Assembly: GCA_016215705.1 (NCBI GenBank)
Contig: JACRIR010000265.1
Span: 1-57,832, forward strand
Source: Candidatus Poribacteria bacterium
Lineage (GTDB): Bacteria > Abyssobacteria > SURF-5
Direction of reading: 5' to 3'
Length of the DNA: 57,832 nucleotides
Position 1 is the stretch's first letter, and each line of letters begins with the position of its first letter. Positions 1-57,832 of the stretch are shown piece by piece. The translations under genes were made by a program, and so were the position numbers. A model generated the notes under the pieces. That model was given only the letters and a program-made list of their open reading frames with translations. It was not told where the DNA came from and did no database searches.

Positions 1-13
1 GCAACAAGGCTGG

Positions 14-625
14 TTGACATTGAGCCCAAAAGTCGGTATCGAACCCATCAGGCAGGCGCAGATCATAAGAGCTGCGCTTAGCCTCATCGCAAAGCAGGGG
101 AGCCACAACGTCAGCATCCAGGACGTCGCAACTGAAGCGCGACTATCGAAGGGCGCTGTCCTACACTACTATCCTACCAAAGAAGAACTCTTCGCCGCCG
201 TGTTCCGCGAGTTCTTTCGCCGGATATTCGAGAGAAGCAAGAGAACGATGGCCACGCATGAAGACCCATTAGAGAAGCTCCGGTCTTTTGGTGATTGGTT
301 GTTCGACGCGAACGACCCCGCCGTCAATCCCGGCTATCCGCTCTACTTCGAGTGTATGGCGCGCGCAGTATACGAAGACAGTTTCAGCTCTCTCTTTCGC
401 GAATGGGTCAACAACTGGATTGAATTGCTCGAGGGCGCTATCGAAGAGGGGATTCGACGCGGAGAATTCAGAAGAGTGAATTCCGAAACCGCCGCCCGGT
501 CTCTTTCGGCCTTCTGTCAGGGAATCGCATCACGTTGGTATCTCGACCGCGAACGACACCCGACCGAATGGGCGAGAGAAACATTGAGAGATTACGCCGA
601 AACTCTTCTTAAAAAGAAGCTGTGA
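14..625 (+). CDS. TetR/AcrR family transcriptional regulator
   Basis: About 203 residues, the usual TetR length. The N-terminal helix-turn-helix lies at about residues 33-52 (VSIQDVATEARLSKGAVLHY) and is followed by the typical YYPTKEELF turn. The C-terminal half is the variable ligand-binding and dimer domain. The start is uncertain: TTG at 14 and TTG at 20 are possible, and the frame is open to the left edge, so the true start may lie outside the window. It sits about 125 bases upstream of an acyl-CoA dehydrogenase on the same strand. By analogy with FadR-type TetR proteins it may repress the acyl-CoA catabolic genes that follow, with an acyl-CoA as inducer. That role is inferred from position only. 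Confidence 0.85.
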   Translation: MTLSPKVGIEPIRQAQIIRAALSLIAKQGSHNVSIQDVATEARLSKGAVLHYYPTKEELFAAVFREFFRRIFERSKRTMATHEDPLEKLRSFGDWLFDANDPAVNPGYPLYFECMARAVYEDSFSSLFREWVNNWIELLEGAIEEGIRRGEFRRVNSETAARSLSAFCQGIASRWYLDRERHPTEWARETLRDYAETLLKKKL

Positions 626-651
626 CAACACTCATTGCGGGCGCGGATTCG

Positions 652-705
652 TTGGCCATCCGCCAATGGCGTATGTGTTTCGACTCAAGCGTAGGGCTTG
701 AGTCG
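652..705. repeat. Two small hairpins between tetR and the acyl-CoA dehydrogenase
   Basis: A perfect 10-base inverted repeat, CGACTCAAGC at 681-690 and GCTTGAGTCG at 696-705, encloses a 5-base loop. A weaker 5-base stem lies just before it (TTGGC 652-656, GCCAA 662-666). There is no T-run after either, so a standard intrinsic terminator is not supported. They could be an operator for the neighbouring TetR protein or a transcript-processing structure. Confidence 0.45.
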
Positions 706-749
706 GCGACATAAACTGTCCCGGTCGTAGAAAAAGAATGGGGGAGCGT

Positions 750-1991
750 ATGAGTTATCTTGACCTGAATCCCAACCTCACGAGCGAACAACTCACACTC
801 AAAGAAGAGGTGCGCCGCTTTGCCTCGGAGGTGATGCGGCCCGCTGCCGAGAAACTGGATAAGTGCGCCAGTCCCGCCGATGTCATCGCGAAAGATTCGA
901 TTCTTTGGGACGTACTCCGCCAGAGCCGCGAACTCGGCTACCACACACGTGTTCTGCCGGAGGCGCTCGGCGGACTGGCGTTGAGCCCGACCGACCAGAA
1001 CATCATCAGCGAGGAGATGGGGTGGGGGAGCGCCGGGCTTTCCGTGTGCATGGGAGCGGGCACAATGCCCTATGCAATGGCCGCAATGTTCGGCAGTCCC
1101 GAACTGATCGAGGAGTTCGTGATCCCGTTCCGTGACGATACGAAGGCGAAATATGTCGGCTGTTGGGCGATCACCGAACCTGAGCACGGCGGCGGCGACC
1201 AATTGCTGATCGGCTCGAAGAGGGAAGGGATACCTCTTATCCGGCACGATACCCGCGCAAAGCTCGACGGAGACGAATGGGTAATCAGAGGCCAGAAGGC
1301 CGCGTGGGTCTCGAATGGAACCATCGCCACGCATGCCCTGCTCCACACAAGCGTGGACGGGACCGGCGACGAGCGCGATGCCGCCCTCTTCTTCCTGCCT
1401 CTCAATCTGAAGGGCATTTCAAAAGGAAAACCGCTCGACAAGATCGGCCAGCGCGACCTCAATCAGGGAGAAATCTACTTTGACGAGGTGCGAATCCCGA
1501 AACATTACATGATTGTCAGCCCCGAAATGCACGAGCACGTGCTCGACATGATCCTCGCCGGCGCAAACGGAGGAATGGCCACCACGTTCACAGGAGTGGC
1601 GCGGGCCGCATTCGAGGAAGCGCTCAAGTATTGCAAGGCGCGTGTCGCAAGCGGAAAGACGCTTGCTCAGCATCAGCTCGTGCAGAAAAGGCTCTTCGAT
1701 ATGTTCACCAAGGTCGAGTGTGCGCGCGCCCTCGCCCGCGCGGTCAACGGCTATAACGCCCAAACGATGCCTCCGGAGCCGCACTACGCCGTAGCGGCAA
1801 AGGTGCACAATACACAGGTTGCTTTTGACGTTGCCAGCGACGCCGTCCAACTCCTTGGCGGAAACGGACTCAGCAAGGAGTATCCGATCGAGAGAATCTT
1901 CCGCGATGCCCGCGCCGCCTTGATCGAGGACGGCGATAACGACACGCTCACGCTTGGCGGCGCACGGTATTTGCTGGAACGCTATAGTTAG
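750..1991 (+). CDS. Acyl-CoA dehydrogenase family protein
   Basis: About 413 residues, standard for FAD-dependent acyl-CoA dehydrogenases, which introduce the alpha-beta double bond into acyl-CoA and pass electrons to ETF. The N-terminal helical domain is followed by the flavin-binding stretch WAITEPEHGGGDQ and by the C-terminal helical domain with QLLGGNGLSKEYPIER. The catalytic base is normally a Glu near the C-terminus; an IEDG sequence about 20 residues before the end is the likely equivalent, differing from the common YEGT motif. An ATG at 738 is also in frame; 750 was chosen because GGGGGAG precedes it, although the spacing is tight. A 20-base-arm palindrome begins on its stop codon. 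The substrate is unknown. Confidence 0.9.
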   Translation: MSYLDLNPNLTSEQLTLKEEVRRFASEVMRPAAEKLDKCASPADVIAKDSILWDVLRQSRELGYHTRVLPEALGGLALSPTDQNIISEEMGWGSAGLSVCMGAGTMPYAMAAMFGSPELIEEFVIPFRDDTKAKYVGCWAITEPEHGGGDQLLIGSKREGIPLIRHDTRAKLDGDEWVIRGQKAAWVSNGTIATHALLHTSVDGTGDERDAALFFLPLNLKGISKGKPLDKIGQRDLNQGEIYFDEVRIPKHYMIVSPEMHEHVLDMILAGANGGMATTFTGVARAAFEEALKYCKARVASGKTLAQHQLVQKRLFDMFTKVECARALARAVNGYNAQTMPPEPHYAVAAKVHNTQVAFDVASDAVQLLGGNGLSKEYPIERIFRDARAALIEDGDNDTLTLGGARYLLERYS

Positions 1992-2033
1992 GAAAATCGG
2001 GGACACGATGCCGCATCGTGTCCCCGATTTTCC
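1991..2033. repeat. Long perfect palindrome (GGGGACAC-ATGCCGCAT family), copy 1
   Basis: Left arm 1991-2010 and right arm 2014-2033 are perfectly complementary over 20 bases around a CCG centre. The inner core is GGGGACACGATG and the outer arm is GGAAAATC. The first base is the last base of the acyl-CoA dehydrogenase stop codon, so the transcript would end in a very stable hairpin. There is no T-tract after it. Related copies lie at 8018, 9251, 18344 and 57352. Confidence 0.9.
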
Positions 2034-2075
2034 CCGCAGAACTTCAACCGGCGCATTATAAGGGGGAATATCACT

Positions 2076-3071
2076 ATGACTCTTGACCAGAAATACATGG
2101 ACCTCTTCCGCCCCAAAGTTCACTGGGGCAAAATCGAGGTCGATCCGGACAAATGTATCGGCTGCGGTCAGTGCGTGCAAAACTGCCCCGGCAAGATACC
2201 CGCGCTCGACGCCGACGGTAAAGCTCATATGTCGAGGGTAGAATGTTTTTCCTGCTCGAATTGCGCGGTCACATGCCCGACCGACGCTATAACGATACGG
2301 GAAACTTTCTTTGTAGAAGAGGGCTTCCACAAGACAATGCCTGCCGACGTTCCTTATAAACTGCCCGCCCAGCCGCTGGACGCCGCAGGCAAACCGGCGG
2401 AATACACACTCGTAGAGAAAGCAGTGCTCGGGCGACGCAGCGTCAGAAACTACAAAGAGCAGTCGGTTCCGGAGACCCTGATACGGCGCATTCTCGAAGC
2501 GGGCAGACTCTCCCCCAGCACGGGCAACTGCCAGCCGTGGCGCTTCATCGTCATCACCGATAAAACCCTGCTGGATGAACTTGCCACAAGGATTCAACCA
2601 ATGGCGCAGATGGTCAGCATGATGTATCGGGCCGACGAAATGCTCGAGGCGCTTGCCGCCCAATACGAGGTCGAGCCGGACCCGGGACTTTTTGACCCGC
2701 GCGTTCAGAGCGGCGCCCAGGCTATCGGCGAGGGCATCCTGCCCGTGTTCTTGAACGCTCCCGCCCTCATCGTTTTGCTCGGAGATGAACGAGCCATCAG
2801 CGGGCCCGAAATCAACATCGGGATTTGCGGCCAGAACATGACGCTGGTCGCAAACTCGCTCGGGCTGGGCGCGTGCTGGGTCGGTTTCATCAGCCTCGTC
2901 AACATGATGCCGGACCTGATGGAGCGCCTCAATATCGAAGCGCCCTATAAGGTTGTTTCATCGCTCGCCATTGGTTACCCGGCGTTCAAACAGGAGGGCA
3001 TGGTGGCCCGCGAAGCCAAACCGGTCACGTGGTTCCGCGCGGGCTCGAGTGGGCGGGAAGTTGAGCAATAA
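2076..3071 (+). CDS. Ferredoxin-nitroreductase fusion protein
   Basis: 331 residues in two parts. Residues about 20-75 hold two [4Fe-4S] ferredoxin motifs, Cys27/30/33/37 (CIGCGQCVQNCP) and Cys57/60/63/67 (CFSCSNCAVTCP). From about 115 to the end is an FMN nitroreductase fold with RRSVRNYKEQ, SPSTGNCQPWRF and GLGACWVGF. An SD, AGGGGGA, precedes the ATG by about 8 bases. This domain order is known in the nitroreductase superfamily; the ferredoxin part probably feeds electrons to the flavin. Its place between an acyl-CoA dehydrogenase and a thiolase suggests reduction of an unsaturated or aromatic acyl intermediate, or electron transfer linked to that pathway. The substrate is not evident. Confidence 0.88.
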   Translation: MTLDQKYMDLFRPKVHWGKIEVDPDKCIGCGQCVQNCPGKIPALDADGKAHMSRVECFSCSNCAVTCPTDAITIRETFFVEEGFHKTMPADVPYKLPAQPLDAAGKPAEYTLVEKAVLGRRSVRNYKEQSVPETLIRRILEAGRLSPSTGNCQPWRFIVITDKTLLDELATRIQPMAQMVSMMYRADEMLEALAAQYEVEPDPGLFDPRVQSGAQAIGEGILPVFLNAPALIVLLGDERAISGPEINIGICGQNMTLVANSLGLGACWVGFISLVNMMPDLMERLNIEAPYKVVSSLAIGYPAFKQEGMVAREAKPVTWFRAGSSGREVEQ

Positions 3072-3095
3072 AAGCAAATGAAGAATGATGAATAC

Positions 3096-3123
3096 GGAGA
3101 TTCTTCGCTTCGCTCAGAATGAC
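3096..3123. repeat. Interspersed repeat (TTCTTCGCTTCGCTCAGAAT type)
   Basis: The 28 bases from GGAGATTCTTCG to CAGAATGAC are identical to 50706-50733 and match the reverse complement of 50642-50674 apart from small insertions. It lies in the 216-base gap between the ferredoxin-nitroreductase and thiolase genes. No gene was seen in the rest of that gap. It has the look of a dispersed intergenic repeat. Confidence 0.75.
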
Positions 3124-3287
3124 GGCGAATGGTTCAGGGTAGCGTCGTTTTATCTTCCCTTTCGCCTTGTTCTCTTAATCTTTGCTCATCAGTGAGAATC
3201 TGCGAAATCAGCGGATAACATATATGCATTCATGAAATTCGGCTCTTGATTTGTGCTGTTCGTGTTCCAGGAATGGAGAATTCGACG

Positions 3288-4532
3288 ATGCGGAAAGTGA
3301 AAATCATCGGTGGCGCGGTCACCAAATTCGGCAAACACATGAACCGCAACATGAAATCACTTGTCGCCGAAGCGGTCGAGGGCGCGCTCACGGACGCCGG
3401 AATAACAAAAGCGCAGCTTCAAGGCGCGTGGGTCGGCAATGCTGCGCAAGGAATCAACGAAGGCCAGGAATGCATCCGCGGCCAGGTTGTCCTCCGGGCC
3501 ATGGGAATCGGTGGCATCCCCGTGGTCAACGTTGAGAACGCATGCGCCTCGTCGGCCACAGCCTTGAATGGCGCGTGGGCAATGGTCGCCCTCGGAGAGA
3601 TTGATGTGGCGTTGGTGATCGGCATGGAGAAGATGTACCATGAAGACCGCAGCAGGGTCATCAAAGGATTCATGGCCGGCATGGATGTCGAGGTTGTCTC
3701 GCAGATTATGGATGCATTCAAGCAGCAGGAAGAGGAAGTCAGGAAAGCGCGTGAGGCAAGAGGAGAGAAGGAAAAAGAAAAATCCGGACAACGCACGATC
3801 TTCATGGATTTATATGCGTCGGGCGCGCGCAGGCATATGGAGAAATATGGCACTACACAGAGGCAATTGGCGGCTATTTCCTCCAAGAACCATTTCCACT
3901 CTTCCATGAATCCGCTGGCTCAATACCAGAACAAGCTCACAATAGAAGAAGTGCTTGCGGCGCCCGAGGTGGCATGGCCGTTGACTCGCTCCATGTGCGC
4001 TCCCATAGGCGACGGCGCTGCCGCGGCAATAATCTGTTCTGAGGAATATGCGCGAAAACTCGGAAACCGGAACATCGCCGAGGTGGCTGCCTGCATGCTT
4101 GCCAGCGGCGAAGACCGGGAGGAAGATCAAGAGCCCACTCTGACGAAGCTGGCCCGGAAGGCCTACGAGAAGGCGGGCGTAGGTCCCGAAGAAATAGACG
4201 TTGCCGAGGTTCACGATGCCACCGCATTCGGCGAGCTTTCATCTCTCGAGCAGTTGAACCTTTGTTCCGTGGGCGAGGGTGGCCCTTTCGCCGAGGCGGG
4301 CCACACAACCTTGGGCGGCAAAATACCGGTGAACGTTTCGGGCGGTCTCGAGTCTCAGGGACATCCAGTGGGCGCGACCGGTTGCCGACAAGTCGTAGAG
4401 CTCTACTGGCATCTCACCGGCCGCGCAGGCCAGAGACAAGTGCAAGGCGCTAAGGTCGGCCTTGCACAGAATGCCGGCGGCAGCGTCGGCGGAACCGAAG
4501 CGGCGCTGTCGGTGACCATTTTGAAAGCGTAA
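3288..4532 (+). CDS. Thiolase family protein (SCP-x-like acetyl-CoA acyltransferase)
   Basis: 414 residues from the ATG at 3288, chosen because GGAG lies about 9 bases upstream; upstream in-frame starts at 3246 (TTG) and 3273 (ATG) lack this. The nucleophile is probably Cys86 in NVENACASSATALNGAW. The active-site His is at about 359 in SQGHPVGATG, and EVHDATAFGEL corresponds to the HDCF-type region of SCP-x-like thiolases. The C-terminal Cys-x-Gly of classical degradative thiolases is replaced by AQNAGGSVGG. The family cleaves or condenses acyl-CoA thioesters; some members without the second Cys do other CoA chemistry. A Lys/Glu-rich insertion at about 155-165 is unusual. It is probably part of the same pathway as its neighbours. 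Confidence 0.87.
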   Translation: MRKVKIIGGAVTKFGKHMNRNMKSLVAEAVEGALTDAGITKAQLQGAWVGNAAQGINEGQECIRGQVVLRAMGIGGIPVVNVENACASSATALNGAWAMVALGEIDVALVIGMEKMYHEDRSRVIKGFMAGMDVEVVSQIMDAFKQQEEEVRKAREARGEKEKEKSGQRTIFMDLYASGARRHMEKYGTTQRQLAAISSKNHFHSSMNPLAQYQNKLTIEEVLAAPEVAWPLTRSMCAPIGDGAAAAIICSEEYARKLGNRNIAEVAACMLASGEDREEDQEPTLTKLARKAYEKAGVGPEEIDVAEVHDATAFGELSSLEQLNLCSVGEGGPFAEAGHTTLGGKIPVNVSGGLESQGHPVGATGCRQVVELYWHLTGRAGQRQVQGAKVGLAQNAGGSVGGTEAALSVTILKA

Positions 4533-4603
4533 CATCGGTTGCTGTTTCAAGAATGCATTGAGCGGTAGCTATTAACTCCAAGTCGAAGACTGCGAGCCGT
4601 AGC

Positions 4604-4634
4604 CTGTAACCGTAAACCGTGAACCGTGAACCGT
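4604..4634. repeat. Heptamer tandem repeat AACCGTR
   Basis: About four copies of a 7-base unit (AACCGTA or AACCGTG) lie just upstream of the acyl-CoA synthetase ribosome-binding site. The same unit recurs at 6309-6335 after that gene, so the synthetase gene is bracketed by the repeat. Confidence 0.7.
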
Positions 4635-4648
4635 GGAGAGACCTTGTC

Positions 4649-6235
4649 ATGTCGCAGGAACCTGAACTGAACTATTTCGCTGACCTTATCGAACATCGGG
4701 CGCAGACCGTGGGCGAAAAGCCCTACATCTTTTACGAAGACCAGAGAATCAGTTTTGCAGCATTCAACCAATCCACATGTCGCGCAGCGAATGGGCTCAA
4801 AGCGCAAGGCGCGCGCTCCGGAGACGGCATAGCCATTCTCATGGGTAACTGCCCGGAGTACCTGGGCATCTTCTACGGGATGCCGCGCGGTGGCTTCTAT
4901 AGCGTGCCTGTGAACGTCGCCCTGAAAGGCGATGGTCTCCGCTACATCCTGACCAACTCGGATGTAAAATATCTCGCGATCGACGATGTGTTGTTTCCCA
5001 AAGTCGCAGAGCTTGGCAACCCACTAGGCGCGATTGAAAAAGTGTTTGTGCGCCGCACGACGGACGCTCCTTTGCCCGCAGGCGCCCTCGACCTGAGAAC
5101 CCTTTTTGAAGCGCCTGCCAATAAACCCGACCACGCGCCGGACCCCGATGCGATCACTTATCTCATGTACACATCAGGGACCACTGGTTTCCCGAAAGGA
5201 GTGGTAAATCGGAATCGTTCCGCCAACGTCCAGCAATTCATGGTGTTGGCGTCCATCATGGTCAAACCCGACGACATGCTTTACACCTGCTTGCCCCTGT
5301 TTCACGCCAACGCCCTGATACTGACCGCCGGATTCGCAATGTCGCAGGGCGTGCCGTTCGGGCTCGACAAGCGGTTTTCCGCTTCGAGATTCTGGGACTC
5401 GATCAGGCGTTACGGCGTCACACAGTTCAACGCGCTCGGGGCCATGATACCGATTTTGATGAAGCAGCCGGAGAGGTCCGACGATGCTGATAATCCGGTC
5501 CGCCTGGTGAACTCGGCTGCGTGTCCTGCGAATCTTTGGGAAGCATTTGAGAAGAGGTTCGGCCTCAAGATATGGGAGGCATATGGAGCGGTTGACGGCG
5601 GCGGCGTGCTCATTTTCAATTTCGGCAATGCGCCCGTAGGCTCGGTCGGCAGACCCATGCCCAACATCGAGTGGAAACTCGTGGATGACGAAGGCGCTGA
5701 AGTCCCGGAAGGACAAATCGGAGAACTGATCACTAAAGTCGCCGACAAAAGAAGCCGCACCGTAGAGTACTACAAAAACCCCGAAGCTTCAGCCCGGAAG
5801 GTGAGAGGCGACTGGATTCATTCCGGCGACCTCTTTTATCGTGATGCCGAGGGCAATCTCTTCTTTGTCGACCGCAAGAGTGATTCGATGCGTCGCCGGG
5901 GAGAGAACATCTCTTCATTCGAGGTGGAGAACATTATCGAGAAGCATCCCGCCGTCGCAGAATGCGCAGCGTTCGGCGTCCGCTCCGATCTCGGGGAAGA
6001 CGAGGTGATGGTATGGGTGAAGACCAGGCCCGGTTTCCAACTCGACCTGAAAGACCTGATGCGGCACTGCGCCAAAAGCATGGCCTACTTCATGGTTCCC
6101 CGATACGTGGACGTGGTGGACGATATCCCGCGCACCGGAACCCTGCGGATTCAAAAAGCCGAGATGAAGAAACGAGGCGTGGCCGCAGGGACGTGGGACA
6201 GGGAGAAGGAGATGCCTGACCTGAAGCTCAAGTGA
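4649..6235 (+). CDS. AMP-binding acyl-CoA synthetase (CaiC-like)
   Basis: 528 residues from the ATG at 4649, which has GGAGAG 8-10 bases upstream. An in-frame ATG at 4619 lies inside a tandem repeat and is less likely. Adenylate-forming motifs are present: YTSGTTGFPKG at about 174-184, YGAVDGGG, HSGDLFYRDAEGNLFFVDRK, and the C-terminal GTLRIQK with the catalytic Lys. These enzymes activate a carboxylate to acyl-AMP and then acyl-CoA. The overall pattern resembles crotonobetaine/carnitine-CoA or medium/long-chain fatty acyl-CoA ligases. As the last gene of the cluster it would supply the CoA ester used by the dehydrogenase and thiolase upstream. The exact acid cannot be read from sequence. Confidence 0.9.
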   Translation: MSQEPELNYFADLIEHRAQTVGEKPYIFYEDQRISFAAFNQSTCRAANGLKAQGARSGDGIAILMGNCPEYLGIFYGMPRGGFYSVPVNVALKGDGLRYILTNSDVKYLAIDDVLFPKVAELGNPLGAIEKVFVRRTTDAPLPAGALDLRTLFEAPANKPDHAPDPDAITYLMYTSGTTGFPKGVVNRNRSANVQQFMVLASIMVKPDDMLYTCLPLFHANALILTAGFAMSQGVPFGLDKRFSASRFWDSIRRYGVTQFNALGAMIPILMKQPERSDDADNPVRLVNSAACPANLWEAFEKRFGLKIWEAYGAVDGGGVLIFNFGNAPVGSVGRPMPNIEWKLVDDEGAEVPEGQIGELITKVADKRSRTVEYYKNPEASARKVRGDWIHSGDLFYRDAEGNLFFVDRKSDSMRRRGENISSFEVENIIEKHPAVAECAAFGVRSDLGEDEVMVWVKTRPGFQLDLKDLMRHCAKSMAYFMVPRYVDVVDDIPRTGTLRIQKAEMKKRGVAAGTWDREKEMPDLKLK

Positions 6236-6308
6236 ACCATATGATAGGCGAAAGGCGAAAGGGGATCAAAACCCTCTTGCGCCGATGTGTTTAGCTTCTT
6301 CCTGATTC

Positions 6309-6335
6309 AACCGTGAACCGTAAACCGTAAACCGA
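6309..6335. repeat. Heptamer tandem repeat AACCGTR, second array
   Basis: About four AACCGTG/AACCGTA units lie between the acyl-CoA synthetase and the ftsB-like gene. They match the array at 4604-4634. The rest of this 107-base convergent gap has a GGCGAAA duplication and no gene. Confidence 0.65.
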
Positions 6336-6342
6336 TTCCTTG

Positions 6343-7943
<1,601 letters not shown>

Positions 7944-8017
7944 TCATTCTGAGCACCCGATACCACCTGTGGCGGGATTATGCGCGAAAGAAACCACAAG
8001 TCATTCCCGCACACGCA

Positions 8018-8066
8018 TGCGTTTATTCGGGGACACCATGCCGCATGGTGTCCCCGAATAAACGCA
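8018..8066. repeat. Long perfect palindrome (GGGGACAC-ATGCCGCAT family), copy 2
   Basis: Arms 8018-8040 and 8044-8066 are perfectly complementary over 23 bases around CCG. The core is GGGGACACCATG and the outer arm TGCGTTTATTC differs from copy 1. Seven T residues follow at 8069-8075, so on the plus strand it has the form of an intrinsic terminator, yet both flanking genes (enolase and the SurA-like gene) are on the minus strand. It lies in the 234-base gap between them, together with a C-rich/G-rich repeat at about 8089-8120. Confidence 0.9.
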
Positions 8067-8153
8067 CATTTTTTTATGTCGAAGCGAGGGCCCCCTTTTC
8101 CTCCCCTTATCCAAAGAGGGAATCTTTATGGACAGGGCTTCCCGAATGCGCCG

Positions 8154-9155
8154 TTAAATCTTGACTTCGATGAAAGCGTCTTGCCGCAGCTTCTTTATCC
8201 AGTCCTTGTACTTCTGGTTGCGCTTGTTCTCGGTGATGCGCTCTTCGATTAGCGGTCTGGCTTCTTCAAATGAAACCTTTCTGGCCGGAGTTACCTCGAG
8301 CGCTTTGAGCAAGTAGAGTCCGTAACCAGTCTGCACGAGAGGGCTGACCTCGCCCGGCTTCAGGCTGAAGGCCACCTCTTCAATCTCAGGAAGCATTTCA
8401 CCCGGGCTGACCTCGCCGAGCAATCCGCCTTTCTCTCGATACGGGCCTTCAGAGTATTTCATTGCTATTTCCTCAAAGGAAACGCCGTCCTCGATGAGGA
8501 TTCGCAGTTGCTCCCCCTTTTGCCGCAGCCGCTCGATCTCCTCCGGTGCGCTGCCGGCTGCAATCTTGAGGAATATTTGAGCCAGTTTGACCTTTAGCTC
8601 CGATACGAACTCGTCGGGGTGGCTGTCATAGTAATCCTGCATCTCGTTATCTGAAACCCGAATGCCCGCTCCGACTTCGCTCCTGACTGTCTGCTGCACG
8701 AGAACCTGTTCGGCCACCTGCTCGCGATACTCGATATAAGAGACGCCCCTGGCCGCGAGGGCCTGGAGGAATACGTCCTCCGATGGGAACCGGCTCTTAA
8801 CCAGTTCAACGCGGGTGTCAACGTCTTTTTGATCGGCGACGAGGCCTTTCTGCCTTGCCACTTGCAGGATCAACTTCGTGTCGATGGCTTGCTCGATGAC
8901 GGTTTCGCGCAATTCCTTTATCTTCTTTTTCAGTTCGTCACCCTCGTACTTCGCGCGATATTCCTGCATCAGCGGTGTCATCGCTTCGTTTATTTGGCTG
9001 ACAAGTATCGCATCCTTGTTGACGATGATGGCAATGCCGTCGATGACACGCGAGAAGGCAGGAGTCGAAGAAAACAGAAGAGAGGCCGCAGCCGCCGCGA
9101 TTGCCGGCAGCCGCAGAAGTCTTGTCAGAAAAGCTTTTTCCGCGATGTCTCGCAT
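8154..9155 (-). CDS. SurA-like periplasmic peptidyl-prolyl cis-trans isomerase
   Basis: 333 residues. An N-terminal signal sequence (hydrophobic about 14-33, ending FSSTPAFS) predicts export to the periplasm. It is followed by a SurA_N-type domain starting DGIAIIVNKDAILVSQINE and a single parvulin domain at about 185-285 (KYSEGPYREKGGLLGEVSPGEM and GEVSPLVQTGYGLYLLK). SurA family members chaperone outer-membrane beta-barrel proteins, which fits a diderm cell. E. coli SurA has two parvulin domains; this one has one. No strong ribosome-binding site was seen at the ATG. Confidence 0.85.
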   Translation of the reverse strand: MRDIAEKAFLTRLLRLPAIAAAAASLLFSSTPAFSRVIDGIAIIVNKDAILVSQINEAMTPLMQEYRAKYEGDELKKKIKELRETVIEQAIDTKLILQVARQKGLVADQKDVDTRVELVKSRFPSEDVFLQALAARGVSYIEYREQVAEQVLVQQTVRSEVGAGIRVSDNEMQDYYDSHPDEFVSELKVKLAQIFLKIAAGSAPEEIERLRQKGEQLRILIEDGVSFEEIAMKYSEGPYREKGGLLGEVSPGEMLPEIEEVAFSLKPGEVSPLVQTGYGLYLLKALEVTPARKVSFEEARPLIEERITENKRNQKYKDWIKKLRQDAFIEVKI

Positions 9156-9233
9156 AGGAAATTCAGAAAGAGGATACCATAAAATGCCGCAAGCGTCAAT
9201 TTTCGATGGCCAATTATCTATGACCGGTTATCC

Positions 9234-9250
9234 GGTGACACGATGCCGCA
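9234..9250. repeat. Half copy of the palindrome family
   Basis: GGTGACACGATGCCGCA matches the left half and centre of the palindrome core but has no right arm. It abuts the full copy that starts at 9251, so the two are in tandem. Confidence 0.6.
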
Positions 9251-9297
9251 GCGAATAATTGGGGACACGATGCCGCATGGTGTCCCCAATTATTCGC
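9251..9297. repeat. Long palindrome (GGGGACAC-ATGCCGCAT family), copy 3
   Basis: Arms 9251-9272 and 9276-9297 pair over 22 bases with one mismatch in the core. The outer arm is GCGAATAATT. The right arm overlaps the last codon and stop of the minus-strand RND permease, so the permease mRNA would end inside the hairpin. It recalls copy 1 at the acyl-CoA dehydrogenase stop. Confidence 0.88.
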
Positions 9298-12200
9298 GTC
9301 CACGTATCTTCTCCGTGACGGAGTTTATCAGCAGATACATGGTGGGAACGACGACGAGCGTAAGCAGTGTTGCAAAGGTGAGGCCGAAAATGACGGCGAC
9401 CGCCATCGAGCCCCACCACTGGGCGCTCGAGCTTTCCGTAACGAAGCGGAACTGGCGGAAGTCGAAGCTGATGCCGACGGCCATAGGGACAAGCCCCAAA
9501 ACAGTAGTGACCGCCGTGAGCAATACGGGGCGCAGCCGTACCATGCCCGCGCGGGCGAGCGCCTCGCGGCATGGCATCCCCTGTTTGCGCAGTATCTGTA
9601 TGTAGTCGATGAGAACGATGGCATTGTTCACGACAACGCCGGCCAGGCTTATTACCCCGATTCCGGTCATAATGATCCCGAAGGGGAAGCCCGTGACGAG
9701 CAGCCCGACGAAGACCCCGATGAGCGACAGTATCACCGAGACCATGATGATTGCCGTCAACGCGACGGAGTTGAACTGGGTCACAAGCACGAGCGCGATG
9801 AGGAAGAGGGCGACAATGAATGCTTTCGTGAGGAAATCGCTCGCCTCCTTCTGGTCTTCCTGCTGGCCCTTGAATTCCATCGCATACCCGGTTGGCAACC
9901 GCAGGTCTTTCAGTTTCCCTTGCACTTCCGCCAGTGCATCGTTGGGCAGTCTGCCTTCTACCTCCGACTCGATTGTGACGACTCTCTTCTGGTCCTCCCG
10001 ATTTATTGCGCCGAGTCCGCCCGCGTATTCCACAGTAGCGAGCGAGGATAAGGGGATCGGCTGCCCGCCGGGCCCCGGCACATAGAGGCGGAGCAATTCC
10101 CGCAGGTCGTCCCTGTCTTCTGCGGCGAGTCGAACGGTAATGTCGTACTCGTCCTCTCCCTGTCTGAAAGTTCCCACCTTCCATCCGAGCACGGCCGTCT
10201 TGATGAAGTTGGCGACTGTGACCGTGCTCAAGTCGAGCAATGCGGCGCGGTTGCGGTCCACGCGGAACCTCAGCTCGGGCCGGGCCTGCTCGTAGTTGTC
10301 TCTCAAGTCCACGAGTCCCGGAACATTCTCGATCCGTTTTTTCACGTCTCTGGTTATCCTCTCGAGAACACGGAAGTCTTCTCCCGATATCTCGATGCTG
10401 ATCGGTTTTTCCTGTGGCGGTCCGTGCTGTTCTTCCTGCACTTCGATTTCGACTCCGGTCATGCCGGTGACGTCTTCGCGGATTTTCTGGAGCGTCAGCC
10501 GGGACGGCTGCTTGCGGTTTTCCATTTCGAGGAAATCGATCGCGACGCGGGCGAGGTGCGAACCCGATGCGCTGCCTTCAAAGAATCCGCCCGGCCTGGT
10601 GCCTACGTTTGCGACGTAGTGGTCGATGTCCTCATACTTCTCCAGCTTCTTCTCGATGACTCTCACAACCTCGTCCGTCTTCTTGAGGCTTGTCCCCTCC
10701 GGCATGCGGACGAGAATCATCGCGCTGTCGGGGTCTGATTTCGGGAAGAATTCGATGCCATGTCCGAATCGGCCATAGAGGGAAGCCGTCGCGGCAAGCA
10801 GCAGTCCGCACAGGAGCAATGTCGTGCCCGGGTAGTCGAGCGAGAGGTTGAGCAGCCGTTCATACTGACGAAGGAAGAAGTTGGCCTTTCGAGATTTGTC
10901 CAGATCGCGAGTTGTTTTCGTTGTCATAAACATCGAGCACAACACGGGGTTTATCACCAGTGCGACGAACAAGGAAGCCGTGAGCGTGATAATAAGCGTT
11001 TTCGGCAGGAAGCCCATGAACTTTCCCATGATGTCGGGCCAGAACAGCATGGGGAAGAACGCGACCAGCGTAGTTATTGTCGAGGTGGTGACCGGCCACG
11101 CTACTTCTGCCGTTGCGGCGTGGGCGGCTGCAACGCGGTCTTTTCCTTCTTGCATGTGCCGGTAGTTGTTTTCGACAATGACGATTGCGTTGTCCACGAG
11201 CATGCCGAGCGCCAGTATGAGAGCAAACATGACGACGTTGCTGAGGGTGATCCCCAGTATCTGTAACGTTGTAAAAGAAATGAGCATCGAGAGAGGTATC
11301 GCGAGCGAGACAAAGATCGCCTGGCGGAAGCCCATGAACATGAAGATAACCGCCAGCACGAGCACCAGTCCCGAAAGGATATTGTTCTCAAGGTCCGAAA
11401 GCATCAACCGTATCCACTTGGACATATCCATCGAGATGGTGATTTCGACTCCCTTCGGGAGTGTCGGGCGGGAGCTCTCCACAATCTGCTTGATGCGGTC
11501 GGTGATGCGCAGAGCGTTTTCGCCGGCCCGCTTCTGCACGCTGACCGAAACTGATTCGCGCCCGTCGATTCGGGAGTAGCTGTCGGGGTCCTTGAATGTA
11601 TCCCGTATGCGCGCGACGTCGGTCAGGTACACCGGGTTTCCGTTGCGCATCATCAGGATGAGGTTTTGCGCCTCACGCGGGTCAACGAATTCGCCGGGCA
11701 CGCGAACCTGGAACTTGGCCTCGGGAAGGTCGATGTTTCCGCCTGCGACGTTCGCATTCTCTTTCTCGATGAGCGCCAGCAGTTGGGCCATGGGTATCTC
11801 ATATGCCGCAAGCCGGTCGGGGTCGGGCTCAATCCGTATCTCGCGCTCGAGGCCTCCGATGACGGTTGCGTCGAGAACGCCGGGAATAGCCTCGATCATA
11901 TCTTCGAGGTCATCCGCGATATTCTTCAGGCGCACCAGCCCCACGTCGCCCGAGATATTGAGAACCATGATCGGAAAATCCGAGAAGCTGACCTCCGTGA
12001 TCGCGGGTTCGTCGGCGTCCGCCGGCAGGTCGGGTTTCGCCTGGTCCACTTTGTCCCGGACTTTCTGGAGCGCGTCATCTATGTCCACGTCAGGCAAGAA
12101 CTCGATGCTGATGCTCGATATCCCTTCGGCCGAGGTCGATTCGATTTCTTCGACGTCGCGGAGAGCCTTCAGTTTCTTCTCGAGGGGGATGGTTATGGTG

Positions 12201-12382
12201 TTCTCCATATCGGTTGGGGAGACGCCCGTATACGTCGTCGTGACGAAGATGTAAGGGACCGGAATATCAGGCGCGGCCTCGCGCGGAATCGTGATGTAAC
12301 TGAATAAGCCGAAGACGACGATCATCAGGAGGAGGACGTAGACGGTTGTCCGGTTCTTTATTGCGACGTCGCTCAGGATCAT
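9290..12382 (-). CDS. Efflux RND transporter permease subunit
   Basis: 1030 residues, full length for AcrB/MdtB/HAE-type inner-membrane pumps with 12 membrane segments and two large periplasmic loops. The first membrane segment is about 11-30. The membrane proton-relay region reads LVDNAIVIVENNYRH; AcrB has two Asp here, and this protein keeps the first and has Asn for the second, a common variant. The second half has AGVVVNNAIVLIDYI. Its start overlaps the adaptor stop by 4 bases. Substrate range is not predictable. No outer-membrane TolC partner is in the window. A palindromic repeat covers its stop codon. Confidence 0.95.
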   Translation of the reverse strand: MILSDVAIKNRTTVYVLLLMIVVFGLFSYITIPREAAPDIPVPYIFVTTTYTGVSPTDMENTITIPLEKKLKALRDVEEIESTSAEGISSISIEFLPDVDIDDALQKVRDKVDQAKPDLPADADEPAITEVSFSDFPIMVLNISGDVGLVRLKNIADDLEDMIEAIPGVLDATVIGGLEREIRIEPDPDRLAAYEIPMAQLLALIEKENANVAGGNIDLPEAKFQVRVPGEFVDPREAQNLILMMRNGNPVYLTDVARIRDTFKDPDSYSRIDGRESVSVSVQKRAGENALRITDRIKQIVESSRPTLPKGVEITISMDMSKWIRLMLSDLENNILSGLVLVLAVIFMFMGFRQAIFVSLAIPLSMLISFTTLQILGITLSNVVMFALILALGMLVDNAIVIVENNYRHMQEGKDRVAAAHAATAEVAWPVTTSTITTLVAFFPMLFWPDIMGKFMGFLPKTLIITLTASLFVALVINPVLCSMFMTTKTTRDLDKSRKANFFLRQYERLLNLSLDYPGTTLLLCGLLLAATASLYGRFGHGIEFFPKSDPDSAMILVRMPEGTSLKKTDEVVRVIEKKLEKYEDIDHYVANVGTRPGGFFEGSASGSHLARVAIDFLEMENRKQPSRLTLQKIREDVTGMTGVEIEVQEEQHGPPQEKPISIEISGEDFRVLERITRDVKKRIENVPGLVDLRDNYEQARPELRFRVDRNRAALLDLSTVTVANFIKTAVLGWKVGTFRQGEDEYDITVRLAAEDRDDLRELLRLYVPGPGGQPIPLSSLATVEYAGGLGAINREDQKRVVTIESEVEGRLPNDALAEVQGKLKDLRLPTGYAMEFKGQQEDQKEASDFLTKAFIVALFLIALVLVTQFNSVALTAIIMVSVILSLIGVFVGLLVTGFPFGIIMTGIGVISLAGVVVNNAIVLIDYIQILRKQGMPCREALARAGMVRLRPVLLTAVTTVLGLVPMAVGISFDFRQFRFVTESSSAQWWGSMAVAVIFGLTFATLLTLVVVPTMYLLINSVTEKIRGRE

Positions 12383-13455
12383 AGCGCCGCCTCGACTGAG
12401 CCCTGAACGCGAACCGGCGCGCCTTCGTCAAGCTCGCGATGACCTTCGACTATCAGTTTTTCGCCGGGTTGCAGACCCTTGACAATCTGTACGCGGTCGC
12501 CCTCGAGAATCCCCAAGTCAACCGTGCGCTCATGAGCCTTACCGTCCTTTTCGACAAAAACGACCGTCGAGTCGCCACGCGGCACGACTGAGAACAATGG
12601 GACTGTGACGGCGTCGGGAATCTCGCCCCTCAGAATCCTGACAGTTCCGATCATTGCCGGAAGAATCTCGCGCATCGGGTTCGGCGCAGTGATTTCTACG
12701 TCGTACGTGCGAGTCGCGTTGTCACCCACTATACTGACGTATGTGATTGTGCCTTCAAGCAAACTGCCCTTGAGAAACTGGAATGCGACCTGCACCTTTT
12801 GACCGACTCGCAGATGTGGCACGTCCTTTTCAGGCGCTTTGACCAGAACCTTGACGGGGTCGACGACAACCATATAGGCGACATGCGAGCCCTCATTCAC
12901 ATACTCGCCCGCCTCGACGTACCATTTGTTCAGAGTTCCGGCAATCGGCGCCTTCACCGTAGCCTTATCGAATTGGATTCTGGCTATGTCGAGCCTGGAC
13001 GCGGCGGTGGCGACGGCCGTTCTGCATTGGTCGAGTTGTTCCTTGCTGATTATTCCTTCCGCGTGCAGTTGTTCGATGCGCTTGCAGTTGTTGGAAGCGA
13101 GGTCATATGCGGCTTGCGCCTCGTCGAGGTGCGCCTTGAATGTGCGCTGGTCTATCCGAAGGATTGGGGTTCCCGCCTTGGCAATGAGATCGCCTTCCTT
13201 TGGCCCGCGCCAATCGACGCGCCCGCTCACTTCAACCGGCACCTCGACCAGGACGGACGGCTGCACGCTTGCCGGCAAGTCCACCCAATCTTTCAGGACC
13301 ACCGGGCGGACCTCAAGTGTTCTCACGTCCGTCATTTTTTCACTTGCGGATGTCTCGGTCGATGCAGTTGGCTTCGGCAGGAGGATCATCACTGCTGCGA
13401 AGGTCGCCGCACAGATAATCAGAACCGTTGTAACAATGTATTTTCTTGACATCAT
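12379..13455 (-). CDS. Efflux RND transporter periplasmic adaptor subunit (HlyD/AcrA-like)
   Basis: 358 residues. An N-terminal membrane anchor or signal at about 5-28 has no lipobox Cys. Then come the paired lipoyl halves (SGRVDWRGPKEGDLIAKAGT and VKAPIAGTLNKWYVEAGEYV), an intervening alpha-hairpin at about 105-160, a beta-barrel domain and a membrane-proximal domain ending GLQPGEKLIVEGHRELDEG. It would bridge the permease to an outer-membrane channel. It overlaps the permease start and the tetR stop by 4 bases each, so the three genes form one translationally coupled operon. Confidence 0.93.
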   Translation of the reverse strand: MMSRKYIVTTVLIICAATFAAVMILLPKPTASTETSASEKMTDVRTLEVRPVVLKDWVDLPASVQPSVLVEVPVEVSGRVDWRGPKEGDLIAKAGTPILRIDQRTFKAHLDEAQAAYDLASNNCKRIEQLHAEGIISKEQLDQCRTAVATAASRLDIARIQFDKATVKAPIAGTLNKWYVEAGEYVNEGSHVAYMVVVDPVKVLVKAPEKDVPHLRVGQKVQVAFQFLKGSLLEGTITYVSIVGDNATRTYDVEITAPNPMREILPAMIGTVRILRGEIPDAVTVPLFSVVPRGDSTVVFVEKDGKAHERTVDLGILEGDRVQIVKGLQPGEKLIVEGHRELDEGAPVRVQGSVEAAL

Positions 13456-14093
13456 GACTGCTCCAATCTGGTGTCTTTCCCGCTCGACGGTCGGAGTCCG
13501 TTTACCATGTCGGTCGCAATTGTGTGTGCGAGGTCAGACGAAAAATCGGGGCCGCCGTCGAGGTAGCTTGTAACAAAGTCGTTGATTATTCCTCTAAGGT
13601 AAATCACTGCGGCTTCTTCTTTGCCCCGTCGAACTACCCCGGCTTCCGACGCGCGCTCCATGAGGCGCTTCATCAAGCTAAATATCTTGGCTCCGTAGGA
13701 CATAAAATCGTAATCGATCTTGTGCCTATCAGGCCCGAAATTCAGCGCGTAAATGAACCGCGCAAACTCTACGTGTTTCTTGCAGAACTCAAAATGGACT
13801 GCAATTGCCCGCACTATTTGTTCAAACATATCTTGCGCTTCGGACTGACAGATGCCCTCCAATTGCTTGCGAAAATCTTCCAGTCCTGAGCGGATGAGGC
13901 TGTGACAGAGGTTTTCTTTGCTTTTGAAATAGTAGTAGATAACCGGTTTGCTTACGCTCGAGGCCGCCGCTATTTCCCGCATAGAGGTTGCATCGTAACC
14001 CTTTTCAGCCAAGATAGATATGGCTTTCTCCTCAATTGTTTGTCTCGTGTTATGAGGGGGCAACATTGCCTGATTGTCGTGGGTGGTATCCAA
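13452..14093 (-). CDS. TetR/AcrR family regulator of the RND operon
   Basis: 213 residues. The helix-turn-helix is at about 36-58 (TSMREIAAASSVSKPVIYYY), followed by FKSKENL. It is first in a tetR-adaptor-permease operon. The start is TTG at 14093 with GGGAGAG 6 bases upstream; an in-frame ATG at 14066 is the alternative. A consensus-like promoter and a 16-base imperfect palindrome lie immediately upstream, so autoregulation and repression of the pump, relieved by a pump substrate, is the likely scheme. The inference rests on this layout; the ligand is unknown. Confidence 0.92.
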   Translation of the reverse strand: MDTTHDNQAMLPPHNTRQTIEEKAISILAEKGYDATSMREIAAASSVSKPVIYYYFKSKENLCHSLIRSGLEDFRKQLEGICQSEAQDMFEQIVRAIAVHFEFCKKHVEFARFIYALNFGPDRHKIDYDFMSYGAKIFSLMKRLMERASEAGVVRRGKEEAAVIYLRGIINDFVTSYLDGGPDFSSDLAHTIATDMVNGLRPSSGKDTRLEQS

Positions 14094-14109
14094 AGCGGAC
14101 TCTCCCTTC

Positions 14110-14125
14110 TACCTACCGGTAAGTA
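14110..14125. promoter_or_regulatory. Probable TetR operator for the efflux operon
   Basis: TACCTACCGGTAAGTA is a near-perfect palindrome centred on CCGG. It overlaps the -10 box (14122-14127) and sits over the likely transcription start of the minus-strand efflux operon, where a bound dimer would block initiation. Size and symmetry suit a TetR-family dimer. Confidence 0.75.
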
Positions 14126-14150
14126 TATAAGAAGTTGGGCATATTGTCAA
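14122..14150 (-). promoter_or_regulatory. Sigma-70-type promoter of the tetR-adaptor-RND operon
   Basis: Read on the minus strand, TTGACA (14145-14150) is followed after exactly 17 bases by TATACT (14122-14127). A start near 14115 gives a leader of about 22 bases before the TTG at 14093. Only one base departs from consensus. Confidence 0.8.
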
Positions 14151-14162
14151 GGGGATGCGGCT

Positions 14163-14193
14163 GCGTGACGCAAGGTGACGCAAAGGTGACGCA
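14163..14193. repeat. Three tandem copies of GTGACGCAAG
   Basis: Three 10-11-base units (GTGACGCAAG, GTGACGCAAAG, GTGACGCAAG) lie about 13 bases upstream of the -35 of the efflux operon promoter. The rest of the 394-base gap to the next TetR gene (about 14194-14487) holds a GGCGAAA motif and nothing gene-like. The array could be a regulator site or a simple-sequence expansion. Confidence 0.7.
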
Positions 14194-14487
14194 AGACCTC
14201 GAGGAAGGACAAGCAGGTGAAAGGCGAAAGGGCAAATTTGATGCCGGCAAGGAGACCACAGCCGTTGTGAATATACTCTTTCAATGGATGACATTAAATT
14301 CGTTTTCACAAGGGTTTATTCTTCACAGATTTGTTTTCGCATGGCTTTGTCAAGTGTGTAGACATGACCCCTTTGTTTCTTCAAAGACAATTGTTACCAC
14401 AGAACTCAGAGGTCTCCGAGAGAGTCTTTGTTTCTCAAAAAACGAGTTCGCGGTTTTCCGGATTTTAGGATTTGTTATCCGGCCACG

Positions 14488-15129
14488 TCATGCTTCGAGA
14501 ACATATTGTCGCACCATGTCTATGTATTCATTCAGGACTGCCTTTTCGTCTAGAGGTTCCCGCCCCAGATAGATGCTTTGGAGTATTGCGTATGCTGTTC
14601 GGGTAATTACGACTGCGGCCGCTTCAAGGTCTTTTATTCGTTGCCCTTTGTTGAGCGCTTTGACAAGCCTGACGAGTTCCTCATGATATTTTCCGTACCA
14701 GTATGCTCTGATCTCGACGGCTTTTTCATCCTTAAGCCAGAATTTCTCCATTTCGAAATTGAGTTTGCCGTCAAACTTATAGGCCTCGTAGGCGTCCCAC
14801 ACTATTTTCTCGATGATGTTCGCCTTGCCATGACTTACCTTCAGCGATTCATCAATGTTCGCCCGGAGCAGCGGAAGGAAATTCGCCAAGTGCTCATTGA
14901 TAATCTCCAGGAATAGCTCTCTCTTATCGTTGAAATGCGCATACACAGTGCCGATAGATACCGCGGCTCGCGACGCGATCAACGTCGTCGTTGTCTTCTC
15001 GTATCCAACTTCAGAGAAAAGGGCCCTTGCGGCCACAGCGATTTTCGACCTTGTCTCTTGGGATCGTTTCTGTACGGGCTTTCTTTTCGGCAGAAGCTCC
15101 GGCGGTTTATCGGCCATGAGACTATCCAC
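14488..15129 (-). CDS. TetR/AcrR family transcriptional regulator
   Basis: 213 residues. The helix-turn-helix is TTTTLIASRAAVSIGTVYAH at about 44-63, followed by FNDKRELF. The start is GTG at 15129 with AGGAGG 8 bases upstream. It is transcribed away from a region that holds two back-to-back consensus promoters and a 13-base inverted repeat, which suggests it controls itself and a rightward transcript. The rightward transcript would carry a small Cys-rich frame and, much further on, a methyltransferase gene. Target and ligand are unknown. Confidence 0.92.
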   Translation of the reverse strand: MDSLMADKPPELLPKRKPVQKRSQETRSKIAVAARALFSEVGYEKTTTTLIASRAAVSIGTVYAHFNDKRELFLEIINEHLANFLPLLRANIDESLKVSHGKANIIEKIVWDAYEAYKFDGKLNFEMEKFWLKDEKAVEIRAYWYGKYHEELVRLVKALNKGQRIKDLEAAAVVITRTAYAILQSIYLGREPLDEKAVLNEYIDMVRQYVLEA

Positions 15130-15279
15130 TGCAAGATCCTCCTTCGAAACTGTCCGACAATTAACAGATCAGCGCAGACTTTCTTGTGGCTGCAAATTCA
15201 CTCGCATCTCGCTCAAGGCGGAATTTACGGCCTCTCGTTGCTCCGCCCGTTCGAATGAGGCTAGAGATTGACAACAACC

Positions 15280-15308
15280 ATAATATATCATGAAAGCGAT
15301 TCTGTCAA
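15280..15308 (-). promoter_or_regulatory. Sigma-70-type promoter of the tetR gene at 14488-15129
   Basis: On the minus strand TTGACA (15303-15308) and TATTAT (15280-15285) are separated by exactly 17 bases. The expected transcript start is near 15273, giving a leader of about 145 bases before the GTG at 15129. Confidence 0.72.
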
Positions 15309-15317
15309 TATGAAGTC

Positions 15318-15360
15318 GAATTCTGATTCATTTTTCCCTTGACAAGATGAATTAGAATTC
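15318..15360. promoter_or_regulatory. Inverted repeat between divergent promoters (probable operator)
   Basis: GAATTCTGATTCA (15318-15330) and TGAATTAGAATTC (15348-15360) are inverted copies with one mismatch, 17 bases apart. The right copy fills the spacer of the rightward promoter, and the left copy lies between the two -35 boxes. A TetR protein binding here could control both directions. Confidence 0.65.
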
Positions 15361-15367
15361 TTATAAT
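15339..15367 (+). promoter_or_regulatory. Consensus sigma-70 promoter, rightward
   Basis: TTGACA (15339-15344), 17-base spacer and TATAAT (15362-15367) match the sigma-70 consensus fully. The start would be near 15374. The first recognisable gene to the right is the methyltransferase at 15969, so either the leader is close to 600 bases or a short gene lies between. Confidence 0.8.
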
Positions 15368-15411
15368 TAATCAAATCCTGTTCTGGTCGCGACCTCTGCA
15401 CTCTTCAGGAG

Positions 15412-15567
15412 ATGGATCAGAGCCTAGTCTTGGGAGAATCCCGACAATGCCCTCTTGATTCCCAAACGCTTTACAAGATTTCTGCCTGTTTGCGAAAGTG
15501 CGAATGCGAAAACTGTAAGTCTCATATCTGCGGTATGTTGAATGATGGATTGAAGCTTTTGAAATAA
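15412..15567 (+). CDS. Candidate 51-residue Cys-rich ORF
   Basis: A 51-codon frame from ATG 15412 to TAA 15567 begins about 38 bases after the predicted start of the consensus promoter at 15339. It has six Cys, five of them close together in CLRKCECENCKSHIC (residues 26-40), and ends with a short helix-like tail. The spacing resembles a small metal-binding fold. The weak point is translation: AGGAG touches the ATG with no spacer. I do not recognise the sequence. The remaining 400 bases to the methyltransferase (15568-15968) contain only short frames without convincing start sites. Confidence 0.3.
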   Translation: MDQSLVLGESRQCPLDSQTLYKISACLRKCECENCKSHICGMLNDGLKLLK

Positions 15568-15968
15568 TTTACCCCCTTTCCTGCTATTACTTGATTGCCG
15601 TGCTGATGCAAAACAACGCGAGTTTGGCGTTATTAATTCTTCCAAAATATTATGAATAAGAATTCATATTCACTTACACAAGTGCTGACCAGTGGCCGTA
15701 GCGGCGGGCAGACATCTCAACCAGCTCTCACATTAATACTCCGCAAACCTCTGCTAGGCCTGAACCTAGGGCCAATCTCAGAGGAGGACGCGCCATATCT
15801 TGCAGATTTATTGAGCGGTACCTCAAACAACCACAAGGTGGCCACGAGTCTTCTGCGCGAGGAGCGGCAATAGAACTACGAGACCGGAAGGATTCGAGAT
15901 TTGGAATAGCAGGGTTTTCAGTGGAATGCTGCAATATGCAGTGGGTCCCTAACCAAGGAGGGAATTTC

Positions 15969-16598
15969 ATGAACGAGGATTACTATTCGCTTGTTATCGA
16001 TGCTTTCAAGAAATGGGCGCCCTATTATGACGCATTTGCTCTCCCATTCTATAGGGCGCGAAGAGCAATTGTGGCAGCAGTCACGCCGCGCAGAGGAGAA
16101 AAGGTTCTTGATGTATGTACGGGAACCGGGGCCGTAGCGCTTGCGCTGGCTCGCGCGGGGGCATCGGTGACCGGCATAGACATCTCGGAGCATATGCTCG
16201 AGCGAGCCCGTTGCAAACGGAATGCAGGGACGGTTCGTTTCCTTAGAATGGACGCAACGGAGTTGATGTTTCCTGCGAATGAGTTTGACACTGCGACGAT
16301 CTCATTTGCCCTGCATGACATGCCATCAGAAATCATGCGGAGAACCCTCGCTGAGACTCATCGGGTCGCGCGATCCCGGCTGGTTGTAATCGACTACGGT
16401 TTGCCCAGACGCGCATTGCTGGCGAGAATATGCAGGTTCCTCATTACGCTTTACGAGGGACCGTACTATGTCGAGTTCCTGAAGCTTGACGTTGCTGAAA
16501 TCGCAAGACGAGAAGGTTGGGAAATCGAGAAGCGAGACGCGGCGCTGCTGGGAATATGCCAAGTGCTAACGTTTCGGATGACCGAAGAAAAGACATAA
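15969..16598 (+). CDS. Class I SAM-dependent methyltransferase (UbiE-like)
   Basis: 209 residues from the ATG at 15969, which has AGGAGG 7 bases upstream; the upstream extension to 15921 is less likely. Motif I is KVLDVCTGTGAVALALA at about 45-61, motif II is ASVTGIDIS with the acidic residue that binds the SAM ribose, and the later FDTATISFALHDMP fits motif IV. The first 35 residues resemble the YDAFA-containing N-terminus of ubiquinone/menaquinone or phospholipid methyltransferases. The substrate is unknown. It may be on the rightward transcript from 15339, under the adjacent TetR protein; that is inference. Confidence 0.85.
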   Translation: MNEDYYSLVIDAFKKWAPYYDAFALPFYRARRAIVAAVTPRRGEKVLDVCTGTGAVALALARAGASVTGIDISEHMLERARCKRNAGTVRFLRMDATELMFPANEFDTATISFALHDMPSEIMRRTLAETHRVARSRLVVIDYGLPRRALLARICRFLITLYEGPYYVEFLKLDVAEIARREGWEIEKRDAALLGICQVLTFRMTEEKT

Positions 16599-16753
16599 GC
16601 CGGAAGATGACCGAGCAACAAGCGTTGAGTTAAGGTGGGGCTTATCACTGGGGGCGGCCGCGGAATTTCCGGGTCAGCAGGCCCGTCATCTCTCGCATCG
16701 TGACCTTGACTGTTTCGCCTTTAAACTTCGTATGTGTTTGCCATCGATTGCCA

Positions 16754-17272
16754 TCACTTCTCGACACGGCCCGCCTTGGCTGTCCGAGATATGATGAAAC
16801 GCACAAACCTGACCCATAGACTCCAGCGAGCCGGAGCGTCAAGTCGCCCTGTCAACGCAAGTTCTGCGTGATCGAGGGCGTCTTCCAATAGAGCATCGTG
16901 AACCGGTCTTACAAAGAAAAACCAGCGCAGCCAGGCACGGGCATTGCAACGTGCATCCAGCACATGACGCAACAACGTTTGCGTGTGCCGTGGAACGACC
17001 TCAAAGAAGTGACGGCCGTCAAAACCAGTAGTCAAACCTGCATCCTCGAGATGGAAGACTGCTCTTTGACTAGGGGTGTATTCGACAGTAGTGTATCTCA
17101 CCGGCCCGTGCCCACCCCGGGCGCCTTTGCCGAGAGGCTTATCGAGTTCCATTCGAGGCCATTTGTCACTCGGCCAGAGCTTGTCATCTGGGCCTGAGAG
17201 ACTGTCGAGCAGAGCGCCCACCTGTTCATGTGGCGCGTCAAAGCGGCGTTCATGAATGTTGTAGATTCTCAT
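16754..17272 (-). CDS. SRPBCC-type protein
   Basis: 172 residues. It begins MRIYNIHERRFDAPHEQVGA, typical of START/polyketide-cyclase-like helix-grip proteins, has beta-rich middle segments (GPVRYTTVEYTPSQRAVF, GRHFFEVV) and a long C-terminal helix. Such proteins bind or modify small hydrophobic ligands; no catalytic residues are evident. Its ATG overlaps the stop of the tetR gene upstream by 4 bases, so the two are co-translated, and the pair probably responds to one small molecule. The 155-base gap to the convergent methyltransferase contains no clear gene or terminator. Confidence 0.7.
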   Translation of the reverse strand: MRIYNIHERRFDAPHEQVGALLDSLSGPDDKLWPSDKWPRMELDKPLGKGARGGHGPVRYTTVEYTPSQRAVFHLEDAGLTTGFDGRHFFEVVPRHTQTLLRHVLDARCNARAWLRWFFFVRPVHDALLEDALDHAELALTGRLDAPARWSLWVRFVRFIISRTAKAGRVEK

Positions 17273-17850
17273 GGATTCCCTCCTAGAATCGCGATATACG
17301 TATCCCTTACCAACTCGTCGATAATCCTCGGCGGAGCTTCTCCCGCCTCGAGATACCTCCGCACGGCGGCGGCCGGAACATCAACGAGTGCAAAGATGAC
17401 CCGTTGCAGCGCCGGCCGCGCAGATCGGCCGAAGAGCTTTCGGGTGAACGTCCGAAACCCTTCGTCTAAGTTACGCGAGAGTTGAGCAGCATGGTCTCGC
17501 ACCTCCTGCGGCCACTCGCCGGAGATGAGATATTCCCTCTCATAAAGCAGCAACAGACGGCCCTCGTTCACGTGGGACCTCACCCAAGAAGGCGTGTAGA
17601 GCGAGGCCCGCAACCCGTCACCACTCTTAAGTATTTCCAAGAAGCCCGCCTGAAACGACTCGACCGTACGCAGCCACATCTTTGCAAGAAGAAGGTCGCG
17701 GGAGGCGAATCGGTGGTATATCGAGCCTATCGGCGCGCCGAGACTCCCTGCGACGGCGGAAACCGTAACGGCTTCAGGACCACCCTCAGCCACAAGGGCC
17801 AAGGCAGCATCAAGAAACTGTGCCGACAAGAATTTGGCAGACCTTCCCAT
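17269..17850 (-). CDS. TetR/AcrR family transcriptional regulator
   Basis: 193 residues. The helix-turn-helix is at about 24-47 (VTVSAVAGSLGAPIGSIYHR), followed by FASRDLLLAKMW. It is the first gene of a two-gene operon with the SRPBCC protein (4-base overlap). A perfect 16-base palindrome lies 3 bases before its ATG and overlaps the -10 box, so tight autorepression is expected. The predicted transcript start is only a few bases before the ATG, so the mRNA may be essentially leaderless. The ligand is unknown. Confidence 0.92.
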   Translation of the reverse strand: MGRSAKFLSAQFLDAALALVAEGGPEAVTVSAVAGSLGAPIGSIYHRFASRDLLLAKMWLRTVESFQAGFLEILKSGDGLRASLYTPSWVRSHVNEGRLLLLYEREYLISGEWPQEVRDHAAQLSRNLDEGFRTFTRKLFGRSARPALQRVIFALVDVPAAAVRRYLEAGEAPPRIIDELVRDTYIAILGGNP

Positions 17851-17852
17851 AA

Positions 17853-17868
17853 TAGTATATATATACTA
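17853..17868. promoter_or_regulatory. Perfect 16-base palindromic TetR operator
   Basis: TAGTATATATATACTA is a perfect palindrome that ends 3 bases upstream of the regulator's start codon (minus strand) and contains its -10 box. Position, size and symmetry fit a TetR dimer site. Confidence 0.78.
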
Positions 17869-17891
17869 GAACAAAACCTCTAAAATGTCAA
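17863..17891 (-). promoter_or_regulatory. Sigma-70-type promoter of the tetR-SRPBCC operon
   Basis: On the minus strand TTGACA (17886-17891) and TAGTAT (17863-17868) are 17 bases apart. Initiation near 17856 would leave about 5 bases of leader before the ATG at 17850, too short for a ribosome-binding site. Confidence 0.65.
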
Positions 17892-18307
17892 GTGGTTTCT
17901 TCACTGGGTGACTCCTCGCGATCCGCGTCATTCATATCCCGGTTTTTCCTCAATTCCCGCTTGCCCTTTTAACCTTCCACCTTACACCCTTGTTTGTCGC
18001 GCGCTTATAGCAGATGGTTTACGGTCTAGCTTCAGCAAATCTCTTGCCCTCAAGAAATTACCGCAGATTGGCGCGGATGGAAGAGGCGAAAGGGGGCCGC
18101 GCAGGGTGCGGGGTTCAAAGTTTAAGGTCGGGGAACCGCCCGATGAAAGAAGGGCATAAGGAGGGCCACTATTCTCCCTTGTTCTGTTCCCCCGTTGGCG
18201 CAGGCTGCCGTGTCGTAACTTCTCTTCCCCGTTTCTGTAAATAGCTCATTAAACTTATTCCCCTTTTCTGATGATTGCAGAAAAATAAGTTCACCACACC
18301 ACGCATT

Positions 18308-18327
18308 GGGCGCGATGAATCGCGCCC
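18308..18327. repeat. Palindrome GGGCGCGAT-GA-ATCGCGCCC
   Basis: Nine-base arms 18308-18316 and 18319-18327 pair perfectly around GA, followed by CTACA. The CGCGCCCCTACA end resembles short inverted repeats seen dispersed in many bacterial genomes. The TCGTAGGGGCG element at 53481 looks related. Confidence 0.7.
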
Positions 18328-18343
18328 CTACAGACATCAATGA

Positions 18344-18386
18344 AGAAAATCGGGGACGCGATGTCGCATCGTGTCCCCGATTTTCT
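18344..18386. repeat. Long palindrome (GGGGACAC-ATGCCGCAT family), copy 4
   Basis: Arms 18344-18363 and 18367-18386 pair over 20 bases with one mismatch (GACGCG for GACACG). The centre is TCG instead of CCG. The outer arm AGAAAATC is almost that of copy 1. It stands free in the long intergenic region 17.9-18.8 kb. Confidence 0.87.
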
Positions 18387-18674
18387 GAGGCGTGATTCAT
18401 TGCGTCGATATGTGCAGCTTGGCTGCGGTTGTACGGCGCTGTGACGTCGGCGCCCCTGTGTGGCTTATGATCTGTTTCGTTCCTATCCGATTCGCAATTC
18501 GTGGTCAAACTTTGGTCCTTTTTGTCAACAAAAGGTTCGTTTACCGGGCTGGCCCGATTATTGCTGAAGAAAGCTCATTCACGGATTCGATCAGAAAGCG
18601 CGGCGTGTGCTACATGTCTCAAATACACCATAACTGTCCTTTCTCACCGCTAGGAATTTTTTTCCAAATCATCC

Positions 18675-18704
18675 TTGACAATCCATTCATGCCTATGGTA
18701 ACAT
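18675..18704 (+). promoter_or_regulatory. Possible promoter before the TPR membrane protein
   Basis: TTGACA at 18675-18680 is followed after 18 bases by TAACAT (18699-18704) in an AT-rich stretch. The -10 match is only 4 of 6. It is the best promoter-like site in the 145 bases before the gene. Confidence 0.35.
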
Positions 18705-18818
18705 TATATAGTATTATATTTCCAATAACACACCACACATTGTGGATTTGCGTTGGTTCTTCGCACTGGCTGAGGAATGTGTTGTTGATTGTCCGCGGCG
18801 GGGGTGGACCATACGAGT

Positions 18819-21083
18819 ATGATTGAAGAACCAAAAGAGAATCTCGCCGAGAATATACCGACGCTTCACGATCTCGAGCCAGTGGAAAGTGCTGCGTCCA
18901 AAGAAGCCCTTCCCGCAAGTTCGAGTAAATCTGCTGATTTAGAACATCTCTACTCACGGAGTAGCGCCTTTGACCCGGTTCTAAAGTCGATTCCTCGCAT
19001 GACTGGGTGGATCGGCGCAAGCAAGCCTCGTGTGTCGGCAGTTTCAGGAATTTGTGCGGCATTAATGGTCATAGTGGGATTTGTTGTTTTCGACCTTAAT
19101 CGGGAAGAGTGGATGCTCAAGCGACAATACCCGGTCGCTAGCAGCTCAGAGGAGCGACATCTTCTCTATGCACACGATCTCATGAAGGAGAATCAGCATG
19201 AGGAAGCCGTCCCAATACTGCGCAAACTTGTGGAAAGGCAGAAGAGCGCCGGACTTCACGGCGATGCGCTTCTGCTGCTTGCCGAATGTCTCGATCAAAT
19301 CGCGCGAGACCCCATCGGCTCGAATGAGGCCCGTGAATTCTACAAGAAATTCGCTGAGGACTATCCCGCTGATCCGCGTGTCCCGTTCGTGCACCGGACA
19401 CTTGCCGAGGGTTTTGTCCGAAACGAGTTGTACGACGAGGCGAACGAGCAATACGCAAGTCTTGTTCGCGCCTCTCCAGGAGCTAATGAAGACGGCGAAA
19501 TCGACTTCCTCATCGCCCAGAATTACTATCGGGAGAGAAACCTCGGCCAGGCCATTGAACTATTGGAGCAAATCCGGCTAAGGGGGGCCGACAGTACGAC
19601 CCGTCGTGACGCGACATTGCTGCTGGGTGAGGCGCTCTACGAATTTCGCAAGGCCGACGACGCCAAACGCATTCTGACTGAAGCCGTCGCAGAATTTCCG
19701 GGGACTCCGCATGCGGCCGCTGCGCTCCAGTTGCTTGCCAGGAACTCCGTAGATGCGGGCAATCATGAAGACGCAGTCAATTATTGCGTGAAATGGTTCA
19801 AGACTTCTCGCCAATTGTATCCGCAGGCTGACGTTATGTTGACACTCGCCTCCGCGAAACTGTCAGCCGGGATGCCGGCCGAGGCCATAGCGGTCACTTC
19901 CGACATAGGCGCCTTTTTCTCTGATTCTCCGAAATTTGTCGAGGCTCTTGTCTTGCGAGGAAAGGCATTCGAGGCGATGGGCCAACTTGACAAGGCGGAG
20001 GGCGTCTATAGCCAGGCGGCCGGCATTGCGCCCGACGATCCGACTCCACATGAGCGTTTGGCGCAGTTATATTGGCTGGAAGGCGACCTGCGGACGGCTA
20101 TCACCGAAATGGAAGCTGCGTCCAAGGCCGATCCGGAGAACGACATTTTTGTCTTTAACCGTGCAAAACTGTACTTCTTCATTGGCGAGAAGGCGAGAGC
20201 GACCGAGATGCTTGAGGACTTCATCCGCAACCGCCAACTTAGCTCTAAAATAGGCGAAGCCGGCATGTTACTCGCCAATCTCCAACTCGAATTCGGGCGC
20301 CCACATGACGCTTGCAAGACGCTTAGTCGCTTGCTTGGGACCGGAACGTCCACTATTGAACAGTCCGTAGTGTTGGAAAAGCAGGGCGACATATATGCAG
20401 GGACCGGAATGTATGACGAGGCTGCCAGAGCCTATCGTACAGCAACAGATTCCAGTCCAAAATCCAATCTTGCCCGCCACAAAATAGCAAGAATCCTCCT
20501 TGCTGCCGGTCGCGCCCAGGAATGTCTCTATGAGCTTGATTCGATAGATACTTCTGACTGTTCGCCGAATGAGAAGCTCGACTTGCTAGGTCTCAGAGCA
20601 CAGGCCCATCTAGACCTCAAGCAGTTCGACGAATCCCGTCATCTGTTTCAAGATGTCCTTGCATTGAAGCCGGAGGGGGAAAAAATTTCCGCTTTGGCAT
20701 TGATAATGCAAGCTGACCTGGAACTGCAAGACGAAAAGGATGCTTCTGAGGTCTATGGCAATACGTTGCGCCTAGTTGAAAGCGGCAGTTCCGAAGCTGC
20801 GCCTGAAGCGCGTCATATAGTTTTGCAGTGGGCTCAGCGTCTCTATGAGCAAGGCAAGTACGCCGATGCCGCCAAAGTATTTTCCATCGTCCGGCCACCT
20901 CAATTCCCCGTGCCCGATTCGGCCTGGGCAATCTATCAGGAAGGTAACTGCTACTATCGCCTGGCGGATTACAAAATGGCGAAGGGAAAATACGCCCGTC
21001 TTGCCAAAGAGTTTAGTAACTCGGAGTGGGTGAAATTCGCCCGGCAAAGGGAAGAGATCATAAGACTCAAGGCGGGGGGATAG
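18819..21083 (+). CDS. Membrane-anchored tetratricopeptide repeat protein
   Basis: About 754 residues. An acidic, low-complexity N-terminus of about 70 residues precedes one membrane segment (VSGICAALMVIVGFVVFDL). After that, from about residue 115 to the end, come many TPR-like helix pairs (for example DDPTPHERLAQLYWLEGDLR). With one membrane helix and a large repeat domain it probably acts as a scaffold facing the periplasm, although orientation is not certain. No start has a good ribosome-binding site: ATG 18819 is used; GTG 18804 and TTG 18789 are in frame. It lies just upstream of the flagellar cluster on the same strand, but a link with motility is only positional. Confidence 0.8.
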   Translation: MIEEPKENLAENIPTLHDLEPVESAASKEALPASSSKSADLEHLYSRSSAFDPVLKSIPRMTGWIGASKPRVSAVSGICAALMVIVGFVVFDLNREEWMLKRQYPVASSSEERHLLYAHDLMKENQHEEAVPILRKLVERQKSAGLHGDALLLLAECLDQIARDPIGSNEAREFYKKFAEDYPADPRVPFVHRTLAEGFVRNELYDEANEQYASLVRASPGANEDGEIDFLIAQNYYRERNLGQAIELLEQIRLRGADSTTRRDATLLLGEALYEFRKADDAKRILTEAVAEFPGTPHAAAALQLLARNSVDAGNHEDAVNYCVKWFKTSRQLYPQADVMLTLASAKLSAGMPAEAIAVTSDIGAFFSDSPKFVEALVLRGKAFEAMGQLDKAEGVYSQAAGIAPDDPTPHERLAQLYWLEGDLRTAITEMEAASKADPENDIFVFNRAKLYFFIGEKARATEMLEDFIRNRQLSSKIGEAGMLLANLQLEFGRPHDACKTLSRLLGTGTSTIEQSVVLEKQGDIYAGTGMYDEAARAYRTATDSSPKSNLARHKIARILLAAGRAQECLYELDSIDTSDCSPNEKLDLLGLRAQAHLDLKQFDESRHLFQDVLALKPEGEKISALALIMQADLELQDEKDASEVYGNTLRLVESGSSEAAPEARHIVLQWAQRLYEQGKYADAAKVFSIVRPPQFPVPDSAWAIYQEGNCYYRLADYKMAKGKYARLAKEFSNSEWVKFARQREEIIRLKAGG

Positions 21084-21116
21084 AGGCGGCAGAAGTCTTT
21101 GGGCACAGAAGTTTAG

Positions 21117-21183
21117 ATCCCCCCTTACCCCCGTTTGCAAAGGGGGGAAGGTCGTCGAATCGATGCTATGTTATTCAGGAAAC
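21117..21183. repeat. C-run/G-run repeat element, copy A (before flgN)
   Basis: The segment has ATCCCCCCTT, then TTTGCAAAGGGGGGAAGGTC, then TGTTATTCAGGAAACG. The same blocks in the same order recur at 23170-23287. CCCC and GGGG tracts can pair. The remainder of the 263-base gap before flgN (21184-21346) has no recognised feature. Confidence 0.75.
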
Positions 21184-21346
21184 GTCATTCTAGTGCACTG
21201 AGTCACTAGCCCGTTTATGAAGTCGTGGGGGATTTTGCCCGATTCTTAAGGGATTTCCGCGCATAAAACTGATTGCGTTTCCATGAGTCAGGACGCTAGT
21301 GCAGCGCGCGTCTGCAATGACTAACTCAAGCGTGACATGACGCTAG

Positions 21347-21811
21347 ATGAGTTTTGGTGAGTCCATGGAAGAGAAGATCGAGCAGTTTTACGATAAGCTT
21401 CGCGCGCAGTCCGATCTCTATCGAGTTCTGCTTGGACTTGCGAAGAAGCAGACCCTAGAGATTTCGTACGAGAATGTTGACTCATTCATGCTGCTCATGG
21501 AGGAGAAAAAGAAGATCGTCGAGAGAATAGAGGAGATTGAAGTGACCGCCGCTCCTCTGCGCGAATTTTGGGAAACCAATAGAGACGGCATCAGCGAGCA
21601 AGGTCGCTCGAAACTGCGGGCCGTCGTCGATCAAATAAGGGGACTCCTCGAAGAGCTTCTTGAGGTCGAGGCGCAAAGTCAGCATGAACTCGGGATCGCA
21701 AAGAACACAGTCGAGGAAGAGTTGCGGCAGGTGAGTGTCGGCTCAAAGGTGATGCGCTCGTACCGGCGCTCTCCCGACGGCAAGCCGCGATTCATGGATG
21801 AGACCGGATGA
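21347..21811 (+). CDS. flgN: FlgN-like flagellar export chaperone
   Basis: 154 residues, nearly all helical and charged. The C-terminal MRSYRRSPDGKPRFMDETG resembles the conserved tail of FlgN, the chaperone for the hook-filament junction proteins FlgK and FlgL. The ATG at 21347 or the one at 21365 could be the start; neither has a good ribosome-binding site. The TGA overlaps the ATG of the sensor kinase, so they are coupled. The assignment rests on size, helical content, tail and flagellar context; overall FlgN conservation is low. Confidence 0.65.
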   Translation: MSFGESMEEKIEQFYDKLRAQSDLYRVLLGLAKKQTLEISYENVDSFMLLMEEKKKIVERIEEIEVTAAPLREFWETNRDGISEQGRSKLRAVVDQIRGLLEELLEVEAQSQHELGIAKNTVEEELRQVSVGSKVMRSYRRSPDGKPRFMDETG

Positions 21812-23073
21812 ACGTTCAACTCAATAAACAGCCTGCCGACAATCTGGCCCAGGCGCTGAGAACCTTCAATGAGAGCACCATAAAGCTCCAGCAGGCATAT
21901 GACGTCCTTCAACTCAAGTTTGGAGCGCTCAACCGAAAGCTCGAGGAAACGAACCGCGAGCTCAGCAGCAAGGTTATCGAGATCAGCGAGATAAAAGAAT
22001 ATCTCAACAGCATTCTCCAAAGCGTGACAAACGGAGTAATCGCCGTCAACCTGAACGACGAGATCACTGCATTTAACAAAGCCGCTGAGCAAATAACCCA
22101 CCTCAACAGAGAAGAAGTGATCGGGCGGCCGTTCAGCGAGGTCTTTGAGACCGATTTCGGAGCGGATTTCAAAGGGGCCTCCGAGGCGGCGCCTCGAGGG
22201 ACACCCTGCATCTCGTGCAACATGCAGGTGAGGGGAAACTATCCGTTTCCTGTCCGTGAGAGCGCCTCGCTCACACGTGACGGCTCGGGCAAAGTGACCG
22301 GAGCTGTCAAAGTGTTTGAGGATTTGACTGAATTGCGCGAACTTGAGGAACAAGCGAGGCGGCAGGACAGGCTGGCCGCGCTCGGGCAAATGGCGGCGAC
22401 CGTCGCCCACGAGATTCGCAATCCGCTCGGCGGCATCGAAGGATTTGCCTCGCTGCTCGCGCGCGATTTTGACGAAGGCGATCCGAGGTCCAAACTGGTG
22501 ACCAAGATACAAGAGGGCGCTCGCAGCCTCAATCGTGTCGTCAACGAGCTCCTGATGTTCACGCGTCCCATGAAACTCGACTTCCGCAAGGTCGATGTAG
22601 CGAATCTGGTTGAAGGGACGCTCGGTTTCCTTTCCGAAGAAATCAAGAAATCAGGGATAGACGTCTCCAAGAAGCTTGGGTCGGCGGGCTTGAAAGTATT
22701 GTGCGATGGAGAACAGCTCAAGCGCGCTCTCTTCAATATTGTGCTCAACGCCGTCCAGGCTATGCCGCACGGTGGAAGCCTGACCATTGGCTGCCGCAAG
22801 AAGTCGCTATCGCGGGAAGCGCGCCAGATGCTTGGTCATACCCGCAACGGAAGGTGGCTGGAGCTTTCCATCAAGGATTCCGGCCCCGGCATCGAGGAAA
22901 ACGAAATACCCAGGATTTTTAATCCGTTCTATACGACAAAGGAGAAGGGGACCGGCCTCGGGCTTGCGATTGCCGCCAAGATCATCGAAGCTCACAGGGG
23001 CCAGGTTACAGCGCATAATTCACCGCGTGGCGGAGCGGTGTTTGTGATTTCGCTGCCATTTGAAGGCCAATAG
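21808..23073 (+). CDS. PAS-containing sensor histidine kinase (FlrB-like)
   Basis: 421 residues without a membrane segment, so cytoplasmic. Residues 10-65 are coiled coil and about 65-175 form a PAS domain with a Cys-rich insert (TPCISCNMQ). The HisKA box has the phospho-acceptor His201 in AATVAHEIRNPLGG. The ATPase domain has the N box NIVLNAVQAMPHGG, G1 DSGPGIEENE, the F box NPFYTTKEKGTGLGLAIA and G2. It is followed by an NtrC-type regulator and then a sigma-54 promoter and flagellar genes, the FlrB-FlrC arrangement. The PAS Cys pair could sense redox or metal; that is speculation. Confidence 0.9.
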   Translation: MNVQLNKQPADNLAQALRTFNESTIKLQQAYDVLQLKFGALNRKLEETNRELSSKVIEISEIKEYLNSILQSVTNGVIAVNLNDEITAFNKAAEQITHLNREEVIGRPFSEVFETDFGADFKGASEAAPRGTPCISCNMQVRGNYPFPVRESASLTRDGSGKVTGAVKVFEDLTELRELEEQARRQDRLAALGQMAATVAHEIRNPLGGIEGFASLLARDFDEGDPRSKLVTKIQEGARSLNRVVNELLMFTRPMKLDFRKVDVANLVEGTLGFLSEEIKKSGIDVSKKLGSAGLKVLCDGEQLKRALFNIVLNAVQAMPHGGSLTIGCRKKSLSREARQMLGHTRNGRWLELSIKDSGPGIEENEIPRIFNPFYTTKEKGTGLGLAIAAKIIEAHRGQVTAHNSPRGGAVFVISLPFEGQ

Positions 23074-23099
23074 AGCGCTTTCTAAGTTTTGTTGCAATG

Positions 23100-23293
23100 C
23101 TCCCCCTTGAGAAAGGGGGACAAAGGGGGATTTAAGAAGTCATGGAAGTTCTTGGGAGATAGGAATTTTAAATCCCCCCTTCGACCCTTTGCAAAGGGGG
23201 GAAGGTCACCGAATTGAGGCACGTCGCCGAAGGGACGTCGCCGAATTAGTAAACGCAGCCGGATTAATGCATGTTATTCAGGAAACGCAGTAC
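23100..23293. repeat. C-run/G-run repeat cluster, copy B (between kinase and regulator)
   Basis: The 265-base gap holds a first hairpin-forming stretch (CCCCCTTGAGAAAGGGGG, 23102-23119). A second element (23170-23287) shares ATCCCCCCTT, TTTGCAAAGGGGGGAAGGTC and TGTTATTCAGGAAACG with 21117-21183. An ACGTCGCCGA duplication (23221 and 23235) lies inside it. The structure separates two genes that normally form one transcript. Confidence 0.78.
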
Positions 23294-23338
23294 TAGCGTG
23301 CATGATTGCACGACTTTGGTTTTCAGGGAGGTACATGG

Positions 23339-24733
23339 ATGGCGCGCGCGCAGATTCTCGTGATCGATGATGAACCGATTATGCGGGATTTTCTTGAAGA
23401 AGCACTTGTCCGCTCCGGATACGAGATCGTTGCAGTCGCCGACGGCACGGCCGGACTGGCGGAGATTCGCAACAACTCATATGACCTCGTCATAACCGAT
23501 ATGAAAATGCCGGGACTCGACGGCCTGGCGCTGCTCGAACAAACAAAGAAAATGCAGTTGGATACAGCGGTTATCATAATGACCGCATACGCATCCGTGG
23601 AAACCGCCGTGAAGGCCCTGAAAGCCGGTGCCGCCGACTATATAATGAAGCCTTTCACCCCTGACGAGATCGAACACGTTGTCAAGAAGGCCATCTACGA
23701 GCGAAGACTTGAAAATGAGAACCGCTACCTCCGGTCCGAAATCGAACAGGGTTTCAATTTCCAGGAGATGGTCGGCTCAAGCGCCGGGATGGTTGCAATC
23801 TACGACCAGATAAAGAAGATATCGCAGAGCAAAGCATCTGTCTTGATAAGGGGCGAAAGCGGAACAGGGAAAGAACTCATTGCGCGCGCGATCCACTACA
23901 GTAGTCCCCGCCGAGACAAGCCATTCATAAAAATAAACTGCGCGGCCCTCGCGCCCACTCTTCTCGAAAGCGAATTGTTCGGCCACGAGAAGGGGTCGTT
24001 TACACACGCGATCAACAAGAAAATCGGCCGCTTCGAGCTCGCAGACGAGGGCACTTTATTACTCGACGAAATCTCGGAAATGGAGCCGGGCCTCCAAAGC
24101 AAACTTCTTAGGGTGCTCCAGGAAAAAGAGTTCGAGCGAGTCGGCGGAACAAAACCGATCAAGGTCGACGCGCGAATCATCAGCACCACCAACCGGAACC
24201 TTGAAAAAGCCATTGAGGAAGGTCGCTTTCGCGAAGACCTCTATTTCAGGCTCAATGTAATACCGATAAGGATTCCGCCCCTCCGCGAACGAAAAGAGGA
24301 CCTTCCCGCCCTCGCGCAGCATTTCTTGAAGAAATGCACTCTGGAAAACAACAAGAACGCGAAGAAAATCCATAATGATGCGATGATGCAGCTTATGACC
24401 CATAGTTGGCCGGGCAATGTGAGAGAACTCGAGAATTGCATGGAACGAGCCGTCGTCCTCTGCTCCGGGGATACCGTAACGAGCGATTTCTTCAGTTTCT
24501 CGGCCAGAGCGCACCATGCGCCGGCGGGTGACGGCGTCTATCTCCCTGAAAATGTGACGGTCGGAGATGCCGAACGTATTCTCATACTCCACACCTTGAA
24601 GAAGCATGACAACAACAAGACCAGAACGGCCGATATTTTGGATATCAGCGTGCGCACGCTCAGGAACAAACTCAAGGAATATCAGATCGCCGGACTGTTG
24701 GATGATTCTCCGAAAGAATCAGAGGCTCCATGA
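23339..24733 (+). CDS. NtrC-family sigma-54-dependent response regulator (FlrC-like)
   Basis: 464 residues from ATG 23339, which has GGGAGGT 6 bases upstream. The receiver domain has acidic residues D10/D11 and phospho-acceptor D54 (VITDMKMPG). The AAA+ domain has Walker A GESGTGKE and Walker B GTLLLDEISEM. The C-terminus is a Fis-type helix-turn-helix (RTADILDISVRTLRNKLKEY). The loop that contacts sigma-54, normally GAFTGA, reads GSFTHA. It should activate the sigma-54 promoter at 24880, which heads the flgB operon. The kinase upstream is the obvious partner. Confidence 0.93.
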   Translation: MARAQILVIDDEPIMRDFLEEALVRSGYEIVAVADGTAGLAEIRNNSYDLVITDMKMPGLDGLALLEQTKKMQLDTAVIIMTAYASVETAVKALKAGAADYIMKPFTPDEIEHVVKKAIYERRLENENRYLRSEIEQGFNFQEMVGSSAGMVAIYDQIKKISQSKASVLIRGESGTGKELIARAIHYSSPRRDKPFIKINCAALAPTLLESELFGHEKGSFTHAINKKIGRFELADEGTLLLDEISEMEPGLQSKLLRVLQEKEFERVGGTKPIKVDARIISTTNRNLEKAIEEGRFREDLYFRLNVIPIRIPPLRERKEDLPALAQHFLKKCTLENNKNAKKIHNDAMMQLMTHSWPGNVRELENCMERAVVLCSGDTVTSDFFSFSARAHHAPAGDGVYLPENVTVGDAERILILHTLKKHDNNKTRTADILDISVRTLRNKLKEYQIAGLLDDSPKESEAP

Positions 24734-24879
24734 GGACAGGAAATCAGCGGTTGACGGTAAGATTTTCCATGCTCTTTGGCACATTTTGCCTCCGGCAAGC
24801 AGATGCGCCAATAGCAATGCCTGGCTTTAACTCTTTTGGCTATAAGGACTTATAAAAACACATCAGCCTTCGGAAATTA

Positions 24880-24895
24880 TGGCATGGCCGTTGCT
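24880..24895 (+). promoter_or_regulatory. Sigma-54 promoter of the flgB operon
   Basis: TGGCATGGCCGTTGCT matches the sigma-54 consensus TGGCAC-N5-TTGCW at all positions but one, with correct spacing between the GG and GC elements. The expected start is near 24907, about 50 bases before flgB. An NtrC-type activator gene ends 147 bases upstream. Confidence 0.85.
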
Positions 24896-24908
24896 ATTAT
24901 GTTTGTTG

Positions 24909-24943
24909 TGGAAGTTGATATGCGTTATGGAAGTTGATATGCA
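24909..24943 (+). repeat. Direct repeat in the flgB leader
   Basis: GGAAGTTGATATGC occurs twice, 19 bases apart, just after the predicted sigma-54 transcript start and before the flgB ATG. It may be a protein or RNA binding site, or a chance duplication. Confidence 0.55.
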
Positions 24944-24955
24944 TAGAGAAAAACC

Positions 24956-25417
24956 ATGAACAGCATTTCTTACACGGATGGGCTGGCGAAAAGCGTGGGA
25001 ACGATGGACATGGATGGCATAAGCCGTCATGATACAACTACGTTGCTTGAGAAAGCATTGCCCATACTCCAGGAGTCAAACCGCATCCTGGCCAATAACA
25101 TCGCCAATGCAAATACACCCAACTTCGCGCCCACACACATTTCCTTTCGGGAATCACTTGCGCAGGCGCTTACGGAACTGCCGGTCAGACTGCCGTTGAA
25201 GGTGACGCATCCGATGCACATGACCCCGAGTCGGAGAGTGGCGTCCGAGTTGGTTCTGGAACCCGATTCACTTGAGGCAGGCCGCAACGATAAGAGCAAG
25301 TTCGATATTGACCGAGAGATGGTCGCACTGCTCAAGAATTCGGGGAATTTCAACGTTCTTTCGAGCATACTGACAAAGCGGTATCAGCAGATGCGCGAGG
25401 TCTTGAGATCGGCCTAA
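24956..25417 (+). CDS. flgB: Flagellar basal-body rod protein FlgB
   Basis: 153 residues. It has the rod/hook N-terminal signature NRILANNIANANTPNFAPTHISF, slightly further in than usual because of a roughly 30-residue N-terminal extension, and the FlgB C-terminus FDIDREMVALLKNSGNFNVLSSILTKRYQQMREVL. It builds the proximal rod in the periplasm after export by the flagellar type III system. It is the first gene after the sigma-54 promoter, 16 bases before flgC. Confidence 0.95.
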   Translation: MNSISYTDGLAKSVGTMDMDGISRHDTTTLLEKALPILQESNRILANNIANANTPNFAPTHISFRESLAQALTELPVRLPLKVTHPMHMTPSRRVASELVLEPDSLEAGRNDKSKFDIDREMVALLKNSGNFNVLSSILTKRYQQMREVLRSA

Positions 25418-25433
25418 GCGGGGAGAACGGAAC

Positions 25434-25850
25434 ATGCGGATATTTTCGGCCTTGGATATAAGCGCCAGCGGATTATCCGCTGAGCGGACGCGGATGGAAG
25501 TAATTGCCAACAACATCGCGAACGCAAGCACCACGCGCACGCCCGAGGGCGGCCCGTTCAGGCGTCAGCTTGTGATACTCCGAGGAACCGAAGTGAGCGA
25601 CCCTAACCACACGGAGAAACTGGGCGTAGCGGTCGCCGCCGTTGTGGATGACCCATCGGCGTTTCCGATGGTTTTCAATCCGAGTCATCCGGATGCGGAC
25701 GCGGACGGCTACGTTGCCATGCCGAACGTGAACGCCGTCGAGGAAATGGTCGACATGATAACGGCCGTGCGCGCGTATGAGGCAAACATTACGGCAATCG
25801 ACGTGAGCAAGAGCATGGTCCGGAGTTCGCTTGACATCATAAGGGAGTGA
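25434..25850 (+). CDS. flgC: Flagellar basal-body rod protein FlgC
   Basis: 138 residues, normal size. The N-terminus carries ALDISASGLSAERTRMEVIANNIANAST and the C-terminus has YVAMPNVNAVEEMVDMITAVRAYEANITAID, both FlgC signatures (split here for length). It is a proximal rod subunit with FlgB. GGGGAGAACGGAAC precedes the ATG. Confidence 0.96.
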   Translation: MRIFSALDISASGLSAERTRMEVIANNIANASTTRTPEGGPFRRQLVILRGTEVSDPNHTEKLGVAVAAVVDDPSAFPMVFNPSHPDADADGYVAMPNVNAVEEMVDMITAVRAYEANITAIDVSKSMVRSSLDIIRE

Positions 25851-25855
25851 GCCGT

Positions 25856-25978
25856 ATGAAGACCGCCACCGTTCGTGAGAATCAGGGAAAGTTGGTGTTT
25901 TTCGGAGAAAGCAGATTGAGCGCAGTGGGTAAGGTTCCCCCTATCCACGCCGAAGAAGAGGCCAAAGAGAATGGTTGA
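25856..25978 (+). CDS. Candidate 40-residue ORF between flgC and fliE
   Basis: ATG at 25856, five bases after the flgC stop, opens a 40-codon frame. It ends with TGA at 25976-25978 inside the start of fliE (8-base overlap). GGGAGTGA precedes the ATG. The product is basic and hydrophobic at first (GKLVFFGESRLSAVGKV) and acidic at its end. Position and overlap suggest it is translated and couples flgC to fliE, but I do not recognise it; it could be a coupling leader only. Confidence 0.45.
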   Translation: MKTATVRENQGKLVFFGESRLSAVGKVPPIHAEEEAKENG

Positions 25979-26285
25979 CGAAATCACAATCGGCGGTATT
26001 GCGGGGCCACAAAGTCCTCTGCCGGTCGAGCGCAAACAGGCCGTGCTTCCGGAGGAAGTGTCGGGGCCGTCGTTCAAGGAATATCTCACCGACTCGATTA
26101 GTGAAATCCAGCGGCTCCAGACCGTCGCCGACGAAACCATAAACAAGCTCGCAACGGGAGAGGTTAGCAATGTCAGTGAAGCCATGATTGCCATCGAGAA
26201 AGCAAACATGGCGTTTCTCACGTTGCTGCAAGTGAGGAACAAAATAATCTCGGCCTACGATCAGATACAGAGGATGCAGGTTTAG
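25971..26285 (+). CDS. fliE: Flagellar hook-basal body complex protein FliE
   Basis: 104 residues, normal size. The C-terminal two thirds show FliE features: SFKEYLTDSISEIQRLQ and VSEAMIAIEKANMAFLTLLQ, then VRNKIISAYDQIQRMQV. FliE joins the MS ring to the rod. The order flgB-flgC-fliE is standard. The start overlaps a small upstream frame. The 126 bases to fliF contain no recognised feature apart from a GC-rich run. Confidence 0.94.
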   Translation: MVDEITIGGIAGPQSPLPVERKQAVLPEEVSGPSFKEYLTDSISEIQRLQTVADETINKLATGEVSNVSEAMIAIEKANMAFLTLLQVRNKIISAYDQIQRMQV

Positions 26286-26411
26286 GAAAAAGTGGCAAGT
26301 AAGGTCTTCAATAGGGCATTGCCGAACATTTCGAGCAGTATCCCGGGCCGCGCGCGCGGCTTCGGGAGTAACACAATACATAGTCTGCAGTCTTGAGGCG
26401 CCGAGGCAGAC

Positions 26412-27995
26412 ATGGATTTTCTCCGGCAGTTGTATGAACAGTTTGCCCGAGTCTGGAGGTCTCTCAGCCTCCAGCAGCGGATTCTTGTGGGTGTGGGCTT
26501 TGCCATCGCCCTCGCCGGACTTTTGTCTCTGACGTTCTGGCAGACGAAACCGCAGTACAGTCTCCTCTTCTCGAACCTCCAGCAACGTGACGCGGGTGAG
26601 ATTGTCGAGAAACTGAAAGCGAGTAGTATCCCGTATAAGCTTTCTGATGACGGGACTTCAATCTCGATTCCCGCGAGCCAGGTCGCCGAAACGCGTCTTG
26701 CCCTAGCTCAAGAGGGCCTTCCTCGCGGCAGCGGGGTCGGATATGAGATATTCGACCGCACGCGTCTCGGGATAACGAGCTTCGAGCAAAAGGTCAATCT
26801 CAAGCGGGCAATGGAGGGAGAGCTTGCGCGCACGATAGACCAACTGGACGAGGTCGAATGGTCGAGAGTTCAAGTAGTGACGCCGGAAGAGCGCCTTTTC
26901 ACGGAACAACAAAGGGAGCCGACGGCTTCGGTGTTCCTGAACATGGTTCCCGAAAAGAAACTCACGCGAAAGCAAGTGCAGGGAATCCAGCATCTGATTG
27001 CCAGCAGCGTGGAGGGGCTCAAACCGGAGAACATCACTATTGTCGACCAGCACGCCAACTCCCTGACGGCTCCGGCCGAGCTATTCGCGGCTTCTACCGA
27101 GTTGAGCGCCGAGCAGTTCGATCTGCGCTCACGTGTCGAGCAGTATTTTCACGGCAAGCTGCAGGCTATGTTCGACCGGATTGTGGGCCCGGGAAAATCA
27201 GCAATCAGTGTTTCGGTCGACCTCGACTTCGACAATATTGAAAGAACCGAAGAGAAATTCGATCCCGAAGGCGCGGTCGTCCGGAGTGAGCAGCGGCAGA
27301 GGGAATCCACGACTTCCACCTCGAGTCAGCCCGAGGGCATTGCAGGCATAACCTCGAACCTTCCCGCGCAGCCGTCGATTTCAACCGCTTCGGTCGGCGG
27401 CCAGGGGAGACAAGCGTCCTCCTCGATAACGAACTATGAGATCAGCAAGTCGGTCGAGCATATAATCAAGTCGCCCTCAAGCATAAAGGGAGTGTCGGTC
27501 GCGGTGGTCGTCGACGGAACGTACAAACGGGTCACTGCCGCCGACGGCAAGGTCACGAGACAGTACGTTGGCAGGAGCGACGAAGAAATCGATAAATACA
27601 AGAGGATGGTCGTTGCGGCAGTGGGAAATCCGACTGCTCGAAACGTGGAGGTGATCAATGTTCCACTTCAAACCACTGAAACCGAGTACGAGGCGGCCGC
27701 GGCCGCCGAGGTGGCGAAGCGGCGCGACCTTTACTTCACCGTGGTGAAGGCCGTGACCACTATCGCCGTCCTCGTTCTCGTGTTTTTGCTTGTCCGCTAC
27801 GTGCTGAGGCGCATGTTCCCGCCGCCTGCTCCGGCGCCTGTAGAAGAGAAGGTGAAAGCGCGCATCGAGGAGATGGCCGCCAAAGAGCCGGAGGCGAAGG
27901 AACCCGACACTGCCGACGAAGTAAAAGAGATGGTGGAGGAGAGACCTGAGGATGCGGCGTCGTTGATGAAGATTTGGATGAAGGAAGAGAAGTAG
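26412..27995 (+). CDS. fliF: Flagellar MS-ring protein FliF
   Basis: 527 residues, full length. Membrane segments lie at about 23-44 and 443-463, with a large periplasmic region between that includes the YscJ-like ring-building domain (YKLSDDGTSISIPASQVAETR) and the ring-forming C-terminal part. The cytoplasmic C-terminal tail (PEDAASLMKIWMKEE) is the FliG-binding site. It forms the inner-membrane MS ring. The next gene, fliG, starts 3 bases after its stop. Confidence 0.97.
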   Translation: MDFLRQLYEQFARVWRSLSLQQRILVGVGFAIALAGLLSLTFWQTKPQYSLLFSNLQQRDAGEIVEKLKASSIPYKLSDDGTSISIPASQVAETRLALAQEGLPRGSGVGYEIFDRTRLGITSFEQKVNLKRAMEGELARTIDQLDEVEWSRVQVVTPEERLFTEQQREPTASVFLNMVPEKKLTRKQVQGIQHLIASSVEGLKPENITIVDQHANSLTAPAELFAASTELSAEQFDLRSRVEQYFHGKLQAMFDRIVGPGKSAISVSVDLDFDNIERTEEKFDPEGAVVRSEQRQRESTTSTSSQPEGIAGITSNLPAQPSISTASVGGQGRQASSSITNYEISKSVEHIIKSPSSIKGVSVAVVVDGTYKRVTAADGKVTRQYVGRSDEEIDKYKRMVVAAVGNPTARNVEVINVPLQTTETEYEAAAAAEVAKRRDLYFTVVKAVTTIAVLVLVFLLVRYVLRRMFPPPAPAPVEEKVKARIEEMAAKEPEAKEPDTADEVKEMVEERPEDAASLMKIWMKEEK

Positions 27996-27998
27996 GAT

Positions 27999-29012
27999 AT
28001 GGTGGACCCATCTGAACTCTCTGGAAAGCAAAAGGCAGCCATTCTGATGGTGACCCTTGGAAGCGAGGCGTCGGCGAGAATAATGAAACATCTCGACCCC
28101 GAGCTTCTTGAAGAGTTGACTTTTGAAATCGCAAGCCTGGGCAGCGTGCCGCCCGAACTCAAGCGCAAAGTCGTCGAAGAGTTCCATCAGATGGCGCAGG
28201 CAAAGGACTTCATCTCTTTCGGAGGAGTCGATTACGCGCGCGAGACCCTGAACAAAGCATTAGGCGCCGACAAGGCGGGGGAAATACTCACGAAGCTGGA
28301 AAGCGCAATCAAAGAGACTCCGTTCGAGTTTGTGAGAAAAGCGGACCCGGGCCAGATACTCAATTTCATTCAGGACGAACACCCGCAGACAATAGCGCTC
28401 GTCCTGGCGCATCTCACGCCGTCGGTTTCTTCGATGGTCCTTGCCGCGCTCCCCGAGGATTTGCAAATAGACGTCGTCCATCGCATCTCAAACATGGAGC
28501 AGACTGCTCCTGACATAGTTCGCGATGTCGAGGCGGTGCTGGAACGGAAACTGGCGTCTGTAATCCGTCCGGAAATGACGAAAGTCGGCGGAGTGAAGAA
28601 CGTGGCGGAGCTTTTGAACCGAGTGGATCGGGCGACAGAAAAGAACATACTGTCGAAACTCGGCGAACGCGACCCCGAGCTCGCCAACGAGGTCAGGAGC
28701 CTGATGTTTGTTTTCGATGACATCGTTATGGTGACCGACGCGGGTATACAGCGCACCCTTAAGGAAATCGAGAATCGGGACCTTTCGCTTGCCCTCAAGG
28801 CCGCCAACGAGGATGTCAAGAACAAGGTTTTCAGAAATATGTCCAGCCGCGCCGCCGAAATGATAAAAGAAGACATGGAGTACATGGGCCCCGTGAGACT
28901 CCGCGACGTGGAGGCCGCCCAGATGCGTATTGTCGAGGTGATAAGGCGGCTCGAGGACGCAGGAGAGATCGTGATCGTCGGGCGCGGAGATGAGGATCAG
29001 GTCGTTGTCTAA
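27999..29012 (+). CDS. fliG: Flagellar motor switch protein FliG
   Basis: 337 residues, standard length, with N, middle and C domains. Seen are SGKQKAAILMVTLGSEASARI at the start, the middle-domain EHPQTIALVLAHL signature, and the torque-generating C-domain with FVFDDIVMVTDAGIQ and FRNMSSRAAEMIKEDMEYMG. It binds FliF and transmits stator torque. The last 23 bases overlap fliH. Confidence 0.98.
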   Translation: MVDPSELSGKQKAAILMVTLGSEASARIMKHLDPELLEELTFEIASLGSVPPELKRKVVEEFHQMAQAKDFISFGGVDYARETLNKALGADKAGEILTKLESAIKETPFEFVRKADPGQILNFIQDEHPQTIALVLAHLTPSVSSMVLAALPEDLQIDVVHRISNMEQTAPDIVRDVEAVLERKLASVIRPEMTKVGGVKNVAELLNRVDRATEKNILSKLGERDPELANEVRSLMFVFDDIVMVTDAGIQRTLKEIENRDLSLALKAANEDVKNKVFRNMSSRAAEMIKEDMEYMGPVRLRDVEAAQMRIVEVIRRLEDAGEIVIVGRGDEDQVVV

Positions 29013-29847
29013 GATAATCAAACCTTGCGACAAAGAATTGTTTCATTCGGCTAAGAGATTCGAGAAGAGGTCTCTAATCACGGCATCGAAACCGCCCCGG
29101 CAGCGCGCAAAGGAGGAGCAGGTTCCAACTGATGACCCGCCCTCTATGCCCAGGGGCAATCTCAAGCCTGAACTTGCGATACAACAGGTCAATCCGCAGG
29201 ACTTGATAGCCGAGGCCCGGACCAAGGCTGATAAGACTTTGCAGGAGGCGGAATGCAAGGCCGAGACAATGCTGGCGGACGCCGAACGGAAGGCGCAGCA
29301 AATACTGCGCGAGGCCGAGAACTCTGCAGAGAAGATACGGGAACAGGCGCGAGCGGAAGGTCGTTCCGAAGGCGCTGCGCAAGCGACCGATGAGGCCAGA
29401 CGAAGAATCGACGAACAATTACGAGCATCCTCCCAAGCGGTCGACGCGCTCGTGAACCAGATCAAGGCGCAGGAAGCCGACCTTATGCGCCGGGTCACGC
29501 CGATGATTGCAAATCTCGCGGCTGATCTCGCTCAGAAGATCATTCACAGAGAAGTCGAGAAAGATTCCTCGATGGTCATGGGCCAGGCGGAGGAAGCGAT
29601 CGGCAAAATACTCGAGCGCGACAAGCTCATTATCCGGGTGAACCCTGCGGACGAGGAACTGATGAAACGGCACAAGCCTTCTCTCATGGGTATGTTCGAC
29701 GGCATAGACAAGATAGAGGTCATCGTCGATGCTGATATTGAAGGGGGCGGTTGCATCGTCGAGACCAATCTGATCCGTGTCGACGCGCAGCCGCGTTCAC
29801 AATTGGAAGCTGCCCGAAAAACGCTCCTGGCCGAGGCAACGAAATGA
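28990..29847 (+). CDS. fliH: Flagellar assembly protein FliH
   Basis: 285 residues. The N-terminus has SLSKIIKP, typical of FliH. A long coiled coil with Ala/Glu/Lys-rich heptads runs from about 75 to 155, and the C-terminal domain contains PMIANLAADLAQKIIHREVE and ADIEGGGCIVETNLIRVDAQ. FliH holds the FliI ATPase in check and docks it at the export gate. It overlaps fliG by 23 bases and fliI by 4, so the three are translated as a block. Confidence 0.93.
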   Translation: MRIRSLSKIIKPCDKELFHSAKRFEKRSLITASKPPRQRAKEEQVPTDDPPSMPRGNLKPELAIQQVNPQDLIAEARTKADKTLQEAECKAETMLADAERKAQQILREAENSAEKIREQARAEGRSEGAAQATDEARRRIDEQLRASSQAVDALVNQIKAQEADLMRRVTPMIANLAADLAQKIIHREVEKDSSMVMGQAEEAIGKILERDKLIIRVNPADEELMKRHKPSLMGMFDGIDKIEVIVDADIEGGGCIVETNLIRVDAQPRSQLEAARKTLLAEATK

Positions 29848-31211
29848 ACATAGTGCCCGAAATTGAAAGATGGCAGGCGTGCATAGAGAAGGCTGACCTG
29901 TTGGAGACGTGTGGGAAGGTCACTCGCGTGACCGGCCTGATCGTGGAGTCAACGAGTCCGGGCCTTTCGCTGGGTCAGATTTGCACAATACAACCGGGGA
30001 ACGGGAGAAAACCGGCGATGGCCGAGGTCGTCGGCTTCAGGGAGACCAAGGCGCTTTTGATCCCGCTCGGCGACATCAGGGGAGTCGCGCCCGGCAGCAT
30101 CGTCAAGGCATGTGACCGCCCGCTTACGATTCGTGTGGGCCCTGAAATGCTTGGTCGCGTGATTGATGGAACAGGCCAGCCCATCGATGGGCGTGGCCCT
30201 CTGAAACTCAATGACGAGTATCCCGTCATGGGCGAGCCCATCAATCCGATGGCGCGTCGCCGCATCACGGAGCCGCTTCCTCTCGGCATAAGAACCATAG
30301 ACGCATGCCTGACGTGCGGGAGAGGACAGCGACTCGGCATCTTTTCCGGCAGCGGCGTCGGCAAGAGCGTGCTGCTGGGAATGATAGCGCGCAACACCGA
30401 AGCGCAGATAAATGTGATCGGGCTCATCGGCGAGCGCGGCAGGGAAGTGAAGGATTTTCTGGAAAAAGACCTCGGAGAGAATGGACTCAAGCGGTCAATT
30501 GTTGTGGTCGTCACGTCGGACCAGCCGGCGCTTCTAAGATTGCACGGCGCGTTTATGGCGACTGCGATAGCGGAATACTTTCGCGACATGGGCTGCGACG
30601 TGCTGCTCATGATGGACTCGATAACGCGTTTTGCCATGGCCCAGCGCGAGATAGGCCTGGCGGTCGGCGAGCCTCCGACGACGAAAGGGTATCCGCCGTC
30701 GGTCTTCATGTTGCTGCCGAAACTGCTGGAGCGCGCGGGCACGTCGCCTTCCGGAACCATCACGGGCATATACACCATATTCGTGGAGGCCGACGATTTC
30801 AACGAGCCCATATCCGACGCGGCCCGCTCGATTCTCGACGGGCACATCATGCTCTCGCGGAGACTGGCCTCTCAGAGCCACTATCCGGCCATCGACGTGC
30901 TCGAGAGTATCAGCCGCCTGATGGTTGACGTGGTTCCTGAAGAACAGGTTATGCTCGGCCACACCGTTCGAGACGTGCTTGCCACGTATCGCGAGGCGCA
31001 GGACCTCATTAATATTGGCGCATACGTAAAAGGGAACAATCCCAAGATCGATTATGCCCAATCGAAGATAAACGAGATTAACGGCTTTCTCAAGCAAGGG
31101 ATAGACGAAAGGGCCGATTTCAGAGAGAGTGTGGCCATGCTGCGCGGCGTTTTCGGCGACCGGCTAACTCCGCATGCCGCTCCGGCTGCTGCGAGCGCAG
31201 CCGCTAAATGA
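29844..31211 (+). CDS. fliI: Flagellum-specific ATP synthase FliI
   Basis: 455 residues from ATG 29844, in the ATGA overlap with fliH; longer in-frame starts inside fliH are unlikely. Walker A is SGSGVGKS at about 168-175, Walker B is in GCDVLLMMDSITRFAMAQRE, and GEPPTTKGYPPSVF is the export ATPase signature. It powers unfolding and release of substrates at the flagellar type III export apparatus. fliJ follows after about 90 bases. Confidence 0.97.
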   Translation: MNIVPEIERWQACIEKADLLETCGKVTRVTGLIVESTSPGLSLGQICTIQPGNGRKPAMAEVVGFRETKALLIPLGDIRGVAPGSIVKACDRPLTIRVGPEMLGRVIDGTGQPIDGRGPLKLNDEYPVMGEPINPMARRRITEPLPLGIRTIDACLTCGRGQRLGIFSGSGVGKSVLLGMIARNTEAQINVIGLIGERGREVKDFLEKDLGENGLKRSIVVVVTSDQPALLRLHGAFMATAIAEYFRDMGCDVLLMMDSITRFAMAQREIGLAVGEPPTTKGYPPSVFMLLPKLLERAGTSPSGTITGIYTIFVEADDFNEPISDAARSILDGHIMLSRRLASQSHYPAIDVLESISRLMVDVVPEEQVMLGHTVRDVLATYREAQDLINIGAYVKGNNPKIDYAQSKINEINGFLKQGIDERADFRESVAMLRGVFGDRLTPHAAPAAASAAAK

Positions 31212-31304
31212 GAGAACGGGGCCTGTTCCGCGATTGGCGGACAATGACAGATGATTCTATAGACGCGGATTTATTCGCACGGAATTGACAATCGAGGTCC
31301 GTGA

Positions 31305-31775
31305 GTGAAAGCATACAAATTCCGCTTTGAGAGCGTCCTGAAAAGCAAGAAAACCATTGTTGACGATCTTTCATCGAAGACGGCTCGAGCGCAAAGGATT
31401 CTCATGCTCGAGATGAGAAAACTGGATAACTTGAAAGAGCGCGAGGCGCAATGCGTTCGCGAATTGATTCGCCTGCAGGTGGGAAGAGTGAACGCGGCTG
31501 AAGTTCAGCGTTCTCACAGGTATCTCGAATTACTTGGGAACTCGATAGGGGAACAGATCAAGAAGGTGAAGGAAATCGCGAAGCGAGTGGAAGCGCTTCG
31601 AGACATGCTGATCGAAGCCGAAAAGCAAAAAAGAATTTTCGAGAAGCTGGATGAAAAAGAACGGGATGAATTCTACCGTGATTTCCTGAAGAAAGAACAG
31701 GCATTGCTGGACGAAGTGGGAACGAACCGATTCGTCCAAAGAACCATGCATCGGCGTCTTCATTCGTCCGGATAA
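31305..31775 (+). CDS. fliJ: Flagellar export protein FliJ
   Basis: 156 residues, almost wholly coiled coil, beginning KAYKFRFESVLKSKKTIVDD, the FliJ N-terminal pattern. FliJ is the stalk-like component that links the FliI hexamer to FlhA. The start is GTG at 31305. Its position between fliI and the motE-like gene is as expected. Confidence 0.88.
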   Translation: MKAYKFRFESVLKSKKTIVDDLSSKTARAQRILMLEMRKLDNLKEREAQCVRELIRLQVGRVNAAEVQRSHRYLELLGNSIGEQIKKVKEIAKRVEALRDMLIEAEKQKRIFEKLDEKERDEFYRDFLKKEQALLDEVGTNRFVQRTMHRRLHSSG

Positions 31776-31778
31776 TAA

Positions 31779-32462
31779 TTGAAGAACATAGAGGAACGGC
31801 ACTTGAAATGGGTGATTCTCTTACTTGTGCTCGCGCTGATTTTTGCGGGTGTCGGAGGCTATATACTCTACGCAAGAGGGTTGCTCACGCTAGAGGACTT
31901 CCGTTTCGCAAAGTCTGAAGCCGGAAAGCAAGAGCAGCGGCGCGCCGACAAAGCGGAGAGCCTGACCGACTCTATCCTGGAGAGAGATAAGGAACTCAAG
32001 GCAACGGCGGCGAGATTGGAAGACCTTTCGGCGAGGCTCGATACGCAGCGGCAGGAACTCGAAGCGGAAAGGGCTCTCGTCGAGGAAAAGATACAGGCGC
32101 TCAAACAGCAGGAAGAAAGACTGAAACAACAGCAGGACATGCTGAAACAGGAGGAAGGGCGGCTGAAGGCGCTGCAACGAAAATCCAAATCGGGGTCAGC
32201 GGCTGAGACTAAATTGAAGTCGATGAAACTTCCGCCTCCGACCGAAGACATGATGAAGCTTGTGAAGGTCTATGAGGGAATGCCGCCCGAGGACGCTGCG
32301 CCCGTTCTCGAGAATCTGCCGGATGCTGCAGCGGCGCAAATACTGCTTCAAATGCGGCGTAGGCAAGCATCGGAGATCATGGGACTATTGACTCCGAATA
32401 AGGCCGCGTCCGTCAGCAGGCTGCTGACTGCGGAAACGGCAGTGGCCGAAGCAGCCAGGTGA
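31779..32462 (+). CDS. motE: MotE-like protein (membrane helix, coiled coil, MgtE-N-like domain)
   Basis: Up to 227 residues. One membrane segment (WVILLLVLALIFAGVGGYIL) is followed by a Lys/Glu/Gln coiled coil at about 45-135 and a C-terminal domain with YEGMPPEDAAPVLENLPDAA and LLTPNKAASVSRLL, like the MgtE intracellular N domain. In other bacteria MotE is a periplasmic chaperone of the stator protein MotC or a flagellar structural helper between fliJ and fliK. The start is TTG at 31779 or the TTG at 31803, which has AGAGGA 7 bases upstream. Placement fliJ-motE-fliK supports the call. Confidence 0.78.
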   Translation: MKNIEERHLKWVILLLVLALIFAGVGGYILYARGLLTLEDFRFAKSEAGKQEQRRADKAESLTDSILERDKELKATAARLEDLSARLDTQRQELEAERALVEEKIQALKQQEERLKQQQDMLKQEEGRLKALQRKSKSGSAAETKLKSMKLPPPTEDMMKLVKVYEGMPPEDAAPVLENLPDAAAAQILLQMRRRQASEIMGLLTPNKAASVSRLLTAETAVAEAAR

Positions 32463-32507
32463 GACAGAAGACTCAAGAAAAATCTTGCGAAGAAAGGAGG
32501 TGATGTG

Positions 32508-33869
32508 ATGAAGGCAATAGGCGTCCGGTCGGCAAGAGAACTGGGCGTAGACAAGACGAATGGCGGGACTCTGCTTGGGCTCGTATCTGCAAAGAGCTCG
32601 CCGGCCGAAGAGCGCACGTTCGCAGACACGTTGAAGAGCGTGGCGCTGAAACTCAAGGGGCAGGCCGAATCGCCGCCGGAATCCGAGGATGTCAAGAAAT
32701 CCGTTGACTCTGATGAACCGGCCACTCTCGGCATGGCTATGCGAGAGCCGTCGCAGTCGCCGTCAAACATGGGCGTTCAACAGGAACCCGTGCAAGACGC
32801 GCGTTCTCCGGCAAATTCCGGCGGCGGAGCGAGCGATGCTGATGCGCCTGATCCGACTGCCACGGCGAGTAAGCCCGGCTCCGCAGGCAACAGTGGGAAC
32901 GGCACAGTGAAAACAGAGGCAATTGCTTCCCGAGGTGTCGCACCGTCTGAAGCATTGGGAGGATTGCTCATGGTCGGCGAATCGGAGACTGGTTTGTTTG
33001 AGGTTTCGCTCCTCGATGAAACCCAACTGCAATCGTTCGCGCTCGCCACGGCGGATTCAGGCGAAGCAATGCTCATGGAGTCTTCGCCCGAGAGCCTTAT
33101 GCAAGAGGTTGCGCAACCGGTCAATCTCAAGGAGCACGCTCTTCTGTTTTCTGAGGTCGTGAGCGCCGGGCAAGAAGAGGGCGAGGTGGAATTCGGTCGT
33201 TTGCAACAAATGTTTGCAAATGCCTTGGCTGAAACGCAGCCGGATACCGAGGCTGCCCCGGGCTTGGCAGTTGTGAGCCGAGCGGCGGTCACCTCAACGC
33301 CGGACAGTCAGTTGTTCAGCGAGGCTCGCCGGGGATGGTCGGCGTCGCATATTCTCGACCTGGTCAACGCGGCATCGGCAAAGTCGCCATTGGACGGTTC
33401 GGCCCTGCAAGTGTCTCCGCAGGAATCGGCTCAGCCGGCGGTTGTGAGAGGCGCACAGGTTGGCTATGAGCGCCTGTTCGATCAGATTGTGCAGGGGGTT
33501 CGGCTTGCGCATCGCGGGGAAGCATCGGAAATATATGTGAGCCTGAAACCCGAGTTCCTCGGCAGGATAAGCATACGTGTTCTTGCCAGCGAATCCCGTA
33601 TGCACATCGAGTTCAAGGTCGAAAGCGAAGTTGTGAGGCAGGTGATGCAGGATAACATGGCCGACCTGCAACGAAGACTGGCCGACCAGGGCTTCGATTT
33701 TGACCGCTTCAGCATTCTTGCCGACACCGGATGGGCGTCGCGAAGGGAGCCCGACCGGTCTTTTGATTCGCCCGCCTTTGTTTCCGCAGCAGAGCCTGAG
33801 CTCGCCGCGGCGACATCGGCGGAACTGATCCCGCTGCATCTAAGCGGCGCGATCGACTACTTTGCGTAG
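32508..33869 (+). CDS. fliK: Flagellar hook-length control protein FliK
   Basis: 453 residues from ATG 32508, with an ideal AAGGAGGTGA just upstream. The first 300 residues are low-complexity (Ala, Ser, Pro, Glu), as expected of the ruler part. The conserved Flg_hook C-terminal domain lies at about 340-425 (YVSLKPEFLGRISIRV, RLADQGFDFDRFSIL). FliK measures hook length and switches export specificity. flgD follows after 21 bases. Confidence 0.9.
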   Translation: MKAIGVRSARELGVDKTNGGTLLGLVSAKSSPAEERTFADTLKSVALKLKGQAESPPESEDVKKSVDSDEPATLGMAMREPSQSPSNMGVQQEPVQDARSPANSGGGASDADAPDPTATASKPGSAGNSGNGTVKTEAIASRGVAPSEALGGLLMVGESETGLFEVSLLDETQLQSFALATADSGEAMLMESSPESLMQEVAQPVNLKEHALLFSEVVSAGQEEGEVEFGRLQQMFANALAETQPDTEAAPGLAVVSRAAVTSTPDSQLFSEARRGWSASHILDLVNAASAKSPLDGSALQVSPQESAQPAVVRGAQVGYERLFDQIVQGVRLAHRGEASEIYVSLKPEFLGRISIRVLASESRMHIEFKVESEVVRQVMQDNMADLQRRLADQGFDFDRFSILADTGWASRREPDRSFDSPAFVSAAEPELAAATSAELIPLHLSGAIDYFA

Positions 33870-33890
33870 CAATAAGGAGGTGCGTTGGAA

Positions 33891-34304
33891 ATGTACGTTA
33901 CATCAGCAACGGATTCGATGGCTGCGGCGTCCGCGGCGAGCACGAGCGACTCGAGCACAGTCCTGAACACTAACCAGAACCTCGACGAATCCGATTTTCT
34001 CATGTTGCTCATCACCGAATTGGCCAACCAGGACCCGTTGGACCCCATGTCTGACCGCGACTTTATCGCGCAGATGGCCGAGCTCAATACTCTCAACGAG
34101 ATTGAGGAGCTGAACGAGAATATCACCGCGATGCAGTTCCTTCAGACCTCGGGACTCATTGGCCATGAAGTCGACGCAATAGGGCCCGACGGACAACCTG
34201 TTTCCGGAGTAGTGGCGGAAGTGAGGTACGCCGATTCGGAGCCGTGGCTTGTTCTTGACAGCGGAGCGGTAGTCGGCCTTGACGATGTGATTCGCATCAA
34301 GTAA
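33891..34304 (+). CDS. flgD: Flagellar hook assembly scaffold FlgD
   Basis: 137 residues. The conserved N-terminal part is DFLMLLITELANQDPLDPMS followed by FIAQMAELNTLNEIEELN, typical of FlgD. The C-terminus ends after a short beta-rich region (VSGVVAEVRYADSEPWLVLD), so it lacks the full Ig-like domain of E. coli FlgD, as in Bacillus. It caps the growing hook. AGGAGG lies 10 bases before ATG 33891; TTG 33885 is also possible. Confidence 0.92.
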   Translation: MYVTSATDSMAAASAASTSDSSTVLNTNQNLDESDFLMLLITELANQDPLDPMSDRDFIAQMAELNTLNEIEELNENITAMQFLQTSGLIGHEVDAIGPDGQPVSGVVAEVRYADSEPWLVLDSGAVVGLDDVIRIK

Positions 34305-34309
34305 GTGAG

Positions 34310-34723
34310 ATGATTATGGTTGGAAGAACACACATAAGCGATGGGCAGCCGATAAGACAAACGCAACCCCCGCAGTCACAAGTCGCGGGCAAGAGATTAG
34401 CGCAACAGCCCTTTGACGCCGTGATTCGAAAGGAGATCGAGAAGCTCAAGGGCGTGAAGTTCTCGGCGCATGCTCTTCAGCGACTGGACGCCCGCAAGAT
34501 TCAACTCAGCGCGGGAGACACGGCGAGAATAGTCGAAGCCATCGACCGCGCGGCCTCAAAAGGAGCAAAAGACTCGCTTGTGCTTGTAGGAGGGGCGGCC
34601 ATGGTCGTGAGCGTCAAGAACCGGACGGTCGTCACCGTGCTTGATCGCGACGAGCTGCGCGGCAACGTGTTTACGAATATCGACAGCGCCATCGTCATGG
34701 ATGGAGACTACACGAAAATGTAA
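34310..34723 (+). CDS. Flagellar operon protein, TIGR02530 type
   Basis: 137 residues. The C-terminal two thirds (KFSAHALQRLDARKIQLS, AMVVSVKNRTVVTVLDRD, NVFTNIDSAIVM) resemble the family named flg_new/TIGR02530, found between flgD and flgE in many Firmicutes, spirochaetes and others. Molecular function is not settled; by position it may help hook assembly. It starts 5 bases after flgD. Confidence 0.82.
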   Translation: MIMVGRTHISDGQPIRQTQPPQSQVAGKRLAQQPFDAVIRKEIEKLKGVKFSAHALQRLDARKIQLSAGDTARIVEAIDRAASKGAKDSLVLVGGAAMVVSVKNRTVVTVLDRDELRGNVFTNIDSAIVMDGDYTKM

Positions 34724-34741
34724 CGCTAGTTGCTCCCGGAT

Positions 34742-34814
34742 GAGGGCTAGGTCGAGCCCTCCATAGGCTGGACCCCTTTGGGGAGGCCTGATGCCGCTGA
34801 ATGACTGAGGCGGC
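34742..34814 (+). other. Three consecutive hairpins before flgE
   Basis: In the 121-base gap before flgE there are three stems: GAGGGCT/AGCCCTC (34742-34748, 34755-34761), a nested stem AGGC...GCCT with CCCC-TTT-GGGG inside (34765-34789), and GCCGC/GCGGC (34793-34797, 34810-34814). No T-run follows. The arrangement looks like a structured leader, perhaps controlling hook protein levels. I could not match it to a known riboswitch. Confidence 0.5.
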
Positions 34815-34844
34815 AAACGGGAAGAAGGAATCGAGGAGTAAGCA

Positions 34845-36539
34845 ATGGGACTTAGTACAGCGCTTTATAACGGGGTGAGTGGACTCACCACAATCTCTGA
34901 GTCGCTGAACGTAATCGGCGATAATCTGGCGAACGTGAACACTGTCGGCTACAAGGCGAGCAATGCTCAATTCGAGTCAGTGTTCAGCCAGACTCTCACC
35001 GGGGCGACCGGTCCCGGCGGAACTACGCTCGGAACCAATCCGGTTCAGGTGGGTCTCGGCGTCACCCTTGCGGCGATCGACAGAGATTTCACGCAAGGCA
35101 GTCTGAATGCCACCGGCAGCCTTTCGGACCTGGCGATTCAGGGTAACGGGTTCTTCATACTGCGTGACGGCAGCAACGTGCTTTATACCCGCGATGGGTC
35201 GTTTGCGACCGCGGTCGACGGCACGTTTATTGATCCGGCGACCGGCCTCAGCGTGCAGGGATGGCAGGCGGTCAATGGTGTCGTCAGCACGACCGGCACG
35301 GTCGGCAACATAGTGATCCCTCTGGGGATGTCGATCGTGCAGGAGACATCGAATGCGCGTATCACGGGAAACTTCAATTCGGCCGGTGACACCGCGACAA
35401 CGGGGACGGTTACGGGAGGGCCCGGAATGCTTGATGCGGCGACCGGCCTCGCCGCAGGCGGGACGACGCTCCTGACTAATTTGCAGGATTCGTCCGGGGT
35501 AGGACTTGGTCTAGCCGCCGGCGATACCATCACGATCACCGGAAGAAAAGGCGGGGCGGACGTGACTGCGACGTACACGGTTACTGCCGGCTCAACCGCC
35601 GCCGACCTTGCCGCCGCCATCGAAAGCGGATTCGGCATCGTAGATGGCAACGTCGCCATTGATCCGAGCGGCGCCTTTATAGTTACGGGCGACCTTGGCA
35701 CGGGCAATGCCATCACGGATGTCGTTCTTACCGCGGCCAACTCGACGGGAGGCGCGAGGGTTGACTTTAACAATCTATACAATCCGGGCGGGAATTCAGC
35801 GTTTGTGGAGACTGCAGCCGCAGACGGCGAGAGCTTCGTGGTTTCCGGGTTGACAGTCTATGACTCACTTGGCAACCCGGTTCCTCTGAATGTAACTTTC
35901 ACACAGATTGCTGACACTGACGGTAATCCGTTGACCAACGAAGTGCGCTATCTGGCGGAGAGTCCCCCCGGCACAGCCGTTGGCTCGGGGATAATCACGT
36001 ACGACGCCAATGGGCAGTTTGTGAGCGCGGTGGACGACGCGGGCGGCGCCCCCGTAATCAACATAGATCGCTCTGGCGCAGGCACATTCGATCCGCTCGA
36101 TATCACGCTTGATTTCAGCGACTCGACGTTTTTGGGAGGATCGAACACGCTTGCCCTTGCGAGCCAGGATGGTTTCCCGATAGGCTCGCTGGAAGAATAT
36201 TCCGTCGGCATAGACGGTGTCATTACCGGGTTTTTTACGAACGGGATGACTCAAACCGTCGGCCAAGTCGCTCTCGCCGTGTTTCCCAACCAGGACGGCT
36301 GTTTTGCGGTTGGCGATAACCTCTTTATGGCGTCGGCCAATTCCGGCGAGGCGATAATCGGGGCGGCCGGCACAGGTGGCAGAGGCACAATCGCTGGCGG
36401 TTTCCTCGAAGGCTCAAATACGGACATGGCGACTGAGTTCACGAACATAATAATCGCACAGCGGGGCTTTCAGGCGAATGCGCGCACTATTACGGCGGCT
36501 GATCGCCTGTTGGAAGAGGTCATATCGCTCGTGAGGTAA
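34845..36539 (+). CDS. flgE: Flagellar hook protein FlgE
   Basis: 564 residues, longer than E. coli FlgE (about 400). The N-terminal signature is LYNGVSGLTTISESLNVIGD followed by NLANVNTVGYKASNAQF. The C-terminus has EFTNIIIAQRGFQANARTIT, followed by AADRLLEEVISLVR. The middle is Gly/Thr/Ala-rich and contains beta-repeat stretches of the FlgE outer domains. It polymerises into the hook outside the cell. AGGAG lies 8 bases before the ATG. Confidence 0.97.
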   Translation: MGLSTALYNGVSGLTTISESLNVIGDNLANVNTVGYKASNAQFESVFSQTLTGATGPGGTTLGTNPVQVGLGVTLAAIDRDFTQGSLNATGSLSDLAIQGNGFFILRDGSNVLYTRDGSFATAVDGTFIDPATGLSVQGWQAVNGVVSTTGTVGNIVIPLGMSIVQETSNARITGNFNSAGDTATTGTVTGGPGMLDAATGLAAGGTTLLTNLQDSSGVGLGLAAGDTITITGRKGGADVTATYTVTAGSTAADLAAAIESGFGIVDGNVAIDPSGAFIVTGDLGTGNAITDVVLTAANSTGGARVDFNNLYNPGGNSAFVETAAADGESFVVSGLTVYDSLGNPVPLNVTFTQIADTDGNPLTNEVRYLAESPPGTAVGSGIITYDANGQFVSAVDDAGGAPVINIDRSGAGTFDPLDITLDFSDSTFLGGSNTLALASQDGFPIGSLEEYSVGIDGVITGFFTNGMTQTVGQVALAVFPNQDGCFAVGDNLFMASANSGEAIIGAAGTGGRGTIAGGFLEGSNTDMATEFTNIIIAQRGFQANARTITAADRLLEEVISLVR

Positions 36540-36566
36540 GATTCAAGTGACGTGGGTGCGCGGGAC

Positions 36567-36597
36567 GTCTCGGTCAGGTCTTTTGTCTGATCGAGAC
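36567..36597 (+). other. Strong hairpin between flgE and flbD
   Basis: GTCTCGGTCAG (36567-36577) and CTGATCGAGAC (36587-36597) pair over 11 positions with one G-T wobble and a 9-base loop. There is no T-run after it, so complete termination is unlikely. It could stabilise the highly expressed flgE part of the transcript. Confidence 0.6.
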
Positions 36598-36626
36598 TTC
36601 CGCCGCTCACAGACATGGATTGGACA

Positions 36627-36845
36627 ATGATTAAACTTACCCGGTTTGATGGTTCCGTGGTTGCCGTGAATGCAGAAATGGTGAAGTTTGTCGAGGCGAC
36701 TCCCGACACCATTGTCACCCTGACAAGCGACCAGAAGCTACTAGTGCTCGAGACAGTCGACGAGGTGATCGAAAAAGTTATAGAATACAAGCGGCTTGCT
36801 TACACAAGCCAGCCGCAGAAAGTTGTTCGGAGCGGCGAAGAGTAA
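36627..36845 (+). CDS. flbD: FlbD-type flagellar protein
   Basis: 72 residues from the ATG at 36627, giving the family start MIKLTRFDGSVVAVNAEMVK; an in-frame ATG lies 4 codons earlier. The rest (FVEATPDTIVTLTSDQKLLV, DEVIEKVIEYKR) fits the FlbD family. The family is small and of unclear function, often sitting between flgE and motA. (It is not the Caulobacter response regulator of the same name.). Confidence 0.85.
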   Translation: MIKLTRFDGSVVAVNAEMVKFVEATPDTIVTLTSDQKLLVLETVDEVIEKVIEYKRLAYTSQPQKVVRSGEE

Positions 36846-36920
36846 CAACGGGAATCGATAGTCTGTCTGTCCGGCGCGGCATGAAGGCGGACGGGCGCAA
36901 AAGCGGAGAGAAGCGGCGCT

Positions 36921-37709
36921 GTGGATATAGCAACAATTGTCGGTGTAATCTCTGGATTGGCGTTCATCATAGTATCAATGATGCTTGGGACCGCGGGGAT
37001 ACTTGTATACTATGATCTTCCTTCAATGATGATTACGGTGGGAGGCTCGATAGCCTCGCTCTTGATCAACTATAACCTGCGCGACGTGGCCGGCGTCGTG
37101 GGAACGGTTCGAAACGCGTTCACGACCGAAGTGCAGTCCGCCGGCACAATGATCGAGACGCTCGTCACATATGCGACAAAGGCCCGGCGTGAGGGGATAC
37201 TCACCTTGGAATCGGAGTTGGAATCTGCGAGGGACCCGTTTCTTGTTCGGGGAGTGCGCCTTGCAATAGACGGCACAGCGCCCGAGCTGATAAAGGACAT
37301 CCTCACAACCGAGCTTATGTATGTGGAGTCGAGGCACACGCTCGGCCAGGGCATCCTGACGATGTGGGGCACATACGCGCCCGCGTACGGAATGATAGGC
37401 ACCCTCATCGGTCTTATCGCCATGCTTCGCTCGATGGATGACCCGACGCAGATTGGTCCCGGCATGGCCACCGCAATCATTACGACCTTCTACGGCGCGG
37501 TAATAGCCAATCTTGTCGCTCTTCCGCTTGCCGGCAAGTTAAGGACGCGCACGCAGGGTGAGATGCTCTTAAAGGAAATGGTCATCGAGGGGATTCTCTC
37601 AATCCAATCGGGTGACAACCCTCGGATTGTGGAGCACAAGCTCAAGGCGTTCATAGCGCCAAAGATTCGTGAGAACATTCAGACGACTCTTAAGGCCGCG
37701 CCGCGATAG
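36921..37709 (+). CDS. motA: Flagellar motor stator protein MotA
   Basis: 262 residues, standard. Four membrane segments are expected: two near the N-terminus (about 5-55) and two around 145-195 (GTYAPAYGMIGTLIGLIAML, TAIITTFYGAVIANLVALPL). The cytoplasmic loop contains the conserved charged residues that contact FliG. GTG start at 36921 with GGAGAG upstream. It forms a stator with MotB from the next gene. Confidence 0.96.
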   Translation: MDIATIVGVISGLAFIIVSMMLGTAGILVYYDLPSMMITVGGSIASLLINYNLRDVAGVVGTVRNAFTTEVQSAGTMIETLVTYATKARREGILTLESELESARDPFLVRGVRLAIDGTAPELIKDILTTELMYVESRHTLGQGILTMWGTYAPAYGMIGTLIGLIAMLRSMDDPTQIGPGMATAIITTFYGAVIANLVALPLAGKLRTRTQGEMLLKEMVIEGILSIQSGDNPRIVEHKLKAFIAPKIRENIQTTLKAAPR

Positions 37710-37727
37710 GGGCGAGGAGAATCATCT

Positions 37728-38486
37728 TTGGGCAAATACCGAAACAATGGCGGTGGCGGCGGTGGCGGCGGTGGATTCGCGATGCCTTCGGCTCCAGGGT
37801 GGATGTGCACGTATGGCGACATCATGAGCCTGCTCTTGACCTTTTTCGTTCTCTTGATATCTTTCTCGTCGGTACAAGAGGCTAAGTTCAGGCAGGCTAT
37901 CGCTTCGTTCCAGGAAGCGCTCGGGATACTGCCGCATGACCGGAGTGTGGTCGAGTTCGAGCAAATACCGACGGTGAAGATGACTCCTCCGATTCCGCCC
38001 GCGGAGGTAATCAAGCGTATTCGCAATTCGATCTATATGGCCGGCCTGAAGGGCGACGCGACAGTCACTCAGACCCATGAAGGTATTCGCATTACTATCC
38101 AGAGTCCGATACTGTTCGACTCGGGGAGTTCCACTCTCAGACCCGATGCGTTGCCGGTGCTCGATGAGTTGACAAAAATCCTGAAAGAGAATCAAAATGT
38201 AGTGGTGGTTGAAGGGCATACTGACAATATTCCGATTCATACCCCGTCGTTTGACTCGAATTGGGAGCTTTCCACTGCGCGGGCCATCAGCGTGACAAAA
38301 TATCTTTTCCAGAGGGGGAACTTGCCTGCGGAGAGGTTTTCCGTAGCAGGTTACGGCGAATATCACCCGATCATGACGAATGATACTCCGGAGGGAAGGC
38401 AAAAAAACAGACGCGTCGAAATACTACTCAAGAACATTGATCTGAACGGGACGCATCAAGCAAAGGAGGAGGAGCGTAATGGGTGA
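37728..38486 (+). CDS. motB: Flagellar motor stator protein MotB
   Basis: 252 residues. A run of nine Gly (residues 8-16) at the N-terminus is unusual. The membrane segment starts at the ion-binding Asp31 (TYGDIMSLLLTFFVLLISF). The OmpA-like peptidoglycan-binding domain has LFDSGSSTLRPDALPVLDEL, VVEGHTDNIP and NWELSTARAI. The start is TTG at 37728 with GAGGAG upstream. The stop overlaps the fliL start by 8 bases. Confidence 0.95.
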   Translation: MGKYRNNGGGGGGGGGFAMPSAPGWMCTYGDIMSLLLTFFVLLISFSSVQEAKFRQAIASFQEALGILPHDRSVVEFEQIPTVKMTPPIPPAEVIKRIRNSIYMAGLKGDATVTQTHEGIRITIQSPILFDSGSSTLRPDALPVLDELTKILKENQNVVVVEGHTDNIPIHTPSFDSNWELSTARAISVTKYLFQRGNLPAERFSVAGYGEYHPIMTNDTPEGRQKNRRVEILLKNIDLNGTHQAKEEERNG

Positions 38487-39021
38487 AAGGGAAGCGCCAG
38501 AACGCTCTCGCGCCAGCGAAGAGGCGGAAATCGGGCGGATAAAGCCGAAGGCAAGCATTTTTACCCTGAAGAATATTGCGATTCTGATATCGGGCGTTGT
38601 CTTGTCGTCACTCCTCGCGATATTCGCGGTGGGAAACTATATTGCGCCCGCCCTCGAACAGCGGAACACGGACCGGCGCACAGTCTCTTCTTCGGGCTCG
38701 GGCGGTGAGGAGTTGGATAACCTCACTTTTTACAGGATCGAGCCAATGGTCGTGAATCCCGCAGGCTCGAACGGAGAGCGTTATCTTAAGGCGAAGATTG
38801 CGCTGGAGATGCACGATCCGGAGCTTCAGACAGAAATCGACAAGAGGCTCCCTCAGATAAAGAATCAAATAAATAACGTGCTCAGCTCGAAAACGATTTT
38901 ACAGATACAGACGAATGAAGACCGCGAGAGGTTGAGACGCGAGATTCAGAACAGGGTGAATGGGTTGCTGGTGGGTGGTCAGGTGTATAACGTATATTTT
39001 GAAGAGTTCGTATATCAATGA
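38479..39021 (+). CDS. fliL: Flagellar basal body-associated protein FliL
   Basis: 180 residues. One membrane segment at about 32-55 (NIAILISGVVLSSLLAIFAV) precedes a periplasmic domain with YRIEPMVVNPAGSNGERYLK and the C-terminal GQVYNVYFEEFVYQ. FliL surrounds and supports stators. It overlaps motB at its start and fliN by 4 bases at its end. Confidence 0.92.
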   Translation: MGEREAPERSRASEEAEIGRIKPKASIFTLKNIAILISGVVLSSLLAIFAVGNYIAPALEQRNTDRRTVSSSGSGGEELDNLTFYRIEPMVVNPAGSNGERYLKAKIALEMHDPELQTEIDKRLPQIKNQINNVLSSKTILQIQTNEDRERLRREIQNRVNGLLVGGQVYNVYFEEFVYQ

Positions 39022-39428
39022 GCGACGCAAACGATTTCAAAGAGAATCCAAAGGACGGGAAGACACCCGAGCGCGGCGCGATTATCGATGCGACTGCGCA
39101 TCGGAGATCGCGTGTTCATGGGATTGGCGCCGAGGGCGCAAAGCGGGCGGATGCGCTCGATTTTCTCAGGGACATCACCCTGAAGGTGAACGTCGTGCTT
39201 GCTGAAACAACGATGTCGGTCGGCGACGTCCTGGCGCTTGGCGCCGACTCGGTTGTCCAGCTCGACAAACCTTCAGGTGACCCGTTGGACATATTCCTCG
39301 AAGGACAGAGGCTTGGAAAAGCAGAGGTTATAGTGCTTCAGGAGAAACTTCGCATTCGCGTGCTCGAGATAACCCCGCCGTCTCCGGGTGCAAGAACGGC
39401 GGAGAGTGACAAATCGGAGGGCGAATGA
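39018..39428 (+). CDS. fliN: Flagellar motor switch protein FliN
   Basis: 136 residues. The C-terminal SpoA domain is at about 45-125 (KVNVVLAETTMSVGDVLALG, DPLDIFLEGQRLGKAEVIVL). The N-terminus is charged and unstructured. FliN builds the lower C-ring with FliM. In most operons fliM lies between fliL and fliN; here fliN follows fliL directly and no fliM is present in the window. The protein is too short to be a FliM or FliY. Confidence 0.9.
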   Translation: MSDANDFKENPKDGKTPERGAIIDATAHRRSRVHGIGAEGAKRADALDFLRDITLKVNVVLAETTMSVGDVLALGADSVVQLDKPSGDPLDIFLEGQRLGKAEVIVLQEKLRIRVLEITPPSPGARTAESDKSEGE

Positions 39429-40063
39429 AGAAAAGTCCGGCCATGGCCTCGTTTGTGTGCCTCGTTCTGCTTTTCTTGACGCTATTGCCTGCGTTTTCGG
39501 CTAGTGGCCAGCCCGAGTCACAAGGCGCGGCAAATTCGGCGTCCACCACGACCGAGGACAAAGGAGCCGGTTACCTGCCCTATTCCGAGCCGACTCCATT
39601 GGGTTCCGGCGGGTTTCTCGGCGCGATCGTAAGAACGATATTCTCGCTCGCAATTGTAATTGGGATGCTTTACGCGGCTCTTTGGGGCATCAAGAAAGTT
39701 GTCGGCGGTTCGACTGGTCCATTCTCACAAGGGCCGGTGCGGGTCATAGGACGTATATACCTCAGCCCGAAGATTGTCGTGTACTTTCTGAAGCTCGTGG
39801 ATGAGTTGCTTGTAATCGGGGCCAATGCAGGGAATATCTCTCTGCTGGCGACGATAAAGGACGAGCATGAGATGGCCCAAATCGAGGAGGCGCTCCGGCA
39901 TACTCATGCGCAAGCGCCCAACCTCGTTTTTTCCAGGCTCTTCGACAAATCGATGACCCGGTTCCAGAAAACGTTGGATAAAGAAGAAAGCGTTTTTGAC
40001 AACCAACTTCGCAAAATCAATGAGCAGATAGGTCGGCTGAAAGGGCTCACGCGAAAAAAATAA
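39425..40063 (+). CDS. fliO: Flagellar biosynthesis protein FliO
   Basis: 212 residues. A signal peptide (about 1-28, ending PAFSASG), a short periplasmic stretch, one membrane segment at about 62-84 (IVRTIFSLAIVIGMLYAALW) and a small cytoplasmic domain (GPVRVIGRIYLSPKIVVYFL, LLVIGANAGNISLLA). It helps FliP form its ring. The C-terminus is a charged coiled coil. It overlaps fliN by 4 bases. Confidence 0.88.
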   Translation: MKKSPAMASFVCLVLLFLTLLPAFSASGQPESQGAANSASTTTEDKGAGYLPYSEPTPLGSGGFLGAIVRTIFSLAIVIGMLYAALWGIKKVVGGSTGPFSQGPVRVIGRIYLSPKIVVYFLKLVDELLVIGANAGNISLLATIKDEHEMAQIEEALRHTHAQAPNLVFSRLFDKSMTRFQKTLDKEESVFDNQLRKINEQIGRLKGLTRKK

Positions 40064-40067
40064 GGGT

Positions 40068-40835
40068 ATGAGAGCCAGGAAGATAAGGCGGGTCCTGATA
40101 TTGGCGACATTGGTCGCTTGCGTCTTCGCAGGTGTCGCGCTGGCGCAGCAGCCGGGAATAGTTATCCCCCGAGTGGGCATCGAAGTCGGGCGCGCAGAGA
40201 CACCCCAACAAGTCTCAACCACCCTTCAGTTGCTTTTCATTCTGACAATCTTGTCGCTTGCGCCGGCCCTTCTGGTGATGGTTACATCGTTCACGCGCAT
40301 CATAGTAGTGCTCGGGCTCCTCAGACAGGCTCTGGGAACGCAGCAAATGCCTCCCAATCAGGTTCTCATCGGATTGGCGCTTTTCCTCACGTTCTTCGTA
40401 ATGACGCCGACGTACAGCGAAGTCAACCAGCAGGCGCTGCAGCCTTATTTTGCCAAGAAGATCAGCCATCAGGAGGCGTTCGATCGGGGTGTGAAACCTG
40501 TTCGGGAATTCATGTTCAAGCAGACACGCGAGAAGGATCTGGGACTATTTGTACATCTCTCAAAAGTGCCGCCGCCTCGCAATCCGACCGATGTGCCGAC
40601 ATACGTGCTCATACCAGCCTTTATGATAAGCGAACTCAAGACTGCGTTTCAGATAGGATTCGTCATATTCATTCCGTTTCTCATAGTCGACATGGTGGTG
40701 GCAAGCGCGCTCATGTCAATGGGAATGTTGATGCTTCCGCCCATTTTTATTTCACTTCCGTTCAAGATTATCCTCTTCGTTCTCGCCGATGGGTGGTTCC
40801 TGGTGGTGGGCTCGCTCGTGAAGAGCTTTGCGTAG
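40068..40835 (+). CDS. fliP: Flagellar export gate protein FliP
   Basis: 255 residues. A cleavable signal peptide (ACVFAGVALAQQ) is followed by four membrane segments. Signatures seen are ALLVMVTSFTRIIVVLGLLR, PNQVLIGLALFLTFFVMTP, and near the end the FliP signature VASALMSMGMLMLPPIFISL. FliP forms the export-gate core with FliQ and FliR. The expected fliQ, fliR, flhB and flhA do not follow: the next gene is 20 bases away on the other strand, with no obvious terminator between. Confidence 0.96.
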   Translation: MRARKIRRVLILATLVACVFAGVALAQQPGIVIPRVGIEVGRAETPQQVSTTLQLLFILTILSLAPALLVMVTSFTRIIVVLGLLRQALGTQQMPPNQVLIGLALFLTFFVMTPTYSEVNQQALQPYFAKKISHQEAFDRGVKPVREFMFKQTREKDLGLFVHLSKVPPPRNPTDVPTYVLIPAFMISELKTAFQIGFVIFIPFLIVDMVVASALMSMGMLMLPPIFISLPFKIILFVLADGWFLVVGSLVKSFA

Positions 40836-40855
40836 GCCGTGGGGTCTGAGGGCAA

Positions 40856-43267
40856 TCATCGGGTTCGAAGCGCAATCCAACCAGTTGCAAGAATTCCGAA
40901 CATGGAAACGAGGAGCCCTATCTTGTAGGATTCCGGGCTGTATTTGAATAGCACTTCGTGCTTGCCCGCCGGCAAGCGAATCGCCCTGAAGAGATAGTTT
41001 GCCGGCATGATTTTCGTCGGAACACCGTCGATGAACGCTTTCCATCCCGGATAGTATGTGTCAAGCAAAACGAGGTAGCATTCCGAAGCGTTCGCGGTTT
41101 TGATGCGGATTCGACTAATGCGATAGTCCTCTATCGCCGGGATTTGCGCCGCGTCTATGGAGCTCTCAACCGCAGTTGATTCCGTGCGGTGGATTTGGCC
41201 GGAGTCCGCGTTCTCCAGAACCACTGTTTTCCTCAAGTCCACGGAGTCAGACCCGACGGCCTCAAGGGCTAGCTGAGGGGTCTCGACCGAAATTGCCCCG
41301 TCTACAAGGAAAGCCCGGGGAAGAAAATCCGGGTTCTCATATATTCTGATTTCTTTGTCATAAACCAGGAATCTCGAAGCGTTCGCGAAGTACCTGTCGC
41401 TTAGAACATATTTCACGTTACAGATATCGAGAAGGTCCGGTTTTCCGCCTGTTTTTCTCAGCATCGCGATTATGTGTTCGTCTCCCGAGTTGTAATAGCG
41501 GTTCATGAAATCCGTATGCCGGCCCACGCACACGGCGTTGAAGTTTCCGAGATCATGAAGCCCGAATGCTCCGGAATTGGCTGGAGGCAGGATGAGGTCC
41601 ATGCCGATAAACCGGGTCAGCGCGCGGTCCTTCTGAAGAAACTCGATATAAGGCGCCTTCGTGAAGGTCTCGTAGCGAATCTGATTTTGCAGTCGGAAGA
41701 GGTATGCTCCCACCTCGATGAAAAGCAAAAAGAAGAAGACGGCCGCCCCAAGTCCAGGGTGGAGAAACTTCTTGTGTATCGCCAGCATTAGAGCGAGCAT
41801 GGCAAGCGATAACACAGCGAAAGGAATGGTTATAACGGTTGTATAAATCATGACGCTTTCTTTGGTTATTCCGGGAATAAGGACAGCCTGAGCATCCAGG
41901 GGGCTCAGCGACGTGATGTATTGATAGTAGAAGCACAGGATCAGGAAGAATGTGGACGTGGCGATCAGCGCGAGCACCCAATTCAACCGACCACGTGCAT
42001 GAATGGTCTCGAGGCCGATTCCCGCCGCTGCCGCAAGGCCGAACATAGAGGGTGGGAAGCCATATTTGTCGATGTATGACTGATTGAAAAGCGGGAGATA
42101 GCCTATCCAATTGATGACAGGCGCGCCGTAGGCTTTCAACAAGAAAATCATGAGCGCCACCCCAAAAAAGCAACACAACCTCCGTTTGTTCTTTTCGCTT
42201 GAGAAACCCGTCAGCCCCAGCAGCAGAGGCCCCATTCCGATGGCGGGACACCACGTGATGAGATTTTGCGGCCATAGTATTCCTGTGCGCCCGAAGAATT
42301 CCGGAACGAAGAGCGTAATCAATGACAACAGACGATAATTGACGGTGTGACCAACCGTCTTATGATGGGCGTGCGAGCCGAGTGAGACCAGTTCGAGGAA
42401 TGGAATTATGAGGAACGCTGATAAGGCGAGTCCCGGAATAACCATAAGCAAGAAAGCCTTGATTTCTGCGAGGCGGAAAGCCGACCGGAACTCACCTTCG
42501 GCGGGTCGGACCATTCTCCAGAGATAGTAGCAGGACATGAAGAGCAGCGCGAAGAAGGCTGCCTCCGGATTCCCGCCTACCATACACGACGCTATTGTGA
42601 ATATTCCCCACAGTATTCCGGTTTTCTTAGCGCCACCGAGAATCTTCTCGCATGCGAGAAGGAGCGCCGGAATCAGGATTTCCACGTTGAGGTGTGGCAT
42701 GTTCAAGTATCCGAGGAAGTAGCCGTTCAGCATGAAGATCATACTCGCCGCGAGCGAACCCATCCGGCCGACTCTGATTTCGCGCATGTAGGCATACGTG
42801 AGAACGCCTGCGATGAGCAGTCGCAGCAAATAGTAGAAGTCCCATGTGAGGGAGCGAGGCCACAGATAAAGAATGTATTGCAGAGGATAGAATATCCCGC
42901 TGAAAAGGTCAGCGGCCAGCGGCTGTCCGGCGCCCACGCATGGATTCCAAAGCGGAAGCTGGCCTGATGCGTAAATGTTGTGTGTGAGAACTGCGTTTGG
43001 CTCCGGCAGCCATGCCGAGGATGCCGGGTCATACCTGGGGAATCCGTCGATTTTTTCAAGCAAGTGGCGATGTGGATAGCCGTATGCGCCCTGCGGCATG
43101 ACACCCGCCATATAGGCTGACGTCACAAGAGTTCTTCCGCCGAAAACCACGTCTGAGAAGGCGATGCACAGTATCGCGGCCAGAATGATTGTGGCATGAA
43201 CATACTCATTACGGATTGACTGTCGCAGAAATCGCATCGTGGAGTGTTTCTCTTCGGAGTACTTCAC
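40856..43267 (-). CDS. YfhO-family membrane protein
   Basis: 803 residues with about 12-13 membrane segments and a C-terminal soluble domain. The first loop has LPLWNPCVGAGQPLAADLFS and the C-terminus LDTYYPGWKAFIDG and AIRLPAGKHEVLFKYSPES, which are YfhO signatures. YfhO proteins belong to the GT-C group of lipid-linked-sugar glycosyltransferases and take part in cell-surface glycan or teichoic acid decoration. Donor and acceptor are unknown. It lies downstream of another large membrane protein on the same strand, 80 bases apart. Confidence 0.85.
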   Translation of the reverse strand: MKYSEEKHSTMRFLRQSIRNEYVHATIILAAILCIAFSDVVFGGRTLVTSAYMAGVMPQGAYGYPHRHLLEKIDGFPRYDPASSAWLPEPNAVLTHNIYASGQLPLWNPCVGAGQPLAADLFSGIFYPLQYILYLWPRSLTWDFYYLLRLLIAGVLTYAYMREIRVGRMGSLAASMIFMLNGYFLGYLNMPHLNVEILIPALLLACEKILGGAKKTGILWGIFTIASCMVGGNPEAAFFALLFMSCYYLWRMVRPAEGEFRSAFRLAEIKAFLLMVIPGLALSAFLIIPFLELVSLGSHAHHKTVGHTVNYRLLSLITLFVPEFFGRTGILWPQNLITWCPAIGMGPLLLGLTGFSSEKNKRRLCCFFGVALMIFLLKAYGAPVINWIGYLPLFNQSYIDKYGFPPSMFGLAAAAGIGLETIHARGRLNWVLALIATSTFFLILCFYYQYITSLSPLDAQAVLIPGITKESVMIYTTVITIPFAVLSLAMLALMLAIHKKFLHPGLGAAVFFFLLFIEVGAYLFRLQNQIRYETFTKAPYIEFLQKDRALTRFIGMDLILPPANSGAFGLHDLGNFNAVCVGRHTDFMNRYYNSGDEHIIAMLRKTGGKPDLLDICNVKYVLSDRYFANASRFLVYDKEIRIYENPDFLPRAFLVDGAISVETPQLALEAVGSDSVDLRKTVVLENADSGQIHRTESTAVESSIDAAQIPAIEDYRISRIRIKTANASECYLVLLDTYYPGWKAFIDGVPTKIMPANYLFRAIRLPAGKHEVLFKYSPESYKIGLLVSMFGILATGWIALRTR

Positions 43268-43347
43268 TTCGTGTTCTTGAGTTCGGTTGCCGCAAGATTA
43301 GCGCACCCGCTCTATCGAAGTCAAGCGCGGTCCGTCGGGGCGGCGCT

Positions 43348-45141
43348 CTATTCGGCTGGTGGAAGATAGGGCATCATGCGCTGCCGTTCGCGATCATATT
43401 GGATAACAAGCGTGTCGGCTTGTTCAAGTACGCGTGCGAGTTCTTCGCGTGTGACCGCCCGGAAGGAAAGGAATGCGGTTCCGCCGTCGAGCGTGACCGA
43501 CTCCACGTTCTTGCCCTCGAGGCCGGAAATAGCAGCCAGTGGATAGGCAATCGAAGTGGTCAACAGCGGCGCGCCATAGAAGTCGTTTCCCATAAGCCAC
43601 GCGGGTTGATTCACTACGAGAATCTGCTGTTCTTCCGGATGCAATGAAATGAGCTCTGCGGCCGAAGTGACAGCGCCATGTATCATCGCACTGCCTTGTC
43701 GCCACACATCAATTAACGACGCAACGTGCCGCTGCCCCTGCAGAGCCATGCACACAAAGATCAATGCCGCCCCAAGTTGACCGAGGCGCCTTCCCGAATC
43801 GGTGACGGGACTTGGGCCGGAAAGGAAGAGACGCGCGATTCGAGATGAGGCCGCGCTGAGCGTACCCGCCCAGAATATCGACCACCCTATGGATGGAAGA
43901 TAGAAATACCGCGGGCTGGGCTCCGCCACAAGGATTGCCGGCGCGGTAAAGAGTACCGACCACACGAGCATTGTTCGCTCCTGCGGGCCGGCCCTCAAGA
44001 ACAGAAAGAAAACCAACACACAAGCGGATGCGGATATAAGAATTGACAATGTCGGGTTCTGACCCCACCTGCTGAAAACCCAATACAGGGTCATGTTGTT
44101 GAACGGTGAGAGAAAGCAGCATGCAGATACGAAATTTTGGAGAAACTTGAGAGGGAGGACGTTTTGACTGACCACAATTTGCGAGGTGCAGAAATACTTG
44201 ATGAGCATGAGTATCACAACTGCGGCTGAGGGGAAGGCATATGGCTTCAAAAAGTCGAGCCACCCCGGACGGGAACTGAGATGCCGCGTTTCCCCGTTTT
44301 GCGTCAGACCGTAGTACAAGCACGCGCCGATCAGAGGAAGTGAAATCTCATTTGTGAAGATGGCAAGGATGTAAAAGACTGCGAAGCCCCACTGATATTG
44401 CCTGGCGGTGTCCGGACGGCGTTGCAGGAACGAAAGAAAAGAGAGCAAGACAAAAAGCGTTGACAGGAGATAGTTATTGCCCACGAGTGGCCAGACTACG
44501 GGGTCGTAGTTGAGAAAGAAGAACGAGAACAGAATCGCTGAACCGTATGCCTGGAGTCGGCTTCGGGACAACCGCAGAGCCAACAAGTAAACAAGGCATG
44601 AGTTCACCACGTGAAGCGAGATGTTTGCAAAATGGTATATTGACGGTCCGGCCGCCCATATCCAGCGGGGAATCCCCACAGCCAGCATAGCCACAGGAGA
44701 GTAGTGGTAAAGCTCGCGAAAAGGAAGTAGCGCCCTTAGCGGACCCTTTGAGAGCATATTTAGAATATAGTAGTCATCAGCGTAGAACGTGAAGGATATA
44801 GCCTGCCTGTACTCGTAGAAGATGAAGCCGGCCAGAAACAGGAGCCCCCACGGCTTTCTTGAACTTTTCCCGGACGCTGTCAGCGCCCACTGAATCATGG
44901 CGGAATCGGAAAAACGGCGGAGAGCCAAAGCGCTCAGGAGCCAGATGCCGGACGCCACGCCGAAACAGAAAAGCAGGAATCCCAGCGAAGAGAGTTGCCA
45001 CGCTCCCCGGGGCGAAAGCCTTTCGGCCAGAAAGCCGACCGACAGCGCTTTTCCTAAAGCCAAAAAGATTAGCGCCAGAATCCCAAAGCACAGCGCCTTG
45101 CCACTTTCAGCGCAACGGGTCGAGGAATTGTTCACTGTCAC
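43348..45141 (-). CDS. GT-C-like multi-pass membrane protein
   Basis: 597 residues with about 11-12 membrane segments. After the first segments a loop carries FTFYADDYYILNMLSKGPLR with an Asp-Asp pair and an aromatic-rich stretch, as in the first periplasmic loop of GT-C glycosyltransferases (protein O-mannosyltransferase/ArnT type). It then alternates hydrophobic helices and ends in a short soluble domain. Function is inferred from fold pattern only. It probably acts with the YfhO-like protein downstream. The 278 bases between it and the divergent Nudix gene contain no clear promoter. Confidence 0.68.
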   Translation of the reverse strand: MTVNNSSTRCAESGKALCFGILALIFLALGKALSVGFLAERLSPRGAWQLSSLGFLLFCFGVASGIWLLSALALRRFSDSAMIQWALTASGKSSRKPWGLLFLAGFIFYEYRQAISFTFYADDYYILNMLSKGPLRALLPFRELYHYSPVAMLAVGIPRWIWAAGPSIYHFANISLHVVNSCLVYLLALRLSRSRLQAYGSAILFSFFFLNYDPVVWPLVGNNYLLSTLFVLLSFLSFLQRRPDTARQYQWGFAVFYILAIFTNEISLPLIGACLYYGLTQNGETRHLSSRPGWLDFLKPYAFPSAAVVILMLIKYFCTSQIVVSQNVLPLKFLQNFVSACCFLSPFNNMTLYWVFSRWGQNPTLSILISASACVLVFFLFLRAGPQERTMLVWSVLFTAPAILVAEPSPRYFYLPSIGWSIFWAGTLSAASSRIARLFLSGPSPVTDSGRRLGQLGAALIFVCMALQGQRHVASLIDVWRQGSAMIHGAVTSAAELISLHPEEQQILVVNQPAWLMGNDFYGAPLLTTSIAYPLAAISGLEGKNVESVTLDGGTAFLSFRAVTREELARVLEQADTLVIQYDRERQRMMPYLPPAE

Positions 45142-45419
45142 GGGTAATCCAGGGAATCCTTAAGAATATGAAGTTCCAGCGTTTTTCCCCAGTATACAGT
45201 ATCGGGCGACTCCACTCCAAGCGGCCTGGCCGAACCGCCATTGCGAGCGGTTGAGGTCGTTATCGGGGGCAACATAGGGTTTGTGAGGACAAGGTGTGAG
45301 GGCTTTAACTTTAGTCAGCAGTATGTCATAATGTAAGTGCTATCGCCGGGTGGCGTAGCCGCAACCAAAGCTTCGGAACAAGTTCCCAGCCGCATTTTTA
45401 CAGAGAGGTTGTCACCCCT

Positions 45420-46001
45420 ATGTACGTTACAGAAGACATTTTGAAGCAAGTCGAGCTTAAATACGGGAGCCCTGATGTGGCTTGTTTCCACCAGCGCATG
45501 GTGTGGCCGGAATTCGAGCTACTCGTGAACAGCATGAAACATGACCGCGCGCATGACGTCACACTCTTCATTTTTTATGGTTCGGAACTGGTGACGATTC
45601 GGAAACATATGCATCCCGCAGGGGTTTTCAGAGCGCCCAGCGGGGGCTTGCGGCCCGGAGAAGACTTTGAGGAAGGGACTCTGCGCGAGGCTTATGAAGA
45701 GACGGGCCTTCAAGTTCAATTAGATAGATATATTCTGCGCGCGCATGTCACTTTCGTCTATGGCGAGCGCGAGATTCAATGGACGTCCCACGTCTTCACC
45801 GCGAAATATTTGTCGGGCGAGATGATGCCCATCGACACGAAAGAGATTGCCGAGGTAAGACAAGTCAGCATCGAGGAACTTCAGACCGGAATAAGAGACA
45901 GGTTGTTGGCGTCAGGCTCGGGAGGTCTGGCTTATAGAGTTGCGTTGACTGACAAGGTTGTTGAGTTACTTCGACAAGGGCGATTCTTGAATGTCTCCTA
46001 G
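45420..46001 (+). CDS. Nudix hydrolase
   Basis: 193 residues. A full Nudix box is present: Gly-x5-Glu-x7-REAYEETGL, within GGLRPGEDFEEGT and REAYEETGL at about 75-97. It binds magnesium and cleaves nucleoside diphosphate-linked compounds. The substrate class cannot be told from this. A preceding segment (VTIRKHMHPAGVFRAPSGGL) is beta-rich as in the family. It stands alone between the membrane genes and nuoB; a link to NADH metabolism is only suggested by its position. Confidence 0.9.
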   Translation: MYVTEDILKQVELKYGSPDVACFHQRMVWPEFELLVNSMKHDRAHDVTLFIFYGSELVTIRKHMHPAGVFRAPSGGLRPGEDFEEGTLREAYEETGLQVQLDRYILRAHVTFVYGEREIQWTSHVFTAKYLSGEMMPIDTKEIAEVRQVSIEELQTGIRDRLLASGSGGLAYRVALTDKVVELLRQGRFLNVS

Positions 46002-46066
46002 TGTGTTTCTCAGGCCGCGAATAGTTGTGGATTGATTTATTCTGCCAGTTCCCTGACAGTTGACGC

Positions 46067-46564
46067 GTGGCAACGCCGGAAAAGCGAAACATGGACCTGA
46101 GCGACAGAATCTCCAAACAAGTTCTGACCACCAAGCTCGACGAAATTGTGAAGTGGGCCAGAAAACATTCGCTTTGGCCGATGCCTTTCGGAACGGCTTG
46201 TTGCGCGATCGAGCTTATGGCCGTCCTTGCATCCAGATACGACCTCGCCCGTTTCGGCTCCGAGGCGATCCGCTTCTCGCCGAGGCAATCCGACCTGATG
46301 ATCGTAGCCGGGCGGGTCTGCAATAAGATGATGCCTGTCCTTCAGCGGATTTATTTGCAGATGCCCGAACCCAAATGGGTTATCGCCATGGGCGCATGCG
46401 CGAGCAGCGGCGGCGTCTTTGATACATACAGCGTGATCCAGGGAATTGACAACTTCATGCCCGTTGACGTTTATATACCGGGCTGTCCGCCCCGGCCCGA
46501 AGCCATCATAGAAGCGGTTCTCATGATTCAGGAAATCATAGCGAAAGAGAGACAAGAGATATAA
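46067..46564 (+). CDS. nuoB: NADH-quinone oxidoreductase subunit B
   Basis: 165 residues (157 from the in-frame ATG at 46091). Ligands for cluster N2 are visible: CysCys in [11 protein letters not shown], Cys in GACASSGG and Cys in PGCPPRPE. It passes electrons to quinone at the top of the peripheral arm. It is the first gene of the nuo operon here; nuoA, which usually precedes it, is found between nuoE and nuoF. Confidence 0.96.
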
Positions 46565-46581
46565 CGCGGGGGCATAGCAGA

Positions 46582-47166
46582 TTGGAAGTCTACCTGACGC
46601 CCAAGTGCAGGGAAGCGCTCGCAGAGCACCAGATGCAGGCCGTGGGACGCTTGCGGGCGCGTTTTCCGGATGCAGTTCTTGAGCAGACTGAATTTCGCGG
46701 CGAAATGACGCTTGTGGTCAAGAGCGACTCGGTTTTCGACATGGCGCAATTCCTGCGAGACACGCCGGAACTCCTCTATAGGCATCTGGCCGACATAACT
46801 TGCGTTGATCATCTTCATCTCGAATCCGCTTTCGGAAGGTTCTCGGTCGTATATCTGTTCTATTCTTTCAGGTATGGCGACCGCATCCGTCTCAAGGCGT
46901 TTCTTCCGTCGGAAGACCCTCATATCGATTCCCTTGTGCCGCTGTGGCAGACTGCGAATTGGCTCGAGAGGGAAGTCTACGATATGTTCGGTGTGGTCTT
47001 CCGAAATCACCCCGACTTGCGGCGCATACTCATGCCGGAGGATTCAGTTCATTTTCCGCTTCGCAAAGACTATCCGCTGACCGGGAGAGGGGAAAGAGAA
47101 TCTTTCCCATACGTCACACGCGACGGCAGGACTATCGAGAAATCGCGTTCGCCGAGGGCGAGGTGA
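46582..47166 (+). CDS. nuoC: NADH-quinone oxidoreductase subunit C
   Basis: 194 residues with the family signature NWLEREVYDMFGVVFRNHPD and RRILMPEDSVHFPLRKDYPL. It is a peripheral arm subunit that holds the B/D/I module. Start is TTG at 46582. It is separate from nuoD, unlike the fused C-D of E. coli. nuoD begins 2 bases after it. Confidence 0.94.
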   Translation: MEVYLTPKCREALAEHQMQAVGRLRARFPDAVLEQTEFRGEMTLVVKSDSVFDMAQFLRDTPELLYRHLADITCVDHLHLESAFGRFSVVYLFYSFRYGDRIRLKAFLPSEDPHIDSLVPLWQTANWLEREVYDMFGVVFRNHPDLRRILMPEDSVHFPLRKDYPLTGRGERESFPYVTRDGRTIEKSRSPRAR

Positions 47167-47168
47167 AC

Positions 47169-48383
47169 ATGGCGGAAAAACAGACCATTGAACTGCCTGT
47201 GGCCGCTTTTCGGGCAATGCTGCTCAATTTCGGCCCGCAGCATCCGGCCACTCATGGAACACTGCGCATAAAGATGGAACTCGACGGCGAGATTATTACC
47301 AAGGCGACACCTTACATCGGATTCCTCCACAGCGGGTTCGAGAAACTGGGAGAGCATCTGGATTTCAATCAATATGTCACCGTGGCAGACCGGATGAATT
47401 ACATGTCGGCTCTCAACAACGACATCGCGTGGCATCTCGCCGTCGAAAAGCTCTTCGCCGTCGAAGTCCCGAAGCGCTGTCAGTACATCCGCGTGATTCT
47501 TGCTGAACTGAGCCGGATATCCGATCACCTTGTGTTCCTCGGCACGCATGCGCTTGACCTTGGCGCTTTTACCGCGTTTCTCTGGAGCTTCCGCGAGCGC
47601 GAGAAACTTTACGACATCTTCGAGATGATTACCGGCGGAAGAATGACCACAAGCTTTACCCGCGCCGGCGGTCTGTGGGCTGATATGCCGAAAGGCTTCG
47701 ACGACAAAGTTCTCGAGTTCTGCGCCCAATTCCCCGCACGTCTGCAAGAAATAGAAGACTTGCTCACGCGCAACCGCATCTGGATCGACAGGACCAAGGG
47801 AATCGGCGTCATCTCAGGCGAGGAAGCCGTCAGTTATGGGCTTACCGGTCCTTGTCTTCGCGCTTCGGGCGTGGTGTGGGATGTTCGCAAGGCGGAGCCA
47901 TACAGCTCATACGAGGATTTTGATTTCGAGATTCCCTATGGCGAGAATGGCGACGTGTATGACCGCTACCTGGTGCGCCTGGAAGAGATGCGGCAAAGCG
48001 TTCGAATTGCCGAGCAAGCCGTTCGGAATATGCCGTCCGGACCGGTCGACGTCGATCAATCGAAGAAGATTCGACTCCCCCCGAAACAGAAAGTCTACAC
48101 CGAAATGGAATCGCTCATCCACCATTTCGAGTTCATTATGCCGGGGAAAGGCCCGAAACTGCCGGCGGGCGAAGTCTATGTTCCGACGGAATCGCCCAAT
48201 GGCGAGTTGGGTTATTACATAGTGGGTGACGGCAAGAGCAAGAATGCGTATCGGGCGCGGACGCGTCCACCGTCATTTGTGAATTACCAGGCATTTTCGA
48301 AAATGGTCGAGGGACGCCTTGTCGCAGATGCCGTTGCCGTGCTCGGTAGCCTGAACATCATCGCGGCTGAACTCGACCGGTGA
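47169..48383 (+). CDS. nuoD: NADH-quinone oxidoreductase subunit D
   Basis: 404 residues from ATG 47169, preceded by GAGGTGA; the frame is open further upstream into nuoC but a start there is unlikely. Key parts are NFGPQHPATHGTLRIKMELD, GFLHSGFEKL, YVTVADRMNY and RPPSFVNYQAF. It forms the quinone-binding pocket with NuoB. It is descended from the large subunit of [NiFe] hydrogenases but lacks the Cys ligands. Confidence 0.97.
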   Translation: MAEKQTIELPVAAFRAMLLNFGPQHPATHGTLRIKMELDGEIITKATPYIGFLHSGFEKLGEHLDFNQYVTVADRMNYMSALNNDIAWHLAVEKLFAVEVPKRCQYIRVILAELSRISDHLVFLGTHALDLGAFTAFLWSFREREKLYDIFEMITGGRMTTSFTRAGGLWADMPKGFDDKVLEFCAQFPARLQEIEDLLTRNRIWIDRTKGIGVISGEEAVSYGLTGPCLRASGVVWDVRKAEPYSSYEDFDFEIPYGENGDVYDRYLVRLEEMRQSVRIAEQAVRNMPSGPVDVDQSKKIRLPPKQKVYTEMESLIHHFEFIMPGKGPKLPAGEVYVPTESPNGELGYYIVGDGKSKNAYRARTRPPSFVNYQAFSKMVEGRLVADAVAVLGSLNIIAAELDR

Positions 48384-48406
48384 GATGACATCGAGGAAGC
48401 GGATTC

Positions 48407-48916
48407 ATGGTCTGGCCTTCAGAAACCGAAGCAGTGAAACCTGAGAGGCAGGAACTGCCTGCAGGGCTTGTGCTGCAAATAGACGAGCTTCTCAGACACT
48501 ATCCAAACAAGCGTGCGGCCCTGATACCGGCGCTTCACAAATGTCAGGACCATTTCGGGCACATTCCCGGTGGCGTGGCGCTTGCTTTGTCCGAGCACAT
48601 GGGGTTGGCGCCCAGTTGCGTCGCAGACACGATATCTTTCTATTCCATGTTGCGGATGAAGCCGGTCGGCAAGTTCCACATCGAGGTTTGTCAGACGATT
48701 TCATGTGCGCTTCGCGGGGCCGATTCGCTCGCTGATTATCTCGTTATGAAACTCGGGATCGGGTTTGGCGAGGTCACCCGTGACGGAAAGTTCTCGCTGG
48801 GAAAAGTGGAGTGCATTGGCGCTTGCGAGCAAGCGCCCGCGATACTTATCAATAATGAGCTATACGGGAACCTGAACAAGGAGCGAATTGAAGAGATTCT
48901 AGGGGGACTGCAATAG
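48407..48916 (+). CDS. nuoE: NADH-quinone oxidoreductase subunit E
   Basis: 169 residues. Thioredoxin-like [2Fe-2S] ligands are Cys-x4-Cys in CQTISCALRG and Cys-x3-Cys in CIGACEQAP. The N-terminal helical part has YPNKRAALIPALHKCQDHFG. It works with NuoF in the NADH-oxidising module. GAGGAAG lies 7 bases before the ATG. Confidence 0.95.
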   Translation: MVWPSETEAVKPERQELPAGLVLQIDELLRHYPNKRAALIPALHKCQDHFGHIPGGVALALSEHMGLAPSCVADTISFYSMLRMKPVGKFHIEVCQTISCALRGADSLADYLVMKLGIGFGEVTRDGKFSLGKVECIGACEQAPAILINNELYGNLNKERIEEILGGLQ

Positions 48917-48946
48917 GAGACGCCGTTTTGGTACGGTGCGATATCT

Positions 48947-49312
48947 ATGCTAAGTGACTATATTCCGATCCTCGTAATGTTCGTTTTCGTGTTCGGGTTT
49001 GCCGCATTCAGCCTGATTATCACTCACATTTTCGGTCCGCGGAGGGCCGGCCGCGAAAAGCTCGAGCCCTATGAGTCGGGTATGCCTCCCCTTGGCGAAA
49101 CGCATCGGCGGACATCAGTCAAATACTATCTTTTCGCAATGTTCTTTATCATATTCGACGTTGAAGTGATTTTCCTGTATCCATGGGCGGTCATTTTCAA
49201 GAAATACGTCGCGGATACTCCATTGATACTTATGGAGATGTTTACATTCCTGATCGTGTTGATTGTCGGCCTCGTTTACGTCTGGCGCAAGGGCGGTCTC
49301 GAGTGGGAGTAA
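48947..49312 (+). CDS. nuoA: NADH-quinone oxidoreductase subunit A
   Basis: 121 residues with three membrane segments (about 7-28, 61-82, 90-110). Conserved GPRRAGREKLEPYESGMPPL and KYYLFAMFFIIFDVEVIFLY are typical of subunit A, which binds near the quinone channel. It sits between nuoE and nuoF, not at the head of the operon where nuoA is normally found. Downstream nuoF begins within 6 bases. Confidence 0.95.
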   Translation: MLSDYIPILVMFVFVFGFAAFSLIITHIFGPRRAGREKLEPYESGMPPLGETHRRTSVKYYLFAMFFIIFDVEVIFLYPWAVIFKKYVADTPLILMEMFTFLIVLIVGLVYVWRKGGLEWE

Positions 49313-49317
49313 CCTCA

Positions 49318-50613
49318 GTGGAACCGGTTCTGCTTGCGAAGCGACACATTGAAAACTCAACGGACATCAATATTGCCATCGGGGAAGGCGCTTACAAAGC
49401 GCTGCAAAAAGTCTTGACGGCGATGTCGCCGCCGCAGGTTCACAAGGAGGTCATGGATGCTGTTCTTCGCGGCCGTGGCGGCGCCGGATTTCCGGCCGGT
49501 CTCAAGTGGAAATTCCTTGACAAGAACCCGAAGAGAACGCGCTACTTATGCTGCAATGCCGATGAAAGCGAGCCGGGCACGTTCAAAGACCGGGTGATCA
49601 TGGAGACCGACCCGCACATGCTCATCGAGGGGATGATCATAGCCTGCTATGCGATTGACGCGCATGCGGGCTACATATTTCTGCGCGGCGAGTACGCCAA
49701 CTCCTTCCGTATTCTCACTAAAGCAATTGCGCAGGCCCGCGAGCACGGATTTCTCGGGGACAACGTGCTCGGCTCAGGCTTCAATGTCAACATCCACGTC
49801 CACGTAGGCGCGGGCGCTTATATTTGCGGCGAGGAATTGGCTATGCTTGAGTCACTCGGCGGCGCCCGTGGCTGGCCGAGGTTGAAGCCGCCCTATGCCG
49901 CCACTCGCGGACTTTTCTACGAGCCGACCGTTGTCAATAACGTTGAGACATTGGCTTGTGTTCCCCACATTGTCCTTCGCGGCGCCGATTGGTTCAAGGG
50001 CATGGGCAGCGAAAACAATTACGGCCCGAAGCTCTACTGCCTCAGCGGCCATGTCAACAAGCCCGGAGTCTATGAACTCCCGATGGGAACCACACTGAAG
50101 CAATTGATTGACCAAAGTGGCGGAGGGATTCCGAACGGCCGCAAACTCAAAGCCGTTCTGCCGGGAGGATCGTCATCGGCGGCGCTTACTGCAGAAGAGG
50201 TGGATGTTCCGATGGATTTCGATTCGATGTCGAAGGCCGGCAGCATGCTCGGCTCGGCCGGGATCATTGTCATGGATGATTCTACGTGCATGGTGAACGC
50301 CTGCTGGAACGTGGCCCGTTTCTATGCCCATGAATCCTGCGGGCAGTGTACGCCCTGTCGCGAAGGAACAAACTGGGTGGCTCGTATCCTGGGCCGTATC
50401 GAGCGAGGCCAGGGCGAGCCCGGCGACATCGATATGGCTCTTACAATCTGTGACAATATGCTCGGGCAGACGATCTGTGCTCTGGCCGACGGAGCGGTCT
50501 TTCCAATTCGAAGCATCATTCAGAAATTCAGGGCCGAGTTTGAGCGGCACGTCCGCGACGGCGCATGCCCGTTCGGGGCCAAGAGAAAATGGTACAGCGT
50601 GTTGCCCGAATGA
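49318..50613 (+). CDS. nuoF: NADH-quinone oxidoreductase subunit F
   Basis: 431 residues from GTG 49318, which has GGGAG 8 bases upstream; GTG 49303 is the alternative. NADH-binding GRGGAGFPAGLKW, FMN-binding NADESEPGTFKDR and GAGAYICGEE, and the N3 [4Fe-4S] ligands in ESCGQCTPCREG plus a later Cys (QTICALAD) are all present. It oxidises NADH and passes electrons to FMN and the iron-sulfur chain. Confidence 0.97.
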   Translation: MEPVLLAKRHIENSTDINIAIGEGAYKALQKVLTAMSPPQVHKEVMDAVLRGRGGAGFPAGLKWKFLDKNPKRTRYLCCNADESEPGTFKDRVIMETDPHMLIEGMIIACYAIDAHAGYIFLRGEYANSFRILTKAIAQAREHGFLGDNVLGSGFNVNIHVHVGAGAYICGEELAMLESLGGARGWPRLKPPYAATRGLFYEPTVVNNVETLACVPHIVLRGADWFKGMGSENNYGPKLYCLSGHVNKPGVYELPMGTTLKQLIDQSGGGIPNGRKLKAVLPGGSSSAALTAEEVDVPMDFDSMSKAGSMLGSAGIIVMDDSTCMVNACWNVARFYAHESCGQCTPCREGTNWVARILGRIERGQGEPGDIDMALTICDNMLGQTICALADGAVFPIRSIIQKFRAEFERHVRDGACPFGAKRKWYSVLPE

Positions 50614-50641
50614 AATTGCGCTTCATAGTGCTGTCAGGATT

Positions 50642-50733
50642 GTCATTCTGAGGAGCGAAGCGACGAAGAATCTCTCGTTTTCCTGAAAAATTTCGACCTA
50701 TAGGCGGAGATTCTTCGCTTCGCTCAGAATGAC
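50642..50733. repeat. Inverted pair of interspersed repeats between nuoF and nuoG
   Basis: GTCATTCTGAGGAGCGAAGC at 50642-50661 begins a 33-base unit ending at 50674. Its inverted, slightly shorter partner is at 50706-50733 (TTCTTCGCTTCGCTCAGAAT inside), identical to the copy at 3096-3123. The two arms can form a hairpin of about 28 pairs with a 31-base loop in the nuo transcript. The gap between nuoF and nuoG is 181 bases, the longest in the operon. Confidence 0.78.
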
Positions 50734-50756
50734 AAATGGATCGCTCGGAATGACAA

Positions 50757-50773
50757 GTGTCCCCGAACAAGCG
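50757..50773. repeat. Right-half fragment of the long palindrome family
   Basis: GTGTCCCCGAACAAGCG resembles the right arm of the copy at 8018 (GTGTCCCCGAATAAACG). It lacks a left arm. It ends just before the nuoG ribosome-binding site. Confidence 0.5.
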
Positions 50774-50794
50774 GGTTCTTCCTAGGAGTTTGCG

Positions 50795-52405
50795 ATGCCG
50801 GTCATCCGAATAGATCAGCGTGAAATCGAGGCGGACGAAGGGACCACGATCATGCAGGCGGCGGACAAGCTAGGTATCTTTATCCCCCGCTACTGCTATC
50901 ATCCCGGCCTCAGCATCGCAGGCTGCTGCCGGATATGCGGGGTCGAGGTCGAGGATTCTCCCAAGCTGCTTATGGCATGTGCAACTCCCGTCAAGGAAGG
51001 CATGGTTGTTAGAACCGACACCGAACGCGTAAAGATGGGCCAGCGCGCTGTGGAGGAATTCCTTTTGCTAAACCATCCCCTCGATTGTCCTGTTTGCGAT
51101 CAGGCGGGGGAATGCGTCCTTCAGGATTACAGTTTCACCTACGGATTCGGCGAGTCAAGGTTCCGGGAACAGAAAATCAAACAGCGAAAGAAGGACGTTG
51201 GCCGCGACTTGCTTCTGTATGCTGACCGGTGCATCATGTGCACCCGGTGCGTCCGGTTTGCGCACGAAGTTTCGGGCCACGACCAGGTGGGCGTGTTCAA
51301 TCGCGGCGCTCACACGGAGATAGGCGTCTTTCCCGGGATTCGAATCGACGACCTTCTCGCGGGCAACATAGCCGACATCTGTCCCGTAGGCGCTTTCCTG
51401 AGCAAGGACTTCTTGTTCAAGCGCCGTGTGTGGGAACTGAAGAGCACAAAGAGCGTCTGCCCCGCGTGTTCAGTCGGATGCAGCGTGCTTCTGGACCATG
51501 CCGACGGCAGAATTCATCGCCTGCGTCCTCGCCACAATCCGAACGTCAACGGCCATTGGATGTGCGACATCGGGCGCATGGACTATAAAATGGTGGGCAG
51601 CGCCGACCGCCTCAAGAAGCCCTTGGCGCGGAAAAATGGGATGCTCGAAGAAATATCGTGGAGCGACGTGATCGCTTATGCTTCGGGCCGTATCAGGCAA
51701 ATCATCACACGACACGGCGCTGACGCGCTCGCCTTTGTTATTTCTTCCGACGCGACAAACGAAGAGGCACTCACGTTCGCAAAACTTGCGGAAAAGACGG
51801 GCTCGCTGCAAAATCTCCGGTTGCTATCCGGCAAGCGCGGTGAACGGATTGAGTTTGCGGGCGGGTTCGTCATTGAGAGCGACCGTTCTCCGAACGAACA
51901 TGGAGTTCTCGACGTTCTCAAGGAATTCATGCCGCGCGAATCGCAAGAGCGTGTTACCGACCTGGGATCGCTCGCGGGTAAGCGCGGTCTATACATCTTT
52001 TGCGGCTCGCATTCTGACAGGGGATCGATTCAATTGCTGGCACGGGCCGCCGCAGCCGCTGATTTTGCGCTTGTCCATGGGAATGTTTCTTCTCCATTGA
52101 CTGAAGCGGCGACAATGGTTTTGCCGGGCGCGGCATATGCCGAGAAAGAAGGCACGTACACGAATCTGCGAGGGGTAATCCAGCGAATTCATCCTGCATT
52201 TGACCCGCCGGGTGATGCCGGTCACGATTTTGACATTGTGCTTCAGATTGCCGGGGCGATCGGAAATTCGCTTCCGTTTCAGACGGTCGCGGCGGCTTCG
52301 GCCGAGCTTGCGCGAAGACTTCGCGGCTATGTGTCGATGGAACAGACAGGCGATACCGGCTGGGTGAATCCGTACTCTCGAGTCGCGGGCGCAACGAAAG
52401 GCTGA
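50795..52405 (+). CDS. nuoG: NADH-quinone oxidoreductase subunit G (short form)
   Basis: 536 residues; E. coli NuoG is about 900. The N-terminal [2Fe-2S] domain has ligands near Cys34, Cys45, Cys48 and Cys62. Next are the N5-type ligands HPLDCPVCDQAGEC, a [4Fe-4S] group RCIMCTRCVRF with later CPVGA, and an N7-like set CPACSVGC with later WMCDIG. The remaining 270 residues are a reduced molybdopterin-oxidoreductase fold. AGGAG lies 6 bases before the ATG. The molybdopterin part is smaller than usual but a short NuoG is known in other phyla. Confidence 0.93.
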   Translation: MPVIRIDQREIEADEGTTIMQAADKLGIFIPRYCYHPGLSIAGCCRICGVEVEDSPKLLMACATPVKEGMVVRTDTERVKMGQRAVEEFLLLNHPLDCPVCDQAGECVLQDYSFTYGFGESRFREQKIKQRKKDVGRDLLLYADRCIMCTRCVRFAHEVSGHDQVGVFNRGAHTEIGVFPGIRIDDLLAGNIADICPVGAFLSKDFLFKRRVWELKSTKSVCPACSVGCSVLLDHADGRIHRLRPRHNPNVNGHWMCDIGRMDYKMVGSADRLKKPLARKNGMLEEISWSDVIAYASGRIRQIITRHGADALAFVISSDATNEEALTFAKLAEKTGSLQNLRLLSGKRGERIEFAGGFVIESDRSPNEHGVLDVLKEFMPRESQERVTDLGSLAGKRGLYIFCGSHSDRGSIQLLARAAAAADFALVHGNVSSPLTEAATMVLPGAAYAEKEGTYTNLRGVIQRIHPAFDPPGDAGHDFDIVLQIAGAIGNSLPFQTVAAASAELARRLRGYVSMEQTGDTGWVNPYSRVAGATKG

Positions 52406-52410
52406 GAACA

Positions 52411-53454
52411 GTGGCAGAGACTCTGGTGATAATCGGCGTGGCGCTCGCGAAAATAGTTGTTGTCTTCGCGGCTTTGCAGGTTACCATCATGTATTTGGTT
52501 CTTGCCGAAAGACGCATTAGCGCGTTTATCCAGGACAGGTTGGGTCCGAACCGGGTGGGGTGGGAAGGGCTCCTTCAGCCGATCGCTGACGGGTTGAAGT
52601 TTTTGTTTAAGGAGGACATCATTCCCTCACGCGCAGATAAGGTTATCTTTGTAATTGCGCCGGCGATGATTGTGCTGCCCGCGCTTATGACTTTTGCCGT
52701 TATCCCTTTCGGCGGCGTCCTTACCTTCGGGGGCATCAAGATTGATCTTCAGGTTGCCAGCATCGACATCGGACTTCTGTATGTTCTCGCAATGGCTTCC
52801 ATCAGCGTATATGGGATTATCTTCGGCTCGTGGGCGTCAGCAAACAAATATGCATTGATGGGCGGCCTCCGCTCGTGCGCGCAAATGATAAGCTATGAGA
52901 TTCCGCTCGGGTTATCGGTCATGGGAGTGCTGATGATGACCGGCACGCTCAAGCTTGAACAAGTCGTCGAGGCACAATCGACGTATGTTTGGGGAGTGAT
53001 CCCGCGTTGGAATATCATTTTTCAGCCTCTGGCGTTTCTTCTTTTTCTTACTTCGGCCATGGCGGAGAACAATCGCCTGCCATTCGATCTGCCGGAGGCC
53101 GAACAAGAGCTCGTGGCCGGATATCATACCGAATACAGCAGCGTCAAGTTCGCCATGTTTTTCATGGCCGAGTATGCGGCGATGATAACAAGTTCGGCGC
53201 TGGTCGTAATCCTGTTTCTTGGCGGATGGCTTGTGCCGGGTCTCGAAGCGCTTGGCCTGCCGCAGATTGTGAAGGAACTAGTCCAAATGGGCGCTTTTGT
53301 ATTGAAGGTGAGTTTCTTCCTTTTTCTGTATATATGGGTTCGTTGGACGTTTCCGCGTTTTCGTTACGATCAGCTTATGCGCCTGTGCTGGAAAGTGCTG
53401 TTGCCACTGGCGCTTGCAAACATATTTGTGACGGGCATTGTGATGGCGATGTAG
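52411..53454 (+). CDS. nuoH: NADH-quinone oxidoreductase subunit H
   Basis: 347 residues with eight membrane segments. Seen are ERRISAFIQDRLGPNRVGWE (start of the quinone entrance loop), SYEIPLGLSVMGV, and NRLPFDLPEAEQELVAGYHT. It links the membrane arm to the quinone chamber. GTG start at 52411, 5 bases after nuoG. Confidence 0.97.
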   Translation: MAETLVIIGVALAKIVVVFAALQVTIMYLVLAERRISAFIQDRLGPNRVGWEGLLQPIADGLKFLFKEDIIPSRADKVIFVIAPAMIVLPALMTFAVIPFGGVLTFGGIKIDLQVASIDIGLLYVLAMASISVYGIIFGSWASANKYALMGGLRSCAQMISYEIPLGLSVMGVLMMTGTLKLEQVVEAQSTYVWGVIPRWNIIFQPLAFLLFLTSAMAENNRLPFDLPEAEQELVAGYHTEYSSVKFAMFFMAEYAAMITSSALVVILFLGGWLVPGLEALGLPQIVKELVQMGAFVLKVSFFLFLYIWVRWTFPRFRYDQLMRLCWKVLLPLALANIFVTGIVMAM

Positions 53455-53480
53455 CGGAGAGTGATGAGTGATGAAATCTA

Positions 53481-53513
53481 TCGTAGGGGCGCCCCGCCGG
53501 GTCGCTCCTACGA
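53481..53513. repeat. GTAGGGGCG-type hairpin between nuoH and nuoI
   Basis: TCGTAGGGGCGCCCC (53481-53495) and GGGTCGCTCCTACGA (53499-53513) pair over 15 positions with two mismatches. It resembles the CGCGCCCCTACA part of 18308-18330. The 130-base gap contains nothing else recognisable. No T-run follows, so it is not a clear terminator. Confidence 0.75.
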
Positions 53514-53584
53514 AGAATTGCGAGGCGGCCTTGGTAGAGAGATCACGAAACAGGTGAGTGGAGCATTTGATACGGAGCTGATTC

Positions 53585-54112
53585 ATGGATGAGAAACCCG
53601 ACACCGAGGGCAAGCGGGAAGAGATCGTGAGAGAAGCTCACGAGATGAACTTTATTGATCGTCTCTACTTGCCCGCTTTGCTCAAGGGATTGGCCGACAC
53701 TTTTCGTCATTTGTTCGAGGAAAAGTTCACCATCGAGTATCCGGAACAGAAGAGGCAGGTATATCCCCGTTACCGGGGGCTCCACCGGCTGAACAAGGAC
53801 GAGCTTGGGCGCGTGAAATGCGTCGCCTGCTTCATGTGTTCCACGATCTGCCCCGCGCGCTGCATCTATATCGTGGGCGCCGAGGCGCCTTGGCCCGACC
53901 GCGAAAAGTATCCGGTGCGCTTTGATATCGACGAACTGCGATGCATCTACTGCGGGATGTGTGAGGAGGCTTGTCCTGTCGAAGCAATCGAACTGACTGA
54001 AATATACGACATGGTAGGCGCTTCGCGAAAGGACCTCATTTACAACAAGGAAATGCTTCTGGAGATTTACGACCGGACAAAAGAAAAGGGCGGCATGAAG
54101 AAATGGATTTAG
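53585..54112 (+). CDS. nuoI: NADH-quinone oxidoreductase subunit I
   Basis: 175 residues. Two [4Fe-4S] motifs (clusters N6a and N6b): Cys79/82/85/89 (CVACFMCSTICP) and Cys120/123/126/130 (CIYCGMCEEACP). It relays electrons to NuoB. The last 10 bases overlap nuoJ. The first 20 residues are charged and longer than in E. coli. Confidence 0.96.
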   Translation: MDEKPDTEGKREEIVREAHEMNFIDRLYLPALLKGLADTFRHLFEEKFTIEYPEQKRQVYPRYRGLHRLNKDELGRVKCVACFMCSTICPARCIYIVGAEAPWPDREKYPVRFDIDELRCIYCGMCEEACPVEAIELTEIYDMVGASRKDLIYNKEMLLEIYDRTKEKGGMKKWI

Positions 54113-54759
54113 TGGCTTATCTTGCCTTCGGAACGCTGGCTGCGCTGACGGCGTATCGGGCGGCAAAATCGAGAGCCATGCCCCATGTGGCCATTTGGGG
54201 CGCGGCCTCCGGAGCGTTTCTGATTGCAGCGGTGTGGGGGGCGTTTCGAGGCATAAGCAGCTTCCACGACTTCCTTTTCTATCTCGTGGCGCTGGTATGC
54301 GTTGTCTCCGCCGTCAGAGTTATCAGTCAACCGAATCCCGTCCATAGCGCCGTGTGGCTCGTCACCGTTTTCTTGTGTGTCTCAGTCCTTTTCATTTTGA
54401 GACGGGCAGAGTTCCTTGCTGCGGTTCAGGTCATCATTTATGCCGGCGCCATAATGGTGCTATATGTCTTTATCATAATTTTTGTCGACGTGGAGGTTAC
54501 GGGCGAAGAACCGGCGCCGCTGTGGATGACAGCGAGCGCCCTCGGACTTGCCGCGGCTCTTCTTGTGGCCCTTGTGCCGGTCGCCCTCAGCCTGCGGCCG
54601 GTTCAGTCGGCCGGAGTGATCCGTGCCGGATATGGTACGACCGAGAGAATAGCTGAGGCCGTTTTCTTTAATGCGACAGCGCCGTTTGAAGCCGTGTCGC
54701 TGGTTCTGCTCGTGGCGCTCATTGGCGCCGTCCTCATCGGAAAGGCAGAGAAGGAGTAA
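54103..54759 (+). CDS. nuoJ: NADH-quinone oxidoreductase subunit J
   Basis: 218 residues with five membrane segments. RVISQPNPVHSAVWLVTVFL and FLAAVQVIIYAGAIMVLYVF are the NuoJ signatures. It is part of the proton channel next to NuoA, NuoH and NuoK. It overlaps nuoI by 10 bases. Confidence 0.95.
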   Translation: MDLVAYLAFGTLAALTAYRAAKSRAMPHVAIWGAASGAFLIAAVWGAFRGISSFHDFLFYLVALVCVVSAVRVISQPNPVHSAVWLVTVFLCVSVLFILRRAEFLAAVQVIIYAGAIMVLYVFIIIFVDVEVTGEEPAPLWMTASALGLAAALLVALVPVALSLRPVQSAGVIRAGYGTTERIAEAVFFNATAPFEAVSLVLLVALIGAVLIGKAEKE

Positions 54760-54761
54760 CC

Positions 54762-55064
54762 GTGGCGACAGCTTCTGAATACATGGTTCTCAGTTCCGTC
54801 CTGTTCGCAGTCGGGTTTGTCGGATTCACTTTGCGCCGCAACATCCTCGTGATGTTCATGTCGGCGGAACTGATGCTTAACTCAGCCAACCTGAATCTTA
54901 TCGCATATTCGACGGAGTGGGGGAATCCCACCGGCCAGACCTTCGCCCTGTTTGTGATTGCGGTGGCCGCGGCGGAGGCCGCCGTCGGGTTGGCAATACT
55001 GATGCTGCTTTTCCGGGCGCGGGCGACCGTGAGCGCCGCCGACTGGAGGAGGTTAAAAGGGTGA
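54762..55064 (+). CDS. nuoK: NADH-quinone oxidoreductase subunit K
   Basis: 100 residues, the exact family length, with three membrane segments. RRNILVMFMSAELMLNSANL contains the conserved membrane Glu. AVAAAEAAVGLAILMLLFR is the third helix with the second conserved Glu. GTG start; the stop overlaps the GTG of nuoN. In most operons nuoL and nuoM come next; here nuoN follows directly. Confidence 0.95.
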   Translation: MATASEYMVLSSVLFAVGFVGFTLRRNILVMFMSAELMLNSANLNLIAYSTEWGNPTGQTFALFVIAVAAAEAAVGLAILMLLFRARATVSAADWRRLKG

Positions 55065-56551
55065 ACCTCTTGAGCGGTGATTTGAAATTGGTTCTGCCTG
55101 AAATCTTTATCTCGGTGACGGCGATGGGCATCCTGATTCTCGGAACTTTTGTGCGTGAACGGGGAAGAACATGGCTCGCATGTGTCACGCTTTCCGCCCT
55201 CGCCGTCACAGGCTATTATTTGATGACTCTTCGTTCGAACCCGTTTCATCCGGCCTATTCGAGTATGTATGCGCACGACGGCATGGCGCTCGTGTTCAAG
55301 ATGTTGTTCATCGTGGTCGGCATTCTCGCCGTCCTCGTCTCATACGATTTCCTTCGCACGCGCGGCATTCCCTGCGCTGAATTCTTCGCGCTCATATTAT
55401 TCTCCACTGTCGGAATGATGCTGGTTGCTTCCGCGTACGATTTCATGCTGCTCTTCGTCGGATTGGAGCTCTCTTCGCTGGCGACATATATACTCGTAGG
55501 CCTGACGAAGAAAGACCTCTGGTCGAACGAAGCGGCCATAAAATATTTTCTGCTCAGCATTTTTGCCAGCGCGATTCTCCTGTTCGGGATATCCATCGTT
55601 TACGCCGCAACAGGCACGACCAATTTTGGCGAAATCGCTTCGCGGGGGAGCGATCTCACGACGCGTCAACCGCTCGCAGCCGTTGTCGCGCTGGTTTTTC
55701 TCGTCGCGGCATTCGGGTTCAAGATAACAGCGGTTCCGTTTCACATGTACGCGCCGGACGTCTATCAAGGCGCTCCAACGCCAGTGACAATCTTCCTGGC
55801 GGTTGGCCCGAAGGCTGCGGCATTTGCCGGCCTGATTCGTGTTCTTGGCGCAGTTCACGCGATGAGTTCGGACTGGCTGATGCTGGTGTCGGCGCTTTCC
55901 TTCCTGACAATGACCGTGGGGAACGTGGGGGCAGTTTTGCAGACAAATGTCAAAAGGATGCTCGCATACTCGAGCATAGCGCACGCCGGATATGCGCTGA
56001 TCGGGGTAGCCTCGATCGCGGTCGATGATCGCGCCGGCGGCGTTTTCCCGAGCAGTACGGCGAGCGTGATATTTTACCTTGTGGCCTACACCATCATGAA
56101 TGTCGGCGCATTCAGCCTGCTCATGTACATGAGGCGTGACAAGGGCTTCGGTGAGGACCTGGCCGATTTCTCGGGTCTGGCGAGGCGAAGGCCCGTCGTG
56201 GCGGCAGCGATGTTGATATTCCTCTTGTCGCTCGCCGGCATTCCGCCCTCCATCGGCTTCCTCGGCAAGTTCTATATTTTCGCGACGGCGGTCCGCTCAG
56301 GATTGTACTGGCTGGCTGTCGCGGGCGTGTTGAACGCAGTCGTGTCACTTTTCTACTACGCGCGAATAGTCGTATATATGTTCATGAAGAAACAGGAACG
56401 CGATGTTTCGGACGTGAGGTCGTTCGCATTAAACCTCGCGCTCGGAGCGTCCGCTGTGGCAACCGTCGTCCTGGGAATCTTTCCTCAAACCATTCTTGAT
56501 GTTATTGCGCGGGCGACTTCAAATATTTTCACGGGAGGGATCATTCAATGA
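55061..56551 (+). CDS. nuoN: NADH-quinone oxidoreductase subunit N
   Basis: 496 residues from GTG 55061, which overlaps nuoK and has GGAGG upstream; the frame is open earlier inside nuoK. About 14 membrane segments are expected. AVPFHMYAPDVYQGAPTPVT followed by GPKAAAFAGLIRV is typical of NuoN and not NuoL or NuoM, and the C-terminal helix pattern fits ND2. It is the only antiporter-like subunit in the window. Confidence 0.96.
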   Translation: MNLLSGDLKLVLPEIFISVTAMGILILGTFVRERGRTWLACVTLSALAVTGYYLMTLRSNPFHPAYSSMYAHDGMALVFKMLFIVVGILAVLVSYDFLRTRGIPCAEFFALILFSTVGMMLVASAYDFMLLFVGLELSSLATYILVGLTKKDLWSNEAAIKYFLLSIFASAILLFGISIVYAATGTTNFGEIASRGSDLTTRQPLAAVVALVFLVAAFGFKITAVPFHMYAPDVYQGAPTPVTIFLAVGPKAAAFAGLIRVLGAVHAMSSDWLMLVSALSFLTMTVGNVGAVLQTNVKRMLAYSSIAHAGYALIGVASIAVDDRAGGVFPSSTASVIFYLVAYTIMNVGAFSLLMYMRRDKGFGEDLADFSGLARRRPVVAAAMLIFLLSLAGIPPSIGFLGKFYIFATAVRSGLYWLAVAGVLNAVVSLFYYARIVVYMFMKKQERDVSDVRSFALNLALGASAVATVVLGIFPQTILDVIARATSNIFTGGIIQ

Positions 56552-57285
56552 AATGCCCTGAGTGTGGAATCGAAAACAATGAGTCCCAGAAATACTGCGG
56601 CAATTGCGGTGGGCCGCTGGGTGGCGCGAGCATCAGCGATTTGTTCGAGGCGGCCTTCAAGAGCGAGGCCCGAGGCGACCTCAGCGGCGCGCTCGAGGCA
56701 TATGACCGCTTGCTCGAAAAGAGGCCGAAAAGTCAGGAAATCCTATTCAAGATGGGAATGGTTTGCTACGACCTGGGTCATCTCGACGATGCGATCGTGA
56801 AATTCCGGAAGGTCATCGAGTTCAACCCAAGGTTCATTTACGCTCACTTTCGATTGGGACTCTGCCTTTACCATAAATGTATGATTGAGGAAGCGATTAA
56901 GTCCTATTCCGACGCGCTTTCCACCGCGCCCGACTTCGTGCCGGCGCTCCTCCAACTTGGCATCGCCAACTTCCACATTGGGCGCCTCGAAAAGGCCATC
57001 GGGGCATTCCGAAAGGTCTCCGAATCAAGCTGCTCATACACACTCGCTCACTATTATCTCGGGCTCGCATACGAACGCATGCGGCGGACGGACGAGGCGA
57101 TTCAGCAATTCACCCTTGTATCAAAGGAGAACCCCAAAGACCCTTCCACCCACTATCATCTCGGCATTCTCTACAAGCGCAAGTTCATGAGAGACGCCGC
57201 CATTGGCGAGTTTATGCGCGCTCATCAACTCGACCCCTCTGACGAGGCCACCATCGAAGAGCTGAGCTCTCTGCAGCAGAAGTAG
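56548..57285 (+). CDS. Zinc-ribbon TPR protein
   Basis: 245 residues. The N-terminal zinc ribbon has Cys3/Cys6 and Cys17/Cys20 (CPECGIEN, YCGNCGGPL). From about residue 30 there are six TPR-like units, for example MVCYDLGHLDDAIVKFRKVI and FHIGRLEKAIGAFRKV. No membrane segment is seen, so it is probably a cytoplasmic adaptor. ATGA overlap with nuoN means it is translated with complex I genes and may help assembly or regulation, but that is a guess from position. Confidence 0.85.
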   Translation: MKCPECGIENNESQKYCGNCGGPLGGASISDLFEAAFKSEARGDLSGALEAYDRLLEKRPKSQEILFKMGMVCYDLGHLDDAIVKFRKVIEFNPRFIYAHFRLGLCLYHKCMIEEAIKSYSDALSTAPDFVPALLQLGIANFHIGRLEKAIGAFRKVSESSCSYTLAHYYLGLAYERMRRTDEAIQQFTLVSKENPKDPSTHYHLGILYKRKFMRDAAIGEFMRAHQLDPSDEATIEELSSLQQK

Positions 57286-57351
57286 TTGCTTTTGAGTGCA
57301 CGACCGACAAAAAGCGGGTTGTTTGTGCAAGGAATGCGGCTGCTTTTGATT

Positions 57352-57378
57352 GGGGACAACATGCCGCATGGTGTCCTC
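57352..57378. repeat. Palindrome family, degenerate copy 5
   Basis: GGGGACAACATG (57352-57363) and CATGGTGTCCTC (57367-57378) surround CCG and pair over 12 positions with two mismatches. Unlike other copies it has no extended outer arms. It follows the nuo-TPR operon by about 65 bases, so it may be worn-out sequence or a weak 3'-end structure. Confidence 0.65.
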
Positions 57379-57460
57379 TGAGCGGCTGGCTGCTGCAAGG
57401 TTTGTATGTCATTGTAAATTAGTAAGTTATATGGAATGGTTGGCTTTTTGATCCATCACT

Positions 57461-57490
57461 GTGAAAAAAGGCTGAAAAAGGCTGAAAAAG
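57461..57490 (+). promoter_or_regulatory. Phased A-tract array upstream of the arsR-like promoter
   Basis: Three 10-base units, GTGAAAAAAG then GCTGAAAAAG twice, put A-runs at 57464-57469, 57475-57479 and 57485-57489, one helical turn apart, ending 3 bases before the -35 box. Phased A-tracts bend DNA, and this position fits an UP element for RNA polymerase alpha subunits. Confidence 0.65.
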
Positions 57491-57492
57491 GC

Positions 57493-57521
57493 TTGACAAG
57501 ATAGGCAAGGGATGGTATAAT
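57493..57521 (+). promoter_or_regulatory. Consensus sigma-70 promoter of the arsR-like gene
   Basis: TTGACA (57493-57498), 17-base spacer and TATAAT (57516-57521) are a perfect consensus match. The start would be near 57528, about 39 bases before the ATG at 57567. An operator for the ArsR-type protein is expected nearby but no clear palindrome was found. Confidence 0.85.
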
Positions 57522-57566
57522 ACATATCGAGAAATAGAGAAATTTGGAAATGACGAAGGGATAGCG

Positions 57567-57832
57567 ATGAGCCAGGACCAAGTTGTTAAGATTCTCAAGG
57601 CGCTTGCCAATGAAAACCGGCTGAGAATCCTTGAGGCTATCAGGAATTACCAAGTCCACACCAACTGTTGCCCCGAGGGACTAGAATCGCTAAACGCGAA
57701 GGTAGGAAGCGGTTGCTGCGCCGACGAAGTCTGTTGCGTGGATGAAATCGGGAAGCAATTCGAGATGGCTCAGTCCACTGTATCTCAGCATTTGAAGGAG
57801 CTTCACAACGCGGGCTTACTCGAGCGTCACAA
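57567..57832 (+). CDS. ArsR-family regulator with Cys-rich insert (partial, runs off the right edge)
   Basis: The first 88 residues are visible. KILKALANENRLRILEAI is the ArsR/SmtB N-terminal helix pair and MAQSTVSQHLKELHNAGLLE is the recognition helix. Between them residues 33-57 form an insert with three Cys-Cys pairs, Cys34-35, Cys50-51 and Cys56-57, in NCCPEG, GCCADEVCC. Such Cys are likely metal or metalloid ligands or a redox sensor. It is probably an autorepressor; nearby downstream genes, outside the window, might be efflux or detoxification genes. Confidence 0.8.
   Translation, partial: MSQDQVVKILKALANENRLRILEAIRNYQVHTNCCPEGLESLNAKVGSGCCADEVCCVDEIGKQFEMAQSTVSQHLKELHNAGLLERH

Follow-up and report, generated by a model that had tools for sequence, protein, structure and literature searches.

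A high-copy palindrome family with a fixed GGGGWSAS-type core and coupled variable arms in a Candidatus Poribacteria genome

GGGGWSAS is the end motif of the TIRYT/TIRtron tyrosine transposases, and in the portions of the original account available to us (Di Nocera et al. 2013, PMC3733652) the TIR families are called 'moderately abundant', some consisting of dispersed repeats that can pair with themselves. In Corneloup et al. 2018 (PMC6006769), transposases with such ends belong mostly to TnpA-Y1 subclass 2.1. The palindrome family reported here resembles this system in that GGGGACAC, present in nearly all copies, fits GGGGWSAS (GGGG[AT][CG]A[CG]), and in that Y1 transposases with such inverted repeats are encoded in the same genome. 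It differs in numbering hundreds of copies, in having a fixed core with coupled variable arms, which is not among the TIRYT/TIRtron features described in those portions, and in that no transposase with an identical end was found for it.

A second comparison is with the classical REP/BIME sequences and their RAYTs (Nunvar et al. 2010, PMC2817692), to which the family is similar in its high-copy and mostly intergenic hairpins, its tandem half copies, and a genome that encodes Y1 proteins of the RAYT family. However, the present palindrome is symmetric with G4 inside the stem, no cognate RAYT was found, and in a 59-copy alignment there is no GTAG or GTGG column corresponding to the unpaired GT[AG]G foot that marks a classical REP, the place of the foot being taken by the paired AT-rich arm. 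A sequence-only reading of this DNA had likened the hairpins to REP elements mobilised by RAYTs; the likeness extends to the resident Y1 genes, which are bounded by GGGGACA or GGGGTCA inverted repeats, but not to the foot or to a transposase ending exactly in GGGGACACSATG. The family belongs with the GGGGWSAS transposon-linked repeats and not with the classical REPs.

The third comparison is with mutagenesis at quasi-palindromes. In E. coli, template switching is an established route by which imperfect palindromes become more perfect (PMC7202029), and compensatory changes have been suggested to arise in this way (PMC8794818). Such a process would increase the complementarity of arms and produce coupled double substitutions; in the present family, coupled substitutions in the two arms do occur between close relatives. 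Such mutagenesis is known from single events in genes, whereas here the pattern is seen throughout a repeat family and centres on a core of transposon type. Literature searches on GGGGACA in connection with palindromes, and on template switching in connection with REPs, brought up no account of the present family.

The element is a non-coding palindrome of 41-47 bp with a 27-nt hairpin core, GGGGACACSATG-N3-CATSGTGTCCCC. In the window, which here means the whole 57,832-nucleotide stretch analysed, copy 1 (1991..2033, 43 nt, arm class GAAAATC) has a perfect 20-bp stem with a CCG loop and starts on the final base of the stop codon of the ORF at 738-1991. Copy 2 (8018..8066, 49 nt, arm class TTTATTC) has a perfect 23-bp stem and is among the best covariance-model matches listed for the genome. 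Copy 3 (9251..9297) has perfect arms, GCGAATAATT/AATTATTCGC, around a core with one G.G mismatch and is directly adjoined by a left half copy, GGTGACACGATGCCGCA (9234..9250, plus strand). Copy 4 (18344..18386) has perfect arms, AGAAAATC/GATTTTCT, and one mismatch in the core, and it sits within a larger dispersed composite repeat that also occurs without the palindrome. A right half copy, GTGTCCCCGAACAAGC, lies at 50757..50772, and the fifth core site (57352..57378) is degenerate with unpaired outer arms. The sequence-only reading had described five sites with a common core, two half copies and no transposase gene, and these observations are borne out: half-core matches with at most two mismatches number 19 in the window against 8.0 expected, none of 100 shuffles reaches 19, both half copies are present, and a profile search of the genome gave no Y1 match on this contig. 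Its statement that the outer arms pair perfectly is true of four copies and fails at 57352. As a separate observation, an exact 29-nt repeat, CGGAGATTCTTCGCTTCGCTCAGAATGAC, is found at 3095-3123 and 50705-50733, and variant forms of this repeat border several of the palindromes outside the window, as at L029 13864.

Exact cores number 229 in the assembly (5.47 Mb), and a reversed-pattern control gave no matches in the same assembly. Within a 1.26 Mb sample chosen blind, mostly without regard to hits, 86 copies lie within two changes of the consensus, which extrapolates to approximately 370 genome-wide; this total rests on exact-pattern counting and the blind sample and not on the covariance-model search, which lists at most 150 scored matches per genome. 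The family is thus a high-copy one and not merely the few copies first seen. Mean density is about one copy per 15 kb, so the four copies in 16 kb of the window are a mild local excess, weaker than the dense clustering originally proposed. Only 21 of 130 copies fall inside ORFs, as judged by a crude ORF caller that places 78% of bases in coding sequence, and the palindromes lie in co-directional (73), convergent (22) and divergent (14) gene settings.

Close relatives lack the family. The exact core is absent from 40 relatives, two of the same family included, and in these two a covariance model gave just two weak matches per genome. The intergenic region of copy 1 gave no usable alignment with the orthologous region in the two same-family genomes. 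A scan of GTDB genomes, however, found the core, its inner part varying between CATG and CTTG, in metagenome-assembled genomes labelled Syntrophales/Syntrophaceae, Elusimicrobia and Acidobacteriota. Being absent from close relatives and present in unrelated lineages, the core has a distribution that does not track descent.

Core and arms vary in different ways. The core is near-invariant in sequence, the exceptions being positions 9 and 10, where coupled alternatives (C/G and A/T) occur, whereas 150 non-redundant copies carry 35 distinct paired heptamers in their arms, 23 of them singletons. Pairing at outer positions 1 to 11 of these copies is 91, 91, 91, 89, 90, 89, 84, 76, 53, 39 and 25%, the last figure being equivalent to shuffled pairing (26%). 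The arms are not free sequence. Adjoining the core, and read toward it, is a loose motif, SWWAWTC, the large classes being GAAAATC, TTAATTC, CTTATTC and TTTATTC; counted outward, position 4 is A.T in 131 of the 150 copies and position 2 is T.A in 126, so that a portion of either arm is motif and not arbitrary flank. The earlier view that the hairpin is conserved in place of the sequence is therefore only half right: the arms do compensate, but the 27-nt core is near-invariant and the arms keep SWWAWTC.

The coupling is well above chance. In the 59-copy alignment 92% of cells are paired compared to 76% in shuffles, and the covariation score is 0.370 against 0.114, a value that no slid register approaches. 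Arm positions 1-8 hold 356 double changes and 146 non-Watson-Crick cells, whereas in the core, with positions 9 and 10 set aside, the counts are 7 and 97, respectively. One alternative is that the arms belong to the element itself, with amplification of a handful of subfamilies whose arms differ but are palindromic. Three 6-mer classes (26, 23 and 15 copies) do account for 64 of the 105 copies paired over six bases, and longer flanks are common to members of some classes. However, when partners are swapped inside an arm class, pairing at position 7 falls from 0.91 to 0.59, which indicates that the coupling is more than shared ancestry of subfamilies. Together with the 23 singleton heptamers and the coupled changes seen within one duplicated insertion (below), this makes a founder effect improbable.

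We propose instead, with a probability of about 0.5, that the family is a GGGGWSAS palindrome of the non-autonomous type, and that copying primed by its core hairpin reproduces one flank in the other. The 27-nt core would be the conserved part, probably recognised by a transposase, and because the GGGGACAC end is the GGGGWSAS motif of such transposases, the element is most likely a passenger of a TIR-associated (RAYT-like, HUH/Y1) enzyme that moves it as single-stranded DNA. The element would land beside, or bring along, the short AT-rich motif SWWAWTC; the core hairpin would then fold the strand back, and the 3' end would copy one flank as an inverted copy on the other side, reaching approximately 8-10 nt outward from the core. 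This could happen at insertion, through later template switching in replication, or both. Complementary arms would be made and re-made whatever their sequence, so that the two arms of a copy would change together around a constant core. Mobilisation by the resident transposases, single-stranded transposition, and fold-back copying as the cause of the arm coupling, with its timing, are what we infer from these patterns. Copying outward from a folded core would explain the limited reach of arm pairing, and copying from the core edge predicts that coupling lies mostly outward of the core, which constraint on the whole hairpin does not. The share of the arms taken up by the SWWAWTC motif counts against the proposal.

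Such a constraint could act on an RNA (a 3' UTR stabiliser or terminator) or on a structure recognised by the transposase, with broken hairpins being lost or immobile. The strong covariation and the location of most copies outside ORFs are in keeping with it. However, uncompensated single changes persist at about 6% of core cells, so broken stems are tolerated; G.U cells, the expected intermediates, are few in the 59-copy alignment, which favours pairing at the DNA level; double changes separate loci merely 3% diverged; and the palindrome is symmetric and found in all gene orientations, with most arm classes lacking a U-tract. We therefore regard selection on the hairpin as quite unlikely. In Syntrophales and Elusimicrobia the core mostly stands without paired arms, so copying from the folded core cannot be automatic. 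Among 71 core copies in other genomes, 38 pair at no outer base, and 7 pair over at least five outer bases compared to 0.7 expected from shuffles.

Coupled changes are also seen between orthologous copies. The sequence-only reading had named a lack of such compensatory changes as evidence against it, and they were found at three Syntrophales loci. Between the 97% identical orthologues L145 and L245, arm position 5 changes from G.C to A.T; position 10 is G.C, C.G and T.A in L133, L236 and L237; and position 2 changes from G.C to A.T between L109 and L221. In the genome under study, one ancestral palindrome lies in the composite dispersed repeat, and its duplicates at L015, L057 and L020 have different two-sided changes in the arms, while changes in their cores are one-sided. 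These changes show that at least part of the coupling arose after insertion, provided that those loci were not re-inserted. A separate case is L239 (G056), from a species approximately 72% identical, which has a different palindrome, GGGGACAGATTTGAAATCTGTCCCC, at the intergenic site orthologous to that of the L133 core; the inner stems may have been replaced there or the site reused.

The composite repeat, GGGCGCAATGAATTGCGCCC...GCGCGATTCATCGCGCCC, occurs with and without the palindrome (L005 7351, L053 2839-2994, L028 7910-8066 and others, and 18344 in the window). Copies free of the palindrome hold sequence like one arm (GGATTTCTTGATTCATG), while the opposite arm has no counterpart. Among Syntrophales orthologues that are 96% identical, some carry the palindrome and others lack it. 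In the comparison of L109 with its empty orthologue one arm can be aligned, while the other stands in for unrelated sequence, some 14-19 nt being replaced. The empty orthologue L222 lacks the second arm, as do the more distant L225 and L226. In the genome under study itself, an empty counterpart was found for just one independent insertion. Since two events are few and the retained L109 arm also differs from the empty allele, the direction and timing of arm copying are uncertain. The CATGT-core is a common repeat unit by itself in Syntrophales, and some of the arm sequence there may have been carried in with the element. The D16 repeat, tried as an empty site for L023 14168, was uninformative because it stops at the insertion point.

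These loci bear on the idea that the core inserted into pre-existing AT-rich palindromes such as terminators. Without the core, the arms do form perfect 16-20 bp palindromes, but the second arm is absent from the empty composite-repeat copies and from the empty L109 orthologue, the two loci that can be read, and this explanation was rejected as hardly credible. They also bear on a guide-target model, in which the carried arm is a guide that pairs with its target, as the guide and cleavage-site tetranucleotides of IS608 do, so that mismatching targets are never used. Guide pairing in IS200/IS605 is established (summarised in PMC6006769), and the composite repeat, where one arm is like sequence present beforehand and only the other is new, fits such a model. 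AT-rich boxes (TAATTC, GAAATC, TTATTC) also adjoin GGGGACA on its outer side, in this genome at solitary ends of transposon type and in other genomes at transposase ends, a recurrence which suggests a recognition or target motif and is a further point for guide pairing. However, each of the 23 singleton arm sequences would require a source element with a matching guide, the coupled changes between orthologues and between paralogues of a single insertion came after insertion, and known guides are about 4 nt long compared to the 8-10 nt seen here. We consider guide pairing unlikely as the source of the arms.

Profile searches gave three Y1-transposase matches in the genome, two tandem C28 genes and one C225 gene. 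The C225 gene has GGGGWSAS inverted repeats at its ends, GGGGTCAG/CTGACCCC; the C28 genes end in GGGGACAT, one base off the motif, and the ends of that transposon are also given as TTATTCCGGGGACATAATACC / GGGGACATAATACC. Both proteins pass the cut-off of Pfam Y1_Tnp (PF01797), whereas for NF047646 ('REP-associated tyrosine transposase') the C225 protein is above the cut-off and the C28 protein below it. The C225 protein ends in a DnaA-type C-terminal domain, a feature known from subclass 2.1.2 (PMC6006769). Related genes in other genomes are flanked by GGGGACA inverted repeats or by complete GGGGACAC palindromes; at L207 and L212 the transposase gene lies between two such full palindromes. With an assembly that is 92% complete, about 2.0 Mb of which was read directly, an exact GGGGACACSATG end was found at none of the three Y1 matches of this genome nor at those of other genomes, the nearest to cognate ends being the full GGGGACACAATACC palindromes beside L207 and L212.

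If copying from the folded core is correct, a broader and more doubtful extension would be that, with every insertion of a hairpin linked to an HUH transposase, about 8-10 nt of target flank are copied in inverted form onto the opposite side, an inverted target-site duplication made by extension of the element's own 3' end. To our knowledge, such a duplication has not been described for IS200/IS605 or REP elements. GGGGWSAS repeats have been little studied and described as moderately abundant; the data presented here add a family with hundreds of copies in a single genome, whose core also occurs in at least three further bacterial lineages. The family matters because coupled arm changes are usually taken as proof of a functional RNA stem, and here they form a natural record in a DNA hairpin for which a role as RNA is not the obvious explanation.

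Several smaller observations concern the repeats and genes around the family. A second dispersed repeat with CCCCCTTTGCAAAGGGGG and ATGTTATTCAGGAAACGTCAT is found in the window at 21096-21193 and 23150-23296, and a copy of it is abutted by a palindrome at L023 14168. The two C28 Y1 genes (L171/L003, G000) are near-identical and lie in tandem about 1 kb apart, with a spacer ORF that has leucine-rich-like repeats. Lastly, the half core with one arm forms tandem arrays at L023 8244, L186 10952, L170 161 and L020 5500, and in each array every unit carries the same arm.

Follow-up and report, generated by a model that had tools for sequence, protein, structure and literature searches.

The window (the whole 57,832-nucleotide stretch of DNA analysed) contains, between positions 46067 and 56551 of the + strand, twelve nuo genes arranged as B C D E A F G H I J K N, and neither nuoL nor nuoM. 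The reading preferred here, at a probability just short of one half (about 0.47), is that the operon specifies an NADH-linked complex I whose distal pumps are supplied in trans by the single L/M pair encoded on another contig, C54, of the same genome.

The gene order, assigned by open reading frames and NCBIfam models, agreed with that given in the first-pass annotation, which had also placed nuoA between E and F. This displaced nuoA was located at 48947-49312, and no second case of such a placement was seen among the other operons examined. It had further been claimed that nuoK overlaps nuoN directly and that nuoL and nuoM are absent from their usual place; the overlap was measured at 4 bp (GTGA), and the space between nuoJ and nuoN is of the size of nuoK only. 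Neighbouring genes also overlap at A/F (4 bp) and I/J (10 bp), and few-base overlaps of this kind are the mark of a coupled operon, as the run is predicted to be. The K/N overlap is therefore an ordinary junction of coupled genes rather than a broken gene, and, given the overlaps of neighbours, neither a chance deletion nor a misassembly is likely at the K/N join.

The 5' neighbour of nuoB is a NUDIX hydrolase gene (45420..46001, + strand, PF00293), and no L, M or A was found upstream of nuoB. At the other end nuoN overlaps by 4 bp the final gene of the run, encoding a zinc-ribbon/TPR protein (56548..57285, + strand, Pfam TPR and Zn_Ribbon_1). A gap separates the latter from the unit of an ArsR-like regulator, which starts at 57567 and has its own sigma-70 type promoter recognized in the sequence (TTGACA-17-TATAAT, 12/12, 57493..57521, + strand). 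This unit with its putative promoter is the 3' boundary of the nuo run, the operon being by this gene layout complete inside the window on both sides; a location of L and M just beyond the contig end was ruled out on these grounds. No further PF00361 antiporter gene besides nuoN was found in the window. The gap between nuoF and nuoG (50614-50794), lying inside the operon, reads CHSERSEES...RRFAPQNDN on the reverse strand, which we take to be a common dispersed palindromic repeat.

The peripheral arm (B, C, D, E, F, G and I) is complete with its cofactor motifs, as in canonical NDH-1. The Q-module gene nuoB (46067..46564; NCBIfam PRK06411/TIGR01957 above cut-off) encodes the subunit of cluster N2 and retains the conserved Cys45, 46, 111 and 140; nuoC (46582..47166) scored above the TIGR01961 cut-off and nuoD (47169..48383) reached 522.6 bits with TIGR01962 (cut-off 459). 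The N module is represented by nuoE (48407..48916; 2Fe-2S, TIGR01958 above cut-off, 4 Cys retained), nuoF (49309..50613; FMN/NADH, TIGR01959 604 bits, cut-off 558) and nuoG (50795..52405). NuoG is a short form of 536 aa, found also in Neomarinimicrobiota and Poribacteria; its score was 16 bits below the TIGR01973 cut-off, and it contains the Pfam domains Fer2_4, NADH-G_4Fe-4S_3, Fer4_Nqo3 and Molybdop_Fe4S4 with the conserved Cys and His retained. The product of nuoI (53585..54112; TIGR01971 above cut-off), carrying two 4Fe-4S clusters, keeps its 8 Cys, and every highly conserved iron-sulphur Cys is retained across B, E, F, G and I. Complex I variants lacking the NADH module have been described (PMC12361115); the presence of E, F and G shows that the window operon does not encode an 11-subunit complex I-like enzyme of that kind.

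The conserved charged residues of the membrane subunits A, H, J and K are likewise retained: D71 and E73 in NuoA (NCBIfam NuoA models, PF00507 above cut-off), 26/26 conserved charged or Tyr columns in NuoH (52411..53454; PF00146, 411 bits), and Glu36 and Glu72 in NuoK (54762..55064; assigned by homology to the C54 and other NuoK). NuoN (55061..56551), the sole antiporter-like subunit of the operon, scored 435 bits with TIGR01770 (cut-off 332.6), which identifies it as NuoN rather than L, M or an Mrp subunit, and it keeps 15/15 strongly conserved charged residues, including E136, K221, K251 and K403. Four other conserved positions are changed, in D and F. NuoD residue 139 is Trp (LWSFREREK), being Tyr in all other NuoD compared, and NuoF position 184 is Gly, being Glu in 97% of the NuoF compared. 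NuoJ (54103..54759; PF00499) has an N-terminal extension of approximately 50 residues with two hydrophobic stretches; a role of this extension as a structural stand-in for NuoL was considered and rejected, since L019 and G355 have similar extensions in addition to L and M. With nearly all of the tested cofactor and proton-path residues intact, the operon is predicted to encode an NADH:quinone oxidoreductase that is functional on paper. Its content corresponds exactly to the N, Q and PP modules (the last comprising A, H, J, K and N), and exactly the PD module is missing, that is L and M, which are ND5 and ND4 in the module scheme of the Yarrowia enzyme (Drose et al., PMC3160329).

One explanation offered in the first-pass annotation was that L and M are encoded elsewhere. 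A pair was indeed found, but it belongs to a second complex I that has its own G, J, K and N and its own A, B, C, D, H and I. Five antiporter-like genes (PF00361) are present in the genome, namely nuoN of the window, L, M and N on contig C54, and one gene on contig C215. The only nuoL/nuoM pair in the 5.47 Mb assembly (270 contigs, completeness 92%, approximately 8% missing) is that on C54, where the gene run consists of an F-fusion, G, J, K, L, M and N, followed by ATP synthase genes. Contig C45 carries A B C D H I, and the C54 and C45 clusters together look, by gene content, like a second complex I. Since the C54 L and M lie inside this second complex I, they cannot simply be taken for the window operon's own pair in another place. 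Of the refuting finding named in the first-pass annotation, an L and M elsewhere in the genome and co-expressed, which would make the case a mere rearrangement, the first half is thus borne out. The C54-type cluster is syntenic in two other family members, G001 and G002, each of which has one NuoA on a separate contig that may mark a C45-type cluster. A further nuo operon in G001 is unrelated and complete, L and M included. The window-type operon was detected in neither G001 nor G002.

Several features of these loci were recorded on the side. The C54 NuoF-like protein (L006 16262-18223) retains just one part of NuoF, that of the 4Fe-4S cluster, in fusion with Fer4_20 and a pyridine nucleotide-disulphide oxidoreductase part (GltD-like), and has no NADH/FMN domain of the usual type. 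The C54 NuoM (L006 8597-10531) ends in a long C-terminal tail rich in His, Pro, Gly and Met. The antiporter-like gene of C215 belongs to a hydrogenase-4-like remnant (L007 3551-7168) with HyfI-, HycE- and HyfF-like genes, beside which no NuoH-like gene was found; on visual inspection, the Ni-Fe cysteine pairs expected of a HycE-like protein seem to be missing from that of the remnant.

In the preferred reading, electrons would flow in the window complex from NADH through FMN and the FeS clusters to quinone, and the E-channel (H, A, J and K) would drive N. The membrane arm would be completed by the C54 L and M, one L/M pair docking onto two different N subunits, and each complex would need its own J, K and N. 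Docking of one pair onto two N subunits is feasible because the distal subunits make no contact with H or A. We infer that the window complex binds the C54 L and M via its own NuoN and that both loci are expressed jointly. In favour of sharing, the assembly has only one L/M pair, it adjoins the ATP synthase operon, and this arrangement is kept in both family members. There are also precedents. Cyanobacterial NDH-1 carries isoform-specific NdhD/NdhF at the distal end (PMC6981117), multiple L/M copies provide a precedent for exchangeable distal subunits (PMC8235220), and E. coli complex I reassembles in vitro with membrane subunits supplied in trans (PMC13073174). A Nitrospira complex I cluster lacks nuoH, E and F (PMC6606698).

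Of the two halves of the window NuoN, the one facing K has diverged to an unusual degree (rank 4 of 62). Residues 246-450, which we take from general complex I structure to be the half that should face M, ranked 25-40 of 62 in conservation and 34 of 70 in hydrophobicity, both normal. A decayed or lipid-adapted M-facing half was therefore rejected, the opposite having been seen, in a weak test that compared whole halves rather than interface residues placed on a structure. A normal M-facing half together with a diverged K-facing half fits an N that would still dock to M and would have adapted to a different heel. On the other side, conservation of the C-terminal half of NuoN may reflect its own proton channel only, and the L and M of this genome showed no extra constraint or slower evolution on their branch, as would be expected if the pair served two complexes.

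The same half of NuoN bears on the other explanation offered earlier, a shortened membrane arm. According to it, the operon would encode a naturally short twelve-subunit complex I with N as the only antiporter-like pump, transporting approximately 2 H+ per NADH and working beside the full-length complex I in the same cell; such weaker coupling would be suited to a quinone of low potential or to a high membrane potential. The gene content, with N, Q and PP and without PD, matches such an enzyme exactly, the catalytic and proton-path residues are kept, and the Yarrowia nb8m complex lacking ND4 and ND5 is stable and active with 1.8-2.1 H+/2e- (PMC3160329). Against this reading, the M-facing half of NuoN, which would then face lipid, is neither decayed nor more hydrophobic than usual. 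No published operon with an NADH module and only NuoN was found in the literature searched, in which few subscription papers were covered. The short arm is regarded as the chief competitor of the shared pair and as the less probable of the two.

Relative to the rest of the operon, J, K and N have diverged most, which could also speak for a short arm. The divergence of J/K/N relative to the core was the highest of 27 operons, but barely above that of Verrucomicrobia, and it held rank 1 in 106/200 bootstraps. The acceleration is thus real but common to Verrucomicrobia, and it was rejected as a sign of lost constraint. In trees of A-I the window operon groups with Poribacteria, Neomarinimicrobiota and G106 (support 100 in one tree and 99 in another), and its core stands apart from the second complex of the family (AU p 1e-9 for A+H and 0.0009 for B+C+D+I). 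In a J+K+N tree of 22 taxa the window joined the C54-type J, K and N of the family (99/98; AU p 0.001-0.002), a grouping that would favour sharing; with more taxa the support was 86/70, and holding J+K+N with the relatives of the core was not rejected (AU p 0.119). The grouping is thus not firm under wider sampling, and the weakening of this signal counts against sharing. A chimeric origin, with the core from one lineage and J-K-N from the second complex of the host, is not claimed for this reason; that the host's second complex may have been the source of the window operon's pump tail is kept as a lead.

The rarity of the J-K-N join was estimated by NuoN and NuoJ searches of 386 genomes, which gave 94 J-N pairs. 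J and N were separated by at least 3.4 kb in 90 of them, so the short spacing in the window is not a matter of chance; the remaining 4/94 had 305-580 bp, with room for K alone. Two of these, in G096 and G234 (one genus), have the J-K-N join but carry L and M upstream of A in the same gene run, an arrangement in which the pair is, from the gene order, moved only. G088 has J-K-N on contig C263 without L/M, and its L and M occur on two further contigs, of which C60 has them in an E-L-M run. Among the four joins, the window operon alone is without its own L/M in the assembly. Relocation accompanied by a J-K-N join does therefore occur, and a dedicated second nuoL/nuoM pair could lie in the unassembled part of this genome, which is fragmented and incomplete to the extent given above. 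Only approximately 8% of the genome is missing, however, and both ends of the operon lie within the window, which argues against a pair immediately past the contig end; relocation alone is considered improbable. An artefact, whether a misassembly deleting L/M or a contaminating contig, could be imagined in a fragmented draft genome but is scarcely credible, since the K/N join is a perfect 4-bp overlap, the enolase encoded on the window contig is 84-85% identical to that of both family members and single-copy in each genome, and the GC and tetranucleotide composition of the contig match those of the other contigs, the enolase identity and the composition leading to rejection of contamination.

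The closest relative of the window operon is the canonical 14-subunit NDH-1 of the Neomarinimicrobiota/Poribacteria type, with which it shares the short NuoG, a NuoH 57-60% identical and the common grouping of A-I. Operons of that type begin with A and place L and M between K and N, whereas the window operon shows neither trait; canonical NDH-1 has nuoL and nuoM in its cluster and the window cluster has neither. Antiporter-like subunits vary naturally in number, as shown by the 2M complex I and the Manganitrophaceae Complex_I_3, with four and five pumps, respectively (PMC9040806), whereas the window operon encodes one. Complexes with scattered genes are also described, as for Nitrospina NUO-2 (PMC3578206). 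The second NuoM and lengthened NuoL that characterize the 2M complex I are not found in the window operon, which lacks M and L altogether.

Higher numbers of such genes were also observed in the course of this work. The locus L217 172-11109 (G087:C96), found also in G227:C9, has the order A B C D H I J K and, after these, six antiporter-like genes, encoding MrpD/NuoL-like proteins of 499, 527, 517 and 893 aa, then M (506 aa) and N (485 aa); the published maximum found was five pumps (PMC9040806). The 893-aa protein contains approximately four copies of a repeat of about 25 residues, GGMWEVFGRADTNYDSMLGEAIQKQ, before its C-terminal helix. In the Neomarinimicrobiota loci L010, L011, L012 and L015 the operon ends in L M N and an extra M-N pair immediately precedes nuoA, giving five antiporter-like genes in the gene row.

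There is continuing debate over the share of the four protons per NADH owed to the distal L/M module, and the mutants used have been criticised as distorted enzymes. In the Yarrowia nb8m subcomplex, as in the window operon, ND1, 2, 3, 6 and 4L are present and ND4 and ND5 missing, but nb8m was made in the laboratory from an enzyme that has ND4/ND5 in its normal state, whereas in the window operon it is the genes that are absent. If the short arm were true, a natural operon stopping at NuoN would be an undistorted test of the L/M contribution. If L and M are shared, the distal pumps would be an exchangeable module serving two different cores in one cell. The distal L/M-type subunits of cyanobacterial NDH-1 (NdhD/NdhF) are likewise a separable, exchangeable module, but there one core without an NADH module is combined with several L/M pairs, whereas the sharing proposed here would join two cores to a single L/M pair.
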